Positions 1 through 32,413 of a stretch of DNA of 32,413 bases are shown piece after piece (position 1 is the first letter of the stretch; every line of letters begins with the position of its first letter). The stretch is from Synechocystis salina LEGE 00031 (GTDB lineage Bacteria > Cyanobacteriota > Cyanobacteriia > Cyanobacteriales > Microcystaceae). The notes under the pieces are model-generated. The model had not been told where the DNA came from and did not search any database. It saw only the letters and a list, made by a program, of their open reading frames with translations. The position numbers and the translations under genes were made by a program. The stretch covers positions 1 to 32,413 of the forward strand of contig NZ_JADEVV010000048.1 of assembly GCF_015207985.1 (NCBI RefSeq), written 5' to 3'.

Positions 1-127
1 TTTCAACGGTGGGATCACCGACAAAAATATGGGCTTCATAGATGAATTGACTAACATCATCGGCCATCAAATGTAGTAATTCTTCTGAGTTAACACGACC
101 CACGGGGACAAAGGCCAGGCGTTTTTT
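1..127. repeat. Terminal overlap, copy 1 (circular junction)
   Basis: These 127 bases are identical to bases 32287-32413. An exact overlap of 127 at the two contig ends is what a k-mer assembler leaves on a closed circle. The large minus-strand frame also continues through the join without a break, which supports circularity. True circle size would be 32,286 bp. A real terminal repeat is possible but less likely. Confidence 0.95.
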
Positions 128-3100
128 ATCTAGCCCCGCATCCCCGGTAATCCGAGTATGAATCGTTGACCGCAACATCACTAACAGGGTGAACAAATCA
201 TTGGTTTGGCGTAACCAGTGCCGGGTCAAAGCTTCTTGTTCTGAGGACGAAGCATCGGACGGTGTAAAGAAAAAATCTTGCATCAACATCACTAACCGTC
301 GCTCCCGGCGATCGCCATTAATCCATTTACCCGTTAGCGGATCGGAGTAAAATCCCCGGCCTCGGTAAATCAGTTGGGCAATTTCCATCAGAGACGACTC
401 CACCTGGAAGCGGGGCACTAGGGCAATAATGCAATCTGCTTTTGGAAAAGAAACCCCCCGTGAGCCAGAAGAGGTAACTAGAAAGACCTTCACCTGTTCC
501 TGCTTAGGAGATTGGACTAATTTCAGCCGTTGTTTTTCCGATACGTTTTGATCCAAAATTTCGATTTCCCCAGGGGTCAAAACAGGGGATAAATTTTTAT
601 GGCAAAAGTGCTTTAGATCCCGCAAAAAACGCTTATCTTGGGCGAAAAAAATCACCTGCTCTGCTCCACTGTCAAGAGCCCGTTGAATTTCTCCATAGGC
701 ATTAACCAGCAACTCTTCCCCGGTTTGTTGTTTGATCAATTGATGGCGACGGATCAGACCATCATCCGCATTGGGATTTAATGCAATAATCGATAGCCGT
801 AACCGATAATCAATGGTTAAAGCGGTGGCAGGAAAACTATTGGTCATGACATGGAGAGTCGGTTTCCGTTTGCCATTGCCCACTTTTAATAGGGTTCCCG
901 TCACCTGAAAGGGAGAAATATGATCCGTTTTATCGCCCGGGGCAGAAGTATTAAGGCCATGACTCGGACTAATCAGCACTTTATCTGGCACTGAATCCCC
1001 GCCATTAAGATACCGATCTAAAACCACTTCGTTTGCCAAAGACGCATCGGCCAGAATTAAGATCACCCGAAACGCTGGGGCATCATCGGTGAAAGGATCA
1101 ATAAATTCCTGCTTGAGCCAGTCCGCCAATTTATGGCAAAACAAAGACCCTGCGCCATCCCCCGCAATTTCATCCACCATCGCCACGACGGTGGGAATTT
1201 TTTCGGCAAAGAGCCGTCTTTCTTGTTTTCCCAACGCACTATTAAACGTGTTCTGAAACACGAGACTTAAGCCATCGATCGTCGTTCTATTGATTAATTC
1301 TCGGTAGCTTTGAGTGGCCGCAGTGAGCACTAACCGATTGATGCCCGGATTAACGGCAAGTAAATTTTTTGTGGCGGTGGCGATCGTTCGTAATACTCCC
1401 GGTGTCAGCCGATTGGTCATCCGATCCGTGCGTTCATTCAGGTTTTGTTTACGCCGTCGAGAAGGGGTGATTTCAGTTTCGATCGCCTGCTCTTGCTGTG
1501 GCGTGACATAAAGAATACTGTCCTGGGGCAGGGTCAAAGGACGATGACCGTCAACCACCACCGCGCTCTCTTTTTTAAGCGTTGGATCTGTCTGTGGCTG
1601 TTGTCGATACCATTCAGGGGCCGCATTAATCAATTTTGCGTTACTGGTAATCGTTAAAATACCGGGGGACTGGCTGGGTAAATCTGCGGGCGAGGAGGGG
1701 ACAGAAAATTTGCTGGTAACTTCTCGATTAATCACCACCCGAGGACTGACATAAAAAAAGAGAAAGCCCTGGGTTTGTTGGCGCAAAAATTCAATAACCG
1801 CCGTTGTTTTGCCAATGCCAGGATTGCCTTCTAATGCAATGACCCGCATTTCACCGACCGGAGCCTGGTTTAATCCCGCAATAATCGCCGCTGCATGGGC
1901 ATTGCGTAGGGCAATATGATCCCTTTCTTTTGCTTTGGCTTGCATTTCTGTCTGAATAACGGCGATGGGATTTTGCCCAAAAAATTGTTCTAATTCCGGC
2001 GTTACCGTGACATTGTTTAAAGCGAAAGCGATCGCCATTTCCTGCATCGGTTGATAAAAATCTGTCACAACCTCTGCGATATCGACCTGAAAATCTTCTC
2101 CTAATGGTGCCTGCTCTAATAAGGATTTTACCTGGTGTTTAAAAGCCTTCGGTAAGGATTTAAGAATGGTCTTAAACACCCCTCGAATCTCTTGGGTTAA
2201 GCCGTCGGTATGGCTGTCGGGGATTTTATCTCGCTGTCGATAGACCTCTCCTAAGGTTTCCATTAATTTCACCCGGGGATCGCGGTCTAGGGTTGGGTGC
2301 GGTTCAAACGTTGCCCCGATGCTCTCTAGCCCCTGATTGGTGACGGCGATCGCCATACCCTGACAACCCTTCGCCAGATAACCCTGATTGCGTAAAAGTT
2401 TGGCAAAGGCCGTTACATAGGCCGCTCCCTGGCAGAGTTTATAAAAGGGCTTATCCCGACTAATCAACCCATTCAAAAAACTAGCCAAACGGGGAGGAAT
2501 ATCCACTGCTTCTCCCTCCACCTCTGCACAAACCCGTGCAAACACTCCCCGTGATTCCATCACATTGGCATAGCGCAATACCTCTAAACGATGGGCTTCC
2601 TCCCCACGGTAATCATTAAGTAAATTCGGGGGGACACTATAGGACAATTCCAAACACAGGATTTGATCCTCTTTATTACGCCGTAATGGCGTTAACCACA
2701 ATAAAAAATCCGCCCGCGCCGGTTGCCCCACGGCCACTAACTCAGGATCAGGGCGATGGTTTGGATAGAGTTGGGGGAAACTTTGTTGAAAATTGGCTAT
2801 GGTTTCTGCCCGTTCTAATTCCCCCTCCAGATCCACATTAGGCAACACTAACGGACACCAAAATCCAGCCAATTGATAACGCTCGACTTTTATTGGTTTC
2901 AACCACTCCCGTACCGTTGTCCACCCCAAGCCATACCCCATCACTAATAGATGATCGACTCCTGATTTAGCCCAAATCTGGGCTTCTGGATCGGTGATAT
3001 TTAGCTGACGAATTAACGCCTGGGTTAGTTGAGAAACTTTAATCCTTTGCCAGGGTTGTAAATGGGGATGGGAAGCACTCAATAGCCCCCGATGCAGTAA

Positions 3101-3184
3101 ATAGGCGATCGCCCCCCGCTGTACCGCCACTTCAAAAACCCGGCCCCAATAGGAGGCTTGTTGTTTAAACAAAAGAGAATTCAT
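1..3184 (-). CDS. Large SF2-type helicase of a defence array, N-terminal 1061 residues (gene continues at 31535-32286)
   Basis: Joined across the circle, this gene is 3184 + 752 = 3936 nt, exactly 1312 codons, giving 1311 aa. The start is the ATG at 3184, six bases after the stop of the 1095-aa gene, so the two are probably cotranscribed. A Walker A motif (GNPGIGKTT, Lys about 459) and a DE box (VAMVDEIAG, about 671) are visible, and a motif V/VI region ends in QLIYRGRG near 937-944. The 210-residue gap between motifs I and II is about twice the usual, which suggests an insertion. Near residues 152-177 a segment reading RADFLLW, then LCLELS, resembles a PD-(D/E)XK core with the lysine replaced. 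I infer a nucleic-acid translocase in antiphage defence. It is not recognisably DrmA, and no closer family name is offered. Confidence 0.85.
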   Translation of the reverse strand, partial: MNSLLFKQQASYWGRVFEVAVQRGAIAYLLHRGLLSASHPHLQPWQRIKVSQLTQALIRQLNITDPEAQIWAKSGVDHLLVMGYGLGWTTVREWLKPIKVERYQLAGFWCPLVLPNVDLEGELERAETIANFQQSFPQLYPNHRPDPELVAVGQPARADFLLWLTPLRRNKEDQILCLELSYSVPPNLLNDYRGEEAHRLEVLRYANVMESRGVFARVCAEVEGEAVDIPPRLASFLNGLISRDKPFYKLCQGAAYVTAFAKLLRNQGYLAKGCQGMAIAVTNQGLESIGATFEPHPTLDRDPRVKLMETLGEVYRQRDKIPDSHTDGLTQEIRGVFKTILKSLPKAFKHQVKSLLEQAPLGEDFQVDIAEVVTDFYQPMQEMAIAFALNNVTVTPELEQFFGQNPIAVIQTEMQAKAKERDHIALRNAHAAAIIAGLNQAPVGEMRVIALEGNPGIGKTTAVIEFLRQQTQGFLFFYVSPRVVINREVTSKFSVPSSPADLPSQSPGILTITSNAKLINAAPEWYRQQPQTDPTLKKESAVVVDGHRPLTLPQDSILYVTPQQEQAIETEITPSRRRKQNLNERTDRMTNRLTPGVLRTIATATKNLLAVNPGINRLVLTAATQSYRELINRTTIDGLSLVFQNTFNSALGKQERRLFAEKIPTVVAMVDEIAGDGAGSLFCHKLADWLKQEFIDPFTDDAPAFRVILILADASLANEVVLDRYLNGGDSVPDKVLISPSHGLNTSAPGDKTDHISPFQVTGTLLKVGNGKRKPTLHVMTNSFPATALTIDYRLRLSIIALNPNADDGLIRRHQLIKQQTGEELLVNAYGEIQRALDSGAEQVIFFAQDKRFLRDLKHFCHKNLSPVLTPGEIEILDQNVSEKQRLKLVQSPKQEQVKVFLVTSSGSRGVSFPKADCIIALVPRFQVESSLMEIAQLIYRGRGFYSDPLTGKWINGDRRERRLVMLMQDFFFTPSDASSSEQEALTRHWLRQTNDLFTLLVMLRSTIHTRITGDAGLDKKRLAFVPVGRVNSEELLHLMADDVSQFIYEAHIFVGDPTVE

Positions 3185-3190
3185 GGTTTT

Positions 3191-6100
3191 TTAACGATGC
3201 AACACAGACGATAAATGACTCAAAATTGCTGGATAGCTCAACAGAGTATTTCCTCGACGGCGACTGCTCAAAATTTCCACATCCCCTGCCGCTTCTTTGG
3301 TGGTCGGGGTAATCCAGCCATAGGGATTAAGGATTGGCAAAATTCCCCTGTTATCTAGTTTTTCTGCCTCAAGAAAATGCACCCCCCGTAACACACTAAT
3401 TAATCCTGGCTGTAACAAAGAACTACCATCAGCATTGAGCAAATGTTGTCGGGCCCGTTCTGTCCAGGCTCGATTACTAACCCGCTCCTCAGAAAGTAAA
3501 AAGTAGGTACAAAAGCCAGATTGAGGACGTTGATCATACATTTTGCCGACCACCGCTAAAGTGGCAAACGTATAGGCAGGAATTAAGTCTCGTACCGTTT
3601 TTCGTTCTAGTGAGGACATTGATCCCCTCGGTGATCGCCAAAGGTCTCCATGGTGTTCCGCACGATTGATTTCAAAGCCCGCTTCGTTCGGTGGACGTTG
3701 ATATAAACGGGTGGCGGGAAATTCATCTTTAACGAGGGGATAAAGGGTCAGTTCAGGAAAGGTTTGAAAAACATCTTCTAAAAAGTTAGGTTGAATTAAG
3801 AAATTTGTTTGGGGAGCAGTACGATTCAGTTTACGCCCGCCGTAGCTGTGGGCAATCAGCAAAATATGTTCACATCCCTGCTGTTGTAGTTGATAAATGG
3901 CTTCTTTGATGAGGCGGGGTTGGCGATTTTGATCTCCTAAATTCAAAATATCGACATCGGTACGAAACGCTTGAATTTGATAACCTGAAAATGGTTCGGC
4001 GATCGCCGTTGCAAGATAACTTTTGCTAACTAAAAGATGATAGTTTAAACCCTGTTCCCGCTGGGGATAGTCATCACAGGGACGGGTGGCATAGGTAATC
4101 ATGCCAATTTTGGCGAGATGGGGCGGGGTGGGGGTACTCAGTTGTAAAGGAAACGCACTCAACAGGGCGCGGAAACTTCCTTGTTGGATGTAACTGCTAC
4201 CGCTCTTTTTCAGATTTTCCAAAACAAAGCCCTGCATCCGTAGGGAAATATCTTGATTTAAAACCGTTTCCAGACTTTGAGCCGCGGCATAAACATAGGT
4301 CTCGCCACTGGTAAAATCCCGGCTATCATCGGCTTTGTTTTGAATCCTGACCATTAGCGCTGTAAACATTTCAGGAGTTAAGCTTTTCAGGCGTTGAATA
4401 ATGCGCCAAAGGGTGACATAGACCAAGACTTCAAAGGCTACGATCCCAGCGGCGTGGTATTGCGCTCTCGTTTCATAGTCATCAGAGGAAAGATTGCTTT
4501 GTTTGCCTTTGACACTCCTCTCTAGGGTTCTGGCTTCATATTCCACCTGAATAGCGGCCTCTAAAGCCCAAATTTTGGCATCTTTGGCGATCGCCGTTGG
4601 TTGATAATTCCAGGTTTTCTGGCCTTCCTTCGTTTGACTTTCAACCGTTTCATGGGGAACCCACAAAATTTGTAAAAGTTTGGGCGAAAACACCCGCTTA
4701 GCTTGCAAGGTAACCGACGGTGTATTTTGAAAAACCAGATTATGCCCTGATAGATAAGTTTTCACTTCCACGGAAAATAAATTCAAGGTTTGGGGGCGAT
4801 CGCCAATGGTCAAATGTTTAAACCATTCCACCTGTTCCGCCCCGCCACTGCCACGCAATAAACCGCTGGTTTGTTCCGATTCCAAACGATCCCAATTGAT
4901 GATACTGCGCTGTACCTCAATAAATTGCCGACTACTCCGCTGTTTAATTTTCTCCAACAAGCCATTATCCTGAGTCCGCACTAACGTCATTAACGCCGTA
5001 GCTAAGCCCATCACCAGATTTTTCTTGTCCCGCAGTCCTGCAATCAGAACCTCAATTTTGCCCTGAATTCCCAGTCCATCAGGGGCAGATAACCAAGCCA
5101 ATCGGTCCCGAAATTGCTTCAGCCAAGCTTGTCCGTCAAAGTCCTCTAGGGGATTATCCTCTGTGGGAAAAGCACTGGGAATGACACTATCTAAAAATAA
5201 AAGTTGCGCTAAATTACGATTAATTTGATGGGTTTTAACCCCTTGGGATTGACTCGAATCAAGGGCATCCATGAGGGTCTGACGAATACGGTCTAAACGA
5301 CTTTCATAGGCAGTTTTCCCGGTGTCAGGATTTTTACCATTGACGCGGAAACGATAGGTAACTTCCCGTTGCACCACCTCCCCCGTCTCCATCATGGTTT
5401 TTTCTTCAAAAATTTGTGCCTTCGCTTCTGGCCAGACAGCAAGACATCCAAAAAAGAGGGCTTGGTTGAGATATTCATTCAATGTAAATTGGCAACCCGT
5501 CCCAAAATAACCACTCAGATCAACCGCCAAGCTTTCCGTCTGACCCAGGGCTACTACTCCCAAAACCCGATCCACATAATCCACCAATCCCCCCCGATTG
5601 CCATAGGGACGTTGACGGGAGATCGCCGCAATTTCCGCCATAATGCCAAAGGTAATGTTGAGGCGAACCCGGGCCAACGCTTCATTTTCTAAAAAATTGA
5701 TAAAACGTCTAATCTGACTATCATTCCCTTCCCGTTCCTTTTGTAAACTATCCAACGCAGCCTCAATATCATCCTCGTCTTTTTCCTCCTGTTCCAAATA
5801 AGTGGCGATCGCCCCCATCAATTTTTGAAAATAATCCTGAGCATCCACCTGTTCTAAAGCAGAAATCACTTTGGCTACGGGTTTTTCCGAGGAAGAAGAC
5901 TGATCGGATTGAGGCTGGAACACTACAGATCGGATCGTTGCCCCCTGGGGTTCATCTTTGCCCGGTAATTTGGCCCCAAGGCGATCGCCTAATGTTGTTA
6001 ACTGTGTTTCAGTATCCGTTAGTAAAAGTGACAGTAGAGTGGCATCGGTTAGCCCACTAACCTCAATCGCCTGATCAATTTCTGCCGAAAGACGATCCAG

Positions 6101-6478
6101 CAATTTAGGTAAACGCTTCTGATTATCCGCCGCTAACCGTCCCCCTAACCGGGCAATTTCACCTAGTCTAGGAGGAGTGAAGTCCTGAACAAATCCGGTT
6201 TTTTGTTCTTGTGAATTAACCTTAAATACATTACGAAATTTTGCCGAAGAAAAAAGACGACGCAATACCCCCGAGGTACAAATTCTTAAGCGTTTTCGAT
6301 TAGAATCGAATTTAATAAACTGTCGCTGTTGAGGATTTTTATTGTCTGATGTCAGAACTAAGTTATTATTTTCAATATTACTGACAACAGCAGTTAAAAC
6401 TTCAATAAGCGTGGCTAAATCAATAGCAGGCTGACGACTGAATACCTGCAGCCGCGCCCCAGAGGGGGGAATATCCAT
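3191..6478 (-). CDS. 1095-aa protein of unknown family, possible PIWI/RNase H-like C-terminal region
   Basis: I do not recognise this protein as a named family. It is cytoplasmic in appearance, with no signal peptide or membrane segment. Residues about 225-260 are highly charged and probably coiled coil. From about residue 790 there is an alternation of strands and helices: IGMITYATRP, a helix, then HILLIAHSYGG near 870, a helix, then LTLYPLVKDEFPATRLY, and a final strand with RGVHFLE. This order resembles the PIWI fold, in which a strand ending in a His/Arg motif is followed by a helix and a strand ending in Lys...Arg. I infer this from pattern only. The start is supported by AAGGAGA eight bases before the ATG. 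It is the first gene of the minus-strand pair, directly upstream of the 1311-aa helicase, so the two products probably act together. Confidence 0.8.
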   Translation of the reverse strand: MDIPPSGARLQVFSRQPAIDLATLIEVLTAVVSNIENNNLVLTSDNKNPQQRQFIKFDSNRKRLRICTSGVLRRLFSSAKFRNVFKVNSQEQKTGFVQDFTPPRLGEIARLGGRLAADNQKRLPKLLDRLSAEIDQAIEVSGLTDATLLSLLLTDTETQLTTLGDRLGAKLPGKDEPQGATIRSVVFQPQSDQSSSSEKPVAKVISALEQVDAQDYFQKLMGAIATYLEQEEKDEDDIEAALDSLQKEREGNDSQIRRFINFLENEALARVRLNITFGIMAEIAAISRQRPYGNRGGLVDYVDRVLGVVALGQTESLAVDLSGYFGTGCQFTLNEYLNQALFFGCLAVWPEAKAQIFEEKTMMETGEVVQREVTYRFRVNGKNPDTGKTAYESRLDRIRQTLMDALDSSQSQGVKTHQINRNLAQLLFLDSVIPSAFPTEDNPLEDFDGQAWLKQFRDRLAWLSAPDGLGIQGKIEVLIAGLRDKKNLVMGLATALMTLVRTQDNGLLEKIKQRSSRQFIEVQRSIINWDRLESEQTSGLLRGSGGAEQVEWFKHLTIGDRPQTLNLFSVEVKTYLSGHNLVFQNTPSVTLQAKRVFSPKLLQILWVPHETVESQTKEGQKTWNYQPTAIAKDAKIWALEAAIQVEYEARTLERSVKGKQSNLSSDDYETRAQYHAAGIVAFEVLVYVTLWRIIQRLKSLTPEMFTALMVRIQNKADDSRDFTSGETYVYAAAQSLETVLNQDISLRMQGFVLENLKKSGSSYIQQGSFRALLSAFPLQLSTPTPPHLAKIGMITYATRPCDDYPQREQGLNYHLLVSKSYLATAIAEPFSGYQIQAFRTDVDILNLGDQNRQPRLIKEAIYQLQQQGCEHILLIAHSYGGRKLNRTAPQTNFLIQPNFLEDVFQTFPELTLYPLVKDEFPATRLYQRPPNEAGFEINRAEHHGDLWRSPRGSMSSLERKTVRDLIPAYTFATLAVVGKMYDQRPQSGFCTYFLLSEERVSNRAWTERARQHLLNADGSSLLQPGLISVLRGVHFLEAEKLDNRGILPILNPYGWITPTTKEAAGDVEILSSRRRGNTLLSYPAILSHLSSVLHR

Positions 6479-6754
6479 GATAGGGGTCTCCTTAATAATT
6501 CAGTAATTAAACTGCTTCACCTATTCCGCTTGACCCGGCGGAAAGATGGACTCTCTCTTCCTTATAGCACCTTGTAGCATAGGATTGCCTAAAAAATTAA
6601 GTATTAGGGGCTTGAAGTGCGGTAAAACAAATATTGTCAAGGTCTCTATTCAGCTCACCTTTCGTAAGCAGACTCCACGGCAGACAGGGTTAGCTTCGAG
6701 CAATGTTAAACCGAGTTACCATTCAATAAATTCCTCTGTTTCTATATCCCCGCA
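6479..6754. promoter_or_regulatory. Divergent intergenic region between the two defence operons
   Basis: This 276-bp gap separates the start codons of the 1095-aa gene and the DUF499 gene, so promoters for both arms of the array must lie here or overlap it. The only clear signal is AAGGAGA (minus strand, 6493-6487), a ribosome binding site for the 1095-aa gene. The plus-strand DUF499 gene has no obvious Shine-Dalgarno. No strong -35/-10 pair was found on either strand. Confidence 0.6.
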
Positions 6755-9700
6755 ATGAAACACCTATTTGAAATCTGTCAGCCCCGTTCCGACATCTTGC
6801 AGGGAACTGTCCAGGAGTCCGATTTTGCGGCGGACTTGGCTCAGGTGATCAATGGTAGCGCCCCTAGGGAATATCGTGTTGCTAAAGAATTTTTTCATAA
6901 TACTCATCCCACCAAAGGGCTACAGACCCTATTAAAGACGGTTTGCCAACGGCTTACAGGGCAAGGAGGGACGGCGGTTTTGCGTCTTGATACCCAATAT
7001 GGAGGGGGAAAAACCCATAGTCTGATTGCTTTAACTCACGCCGCATCGGGAATGCCAGGAGTGGAAAAGGTTGAAGAGTTTATTGACCCATCGCTTATTC
7101 CCCAAGAAAAAGTTTGTGTTGCCGCTTTTGATGGCGAAAATGCAGATCCAACGAATGGTCGCTTATTGGGGGATGGGGTGCGGGCATATACGCCTTGGGG
7201 AGAAATTGCCTATGGATTGGCCGGGCCGGCGGGTTATGAAATTGTACGCCAGAGTGATATTGAACGGGTGGCTCCGGGGGCAGATACGATCCGGGAGTTG
7301 TTTGCCGATCGCCCGGCGTTGATTCTATTGGATGAGTTATCAATTTATTTACGGAAAATCAAGGGCAGAAAGGAACAAGAACAGTTAACTCCATTCTTGA
7401 CGGGATTGTTTAAAGCAGTTAGTTCATCTCCAAAGGCTTGTGTGGTCTTTACCCTGGCGATTGGTAAGGAAGGGAGGGCCAAAGATGCCTACGCCCAGGA
7501 AAATGAGTTTGTGGCGGAGAAACTGGAGGAAGCGATTAAGGTGGCAGGCCGGGTAGCAACTTTGTTGAACCCAACCACGGAACAAGAAACCGTCCAGGTA
7601 CTGCGCCGCCGCCTGTTTAGCCATATTGATGATCAAGCTGCTCAAGAGGTGATTTCAGCCTATCAACAGCTATGGATTAATCACCGGCAAGATTTACCTG
7701 CGGAGGCATTGAATAGTGATCAAATTGATCAGTTCCGGCTGGGATTTCCCTTCCATCCAGCGCTAATGTCCCTGCTGACCGATAAACTTTCCACCCTCAG
7801 CACTTTTCAACGGGTACGGGGAATGTTGCGACTGTTGACTCGGACGATCGCCGATTTATGGGTGACTCGGCCAGCCAACACCCATGCGTTGCATCTGCAT
7901 CATATCAATCCAGGCTATACCCCCATTCGGGATGAAATTAATGCCAAGTTGGAGATGGGACGATTTGATCCGGTGATTGAAAATGATGTGTCCTCAGCCC
8001 AAGGAACATCCCTAGCCCAACAGTTAGATGCCCGCTGGTATGGTGGCTTGGCTCCCTATGGCTCCTTTGTGGCCAGAAATATTCTTTGGCATACCTTTGC
8101 CTTTAATGAAGCACTCCAGGGCATTGATGAAACCAATCTTCGTTACAGTATTTTGTCCCCAGGTTTGGAAGTCAGCTTTATCCAGGATGCCCGACAAAGA
8201 TTTATCCACGATTCTGCCTATTTGGACGATCGCCCGGCTGCCCCCCTACGATTTCTATCCGAGGTCAACCTAACCCAGTTAATCCGTCGTCAAACGGAAA
8301 TGGTTGATCTGAATGAAGCCAGGGTTCAACTTCAGGATCGGATCGAACAGATTTTCAAGGGTCGCTACTTCAACCTAATTCTTTTTCCCCAGGGCCCCTA
8401 TGAAGTACCGGATGATGCAGGCAATGGCAAGCCCTTGTTGGTTTTATTGAGTTACGACGCGATCGCCGTTCCTTTTGATATAACTCAAGTGCCTGAGCTG
8501 GTGGAGCGAATTTATTCTTGCCAAGGGTCTAACGAGGATTTCCGGCACCTGAAAAATAATCTAGTCTTCTTGGTGGCCGATGAATCTAAGCGGGGAGACA
8601 TGAAGGAAAAGGTTAAATATCGGTTGGCTTTGGAAGCAATGAGAACACCAGATAGACTCAAGCAATTACCTGAACATCAACAGGATAAAGTCAAAGAATT
8701 ACATCAACGCTCTGAGCAAGAAATTGCTGTATTGATCCAGCAATGCTATCGTCATTTGTTCTATCCCAGTCCCAGCAAATTAGAGGGAGCGAATGTTAAT
8801 CTCGCCCATGCCACCATTGACTTACCTGCCACTTCCCAAAAGCCAGGGGATGGACAGCAACAGGTGGTACAAACCTTAATTAATAATCGGCGATTAATCT
8901 TGGCCGATGGTGACCCCCCTAACCCTCCAGCGGTGAGGGATGCCACGACTTTAAGAAAGGGACAAATTAGCACGGCGGAGTTGCGCTCAGAGTTCCGCAA
9001 AAATATTCGCCTGTCGATCATGATTGGTGATGATCCTTTCACCAAAATGATCCGGGATGGTATCCACCGCGATTTGTTCGTCTATAAATACCAGGATTTG
9101 TTGTGGGGCCCTGGTGATCCTTTTGCTGAGATCAAAATTGATGAGCAAGCCTTTGTCTATACGTTGAATTACGCTACCGAAATTGGTATTTGGCCCCGTC
9201 AACCTAAACCTGTTGCGCCGCCGGTTACGTCTGATCCAACGCCATCGGGTGGAGCTTATTATCCAACGGGGACAACATCTGGTTCTGGCCCCACCGTAAC
9301 TGAATTTCGCTCTGCCACCGATGAGTTTGTTATCCAGCCAAGTATTACTGAGGTGAAACCCCAAGGTTTTAGGCATGAAGCACCCCTAAAGCAAGCTCTA
9401 ACCCAAATCTGGGAAGATGCCCGCAGTTTCCATGTCCAAAAAATCATTAGGATGACATTGCGGGTCTTTGAGTCGGGAGACGCTTTTAAACTCATGGGGG
9501 CGATCGCCAGTCGGGTTAATAACGCAACTATCATGGTCAAGCTGGAGGGGAGTTATGAAACCAGTAACGGCAGTGGCCTTGAAATTGAATTCAATGGGGC
9601 GATCGCCGATGTGGGGCCAATTAAAGATTTTCTGTCTGCTCAATTCCGGGCGGCGGCGGAAACTTCCTTGAATACGACTTTCGAGATCGATTATGCTCAA

Positions 9701-9802
9701 GGCTTGTCTTTAACTGGGGATGACCCCGAAAAGTTAACGGAGCAGTTATGTCGTTTTGCCACGGGGACTGCCCTGGTGGAAGCCTATGCCGAGGGGAAGT
9801 AA
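6755..9802 (+). CDS. DUF499-family P-loop ATPase of antiphage array
   Basis: The 1015-aa product matches the DUF499 family: an ATP-binding protein often encoded beside DUF1156 methyltransferases in archaeal and bacterial defence islands. The P-loop reads DTQYGGGKTHS near residues 79-90, and the Walker B strand ALILLDELS lies near 187-196. A low-complexity Pro/Thr/Gly linker near residues 820-850 separates a C-terminal domain. In defence systems such large ATPases are thought to organise or load the methylation and restriction complex; the exact role is not known. It heads the plus-strand operon, and the next gene begins directly after its stop. The frame uses the ATG at 6755. Confidence 0.85.
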   Translation: MKHLFEICQPRSDILQGTVQESDFAADLAQVINGSAPREYRVAKEFFHNTHPTKGLQTLLKTVCQRLTGQGGTAVLRLDTQYGGGKTHSLIALTHAASGMPGVEKVEEFIDPSLIPQEKVCVAAFDGENADPTNGRLLGDGVRAYTPWGEIAYGLAGPAGYEIVRQSDIERVAPGADTIRELFADRPALILLDELSIYLRKIKGRKEQEQLTPFLTGLFKAVSSSPKACVVFTLAIGKEGRAKDAYAQENEFVAEKLEEAIKVAGRVATLLNPTTEQETVQVLRRRLFSHIDDQAAQEVISAYQQLWINHRQDLPAEALNSDQIDQFRLGFPFHPALMSLLTDKLSTLSTFQRVRGMLRLLTRTIADLWVTRPANTHALHLHHINPGYTPIRDEINAKLEMGRFDPVIENDVSSAQGTSLAQQLDARWYGGLAPYGSFVARNILWHTFAFNEALQGIDETNLRYSILSPGLEVSFIQDARQRFIHDSAYLDDRPAAPLRFLSEVNLTQLIRRQTEMVDLNEARVQLQDRIEQIFKGRYFNLILFPQGPYEVPDDAGNGKPLLVLLSYDAIAVPFDITQVPELVERIYSCQGSNEDFRHLKNNLVFLVADESKRGDMKEKVKYRLALEAMRTPDRLKQLPEHQQDKVKELHQRSEQEIAVLIQQCYRHLFYPSPSKLEGANVNLAHATIDLPATSQKPGDGQQQVVQTLINNRRLILADGDPPNPPAVRDATTLRKGQISTAELRSEFRKNIRLSIMIGDDPFTKMIRDGIHRDLFVYKYQDLLWGPGDPFAEIKIDEQAFVYTLNYATEIGIWPRQPKPVAPPVTSDPTPSGGAYYPTGTTSGSGPTVTEFRSATDEFVIQPSITEVKPQGFRHEAPLKQALTQIWEDARSFHVQKIIRMTLRVFESGDAFKLMGAIASRVNNATIMVKLEGSYETSNGSGLEIEFNGAIADVGPIKDFLSAQFRAAAETSLNTTFEIDYAQGLSLTGDDPEKLTEQLCRFATGTALVEAYAEGK

Positions 9803-10306
9803 ATGGATAGCATTGCCGTACCTTTCGCCTCTCGACAGGCGGATCAGTTGGATCGTCTTCTGAATACAACCCAGCCCCGCTATCAACTCCGAGCAAAGCA
9901 ATTGTCATCGGTAGATCGCCTGTTGGAAATTTGGCAAATGCCCTGTAGTGCCACACCTCACTTAAAGCAACCGAAACGAGTGGCGGGCTTGAAGGGGCGG
10001 AATCTATCGTTGATTGAACCCCGACTAATCCGGCAGTTAAAGGTGCTGGAAATTGATCTGGCGGGCATAAAATCCACGCAGGAAAAGCAATTTGAGTTGG
10101 ATGAGGTATCAGCGCTTCGGCTGGGCCTAATGTTTCGGGTGCTGGCCCCTATGCGGAATCGGGACAATATGCGGCTCTGTGGGTCAGGGATTGAGGAAAT
10201 GGGCAAGGAAGAAGCGTCCTATTGGTTAGGGATGGCCATGCACCGCAAAAATCCCCGGCGGGTGTTGATGGCCCTACGCTGTCTGCTGACTGACCCCCAT
10301 CGTTAA
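9803..10306 (+). CDS. 167-aa protein coupled to the DUF499 ATPase
   Basis: The ATG follows the DUF499 stop codon with no intervening base, so translation is almost surely coupled. The protein is basic and mostly helical, with a Leu- and Arg-rich C-terminus. No catalytic motif is visible and I do not recognise the family. In related DUF499/DUF1156 loci a small protein such as DUF3780 occupies a similar place, but I cannot claim that identity. Its likely role is a structural subunit of the ATPase complex. A strong promoter for hicA follows eleven bases after its stop. Confidence 0.75.
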   Translation: MDSIAVPFASRQADQLDRLLNTTQPRYQLRAKQLSSVDRLLEIWQMPCSATPHLKQPKRVAGLKGRNLSLIEPRLIRQLKVLEIDLAGIKSTQEKQFELDEVSALRLGLMFRVLAPMRNRDNMRLCGSGIEEMGKEEASYWLGMAMHRKNPRRVLMALRCLLTDPHR

Positions 10307-10316
10307 ACCTTATTCG

Positions 10317-10345
10317 TTGACCAGTGCCAATAGTGACACTAAAAT
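10317..10345 (+). promoter_or_regulatory. Sigma-70-type promoter of hicAB
   Basis: A -35 box TTGACC (10317-10322) is followed by a 17-bp spacer and a -10 box TAAAAT (10340-10345). The predicted transcription start is at about the hicA ATG (10352), so the message may be leaderless. The spacer holds an imperfect repeat of AGTG/ACAC that could be the HicB operator. It gives the toxin-antitoxin pair its own transcription inside the defence operon. Confidence 0.65.
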
Positions 10346-10351
10346 GGGGCT

Positions 10352-10606
10352 ATGACTTCCGTTGCCAAGCTTGTTGCCCAATTTAAAAATCAGCCGAATG
10401 ATGTACGGTTTACGGACTTAGTTAAAGTTTGTAACCACTATTTTGGTGAGCCAAGGCAACAAGGAACCAGTCATTGCATTTATAAAACTCCCTGGCAAGG
10501 GGATCCTCGAATCAATATTCAAGATAAAAAAGGTAAAGCCAAGCCCTATCAAGTTAAACAGGTATTAGCGGCCATTGAAAAGCTGGAGGACTTCAAAAAT
10601 GGTTAA
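10352..10606 (+). CDS. hicA: HicA-type mRNA interferase toxin
   Basis: The 84-aa product has the HicA double-stranded RNA-binding-like fold signature. The catalytic His sits in GTSHCIYK near residue 44, followed by a strand, a turn and a basic C-terminal helix. HicA proteins cut mRNA when not bound by HicB. The order toxin then antitoxin, with an overlap of eight bases, is the usual hic arrangement. It is slightly longer than typical HicA (about 60-80 aa) because of an extra N-terminal helix. Its own promoter lies just upstream. Together with hicB it probably stabilises the plasmid or guards the defence array. Confidence 0.85.
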   Translation: MTSVAKLVAQFKNQPNDVRFTDLVKVCNHYFGEPRQQGTSHCIYKTPWQGDPRINIQDKKGKAKPYQVKQVLAAIEKLEDFKNG

Positions 10607-10925
10607 TGCAGATCACTATATTTACAAGGTAATTTGGTCATCTGAAGATCAGGAATTTGTTGGCCTCTGTGCTGAATTTCCGAGTCTATCTTTTCTCCAT
10701 GAAGATCGCCACCAAGCTCTTGAAGGAATAACCAGTTTAGTTAAAGAGGTAATAGTCGATATGGAACAAAATGGTGAAATAGTTCCAGAACCTATTACAG
10801 ATCGCCAATATAGCGGCAGGTTTCAAGTCAGAATTAATCCGGATCTCCATCGTCGTTTAGCTATGGAAGCGGCAGAGGAAAAGGTTAGTTTGAACCGTTA
10901 TATCAGTTATAAGTTAGGGGTTTGA
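10599..10925 (+). CDS. hicB: HicB-type antitoxin
   Basis: I chose the ATG at 10599, which overlaps the end of hicA by eight bases; the frame is open to 10575 but that part duplicates hicA sequence. The product is 108 aa. The N-terminal half (HYIYKVIWSSEDQEFVGL) is the partial RNase H-like HicB fold that blocks the toxin. The C-terminal 35 residues (RINPDLHRRL...NRYISYKL) are a ribbon-helix-helix DNA-binding domain, so HicB probably represses the promoter at 10317-10345. Confidence 0.85.
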   Translation: MVNADHYIYKVIWSSEDQEFVGLCAEFPSLSFLHEDRHQALEGITSLVKEVIVDMEQNGEIVPEPITDRQYSGRFQVRINPDLHRRLAMEAAEEKVSLNRYISYKLGV

Positions 10926-10964
10926 GCATTAATCAATAATTTAGGTTAGACTACCGAAGTGGGT

Positions 10965-10985
10965 ATTACCCCATTACCCCATTAT
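10965..10985 (+). promoter_or_regulatory. Tandem 8-bp repeat before second toxin-antitoxin pair
   Basis: ATTACCCC occurs twice in a row (10965-10972 and 10973-10980), followed by a partial third ATTAT. It lies 18-38 bases upstream of the antitoxin start. Position and repetition suggest an operator for autoregulation, but no binding data can be read from sequence. Confidence 0.35.
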
Positions 10986-11002
10986 CACGAAGGGCAACAA
11001 TT

Positions 11003-11293
11003 ATGCCAAATAAAGAATTTCAAGTGGTCAAGGAAATTGTTCAGCCGGACAGTCGTGGCCGCATTTCTTTGGGAACCGAGGTGAAATCAAAGACTTATCG
11101 AGTTTTGGCTAATGATCTGGGGGAAATTTTACTGGAGCCGGTGGTAGCAGTTCCAGAGCGGGAGGCATGGTTATTTAAGAACCCTGGGGCCTTGTCGGCA
11201 GTAAAGCATGGGTTACAGGAGTCAGCAGATGGATTGGGTACGTCCCTTGGTTCTTTTGCGGAGTATGCAGATCTATCTCGTGAGGATGAATGA
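11003..11293 (+). CDS. AbrB-like antitoxin of a RelE/ParE-type pair
   Basis: The 96-aa product begins with a short swapped-hairpin-like segment (DSRGRISLGTEVK...YRVLANDLGEILLEPV) of the AbrB/MazE kind, which usually binds DNA. The C-terminal half (PEREAWLFKNPGALSAVKHGL) is the part expected to wrap the toxin. Its stop overlaps the next start as ATGA, the normal coupling of antitoxin and toxin. The toxin partner is RelE/ParE-like, so this is a mixed-family pair of a kind frequent in cyanobacteria. Confidence 0.75.
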   Translation: MPNKEFQVVKEIVQPDSRGRISLGTEVKSKTYRVLANDLGEILLEPVVAVPEREAWLFKNPGALSAVKHGLQESADGLGTSLGSFAEYADLSREDE

Positions 11294-11580
11294 ATTTTCA
11301 ATTGCGATTCGTTCCTAGTGCTGTAACAGCTATGGAGGCTCTTCAAGGGGAAAATCCCTCTAAGTATCGCAAGGTTTTGAAAACATTAGGGTTAATGGAG
11401 ACTAACCTTCGACACCCTAGCCTCAATACTCATAAATACACTGCTATCCAAGGTTGTAATGGAGAAGAGGTCTTTGAATCCTATGTAGAAAATAAAACAC
11501 CTGGCGCTTTTCGTGTGTTTTGGCATTATGGGCCAAATCGGCAAGAAATTACAATTGTAGCCATTACTCCCCATCCCTAA
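11290..11580 (+). CDS. RelE/ParE-like toxin
   Basis: The 96-aa product begins with a helix pair and ends in strands GAFRVFWHYGP and EITIVAITPHP. This matches the RelE/ParE fold, where the core strands carry Arg, Tyr and His residues that act on mRNA or gyrase. The conserved R-V-F-W stretch and the terminal I-T-P-H-P are typical of this branch. It overlaps its antitoxin by four bases. Target is uncertain: ribosome-dependent mRNA cleavage is the default guess. Confidence 0.7.
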   Translation: MNFQLRFVPSAVTAMEALQGENPSKYRKVLKTLGLMETNLRHPSLNTHKYTAIQGCNGEEVFESYVENKTPGAFRVFWHYGPNRQEITIVAITPHP

Positions 11581-11663
11581 CTATTTATTATGATTCAACA
11601 GTTAACTGCTATTTTTTTTGCGAGGTGTTCTGTCCAGAAACGCCCCTTAATTTGTTACCCAAT

Positions 11664-11789
11664 ATGCGTTACCGGGTAACTATTGAGGATGAAACTCAAG
11701 AGAACAACTCTAATGTTTGGGACTTCTTTAATTCCGTTGCTGGGTCGATTGATGTACCGGCAGATTGGTGTAATCGGGGTCAACTATGA
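11664..11789 (+). pseudogene. Orphan antitoxin fragment
   Basis: A 41-aa frame from the ATG at 11664 ends in NVWDFFNSVAGSIDVPADW, which resembles the toxin-binding C-terminus of small antitoxins paired with PIN toxins (usually W-D-x-L-x-x-x-x-G-S/T-x-x-x-P-x-D-W). The usual His-Asp-Tyr tail and any toxin gene are missing. It is probably what remains of a lost module. The frame is open further upstream to 11520 but that part overlaps the RelE-like toxin in another frame and looks non-coding. Confidence 0.4.
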
Positions 11790-11843
11790 CATGAACTACT
11801 TTTCACCTGCAACATAACTTTTAAAGATTAAGGAGAAACTAAA

Positions 11844-13160
11844 ATGAGTAATTCTTTCAACCTATTTAAAAATAACAGCAACGAAATTTTTATCAAGTTA
11901 GATAATATTCTATTTATTCCTTTTGGAGTTGATTACATTCGCGAAGATATTATTCCTGTGCAAATGGAAACCTCCTATTCGGATGGTGTTGTCTTTAAAT
12001 ATAATGTTCCCTGTGCTACTATTAATACTTCTAAAAATGAGCCTATAAAGGTTAAAGATATTATCAAACTTTTACCTGGAGTTGATATATTGCCAATATC
12101 TGATGAAAGATTTAAACTGAAAAACCCCCAGAATGAAATTCAAGAAAATGGTCGGGTTGCCAAAAAGTATCTTGATTATTTGGTAGATATTTACACAGAA
12201 AATACAGGAGAGTATAAAGGCGGAAAGATTAGGTATCAAAGTGAATACAAGGTCTCGGAAGAAGCGTTTATAGACATTTACTTTGAACTATGTTGTCAGC
12301 AATTAAAAGATGCTGAACAGGAGTTTTGGACAAAAGGAATCAGAAAAAAGGCTGAGGAAAAATTTGAACAATCTCAACGAGAAGGGTGGCAGACTCCATT
12401 TAGCAACTCTGTAGAAGACTGGGAAGATGAGTTAAAGCACGGATATCTTGGGCATCATCATGCGGGGCTAGGCTATCCTTTTAACGATGGCAGGGTATTA
12501 TTTGAGATTTTATTACCGCTTCATTCTGCTCGTATGTCCTTTTTGACGGCTGATCTGGGCAATGCAATACGTCAATATAGACCGACTCAATCTCCATTTG
12601 ATTGGACTATTTATGATGGATTCTTAGAAGACGAAGAGCTTGTGCCAAAATGGTCTTCTAGCGGAACAAAATATCAGTCAAATAAGAACCTAGTCTCATT
12701 TTACGAACTTGATTTTTTATTTTGGGATGGCCAAGAATTTATTAGCATAGAGCTTGATGGCAATAGCAAAAAATTGTCAGATTATAGTGCCAAAAAAGAA
12801 AATCTCGAAAAATGCAACAACTTAACTTTAAGAAATCTAGCCAATAGAGATCTGGAATGGCTAATAAATCACTTTAGTTCTGAGTCTTCTCCTGATTTAG
12901 AATATCGGACTGAAACACTATCGGCATTGTTTTCTGAACCTGTTTTGAAATTTTGGGAGACAGTTGAAGAAGAATCACCCATTACAAAACTCTTCAATAA
13001 ACAAGAGTGGGACAAAAATCACCACATGTATGATACAGATGATTACAAATATTCATTCTCAGCTAGAAAAAAAAGATTAGATGAAGAAATTTATCCTCAA
13101 CTTCCTTGGCACTTACGTTATCCCGATGGATATGTTTACTTTGATGATCCGACGGAATAA
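11844..13160 (+). CDS. 438-aa putative nuclease (Vsr/DUF559-like core), AT-rich cargo
   Basis: Family not recognised. Residues about 287-308 read ELDFLFWDGQEF then ISIELDG, the pattern Asp-Phe...Ile-Glu-x-Asp-Gly found in Vsr-like and DUF559 endonuclease folds, followed by a helix rich in Lys. I infer a DNA-cutting role, moderately. An excellent ribosome binding site (AAGGAG, 11830-11835) stands before the ATG. Codon use is AT-rich, unlike the DUF499 and methyltransferase genes on either side, and no HIP1 site occurs in it, so it was probably acquired separately. It sits directly upstream of the DUF1156 methyltransferase, 44 bases away. Confidence 0.7.
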   Translation: MSNSFNLFKNNSNEIFIKLDNILFIPFGVDYIREDIIPVQMETSYSDGVVFKYNVPCATINTSKNEPIKVKDIIKLLPGVDILPISDERFKLKNPQNEIQENGRVAKKYLDYLVDIYTENTGEYKGGKIRYQSEYKVSEEAFIDIYFELCCQQLKDAEQEFWTKGIRKKAEEKFEQSQREGWQTPFSNSVEDWEDELKHGYLGHHHAGLGYPFNDGRVLFEILLPLHSARMSFLTADLGNAIRQYRPTQSPFDWTIYDGFLEDEELVPKWSSSGTKYQSNKNLVSFYELDFLFWDGQEFISIELDGNSKKLSDYSAKKENLEKCNNLTLRNLANRDLEWLINHFSSESSPDLEYRTETLSALFSEPVLKFWETVEEESPITKLFNKQEWDKNHHMYDTDDYKYSFSARKKRLDEEIYPQLPWHLRYPDGYVYFDDPTE

Positions 13161-13204
13161 TTCCTGAAATCACACTAACAATAGAGGACTAACGAGGCAA
13201 AACG

Positions 13205-16138
13205 ATGACCAGACGACTGATTGAAGAATGGCTTCCTGTGGCGGAGATTGGGATTGAAAGTTTGCGGGAACGAACCCCGATGACTCCTTTCCCTGCCCCG
13301 AATCGCCTTCATGTCTGGTGGGCCCGTCGTCCCTTGGTAGCTTCCCGTGCGGCGGTGTTGGCATCGTTGTTACCTGCGGATGCGGATCATAAACGATTTC
13401 TTCATGTGCTGGGGATTCATGGCGATCCAGTTGAGGCAAAAAAAAGAATTGCTAAGGCAACTCGTGAAGGGGTTCGACTAGGTTCAGCAGCCTATGGTTA
13501 TGAACGGGCTTTTAAGTATATTCCTAATGAAAAAGATCGAGAGTGGTTAGATTATGAAACTAAGCGAATTGGACTAGGATCGGCCACTGTCCTAGACCCT
13601 ACTGCGGGCGGTGGTAGTATTCCATTTGAATCCGTAAGACTAGGTTTTAATACCATCGCTAATGATCTTAATCCCGTCGCTGCATTAATTGAAAAGGCAA
13701 CTATTGAATTTCCCTTGAAATATGGAGCAGAGCTATTAGAAGAATACAATCAAATTAGCTCGGAATTCGTGAAGAGAGTCAGGGAAAAATTAGCCGGAAC
13801 TTTTCCAGAAGAATCTAAAGAAAATACCATTCCAGATGGTTATCTTTACGCTCGAACGATCGCCTGTCCATATTGCGATCGCCAAGTGCCGTTATCCCCG
13901 AATTGGAAACTATCCCCGTCAGGTATTGGTGTTAAGCTTAAACCCGATCTAGAGAAAGGTATTTGCAACTTTGAGATCGTCCACAAGGTCAAAGATCAAT
14001 CCCCCGGCACGGTCAGCGGCGGTGATGCTCAATGCCCCTATCCTGACTGCGAAAGGGTGATCAATGGCGATGACATCAAAGCCCAAGCTCAAGCGGGACA
14101 AATGGGCGACAAGCTCTTTGCAGTGGTCTATAAAGAACGGGTTTTAACGACGACCAAGACAGGGAAAACACGGGAGAAATGGGAGCGAGGTTATCGTGCG
14201 CCCGTGGCAGAGGATGACAATATCGAAGAGATAAAAGAAAAGCTGGCTGACAAGTTAATTGACTGGGAATCTTTAGATTTAGTCCCAAGTGAATTATTGC
14301 CGATGAATACGGAATCGTGGACACATGGCAATACTCCTGCTCAGTATGATGCTAAAAATTTTCTAGACTTATTCAATCCCCGGCAATTATTTTGTCATGG
14401 TACAAGTATCGAAATCTTTCGAGAAATGATAGATAAGAGAGAACATGAAGGCACATTTAATGAGATTACAAAAGCTGCATTCATCTACCTTAGTTTCGCT
14501 CTGGATAAGTTAAGAGACTATAACTCTCGTATGACCCGATGGCATAATAAACGAGAAGTAATGGTCAACACTTTTGATCGCCACGATTTTGCATACAAAG
14601 CCTCTTACGCAGAGATGGCTCCTCTGATTGTTGGTCTAGGCTACGATTGGGCACTCGAACAAACAGGAAAATGCCTAAAAGAACTTTTACAACTCACTCG
14701 CCCAGACCTCAACCTAAGCCAAGTCAAAGGCAAAGGTAATCAGCAAGAACTATTCCCAAAAAATCAGAATTTAACGATAGATATTATCAATGAATCCGGC
14801 GATAACCTCTACCACTTGGACAATGAAAGTATAGATGCTGTCGTCTTTGATCCGCCCTACTACGACAACGTTATGTATGCCGAATGTAGCGATTTCTTCT
14901 ATGTCTGGCTCAAGCGGACAGCCGGTTATCTTTACCCCGAACTCTTCACTCGACAACTCACCGACAAAGAAAACGAAGCTGTTGCCAACCCCGCCAAGTT
15001 CCAAGGGGAAAAAGGGGCGAAAAATTTAGCTTATTTGGACTATCGGGAACGGATGGCAGCCATCTTTGCCGAATGTAAACGAGTGCTGAAGCCCGACGGC
15101 ATATTGACCCTCATGTTTACCCACAAAGCCCAGGGTGCTTGGGATGCCCTCGCCAGTGGCTTGCTCGATGCCGGATTTGTGATCACCGCGTCCTGGCCCA
15201 TCAACACCGAAGCCGAAGGCAGTTTGCATATTAAAGACAAAGCCGCCGCCAAAAGTACCATTTTCCTTGTCTGTCGTCCCCAGGGAGCCAAGCCCGAAGA
15301 AACCCTTTATTGGGAAGACCTCGAACCCGTCATCACCCAGACAGTCCGTAAACGAGTCGGCGAATTCCAAGGCTATGGCATCAAAGGCGTCGATCTTTAC
15401 CTTTCCTGTTTTGGCCCCGCTCTCCAAGTCCTCTCCGAACACTGGCCCCTCGCCCGCAGTACCCCCAAAGCCCGTCCCAAGCTCAAGGGTCGCACCAAGC
15501 AAGCCGAACTCTTTGACGATTTTGATCCCTACGCTGTTAACCCCGAAGATGCCTTGGAAGCTGCCCGTGCCGAAGTGAAACGCTGGCGTATGGAAACTCT
15601 GCTGGGCACCACCCGCAAAACTAACCTAGACCCCCTCACCGAATGGTTTGTCCTCGCCTGGGATGCCTTTGAAGCCCCGCAGTTCCCCTACGATGAAGCC
15701 CTACGCCTGGCTAGGGTAGTCGGCCTCGATCTCGATAAAGATGTAGTCAAAAAGATTGCCGAAAAAAAAGGCTCCAACCTCATCCTCTGGGACAGTAACC
15801 AACGCGCCCTGAAAAATAGCCTCGGTTCCCCCGACGGCTCCAACTCCATGCTCGACGCCATCCACCATGCCGCCTACCGTGCCCGCACAAATGGGTTAGA
15901 AGCCGCCCGCACCCTACTGGAAAATAACGCCTTGGTTGAAGAACCCGACTTCCAAAATGCCCTGGCCGCCGTGTTGGAAGTATTACCCGTTTCCAGCACC
16001 TTCACTGGCTTCGATGACGAAAAAGGCGAAGTAGCCGAGGCCGCCCAGGACTTTGATGTGTTGGAAAACCTCCGCCGCCTACTATTCAGTGAAACCGTCC
16101 CCCGACCCAAACAGCTAGAAATTTGGTCAGAGCAATGA
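13205..16138 (+). CDS. DUF1156 DNA methyltransferase (likely N6-adenine)
   Basis: The 977-aa product starts with the DUF1156 signature ([11 protein letters not shown]...[11 protein letters not shown], residues 5-45). The S-adenosylmethionine motif [12 protein letters not shown] lies at about 130-142 and the catalytic motif DPPYYDN at about 547-553; DPPY favours adenine N6 methylation. Between them CPYC (about 220) and CPYPDC (about 276) form a probable zinc ribbon for DNA binding. The C-terminal 300 residues are helical and may recognise the target or partners. In defence arrays this enzyme marks self DNA, while the associated ATPase, helicases and nucleases act on unmarked DNA. Base composition changes within the gene: the first two thirds are mixed, the last third GC-richer. 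Its TGA overlaps the Uma2 start as ATGA. Confidence 0.9.
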
Positions 16139-16770
16139 TTACCTCCACCCCCGCTCGTATCACCGAAAACCGCACCCTTTTAACGGGGATTCGCTGGCAA
16201 ACCTATCAGGATTTGCTCCTGGATCTCGCGGAAAATCCCAGTAAACGTCTGACTTATGATCAAGGTCTTTTAGAAATCATGACGCCCCTACCCGAACACG
16301 AAGCCAGTAAACGCCTGTTGGGTCGGCTAGTGGAGTCCACCACCGAAGAATTGGGCCTAGAGATTTATAGCCTTGGCTCCACCACCTGGCGACGGGAAGA
16401 CCTGCAAAAAGGACTAGAACCCGACGAATGTTATTACATCACCCAAGAAGCCCAAGTCCGGGGCAAAACTACCTTTGATCTAAATACAGATCCGGCTCCA
16501 GACTTAGCCATTGAAATTGACCTGACCAGCAGTTCCCTCAATCGCTTGAGTATCTATGCCGCCCTGGGAGTCCGAGAAATCTGGCGATATGACGGCCAAG
16601 ACCTGAAAATATACATCTTGGTTGAAGGAGAATATCAACAACAAGAACAATCCAGCGTCTTACCTATCCTAAGTCGCTCCGATGTATTGGTCTTCCTAAA
16701 CAAGAGAAGTACCCTAGGGGAAAACGCTTTGATTCGGGAATTTCGCCAATGGCTACACCAGCAAGATTGA
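16135..16770 (+). CDS. Uma2-family PD-(D/E)XK nuclease
   Basis: The start is the ATG at 16135, which overlaps the methyltransferase stop by four bases. The 211-aa product is a standard Uma2 protein: [11 protein letters not shown] near the N-terminus, [13 protein letters not shown], then APDLAIEID and [10 protein letters not shown], which carry the acidic residues of the fold. Uma2 proteins are highly expanded in cyanobacteria, and their function is poorly known. Being translationally coupled to a methyltransferase is unusual for the family and suggests recruitment into the defence array. Confidence 0.85.
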
Positions 16771-16788
16771 TACTGACCACCAAGTCTC

Positions 16789-16882
16789 ATAGCAGTTTCT
16801 ACAGAAGTAAGTACTATTTACAACACTCAAACGACTATGTATCAAGGGTTTTACTGTGTCTTATTAGATTGAAAACTGCTAT
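16789..16882. mobile_element. MITE-like element with 10-bp inverted ends
   Basis: ATAGCAGTTT (16789-16798) is matched by the inverted copy AAACTGCTAT (16873-16882), and similarity continues loosely inside as TTTC/GAAA. The 94-bp interior has no coding capacity. The size and A/T-rich ends fit a miniature inverted-repeat element or the remains of an insertion sequence. It sits exactly in the gap between the Uma2 and nuclease genes. Confidence 0.45.
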
Positions 16883-16885
16883 AAT
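16880..16885 (+). promoter_or_regulatory. -10 box (TATAAT) for the 409-aa nuclease gene
   Basis: A perfect TATAAT overlaps the right end of the MITE-like element, 41 bases before the nuclease start. No good -35 box is present at 17 bp, as in many cyanobacterial type 2 promoters. The mobile element may therefore have supplied this promoter. Confidence 0.45.
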
Positions 16886-16926
16886 ACGACTTAAGATTCT
16901 CTCAAATGGACTCAAGAGGAACAAAA

Positions 16927-18156
16927 ATGTATCCCTTCAGTAACATTGATACCTTTACCGTGTTTCAAAATGTTGTCGAAAAAGTGGTACAAGAAATCAA
17001 GAATCTTAATAATGAATATATACTTAAAGCATCTCAAACCGAATTAGAAGATTTTTATATTGACAAGGTAAGTATTGAACCGATTTCTTTGCTTATAGAC
17101 GAACTTTATATTGAAGAACAAACTTCGGTTCAAATAGACGTAAGTAATGATTCTCGAAGATTTATTATTCCTGGACGGACAGCTTTAGTGCCGGGGACTC
17201 GTTTAGATGTGGCAGTTCCCTATGAAGGAGATCCAGAACTATGGAAAATTAAACCATCCTGTTACACTCTCAGCAGCTATCCAGAAATTTTAGTTCGGAA
17301 AAATGAGATTGTCCTTAGTATTTCTTTTACTGATGATTTAGTGAACTCGTTAGACTTGAAATCTAAGATTAATCGTGATATTGAGTTGTTAGCTAATACA
17401 ATACAAAATCTAAGATCAGATGTTGAAAACCATAATAGAGGTGCTCCCGATAGAGTTAAAGAAGCACTTCAGCTTAAACGACACCAGGCTGAAACTGCGG
17501 TGGGCGCTGTTGCAGCCCTAGAGATACCCATAAAACGAAGGAACAAACCTTTAACTTTTACTGTCCCAACATCACGTCGAAAATCTCCAAAAAGTAGACC
17601 AAAAGTTAATACTGAAGTATATAAACTAGAACCTACTTTAGATGAAGCAGAATATCAGCATATTCTTGAGGTCATGAGGGGAATGTCACTAGTTATTGAA
17701 AGAAGTCCATCTTCTTTTTCTACTCTAGATGAAGAAGCAATTCGCACACACTTTCTCCTTCAGCTCAATGGTCACTATGAAGGTAATGCATCAGGTGAAA
17801 CTTTTAATGCATCAGGTAAAACAGACATTTTAATTAGAGTTGAAAATAGAAATATTTTTATTGCTGAGTGTAAATTTTGGTGTGGCGCAAAAGCATTTAA
17901 TAATGCTGTCAATCAGTTGTTAGGTTACTTGTCGTGGAGAGATACAAAGTGTGCCTTACTCATCTTCAATAGAACTAAAGATTCATCAGGTGTTAAACAA
18001 AAAATGCATGACGCCATGGAAGGACGCTCAGAGTATAGAAAAACTGTTTTATATGATCCACATAAAGATTCTAGATATATTTTTGTTAAAGAATCTGATC
18101 CAGGTCGCGAGATTATAATAACAACACAGCTTTATGACATCCCCACTTTATCTTGA
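16927..18156 (+). CDS. 409-aa PD-(D/E)XK restriction-type nuclease, AT-rich cargo
   Basis: I chose the ATG at 16927 because AGAGGA lies nine bases upstream; an in-frame ATG at 16906 lacks a site. The C-terminal region carries a clear nuclease core: GKTDILI (Asp), IFIAECKFW (Glu-x-Lys), then NQLLGYL (Gln) followed by the strand CALLIFNR. This is the restriction-endonuclease fold. The N-terminal 230 residues have no recognised domain and include a helical, Glu/Arg-rich segment that may be a coiled coil. The gene is markedly AT-rich and lacks HIP1, like the 438-aa gene. It lies between the methyltransferase/Uma2 pair and the PLD-SNF2 helicase, and probably acts as an effector of the array. Confidence 0.8.
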   Translation: MYPFSNIDTFTVFQNVVEKVVQEIKNLNNEYILKASQTELEDFYIDKVSIEPISLLIDELYIEEQTSVQIDVSNDSRRFIIPGRTALVPGTRLDVAVPYEGDPELWKIKPSCYTLSSYPEILVRKNEIVLSISFTDDLVNSLDLKSKINRDIELLANTIQNLRSDVENHNRGAPDRVKEALQLKRHQAETAVGAVAALEIPIKRRNKPLTFTVPTSRRKSPKSRPKVNTEVYKLEPTLDEAEYQHILEVMRGMSLVIERSPSSFSTLDEEAIRTHFLLQLNGHYEGNASGETFNASGKTDILIRVENRNIFIAECKFWCGAKAFNNAVNQLLGYLSWRDTKCALLIFNRTKDSSGVKQKMHDAMEGRSEYRKTVLYDPHKDSRYIFVKESDPGREIIITTQLYDIPTLS

Positions 18157-18265
18157 TTAAAAGCATAGCTAACTGTTCATTGGAGCAGATAGACGAGAGA
18201 CCTGGGTGAGAGGCTTACTTTAAATACTGCCGCTCAATTCAAGGCCGTTGGGCTCTTCTAAAAGC

Positions 18266-21200
18266 ATGGATCAAACAAACGTTTTTAGCCTGAAAGATCG
18301 CCAATGGCAACCCCGCTACGACTCCGACGTAGATAATTTGGTCAAAGACTTTTACGAACCCGCCCTCGAATGTGCCATCCGCTATGACAGGGTTTCAGGC
18401 TATTTTTCCCCAGCCATCTTGACCCTTGTGAGCCGAGGCATCGAAGGGCTAATCCGTAACCAAGGCAAAATGCGCCTCATTGTGGGCTGCACCCTCGATG
18501 AACCCGAAGTGGAGGCGATCGCCACCGGAGAAAAACTCAAGCAGATCCTGGCAACCAAACTGGCAACCCCCCTGGCACCCCAGACTCCCCACGAAGCCAA
18601 TGCTCTGGAATTACTATCCTGGCTCATCGCCCATGACTACCTGGAAATCAAGCTAGCTGTCCCCTGCACTCCCGATTATCGCCCCCTCGCCAACCAGTCC
18701 ATCTTCCATCCCAAAGCGGGCATCATCGAAGACTCCAACGACGATCGCCTAGCCTTCAACGGCAGTAATAATGAGACTGTGCAAGGGTGGACAGGCAACT
18801 GGGAAAGTTTTCACGTCTTTACCGACTGGCAAGGCTCCTCCGTTCATGTGGACAGCGAAGAAAAAACCTTTGCAGAATTATGGGCCGGACGGGCACGACG
18901 CTGCTTAGTTGTGGACATTCCCACCGCCGTCCAAGAAAACCTACTTCGCTTTTTGCCCCCTAATGGTCAACTCCCCCAACGACTGGTTTTTGACGATCAG
19001 CTTATTTCACCCTTTCAAGATGCCAAGGGAGACGGCCAGCTCCTTACCGTTCCTAGGCCAGATTCACCCCCGCAAGCCGAAGAAGTTTACGACCCCCAAG
19101 CCCTTTTCAAACAGGTGTGGGCCACCATTAAATACGGCCCCGCAGTACCCGGTAACGGCGATCGCATTGGGGAAGTTACTTCCGCCATCAAGCCCTATCC
19201 CCATCAAATTAAAGCCTTCCAGCGGCTTTACAATAATTGGCCCCCGAAATTATTAATCGCCGATGAAGTTGGACTAGGGAAAACCATTCAAGCCGGATTA
19301 CTGATCCGACAAGCCTGGCTTGCAGGCAAGGCCAAACGGATTTTAATCATGGCTCCCAAAGCTGTGCTCAAGCAGTGGCAGTTAGAGCTACGGGAAAAAT
19401 TTAACCTTAATATTCCCATCTATGACGGTAAGACCTTAACCTGGTGCGAGTCCCCTGCCATGGCGGCCTTAGACAAACCCATTCAAAAACCTGTTTCCCG
19501 TCGGGATTGGCATCAAGAACCCTTGGTAATTACTTCTAGTCACCTGATGCGCCGTGGCGATCGCCGGTTGGAATTGTCCCAAGATGCCGAACCATTCGAC
19601 CTAATTATTTTGGATGAAGCCCACCACGCTCGCCGTCGGGGGGTCAGTGGCAGTCAACCAAAAGGGGCAAACAAATTGCTCAATCTTATGCAGGAACTGA
19701 AGGGGAAAACCCAAGGTTTAGTGCTCCTTACCGCAACCCCCATGCAGGTTAGCCCCATTGAAGTGTGGGACTTATTGAACCTATTGGGACTGCCCCCGGA
19801 GTGGGATCTACAGAGCTTCCAGCGATTTTTTGACTACGCCGCCCACGACAACCCCTCCCATACCCAATTCGAGTACATGGCCCGACTCTTCCGGGCAGTG
19901 GAACAACATTTCGGGCCCACTCCCCTAGAAGACTTCCAAAAATACTTCCCCCAGGCCAGTAACTTAGCCCTTAAAAAAGTAGTTCGTGCCCTGTTGGATG
20001 AGGCCCAAGCTCCCCGCAAAGCTCTGAGTACAGACCGGCGCAAAATGGCGATCGCCATCATGAAACGCAATACCCCTATCCAAAGACTCATCTCCCGCCA
20101 TACCCGTACCCTCCTCAGAAAATATTACGAAGCCGGAAAGATCAGTAGTCGCATTGCCCAACGGTATGTCAAAGATGAATTTGTCACCCTCAGTCCAGCG
20201 GAACGGGAATTATACGAGGCGATCGAAAACTATATTTCCACCACCTACAACAATGCCTCCCAGTCCGAGCAAAATGCAGTGGGCTTTGTGATGACAATTT
20301 ATCGCCGCCGTCTTGCCAGTAGCTTTGCCGCCCTTGCCCGTACCATCGAGCAACGTTTGGACAAACTAAATAATAAACATTCCAGTCAACTTGAACTGAA
20401 CTTGGAAGACCTAGACGACGATGAAGTTTCAGAAGAGCCCATCGATGAAGACGAAGCTCAACAGCTAGAGCAAGAGGCCCTTAAAAATGAAGAATGCTAC
20501 GATTTAGAATCCCTGCTGCAACAGATTAAGCAATTACCCACCGACACCAAAGCCCAAGAGTTGAGACGATATATCCAACAATTGCATGGGATAGGCTACC
20601 CCCAGATCATCATTTTTACTCAATACACAGATACGATGGACTTCTTGCGGCAGTCCTTAACTGAAGCCGATCCAGCTAGCCGCATCATTTGCTTTTCCGG
20701 CCGAGGGGGCGAACGACGTAATGGCGATCGCTGGGAATCCATTTCCCGAGAAGAGACTAAACGCATTTTCAGGGCTGGGCAAGCCGAAATATTACTTTGT
20801 ACCGATGCTGCCGCCGAGGGGCTGAATTTTCAATTCTGTGGCGCATTAATCAACTACGACATGCCCTGGAATCCGATGCGGGTTGAACAACGAATCGGAC
20901 GCATTGACCGCTTGGGACAGATTTTTGCCGACCAAGGTATAACCATTGTCAATCTCCATTATGCTGACACTGTTGAAACTGATGTCTACATTGCCTTGAG
21001 AGATCGGATCGATCTATTTACCCAGTATGTAGGGAGATTACAACCGATTCTTTCTACCCTATCCCAACGTATTACTTCAATTGTTCTTTCTTCAAAAGAT
21101 GATCGAGAAAACAATAAAAACGAAATTTTGGAACAACTTGAAGTGGAAACTAATCAACAAGATATATTCGATATTGATCAAGTTACTGAAGCAGATCTAG

Positions 21201-21478
21201 AAGAAGAATTATTACCTACTCCCTTATACGATCTCGATGACCTTGATCACTTATTAAATAAGGTAGATCTCCTACCTCCAGGCATTGAAGTCCAGGTAAT
21301 GCAGGCCAAAGAATACCGCTATTCCCAAGCAGGGATGAAGTACGGACTAAGGGTTACAACTGATCCTGAATATTACGACCTACACTCCAGCAGTATCGAA
21401 CTTTGGTCACCCGGGAATATCTTATTCCCGATAGTTGAAGTTCCAGAAGGAAGCAAGCCGAAACAACTAAAGCTATGA
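18266..21478 (+). CDS. PLD-SNF2 helicase fusion of antiphage array
   Basis: The start is the ATG at 18266, giving 1070 aa. Residues 20-180 form a phospholipase D-like domain; its single HKD-type motif is FHPKAG near 148 with GSNNE near 168. A SNF2/SF2 helicase follows: DEVGLGKT (about 333), ILDEAHHAR (about 448), TATPMQ (about 492), IFTQYTD, TDAAAEGLNFQ and QRIGRIDRLGQ (about 875). A highly acidic linker occurs near 710-745. Such fusions accompany DUF499 and DUF1156 genes in defence loci. The PLD part may cleave DNA, but one HKD motif usually requires dimerisation. DISARM splits comparable functions between DrmD and DrmC. Its stop lies two bases from the stop of the convergent terB-like gene. 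Confidence 0.9.
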   Translation: MDQTNVFSLKDRQWQPRYDSDVDNLVKDFYEPALECAIRYDRVSGYFSPAILTLVSRGIEGLIRNQGKMRLIVGCTLDEPEVEAIATGEKLKQILATKLATPLAPQTPHEANALELLSWLIAHDYLEIKLAVPCTPDYRPLANQSIFHPKAGIIEDSNDDRLAFNGSNNETVQGWTGNWESFHVFTDWQGSSVHVDSEEKTFAELWAGRARRCLVVDIPTAVQENLLRFLPPNGQLPQRLVFDDQLISPFQDAKGDGQLLTVPRPDSPPQAEEVYDPQALFKQVWATIKYGPAVPGNGDRIGEVTSAIKPYPHQIKAFQRLYNNWPPKLLIADEVGLGKTIQAGLLIRQAWLAGKAKRILIMAPKAVLKQWQLELREKFNLNIPIYDGKTLTWCESPAMAALDKPIQKPVSRRDWHQEPLVITSSHLMRRGDRRLELSQDAEPFDLIILDEAHHARRRGVSGSQPKGANKLLNLMQELKGKTQGLVLLTATPMQVSPIEVWDLLNLLGLPPEWDLQSFQRFFDYAAHDNPSHTQFEYMARLFRAVEQHFGPTPLEDFQKYFPQASNLALKKVVRALLDEAQAPRKALSTDRRKMAIAIMKRNTPIQRLISRHTRTLLRKYYEAGKISSRIAQRYVKDEFVTLSPAERELYEAIENYISTTYNNASQSEQNAVGFVMTIYRRRLASSFAALARTIEQRLDKLNNKHSSQLELNLEDLDDDEVSEEPIDEDEAQQLEQEALKNEECYDLESLLQQIKQLPTDTKAQELRRYIQQLHGIGYPQIIIFTQYTDTMDFLRQSLTEADPASRIICFSGRGGERRNGDRWESISREETKRIFRAGQAEILLCTDAAAEGLNFQFCGALINYDMPWNPMRVEQRIGRIDRLGQIFADQGITIVNLHYADTVETDVYIALRDRIDLFTQYVGRLQPILSTLSQRITSIVLSSKDDRENNKNEILEQLEVETNQQDIFDIDQVTEADLEEELLPTPLYDLDDLDHLLNKVDLLPPGIEVQVMQAKEYRYSQAGMKYGLRVTTDPEYYDLHSSSIELWSPGNILFPIVEVPEGSKPKQLKL

Positions 21479-21480
21479 AA

Positions 21481-21930
21481 TTAACCCCTATTTTTAATCA
21501 TCATAACATCAATAATTTTAATAGCAGTTGCCTCTGAAATTCCCAATGCAGTGTACAAAGAGTTCAGTAGATTTTCCTCTTCCCGCGTGACCTCTCCATC
21601 AGCTAGCACCAAGTCGGTAGCAACAGCAAAGACTGTTTCACCTAATTCATGGGGCAAAGAGGCGATCGCTGTTTGAAGTAGACTTCCAAATCCTTCTCTC
21701 TGTGCTGTTCCCAATAACTTATCAAACATCCGGCGTAAAACATCGGCAGAATAACTACGAAACATGTGCATTCGTGTCAGTGAAGATATCAAAGTGGAGA
21801 CTTCTTCATCTGAAAAATATCCATCAACTCCAACAGACACCAAAGTAATAGCAGCAAAAGCTTCTGCAGGACTCATAACCGACTGACTTTGAGTACGCAG
21901 ACCAGAAAGACGATTCCCAAACAGACCCAT
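21481..21930 (-). CDS. TerB-like protein
   Basis: The 149-aa product has the TerB repeat: ITLVSVGVDGYFSDEEV near residues 28-45 and ATDLVLADGEVTREEENLL near 103-121, each with acidic residues of the metal-binding loop. TerB proteins bind divalent metal and are often linked to phage or stress defence; their biochemical role is not settled. It faces the PLD-SNF2 helicase, with only two bases between the stops, and has a perfect TATAAT at 21985-21980. Confidence 0.85.
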   Translation of the reverse strand: MGLFGNRLSGLRTQSQSVMSPAEAFAAITLVSVGVDGYFSDEEVSTLISSLTRMHMFRSYSADVLRRMFDKLLGTAQREGFGSLLQTAIASLPHELGETVFAVATDLVLADGEVTREEENLLNSLYTALGISEATAIKIIDVMMIKNRG

Positions 21931-21979
21931 AGCCCTACCTCCGTATCAACAATTTTAGTCGTAAAAAAGTATTGCTGAG

Positions 21980-21985
21980 ATTATA
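21980..21985 (-). promoter_or_regulatory. -10 box (TATAAT) of terB-like gene
   Basis: A perfect TATAAT is read on the minus strand, 50 bases before the start codon. No -35 match is seen at 16-18 bp, as for many cyanobacterial promoters. Confidence 0.5.
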
Positions 21986-22137
21986 CGATTTTCAATAAAG
22001 GTGCTTTTATTTTGTCACAAAACTTAACTAGCAGTTGACCGATTGGCCACGCTTCCACAGTGACCCCATTACTAAACAGAATGCAAATTGAAATACCTCC
22101 TGTGGAGAAAATACGGGAAAAATCCCCTTTTTGAACC

Positions 22138-22469
22138 ATGACAACCCCTGGCAAGCTAAAGATCACCATAAAGATCAACGAGTTTGCCGATGACGTGCAG
22201 GTCAACGAAAACAACTGGAAGTCATTCGTAATTGACTGTGACGGCACCCAGGTTAGTATTACGGTAAAACCCAAGGTATTTAAGAAAGTCGAACAGGCCA
22301 AAGAAAACTACCCCATGTGGGTGGGGGCGTGCAGCTTCACTGTCCCCGGAGGGAACGTCGATCCATGGGGGAAGCCACCGAGAAGGGATTTATCCTCGAT
22401 CAACCCAACATCCAGGTATTTGAGCGCAAGCCAAAAGAGCCGAAACCCAGTGCTGAAGAGCCTTCATGA
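22138..22469 (+). pseudogene. FinO-like small plasmid protein, frameshifted
   Basis: The first 65 residues (KLKITIKINEF...VSITVKPKVFKKV...YPMWVGA) match a small protein found on cyanobacterial plasmids and usually labelled FinO-like, a possible RNA chaperone; the label is from memory. After WVGA the frame becomes Pro/Ser/Arg-rich and runs to 22488. A shift of frame at about 22331-22365 restores natural sequence from the ATG at 22365 (MGEATEKGF, then IQVFERKPKEPKPS) to a stop at 22469. So about 20 extra bases, an indel or a sequencing error breaks the gene. No clear ribosome binding site precedes the ATG. If functional it could act in copy control, as it lies upstream of rep. Confidence 0.5.
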
Positions 22470-22517
22470 GTCCAATATTGGAGATTGAAATCTCTTTTTG
22501 GAAACTTTTATGGAAAC

Positions 22518-22545
22518 TTGACATTTTCTCGTGTTAGTGTACTTA
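22518..22545 (+). promoter_or_regulatory. Probable promoter of the rep leader
   Basis: A perfect -35 TTGACA (22518-22523) is followed at 16 bp by TACTTA (22540-22545). The next gene starts are a 66-aa frame at 22660 and rep at 23027, so the rep message would carry a long leader of about 475 bases. Confidence 0.5.
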
Positions 22546-22659
22546 AGAGCTATTCAAACAGAGAAAATAGATGAAGACTTTCCAAGGTTGGTTTTTATTT
22601 ATCCCATGGTCAATGGAAAACTAACAGACCTGACAATCTAAAATTATTGGAGAAATTTC

Positions 22660-22860
22660 ATGGAAACACGGCGCTATCTCGCGCCGATCGCCACACAAAC
22701 ACCTAAAACCAAGAAAACCCCTCTCGCTTTGGACGGCATTGAAGGGGTTTCCAAGGATATTAAGGCTAACCAATCAGGCGATCGGTATTTAAAAGAAGGG
22801 ATTGTCAAAACCCACTCAAGACACGTTCCGCAAAAAATTTGGGAAGGAGGTGTCTTTTGA
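22660..22860 (+). CDS. 66-aa leader protein upstream of rep, possibly frameshifted
   Basis: The ATG has a good site (TTGGAGAAA, six to eight bases before). The first 50 residues are Lys/Thr-rich and look coded. After YLKEG another frame reads more naturally (QDTFRKKFGKEV then SFDYHHLINFHDIFKSP) and ends at 22930, which suggests a frameshift near 22802. In the present frame the stop TGA (22858-22860) overlaps a TTG start at 22857. No homologue is recognised. It may be a rep-coupled control protein. Confidence 0.45.
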   Translation: METRRYLAPIATQTPKTKKTPLALDGIEGVSKDIKANQSGDRYLKEGIVKTHSRHVPQKIWEGGVF

Positions 22861-23027
22861 TTACCACCATCTTATCAATTTTCACGACATTTTCAAGAGT
22901 CCCGGCGATAGTTTCATGGAAATTAAGTAACCGGAACGCCCACGGTGTAGGAACTAGACGGATTTCAGCGAAAGCTCTTTTTGCTGAAAACTCCACCTGG
23001 TTTGAAGTCTGTGGGGGGGTAAAGTAA
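22857..23027 (+). CDS. 56-aa frame coupling the leader to rep
   Basis: A TTG at 22857 stands six bases after a perfect AAGGAGG (22844-22850) and overlaps the previous stop. Its own stop TAA overlaps the rep start as TAATG (23025-23029). The product is Ser/Thr/Arg-rich and resembles no family, so its value may lie in ribosome delivery to rep rather than in the peptide. A competing reading is the frame that ends at 22930. Confidence 0.35.
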   Translation: MITTILSIFTTFSRVPAIVSWKLSNRNAHGVGTRRISAKALFAENSTWFEVCGGVK

Positions 23028-25909
23028 TGAAAATCAGACCCCAACACCGGCAAGAATGGCAGAATAGCGGCATCTCCCCTGAGATAATCGAGGCTAACGT
23101 TCAAAGCCTTGATAACGGCTATGGATGGTTGCTGTATGGGGACCAACTACCCCGGCGCAACGATGGACGATTAAGTCAGGGAATCCTGACCCAATATCGT
23201 CACCTTGAAGAAGGAGGGTGGTATTGCTCAGGCTTAGATTCCATCACCCTAGAAGACTCTCAATGGGGCTGTTTCAAACCAGATCGTCCTCGACTATCCA
23301 AAGACGGGAAGCCCATTAAATATGAGCACCCCCCCAAGATTGCAACAGAAGCATTTTGCTTAAAAATCACCCGCCATCAATGGCGACACATTGCCAAGAA
23401 AGCCGGATTAAAGTGCCCCGACCTTGAGAACATCCCCAACGAAGAGATCGCCCAATCATTCTGGCAGTGGGTAAAAGATAACCCCACCGTGCGAGTCATC
23501 ATCACCGAAGGAGCGAAAAAGACCGCCTCCTTACTGAGTCATGGCTATGCCGCCCTGGGCTTGCCGGGGATTTATTCCGGTTATCGCTCCAAAGACAAGG
23601 AGGGGGTTGAATTAGTCCACAAACAGCTAATCCCTCAACTTGAGGCATTTTGCCAACAGAGTCGGGAAATTACCTTCTGTTTCGACAACGACAACAAACC
23701 CAGCACCCGCACCAACGTCAGGAAAGCGATCGCCAACACAGGGCGACTGATGGAGTTCCAAGGATGCAAAGTCACAGTCATGACCTGGGCTGGCTCAGCC
23801 AAAGGCATTGATGATGTCATCGTTGGCAACGGAGAAAGCAGCCTAGACCGCATTTATTCCGCCCGCCAGAGCCTCGAAGCCTACAAACTGAGTGAATTCA
23901 CCGACCTGACCCCCCTCATTTCCCAGAAGGTCAATTCCCGCTACCTTGAGCCAGATATCTTAGACAAGGTCATCACCCGATTAGTGGGGATAAAAGCTGT
24001 CAAAGGAACAGGAAAAACCGAGGTGTTAGCTCAACGAGTACAAAAGGCGATCGCCGAAGGAATCCCCGTCATTGTCCTAACCCACCGGGAACAACTAGCC
24101 AAAGAACTGGCCAAACGGTTTGGATTACCCTATCGGTCGGAATTGGAATTTGGGGCCGAGTCCTTCAATGGTTACGTGCTCTGTGTTGATTCCCTACATC
24201 CCAAAGCCAAGCCCGCCTTTGACCCCGCCCGCTACCCCGATGCCATGGTGATTTTAGACGAAGCAGAACAGGTCATCTGGCATTTGCTCAACTCCGTCAC
24301 CTGTCAACATAATCGCCCCGCCATTCTCGAAACCCTGACCGAATTACTCAATGGCGCTGGGCAAATCATCCTCAGTGATGCCGACCTGACCCGCATCAGC
24401 CTTGATTACCTCAATAGGCTATTAACAGTCCAGTCCGCCCCTTGGGTCCTGGTCAACGAATATAACCCCGCCGGTGTTCGTAAAGCCTTCCTCTATGACA
24501 CACCAGAGGCATTATTCTCCGATGCCTTGGAATGTATCCAAAACGGAGATCGCCTCATGATCCACACCGGAGCACAAAAAGTCAGCAGCAAATGGGGCAC
24601 TATTAACCTAGAAATCATCTTATCGAGAGCATTTCCCAAACTGAAGATTTTGCGCATTGATGCAGAATCCGTGGCAGAACCCGGACATCCCGCCTATGGA
24701 GTCATGGGCAACCTAAACACCGTTCTTCCCCTCTACGACATTGTTATTGCCAGTCCCACCCTAGAAACCGGAGTCAGCATTGACATTAAAGGGCATTTCC
24801 ACCGCGTTTTCTGTTTTGCCCCCGGCAGTCAAACCGCCGAAGCCGTCTGTCAATCCTTGGCCCGGGTACGGGAAGATATCCCCCGCCATATCTGGGTGAA
24901 AGAATATTCCAATCAAAGGATTGGCAACGGCTCCACCATTCCCAAAATATTAGTCCAGTCTCAGCACAAACTCTTTCAAGCCAACTCCCTCCTATTGGGA
25001 CAAGTTGACGTGATGGCCAACCTTGATGGCCATTCCCCCCGCCACATGGTCACCTGGGCAACCTATGCCGCCATTCATAACCACGGCTTTAAAAAATATC
25101 AGGATGTGATCCTTAGCCGCCTAGAAGGAGAAGGATATACCATTATCTCCCCTGACCCCCCCGACGATGGGCAGAGCATAGGAGAGTTAATGAAAGCCTA
25201 CACGGAGGCCAATTATCAAGAGCACTGCGAAAAGGTAGCCGCGGCTCCCCTGCTCGATGATCTAGCATTTAACCGCATCTCCAAAGCCCGAGCCAAAAGT
25301 GAACCGGAACGATTGTCGGAACAAAAAACAGCAATCTCCAAACGGTATCTCACCGATGACATCACCCCGGAACTAGTAACCCAGGATGACAAAGGACTAT
25401 ATGGTCAATTGCAGTTGCGCTATTACTTGACCATAGGGCGGGAATTCTTAGCAGAGCGGGATACCCATCGGGTTAGAAAACTCACCAAACAAACCAGGGA
25501 TGCCTTCACCCCCGACATTAACAGCGCCTGCTATAGCGCCAAGGTAAAAGCCCTGGAAATTATCAATATCGGACAATTCCTCGACGGATCCACCCACACC
25601 TCGGAGAGTTTACAGGATTGGTTTGAGCATATCTGTCAGTTCCGCCATGACATTAAGACCATCCTCAATCAATCCATCAACCCCGAAAGGGATACCCCCA
25701 TCGCCGTTGCCCAAAGGTTACTGGGATTAATGGGATTAAAAATGACAGGGAAACAATACCGGATCAATGGAGGACGGCAACGGATTTATGCCCTCGTAGA
25801 TCCCCCCCCCGACGATCCAGCCCTAGCCATTATGGAACGGTGGTTTGAGCGGGACTCTAGCCATGTCACTTGTCACACACCCCCTTTAAAAGAGTTATGT
25901 AGAAAGTAA
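23027..25909 (+). CDS. CyRepA1-type plasmid replication protein (DUF3854 plus helicase)
   Basis: The 960-aa product has the layout of cyanobacterial CyRepA1 proteins. A Toprim-like DUF3854 region covers about residues 100-290, with VRVIITEGAKKTASLL at about 159-174 and an acidic FCFDNDN strand at about 216, which fits a primase-like active site. A helicase follows: VKGTGKTEV (about 325-333), VILDEAEQV (about 408) and an arginine-finger-like QSLARVRED (about 608). It should prime and unwind at the plasmid origin. The start ATG overlaps the upstream stop (TAATG), so rep translation is coupled to the leader. The origin is not identified; the leader or the AT-rich gap at 27.6-28.0 kb are candidates. 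The gene converges on the integrase with a 23-bp gap. Confidence 0.9.
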   Translation: MKIRPQHRQEWQNSGISPEIIEANVQSLDNGYGWLLYGDQLPRRNDGRLSQGILTQYRHLEEGGWYCSGLDSITLEDSQWGCFKPDRPRLSKDGKPIKYEHPPKIATEAFCLKITRHQWRHIAKKAGLKCPDLENIPNEEIAQSFWQWVKDNPTVRVIITEGAKKTASLLSHGYAALGLPGIYSGYRSKDKEGVELVHKQLIPQLEAFCQQSREITFCFDNDNKPSTRTNVRKAIANTGRLMEFQGCKVTVMTWAGSAKGIDDVIVGNGESSLDRIYSARQSLEAYKLSEFTDLTPLISQKVNSRYLEPDILDKVITRLVGIKAVKGTGKTEVLAQRVQKAIAEGIPVIVLTHREQLAKELAKRFGLPYRSELEFGAESFNGYVLCVDSLHPKAKPAFDPARYPDAMVILDEAEQVIWHLLNSVTCQHNRPAILETLTELLNGAGQIILSDADLTRISLDYLNRLLTVQSAPWVLVNEYNPAGVRKAFLYDTPEALFSDALECIQNGDRLMIHTGAQKVSSKWGTINLEIILSRAFPKLKILRIDAESVAEPGHPAYGVMGNLNTVLPLYDIVIASPTLETGVSIDIKGHFHRVFCFAPGSQTAEAVCQSLARVREDIPRHIWVKEYSNQRIGNGSTIPKILVQSQHKLFQANSLLLGQVDVMANLDGHSPRHMVTWATYAAIHNHGFKKYQDVILSRLEGEGYTIISPDPPDDGQSIGELMKAYTEANYQEHCEKVAAAPLLDDLAFNRISKARAKSEPERLSEQKTAISKRYLTDDITPELVTQDDKGLYGQLQLRYYLTIGREFLAERDTHRVRKLTKQTRDAFTPDINSACYSAKVKALEIINIGQFLDGSTHTSESLQDWFEHICQFRHDIKTILNQSINPERDTPIAVAQRLLGLMGLKMTGKQYRINGGRQRIYALVDPPPDDPALAIMERWFERDSSHVTCHTPPLKELCRK

Positions 25910-25932
25910 GCTCATGAGCCGATGGTCAACCC

Positions 25933-27363
25933 TTAAATATCCAAAGAAGGAGGTTTAGGACGATTAGGATTAGAAAGAATAAGATTAAAAGCATTTTGAT
26001 GAATTGAGTCATCCAACCATGCGTTATAGACTTGGACATGAATAGAATGGCTATGGCGCATTTGCTTAGCAGCTAACCTTGAATCAAGCCCCATCTCAAT
26101 TGCCCTTCGTGCCCAACTATGACGAAGTGCATAAGGAGTAAATGGAATCTTCATAGTCTTAAACTTGTTGGAAACTGCTGCTCCATACTCACGGTGCTGA
26201 TTAGTCTTTCGTTCAAACACTGGCACTTGGATATTTTGCAAACTAAAAAAATCAAGCCATTCTGGATAAAGAGGCCAAACTTTTCCCGATGTGGTTTTCC
26301 CTTCCAAGACATAGCAGATTCCCTGATTGATTAAAGTCTCATGGTCGATAAAGAAAACTTCATGGTTTCTAAGTCCAAAGGTAGCCATCATGCCATAGAC
26401 CCAGCGCCAAGCCGGATCATCGATCAACTCAACGAATTTTTGAATTTCACTGTCAGAAGGTAAATTTCTGGGGTTGACTTCTTTAGGAGAATAACTTCCT
26501 TTAAGCAAAGTAATATCTATATTTATGTCGGCGATCGCCCCTAGATTTTTCATCGCGTAGCAACAGAGAACCCTGGATCTAGTATTGGGTTTGGTTGCGT
26601 GGATGCAATTCAACAACAGAGACTCGGAAATATTCTCTGAGAGGTCAAGCTTGGAAAAATAATAGTGATAACTGGTGTCATAGGTTGTTTCGCTCTTGTC
26701 ATTTCTTTCTCGTTTTGTAAAATATTGCTTCTCAAACTTAGCGATTGCCTTTTCTACGGTCATATTTTCTGCTAGAGGAGGCCAGGCAAAAGTTTTTTCT
26801 ACCAACTTAATTCCCAACTTCTTAGCTTCAGTCTCAGCAACCTTAAATCCGACGGGGTTTGCGTAAACTCCCAGAGCAATTCGTTGTCGATAAGGTTTGT
26901 TTTTGCCGCTTCCAGGTTTAGGAGGAAGGGTAGCAATCAAATTTAAGCGTTCGCACCGTTGTTCAATCGTCACTTTTGTCTTGGCCGCTTTCAATCTTTG
27001 ATTAACTTTTGCTAACTGCTCATTTTTTTCTGTCATAACCTTAATCTCTTCTTTCTTTTTAAGGTTGATCATCTCCTTTTCCACACTCGTGTTTTCGGCT
27101 AGGGGTTGCCAGGCAAAGGCTCTTTCTGCTAACTGAACACCCAACTTCTTAGCCTCAATCTCAGCAATTTTAAATCCTGCGGTGTTGGCATAAACCCCCA
27201 GGGCAATTCGTTGTCGGGAAGGCTTGGTCTTACCACTTCCAGGCTTAGGGGGAAGGGTAGCGATCAAATTTAATCGATTACACCGTTGTTCGATTGCCAC
27301 CTTGGTTTTGGCTGCTTTCAATCTTTGGTTAACTTTTGCCAACTCCTCATTTTTTTCTATCAT
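25933..27363 (-). CDS. Tyrosine recombinase/integrase with duplicated N-terminal module
   Basis: The catalytic domain is clear: ATFGLRNHE (first Arg), GKTTSGKVW (Lys), ALRHSWARRA (His-x-x-Arg), QMRHSHS (His) and VQVYNAWL (Tyr nucleophile). I place the start at the ATG at 27363, giving 476 aa; the frame is open to an ATG at 27447, but a -10 box overlaps that codon. The first 97 residues are repeated nearly exactly 109 residues later, each copy carrying RLNLIATLPPKPGSGK and RIALGVYAN, probably an arm-type DNA-binding or Int-N domain. Beside it lies part of a tRNA-Thr gene, so it likely integrates the plasmid there. Confidence 0.9.
   Translation of the reverse strand: MIEKNEELAKVNQRLKAAKTKVAIEQRCNRLNLIATLPPKPGSGKTKPSRQRIALGVYANTAGFKIAEIEAKKLGVQLAERAFAWQPLAENTSVEKEMINLKKKEEIKVMTEKNEQLAKVNQRLKAAKTKVTIEQRCERLNLIATLPPKPGSGKNKPYRQRIALGVYANPVGFKVAETEAKKLGIKLVEKTFAWPPLAENMTVEKAIAKFEKQYFTKRERNDKSETTYDTSYHYYFSKLDLSENISESLLLNCIHATKPNTRSRVLCCYAMKNLGAIADINIDITLLKGSYSPKEVNPRNLPSDSEIQKFVELIDDPAWRWVYGMMATFGLRNHEVFFIDHETLINQGICYVLEGKTTSGKVWPLYPEWLDFFSLQNIQVPVFERKTNQHREYGAAVSNKFKTMKIPFTPYALRHSWARRAIEMGLDSRLAAKQMRHSHSIHVQVYNAWLDDSIHQNAFNLILSNPNRPKPPSLDI
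26746..27363 (-). repeat. Tandem duplication inside the integrase gene (327-bp period)
   Basis: Two near-identical units of about 291 bp (27363-27073 and 27036-26746) are separated by 36 bp. The period of 327 bp is 109 codons, so the reading frame is kept. Differences between copies are scattered and mostly conservative, meaning the duplication is recent but under selection. Confidence 0.9.
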
Positions 27364-27402
27364 AGCTCCAAATCCTTGGATTAAATTTTGGATTGTTTTT
27401 GC

Positions 27403-27440
27403 GCGACATCTGGCGACATCTGGCGACATCTGGCGACATC
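27403..27440. repeat. Four 10-bp direct repeats (GCGACATCTG)
   Basis: GCGACATC begins at 27403, 27413, 27423 and 27433, each followed by TG except the last (TT). The 10-bp spacing is one helical turn, so all copies face the same side of the DNA. They lie between the probable -10 box and the start of the integrase. An operator or integrase arm-site cluster is likely; a replication iteron is possible. Confidence 0.75.
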
Positions 27441-27445
27441 TTTGC

Positions 27446-27451
27446 ATTGTA
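27446..27451 (-). promoter_or_regulatory. -10 box (TACAAT) of the integrase
   Basis: TACAAT on the minus strand overlaps the upstream candidate ATG (27447-27445). Transcription would begin near 27440, just at the 10-bp repeats, which leaves the ATG at 27363 as the better start. Confidence 0.4.
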
Positions 27452-27516
27452 CATCATCCTAAAAAATGCTGGATGAAAACCTTATTCAGAGAGCGAAACC
27501 CTTATCTAGCAAGGAA

Positions 27517-27566
27517 AGCTGGTGACGGGATTTGAACCTGCGACCGACTGATTACAAATCAGTTGG
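27517..27566 (-). other. Attachment site: 3' part of a tRNA-Thr(UGU) gene
   Basis: On the minus strand the sequence holds an anticodon arm ACTGA-TTTGTAA-TCAGT with anticodon TGT, a five-base variable loop, a T arm (GCAGG, loop TTCAAAT, CCCGT) and an acceptor strand CACCAGC with T as discriminator. The D arm and 5' acceptor strand are missing, so it is no working tRNA. The T stem has one A-C mismatch. Such 3' tRNA halves beside an integrase are classic attP cores: on integration they rebuild the 3' end of the host tRNA gene. The matching host 5' acceptor would read GCTGGTG. Confidence 0.8.
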
Positions 27567-27576
27567 CTAAAGAAAA

Positions 27577-27979
27577 CATGGTTCTATTTTTAATACATTT
27601 TACTATTATTTGATATGCTTTATACAATCAACATTATTCTTATGATTATTGTTGTTATGGTCTTAATTGGGAACGCAGGAAAATTTATCGTTAATTTTGT
27701 TCGATTACACAGCAATTTTGTATTTTTTAAATTTGATCTAATCGACAGTATTGATATGCAATAGGCAGATTTAATTTAATCCTACTTGGTTTTTCTAAAT
27801 ATCCAAATTAATCTTTTAATCACAACAAATTATATAACTTAAGATACCCGTCATGGAATTCCAACAGTAATTTTGCTTGGGTTGTACATAGGGTGGGTTT
27901 TTCTTTCTTTATTCGTTTCTTGATTTTTTACTCTCTTAATATAGATTGATTTACAGTTCTTTATGTAATCAATTTCTGT
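27577..27979. other. AT-rich gap of about 400 bp, no gene
   Basis: No credible coding frame occurs on either strand. The stretch is strongly AT-rich and contains several poly-T and poly-A tracts. It lies between the attachment site and the PIN toxin gene and could hold an AT-rich origin segment or the end of the toxin transcript. No specific motif was found. Confidence 0.5.
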
Positions 27980-28408
27980 CTAAAATATTGTAGAAATATT
28001 GAAAAATTGATTTATTGTGACAATTGAACAAAAAGATATCTCTCCCTCTAGTGTCAATAAATCCTTATCACCTGAAATTAGATAATCTGCTTTTCCCACT
28101 ATTGCTAATACTAAAAAAGGCAAATCAAATGGATCTCGACATGAAGGGATAATTGGAGGGGAATTGGGAATTTGAACGGTTTCGCAAAATGGTAAATAAT
28201 CAGCCAGCAATTCTTCTTGTTCCATCTGGCTTAACTGAAACTTAGGGTAGGCTAGCACCCGGATCAACTCAGTAATTGTTGCTTTAGATGCCAAGGGAGT
28301 ACATTCTCCTGACTGCCATATCTTGCGTAATTGACTGATTGGACCACCAAAGATTAGGGCTGAAACTAAAAGATTAGTGTCAATGACAACCCGAGGCTTG
28401 GTATTCAT
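27980..28408 (-). CDS. PIN-domain toxin (VapC-like)
   Basis: I chose the ATG at 28408, which overlaps the antitoxin stop as ATGA; product 142 aa. The PIN fold acidic residues are visible: VVIDTN near residue 10, ATITELIRV with Glu near 49, CRDPFDLPFL with Asp near 95, and ADYLISGDKDLL with Asp near 115. These coordinate metal for RNA cleavage. It belongs to the branch often called putative toxin-antitoxin system toxin component, PIN family. It probably aids plasmid retention together with the AbrB-like partner. Confidence 0.85.
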   Translation of the reverse strand: MNTKPRVVIDTNLLVSALIFGGPISQLRKIWQSGECTPLASKATITELIRVLAYPKFQLSQMEQEELLADYLPFCETVQIPNSPPIIPSCRDPFDLPFLVLAIVGKADYLISGDKDLLTLEGEISFCSIVTINQFFNISTIF

Positions 28409-28626
28409 GGTTGACGTGCCCAAGTTACTGCATTTGCAATATCTTCCTCATTTAAATTTAAACTTGCCAATTTTGCCCTAACCGCATCAGCCCGCTGGAT
28501 TCTGACAGGGGTCAGAATGATTTGTCCATTTTGTACAGTAACTTCAAAGTATTCTACCGAGCCTAAATTCTGAGTAATACTTTTCGGAAGCGTTAACTGA
28601 TTTTTTGATGTCAACTTAGCCAGCAT
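28405..28626 (-). CDS. AbrB/MazE-type antitoxin of the PIN toxin
   Basis: The 73-aa product begins with the swapped-hairpin signature LTSKNQLTLPKSITQNLG, a DNA-binding fold, followed by a strand and a C-terminal helix that should bind the toxin. It overlaps the toxin start by four bases. Two inverted repeats just upstream of its start probably form its operator. Confidence 0.85.
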   Translation of the reverse strand: MLAKLTSKNQLTLPKSITQNLGSVEYFEVTVQNGQIILTPVRIQRADAVRAKLASLNLNEEDIANAVTWARQP

Positions 28627-28630
28627 GATA

Positions 28631-28684
28631 GTAAGTTCTTATGAGGAAATAGAGAAAGTAAGGAATTCTTACTTCCTTAGTATA
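28631..28684 (-). promoter_or_regulatory. Promoter and operator of the PIN/AbrB pair
   Basis: On the minus strand a -10 box TATACT lies at 28684-28679. Two inverted repeats follow it: GTAAG-GAATT-CTTAC (28658-28672) and GTAAG-TT-CTTAT (28631-28642). Both lie at or after the expected transcription start, where an antitoxin would block RNA polymerase. Confidence 0.55.
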
Positions 28685-28699
28685 GCTTGTCAGTCTGTT

Positions 28700-29633
<934 letters not shown>

Positions 29634-29879
29634 ATGTCTGAATCTGCAAAGGGAAGTTTACGGGGTAATCGAAAAGTACCCAAAGGTGTTAAGGCAACTA
29701 GGGGCAGACCTCTTTTATACGATGAGGTCAAAGTCAGAAAATGGTATACTTTAACTCCTAAAGTTATCAATGCGATAAAGCAACGAGCAGAACATCAAAA
29801 TCTAACCGAAAGCGAGGCTTTAGAGCAATTGATAAGAACAATTGATTACCTTTCTATAGTCGAAAAAACCTCAAGTTGA
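29634..29879 (+). CDS. Small DNA-binding protein of the partition operon (ribbon-helix-helix-like)
   Basis: The 81-aa product has a basic, Gly/Arg-rich N-terminal tail and a C-terminal region (YTLTPKVINAIKQRAEHQN then TESEALEQLIRTI) that fits a strand followed by two helices, the ribbon-helix-helix or CopG pattern. Encoded 47 bases before parA, it may regulate parAB or copy number. Confidence 0.65.
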   Translation: MSESAKGSLRGNRKVPKGVKATRGRPLLYDEVKVRKWYTLTPKVINAIKQRAEHQNLTESEALEQLIRTIDYLSIVEKTSS

Positions 29880-29926
29880 GCCCATAGACTTTGACGATCG
29901 CCTTTCAGGATTATCTTCGTAAAATT

Positions 29927-30532
29927 ATGACTAAAACAATTGCCATTGTAAGTCGCAAAGGGGGAGTAGGTAAAAGTACTATTTGTTCTAATCTTGCTGT
30001 GCTTGCCGTTAACGCAACGGTTTTGGACTGTGATGATCAGGCTACTCTAGCTGATTGGGGTGATCGCCGATCTCAACTTTATCCTCAAGTAATTTCCATT
30101 GCAGCTAAACGAGCGGCGAGTTATCTTCAGACTACCAAAACTGAATGGAATTTCATTGACACTCCTGGAACTTTGGATGGTGGTGTCATTGAAGTGATGA
30201 AAGCTTCAGATTTTGTATTGGTTGTCCTCCGCTATGGGCAATTTGAGTTAGATTCTGTTTCTACCACTCTCTCGGCGATTCAAGTTACAGGTAAACCGGC
30301 CGCTATTGTCCTGAATCATATTCATCCCAACACTAAGGCTTCAGAATTAATTCATGATTTGGAGGCAGCGGAACTGGGGATTCCTATTGCTCCGATCGCC
30401 ATCCGTTTGCGTACTGATTTTCAGAATGCGGCAGTTCAGGGGATGGGGGTCGCGGAACTTTCAAAATCAAGTAAGGCTTCCCAGGAAATAATGCAATTAT
30501 GGCAATGGCTCCAGCAGGCAATTAATCCATGA
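29927..30532 (+). CDS. parA: ParA partition ATPase
   Basis: The ATG at 29927 gives a 201-aa product; the frame is open to a TTG at 29891, but the P-loop spacing favours 29927. The deviant Walker A SRKGGVGKST begins at about residue 8, with its signature Lys and the typical switch DCDDQATLADW near 38-48 and FIDTPGTLDG near 80. It is a short ParA (type Ib) without a DNA-binding N-terminal domain, so autoregulation probably comes from the preceding small protein or ParB. Its stop overlaps the parB start as ATGA. Confidence 0.9.
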   Translation: MTKTIAIVSRKGGVGKSTICSNLAVLAVNATVLDCDDQATLADWGDRRSQLYPQVISIAAKRAASYLQTTKTEWNFIDTPGTLDGGVIEVMKASDFVLVVLRYGQFELDSVSTTLSAIQVTGKPAAIVLNHIHPNTKASELIHDLEAAELGIPIAPIAIRLRTDFQNAAVQGMGVAELSKSSKASQEIMQLWQWLQQAINP

Positions 30533-31305
30533 AAAAACCCGACTTAACTAAAGCAATTTCCAGAGCTAAGGATGGTAATGCGGCAGAGAAAGCATTGCAA
30601 AAACAACAATCAGCCAATCAATTAATCCCTCTAGCCCAAATTGGCGATCGTGCTAGGGGAGATACTCGGCCCATCAATCCAAGTCACCTAGACCAGTTGA
30701 TGGAAAGCATTGCTGTCATTGGTTTGATCACTCCCTTAACTGTTGACTGTAAATATCGCCTATTGGCAGGGGGGCATCGCAAAGCGGCTTTAATTCGTTT
30801 GGCTAGTGAGAACTCTGAAAAATTTGCTGAGCTTTTTAGCGACGGTATTCCCGTTAGAGTGATGGCGATTGATTCAGAAGTCGATCCCGTTGATGCCCTG
30901 CAAATTGAAGTGGAAGAGAATACCCAACGTCGAAATTATACGGCGGCAGAAATTCGAGAAGCTGCTCGAAAGTTAGAGGAAGCTGGTTATCAAAAGATCC
31001 GAGGTCGTCCAACCCAGGGACAAAAATCCCTGAATCGGGAACTGATGACAGTGTTTAGATTGAGTCGTGAACGTATTTCCCGCATCTTGAATGAACCAGT
31101 ACAAAAAAATGTGAACAGGGTCACACTTTTTGAGAAAGCCACAGTTTTCTTGAATCACGCAGAGAAATTCCAACGGCAGTTGGGCAAGAGTGCTTTGGAT
31201 AGTCCAGAGGTCTCCAAGATTCAGCGCGACTTAGAAAAAGTGATGAAAAAGGTTAAGGTACTGATAGACGACGCGATATCAAAGAGTGGATCAGAAGATA
31301 AATGA
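30529..31305 (+). CDS. parB: ParB-type partition protein
   Basis: The 258-aa product has a ParB/Srx N-terminal domain with the nucleotide-binding motif LLAGGHRKAALIRL near residues 78-91 and EVEENTQRRNYT near 127-138. A helix-turn-helix lies around 183-195 (FRLSRERISRILN). It should bind a parS site and work with ParA to position the plasmid. It is translationally coupled to parA. No parS is identified with certainty. Confidence 0.88.
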   Translation: MKKPDLTKAISRAKDGNAAEKALQKQQSANQLIPLAQIGDRARGDTRPINPSHLDQLMESIAVIGLITPLTVDCKYRLLAGGHRKAALIRLASENSEKFAELFSDGIPVRVMAIDSEVDPVDALQIEVEENTQRRNYTAAEIREAARKLEEAGYQKIRGRPTQGQKSLNRELMTVFRLSRERISRILNEPVQKNVNRVTLFEKATVFLNHAEKFQRQLGKSALDSPEVSKIQRDLEKVMKKVKVLIDDAISKSGSEDK

Positions 31306-31534
31306 TTGAAGGAAAAAGGACTGAGCTACATAGGGTCACAACAAAAAAGCCACAAAAATTTAGGCTAAGCAAATCTCGCAGTGGGATGGCGATCGCTCTC
31401 AGCTAACGAACATCTCTAAACCACCCCCTCACATTCCCCACAGGAGGCACTTAATTAAACTTTTATGACGAGACCCCAACCATGCCAGTTTGATTATAAA
31501 AGGCAATAATTCTTGTCATAGAATTACCAATTGG
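31306..31534. other. Gap between parB and the convergent helicase gene
   Basis: This 229-bp region between two stop codons contains one HIP1 site, a TTAATTAA palindrome, and no coding frame. A terminator would be expected here, but no convincing GC-rich hairpin with a T tract was seen. Confidence 0.4.
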
Positions 31535-32413
31535 CTATGGTTCATTTTCCAATAAAATCAGATTTAAAAGATTTAATTCGTAGGAAGTGACAAAATACTG
31601 TTTTTGAAAGAGGAGTTGGAGTTGAAAGATCGCTTGTTTATCCACCACTGCCGCCCAGGGAAAATCGTCATATTCTGCAATAACGGGCATGACCAGTTGC
31701 CGATCCGTGAGACAGCGTCCAAGGGCGTTACGCCACAGTATGGTTTCCTCCATGAAGATTTGCCGATCCCGGTTATCCCCCTGCCAGAATTGACCATAGT
31801 CCACGGGAACGGCGATCGCCAAATGGCGGGATTGATTGGCCTGTAAAGTCGCGTATTCCTGGGCGTCATGGTCGGCATCGGGAGCATTACGATTTAAAAA
31901 ATGATGAAGCTCCTTGGCTGAGGTTTTAAGAGTTTTGGGTAAATCGGGATTCTGTTGAATGGCCCACAGGAGTTTGAGTAACTGTTGAATCTGACTGTGT
32001 TGCAGCGCACTCCAACGGGAAAAATTAAATTGTTCTTCAGCGTTGTAATCTTGCCAATCCTCTAACCAATAGGGGCCAAGACAGTAGGCATTATCGGGAA
32101 TCTGTAATCCAGGGGACAGGGGATAGGTTACTAACGTGCCTCCGGTTAAGGTTTTATTCAAAGAAACTAAGCAAGCTGGAATCGCATAGGAAACGATCTG
32201 GGATTGGGGCGATTTTCCTGTTAGGTCAAAGCGTTGAAACAGGGCTTGGACTAATTGATTCGCTTTTTCCACTGGCCCCTTCATGGTTTCAACGGTGGGA
32301 TCACCGACAAAAATATGGGCTTCATAGATGAATTGACTAACATCATCGGCCATCAAATGTAGTAATTCTTCTGAGTTAACACGACCCACGGGGACAAAGG
32401 CCAGGCGTTTTTT
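31535..32413 (-). CDS. Large SF2-type helicase of a defence array, C-terminal part (joins to 1-3184)
   Basis: This is the rest of the 1311-aa helicase; bases 32287-32413 repeat the window start. Residues from about 1062 onward show no catalytic motif. They are rich in helix-forming, Gln- and Leu-rich segments and look like an accessory domain after the helicase core. The stop codon is TAG at 31537-31535. The gene converges on parB with a 229-bp gap. An internal Met near 32389 could be mistaken for a start, but the frame is open through the junction to the ATG at 3184. Confidence 0.85.
   Translation of the reverse strand, partial: KKRLAFVPVGRVNSEELLHLMADDVSQFIYEAHIFVGDPTVETMKGPVEKANQLVQALFQRFDLTGKSPQSQIVSYAIPACLVSLNKTLTGGTLVTYPLSPGLQIPDNAYCLGPYWLEDWQDYNAEEQFNFSRWSALQHSQIQQLLKLLWAIQQNPDLPKTLKTSAKELHHFLNRNAPDADHDAQEYATLQANQSRHLAIAVPVDYGQFWQGDNRDRQIFMEETILWRNALGRCLTDRQLVMPVIAEYDDFPWAAVVDKQAIFQLQLLFQKQYFVTSYELNLLNLILLENEP
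32287..32413. repeat. Terminal overlap, copy 2 (circular junction)
   Basis: This is the second copy of the first 127 bases. It should be trimmed before any count of genes or sites. It lies inside the 1311-aa helicase gene. Confidence 0.95.

Follow-up and report, generated by a model that had tools for sequence, protein, structure and literature searches.

A DUF499-type operon with DUF7680 and an unnamed helicase gene pair, probably two separate modules, on a small cyanobacterial plasmid

The plasmid and its gene content

The DNA analysed here (the window, 32,413 bp) is a whole contig, C97, of its assembly. Bases 1–127 are identical to bases 32287–32413; hence, the window was read as a circular plasmid of 32,286 bp. 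Across the circular junction the reading frame of the minus-strand helicase contains no stop and encodes 1311 amino acids (aa). The same molecule encodes a ParA-like protein, a resolvase and a DUF3854 replicase according to Pfam, which agrees with a first-pass annotation that had described a composite plasmid-borne defence array with two divergent arms. That annotation had confined the array to positions 1–21478, and the C-terminal part of the helicase at 31535–32286 had been missed. This small plasmid comes from a Synechocystis-like cyanobacterium.

The CyRepA1-type replicase is likely the replication gene of the plasmid (Table 1). Over the part searched, its DNA is 85–87% identical to that of Synechocystis plasmid replicases; by megablast, positions 23013–25000 match NC_005230 of Synechocystis PCC 6803 at 86.8%, and the gene there is named as a member of the CyRepA1 family. 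We take NC_005230 to be pSYSA. As described in the available part of the source (PMC9978351), this defence plasmid of PCC 6803 resembles the window plasmid in its CyRepA1-type replicase (at the identity just given, over the matched 2 kb) and in being rich in defence and toxin-antitoxin genes; it differs in size (about 100 kb versus 32 kb) and carries other defence systems, no CRISPR-Cas family being found among the Pfam matches of the window. When positions 1–25000 were compared with plasmids by megablast, the only shared stretches were the replicase and one toxin-antitoxin stretch (11015–11579, 81% identical to a Synechocystis plasmid), and thus no sister plasmid was seen. A promoter scan of positions 6300–6900, which span the intergenic region between the divergent genes, gave one promoter-like match, no more than shuffled sequence did, and a shared promoter in this region was rejected on that ground.

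Table 1 Features of the window, in order of position
Feature	Position	Strand	Basis
SF2 helicase, second gene of pair, N-terminal 1061 codons	1..3184	-	ORF; Helicase_C E 3e-7
1095-aa protein, first gene of pair	3191..6478	-	ORF; no known domain
Intergenic region between divergent modules, 276 bp	6479..6754	.	Gene boundaries
DUF499 AAA+ ATPase, core gene 1	6755..9802	+	Pfam DUF499 E 6e-32; P-loop YGGGKTH
DUF7680 protein, core gene 2	9803..10306	+	Pfam DUF7680 E 2.6e-42
Two toxin-antitoxin-like pairs, first gap	10352..11580	+	ORFs; GC 0.42, no HIP1 site
438-aa orphan, first gap	11844..13160	+	Nuclease-like ELDG motif by eye; GC 0.349
DUF1156 DNA amino-methyltransferase, core gene 3	13205..16138	+	Pfam DUF1156 E 3e-16; DPPY at residue 549
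Uma2-family putative endonuclease (PDC-S17), second gap	16123..16770	+	Pfam Uma2 E 3e-24
PDC-S54 candidate nuclease, second gap	16906..18156	+	PADLOC PDC-S54 E 8e-133; GC 0.354
PLD + SNF2 helicase, core gene 4	18248..21478	+	Pfam SNF2-rel_dom + Helicase_C
CyRepA1-type replicase (DUF3854)	23027..25909	+	Pfam DUF3854 E 2e-48
SF2 helicase of pair, C-terminal part	31535..32413 (31535–32286 without duplicated end)	-	Joined frame

The plus-strand operon and its cargo

The DUF499 ATPase, DUF1156 methyltransferase and PLD-SNF2 helicase that had been noted on one arm were borne out by Pfam, the PLDc_2 match of the helicase being sub-threshold (E 4e-4, against E 5e-22 for SNF2). In PADLOC, the ATPase matches HmaC (E 7e-101) and DUF499 (E 1e-38), and the methyltransferase matches HmaB (E 1e-68). 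The helicase carries the motifs HPK...ED at residue 154 (H-x-K) and DEAH at residue 456 and is likely the DNA-cutting effector of the core; its matches include PLD_Helicase (E 7e-77), PbeA (E 3.5e-75) and HmaA (E 9e-59), the last scoring below the PLD_Helicase, PbeA, BrxH and DrmD models. All three large core proteins fall far under the curated NCBIfam cut-offs for anti-phage families; the ATPase, for example, scores 192 bits against DUF499_antiphage, where the cut-off is 1200.

BREX is marked by PglZ and BrxL, and DISARM by DrmB with DUF1998. The view that the array is canonical for neither was upheld: DUF1998, PglZ and BrxL were not reported among the 19 window proteins scanned against Pfam; PglZ and BrxL are not among the Pfam and PADLOC families listed for the window proteins, nor are DrmB and DUF1998 (for the helicase, the best 25 of 50 PADLOC matches). 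Weaker PADLOC matches to the BrxC, PglX and BrxH models are of shared ancestry, and the best 25 of 50 helicase matches include the DrmD and DrmA models. The available text of the ARMADA article (PMC12458937) makes no mention of DUF499 or DUF1156.

The closest published counterpart is the Type-2 BREX-Related (BR) system, which, in the part of the source available (PMC12839542), has the order DUF499–DUF3780–DUF1156–PLD/SNF2 helicase. The plus arm resembles it in gene order, in the ATPase and DUF1156 methyltransferase and in the HKD/PLD domain placed N-terminally on the SNF2 helicase; it differs in having DUF7680 for DUF3780 and two cargo-filled gaps, and its proteins lie below the NCBIfam equivalog cut-offs. 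From the accessible description of Hma (helicase, methylase, ATPase; PMC8565338), the ATPase and methyltransferase resemble HmaC and HmaB; the window differs in its fourth gene, DUF7680, and its PLD-fused helicase scores higher with PADLOC PLD_Helicase than with HmaA. The plus arm is already described in kind, being a divergent version of the DUF499-centred (Hma/BREX-Related) systems as these are set out in the available part of PMC12839542. It is probably a restriction-like DUF499 (BREX-Related/Hma) defence system, a variant with DUF7680 as its second gene.

DUF7680 was found in 27 of 386 cyanobacterial genomes and also on proteobacterial and haloarchaeal plasmids; 20 of the 30 places located in cyanobacterial genomes were retrieved. 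Among 25 DUF7680 loci (L012 was left out as the same place as L085, and the DUF3780-type L130 and L131 were not counted), 24 have one or more further core genes near DUF7680, and all four core genes are present in 16. In Sinorhizobium pMl1, Aminobacter pMET2 and two cyanobacterial genomes the four are consecutive, and neighbouring genes overlap or stand a few bases apart. Thermomicrobium has the same gene order with DUF3780, and its last two genes are named anti-phage proteins by NCBI. Searched against the DUF7680 profile, two DUF3780 proteins came first and seventh among 101 over the same columns, a weak match, and DUF7680 may be a distant homologue of DUF3780 that sits in its slot. No stand-alone DUF3780 was matched among the 19 window proteins scanned with Pfam; in 39 cyanobacterial genomes it was found in none, in a search that was also blank on its controls.

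Both gaps of the operon are filled by cargo, as they are in most of the cyanobacterial relatives examined. Of the 16 four-gene loci, 11 have an interval of 424–4046 bp separating DUF7680 from the methyltransferase gene. The orphan and PDC-S54 genes have a GC content of 0.35 versus 0.49–0.53 for the core genes; Uma2 (0.488), though counted as cargo, matches the core, and the DUF7680 gene lacks a HIP1 site despite its core status. By eye, the two toxin-antitoxin-like pairs are HicA/HicB-like, and an antitoxin with a RelE-like protein. The 438-aa orphan gave no match in Pfam, PADLOC or NCBIfam at E 0.01; its relatives were sought on plasmids, where none was found, and in 194 genomes, where only its own was. 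The Uma2 protein matches PADLOC PDC-S17 (E 1e-47), and PDC-S54 bears a C-terminal D307..E-C-K motif. The count of at least three candidate nucleases held up by family names and motifs (Uma2, PDC-S54, the PLD domain and, by eye, the ELDG motif of the orphan).

A mechanism modelled on the published one would have the DUF1156 methyltransferase mark the cell's own DNA and the DUF499 ATPase assemble on unmarked incoming DNA. DUF7680 would serve as an adaptor or reader of the mark, and the SNF2 motor would travel along the DNA, its PLD domain cutting. The toxin-antitoxin-like pairs and stand-alone nucleases may provide a second line of effectors or lend stability to the locus.

The minus-strand pair

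The other arm was read correctly as a 1311-aa helicase with a 1095-aa protein; both are open reading frames, the former attaining its full length across the junction. The 1095-aa protein gave no match in Pfam, PADLOC or NCBIfam at E 0.01, no relative in viral contigs and only a chance-level match (E 0.43) to solved structures. The SF2 helicase has helicase motifs conserved in an alignment of 18 and an N-terminal domain with an A-D...(E/D)-x-S pattern that resembles a nuclease core.

Matches to the 1095-aa protein were found in at least 12 of 386 cyanobacterial genomes, its own included. The full helicase was found in 11 genomes, every one of them among these 12, the genome-search counts for both proteins being lower bounds. 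Where both genes are intact, strand and order are constant and the gap is at most 101 bp, except for about 470 bp at one locus (L029); one genome (G374) has one of the genes truncated and another (G030) retains only a remnant of the pair. The pair also occurs in other bacteria. In Acetobacter (L011), the gene following the helicase is probably a split piece of it, to judge from its matches, and in Acinetobacter an HNH gene lies beside the pair.

A second group of helicases, with open frames of 1010–1301 aa, was found in at least 38 of the 386 genomes. At the loci fetched from 12 of these 38 genomes, a gene of about 1000 aa adjoins the helicase in 10. Its product is a distant homologue of the 1095-aa protein: a profile built from ten such sequences aligns with that family over 945 columns (E 4e-30). 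Together, a helicase of either group occurs in at least 47 of the 386 genomes, the groups being defined by search and profile scores rather than by a tree. On sequence comparison, the pair is a genuine two-gene family, unnamed beyond its generic helicase domain in Pfam, PADLOC and NCBIfam.

The pPIWI-RE systems (PIWI-like protein, DinG helicase and REase) were compared with the pair from the part of PMC3702460 available. The large protein likewise stands beside an SF2 helicase, and the C-terminal strand/helix order of the 1095-aa protein, by eye, could be RNase-H-like; pPIWI-RE has three genes and the pair two, and the large protein precedes the helicase in the pair and follows it in pPIWI-RE. 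RNaseH_pPIWI_RE was found nowhere in the window's genome, and it was absent from the best 25 of 40 Pfam families for an alignment (A3) of 17 members, none of these families being a strong match. Three pPIWI-RE proteins aligned to the large-protein profile with an hhalign probability below 1%, a weak negative in view of the shallow profile. Membership of the 1095-aa protein in pPIWI-RE was rejected on the lack of a Pfam match and of an hhalign match to the three proteins, this profile being shallow.

Relation of the two modules and their likely roles

The first-pass annotation had raised the possibility that the pair and the DUF499 arm form one system, with the pair as an undescribed module of it. 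In the libraries searched the pair is indeed undescribed; the shared system was not supported. Linkage of the two families to DUF499/DUF1156 was looked for elsewhere and not found: when the window's proteins were searched (tblastn, E 1e-6) against 20 further loci, of 16–33 kb each, that carry the pair or what is left of it, the core genes (DUF499, DUF7680, DUF1156 and PLD-helicase) were detected in none, and the pair genes were detected at none of 28 DUF7680/DUF3780-system loci (27 places, L012 and L085 being the same). The pair thus occurs elsewhere without the DUF499/DUF1156 arm, one of two findings that the annotation had named as refuting its proposal. Since they are unlinked in other loci, pair and core are regarded as two separate modules. 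A single functional system would fit their direct divergent arrangement across 276 bp and the mild excess of genomes with both pair and DUF7680 (4 of 12 versus 0.84 expected, P 0.006), of which three are of one genus and one has a DUF7680 match that is a 33-position fragment. In the three genomes other than the window's own, however, the loci are some 2.7 Mb from each other (G064) or on separate contigs (G048, G147), and 16 of 25 loci have a complete core and no pair; with no linkage in the 20 pair loci and 28 core loci searched, a joint system was rejected as very unlikely. We also consider it improbable that the plus strand carries a plain Hma system of three genes with DUF7680 as a passenger. 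HmaC and HmaB are the top PADLOC matches of genes 1 and 3, but DUF7680 is flanked by DUF499 and the methyltransferase in the compact operons of proteobacteria and cyanobacteria alike, has DUF499 nearby and in the same orientation at 22 of 25 loci and occupies the slot of DUF3780, which the available part of PMC12839542 reports in 98% of Type-2 BR taxa; the helicase, too, fits PLD_Helicase better than HmaA. The array is probably best read as two modules placed back to back by chance, the plus strand carrying a DUF499-type defence system and the minus strand an independent two-gene unit, likely also of defence.

For both modules, we infer defence activity from sequence. The pair is most likely a second nucleic-acid-targeting defence system, in which the 1095-aa protein would recognise the target and the helicase would unwind or degrade it. 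Its neighbourhood (17 loci; L006, L008 and L037 left out) gives a hint of a defence island: 121 PADLOC families were matched among 125 neighbouring ORFs versus 66 among 116 control ORFs, numbers that count families rather than proteins, and a CRISPR locus and further defence-like genes are present among the controls as well. The alternative that the pair is not defensive and serves the upkeep of mobile elements, such as the replication, repair or transfer of plasmids or islands, is somewhat unlikely. It would agree with the plasmid location of the window's own pair, with the presence of the large protein's second group in six plasmid records, each of them typed as conjugative, and with the integrase and transposase near the pair on Trichormus plasmid C. 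Against it stand the patchy distribution (the at least 12 of 386 genomes), the location of two of 11 other places on contigs over 4 Mb, the rarity on plasmids (4 of 72,556 records carry the window's own group) and the listed matches of neighbouring ORFs, with MADS, HEC-01, type I restriction and BREX-like families among them. A bolder version of the defence reading, in which cyanobacteria and some proteobacteria share a large, undescribed superfamily of two-gene defence systems that includes the pair, with an inactive PIWI/RNase-H-like protein that guides or senses and a helicase, nuclease-like in its N-terminal domain, that destroys the target, is speculative and unlikely.

The DUF499 (BREX-Related) systems would thus have a branch in which the small protein DUF7680 replaces DUF3780, and DUF7680 is a named target for learning the role of the fourth subunit. 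The operon gaps, which often hold toxin-antitoxin-like and nuclease genes, offer an easily sampled place in which to seek new effectors. The pair, as a tightly conserved unnamed family, is directly testable in model cyanobacteria.

The DUF499-DUF7680 core and its published relatives

DUF499-centred BREX-Related systems were defined by Rakesh and Krishnan, and in the available portion of their paper Type 2 consists of DUF499, DUF3780, a DUF1156 methyltransferase and an HKD-SNF2 helicase, with DUF3780 reported in 98% of taxa (PMC12839542). The gene order of the Type 2 example from Thermomicrobium roseum is the same as that of the core in the window, which carries DUF7680; under a strict definition that includes DUF3780, the window falls outside the type. 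The word DUF7680 was absent from the literature searched, where DUF3780 was mentioned only by PMC12839542. In a set of 101 sequences of comparable length scored with the DUF7680 profile, two DUF3780 proteins took ranks 1 and 7, both aligning over 82 columns in the same region of the profile; the other ten of the top twelve were decoys, with alignments of 8-52 columns. A two-sequence DUF3780 profile gave a P of 0.0025 and a probability of just 12%. DUF7680 may thus be a divergent counterpart of DUF3780, and the core, built like Type 2, is best called a variant of it.

Systems of this kind were earlier named Hma, according to the accessible text of PMC8565338, and also appear as the NCBI anti-phage-associated DUF499/DUF1156 families, whose names the first-pass annotation had given correctly; the three large core proteins all score well under the NCBIfam cut-offs. 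On the model of PMC12839542, as far as its available text sets it out, the core would act as a restriction system, and this is the best supported reading of its activity, the parts and motifs being present.

Matches to DUF7680 came from 27 of 386 cyanobacterial genomes, that of S. salina included, and from 30 plasmid records, some of them haloarchaeal. Twenty-five loci were examined (20 of 30 genome places and five plasmid places; several stretches stop at contig or record ends). DUF499 lay on the strand of DUF7680 in 22 of these, the methyltransferase in 21 and the PLD helicase in 19. Sixteen loci carried the complete set of four genes, and 24 had one or more of the three partners of DUF7680. 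In a methyltransferase tree (n = 23), the window's enzyme grouped with that of the Nostoc plasmid pTCL26-01_C, other cyanobacterial and two proteobacterial members, and the two DUF3780-type enzymes included stood apart from this group, the root being a midpoint root only.

Cargo genes and the plasmid

The four core genes are consecutive, neighbours overlapping or lying a few bases apart, in a Sinorhizobium medicae plasmid (L013), an Aminobacter plasmid (L014) and two cyanobacterial genomes (L089 and L091). Among the 16 four-gene loci, these two proteobacterial plasmids and two cyanobacterial loci are the ones compact in both gaps; the first gap measured 424-4046 bp in 11 and the second 334-2974 bp in 11, these distances being taken between aligned parts and hence somewhat overestimated, with broken genes in L072 and L081. 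Filled gaps are therefore usual among the cyanobacterial loci examined and not peculiar to the window. GC content was 0.349 for the 438-aa orphan, 0.354 for PDC-S54 and 0.420 for the toxin-antitoxin stretch, against 0.486-0.530 for the core genes, from which Uma2 (0.488) was not distinct. HIP1 sites were found in none of the cargo genes, nor in DUF7680. The open frames upstream of DUF499 in L089 and L091, for which no similarity to any window protein was reported, are a possible fifth component.

The window is a complete contig of 32,413 bases in a 3.97 Mb assembly of 115 contigs. Bases 1-127 are identical to the last 127, a duplication to be expected where an assembler has linearised a circular molecule, so that the contig probably represents a circular plasmid of 32,286 bp. 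Megablast of window 1-25000 showed the replicase region to be 84.6% identical to one from Synechocystis sp. B12 and 86.8% identical to one on NC_005230 of Synechocystis PCC 6803, annotated there as CyRepA1 family. By its replicase the plasmid most likely comes from a Synechocystis host. We take NC_005230 to be pSYSA. According to the portion of PMC9978351 available, pSYSA, the defence plasmid of PCC 6803, has CyRepA1 as its replication protein.

Features of the window and of related loci
Feature	Position	Remark
Core genes 1-4: DUF499, DUF7680, DUF1156 methyltransferase, PLD/SNF2 helicase		plus strand
First gap, DUF7680 to methyltransferase		two toxin-antitoxin-like pairs, 438-aa orphan
Toxin-antitoxin-like pairs	10352-11580	adjacent; HicA/HicB-like, then antitoxin and RelE-like (names by eye); DNA of second pair matches part of a Synechocystis sp. 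B12 plasmid at 81% identity
Second gap, methyltransferase to helicase		Uma2, PDC-S54
TerB-like small gene	21481-21930	directly behind PLD helicase, opposite strand
Integrase-like gene	25933-27447	two neighbouring 300-bp copies, 79% identical, at 26725-27351
Continuation of 1311-aa helicase	31535-32286	
ParA-like gene	on window	plasmid gene
Resolvase gene	on window	plasmid gene
DUF3854 replicase	on window	plasmid gene
1195-aa ORF	L089 13056-16643	upstream of DUF499, 4-nt overlap; compact DUF7680 operon
1211-aa ORF	L091 13368-17003	upstream of DUF499, 4-nt overlap; compact DUF7680 operon
DUF1156 gene in pieces	L132 11645-14169	Synechocystis sp. B12 plasmid unnamed3; near toxin-antitoxin and CRISPR-associated genes; replicase similar to window's
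HNH endonuclease and WYL-domain genes	L010 18911-20917	Acinetobacter piscicola; after pair

The minus-strand pair and its relatives

The genes named in the first-pass annotation are present, and its 1311-aa helicase is real, being complete only across the contig junction. That annotation had proposed the helicase and the 1095-aa protein as a possible undescribed module of the DUF499/DUF1156 system, a proposal left unsupported by the 20 pair loci, none of which holds a core gene; Uma2 relatives lay near the pair in two. Neither Pfam, PADLOC nor NCBIfam had a family matching the 1095-aa protein, its relatives gave no convincing E-values in PADLOC or Pfam, and the sole family match of the helicase was the generic Helicase_C. 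Matches to the 1095-aa family occurred in 12 of the 386 genomes, the window's own included (truncated in G374, a fragment in G030), in six Nostocales contigs, which may overlap in strain with the genome sample, and in four plasmid records, from Cupriavidus, Acinetobacter and Acetobacter. Eleven genomes, every one of them among these 12, yielded the full helicase. Where both genes were intact, the 1095-aa gene preceded the helicase on one strand, with an overlap or a gap of up to 101 bp, the exception being L029 (about 470 bp).

The helicase search also revealed a second group of related helicases, 1010-1301 aa in open-frame length, present in 38 genomes; G048 and G127 have both groups, and a helicase of either occurs in 47 of 386. 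A gene for a protein of about 1000 aa adjoined the second-group helicase upstream in 10 of 12 fetched loci, one of which, L124, has it about 2 kb upstream. The two groups of the pair are kin, since a profile of ten second-group large proteins and the 1095-aa family could be aligned across 945 columns, with a probability of 99.8% and an E-value of 4e-30. Six plasmid records, all typed conjugative, encode the second-group large protein, annotated in each as 'hypothetical protein'; in Trichormus plasmid C its gene is followed by that of a 'helicase-related protein'. Of six second-group large proteins scanned with Pfam and PADLOC, none received a name.

Possible roles of the pair

In an alignment of 18 helicases from both groups, G-N-P-G-I-G-K-T-T (453-461), D-E (671-672), R-G and S-F-P (909-914) and Y-R-G-R-G (940-944) were kept in at least 17, so the protein is likely an active SF2 motor. 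In all 18, the N-terminal region carries A-D (158-159) and, after it, E/D-x-S, a pattern resembling a PD-(D/E)xK core in which another residue stands in place of the lysine. Towards the C-terminus of the large protein, strands and helices follow an order that by eye recalls an RNase-H/PIWI domain, with the customary acidic residues absent, and a profile test against pPIWI-RE was negative. The patchy distribution, the mobile settings, a hint of defence-rich neighbourhoods and the conserved two-gene unit lead us to prefer, with moderate confidence, a defence system as the first choice for the pair, the main rival being that it serves element maintenance. Of most interest at this locus is the unnamed two-gene superfamily, followed by the DUF7680 branch and its cargo gaps.
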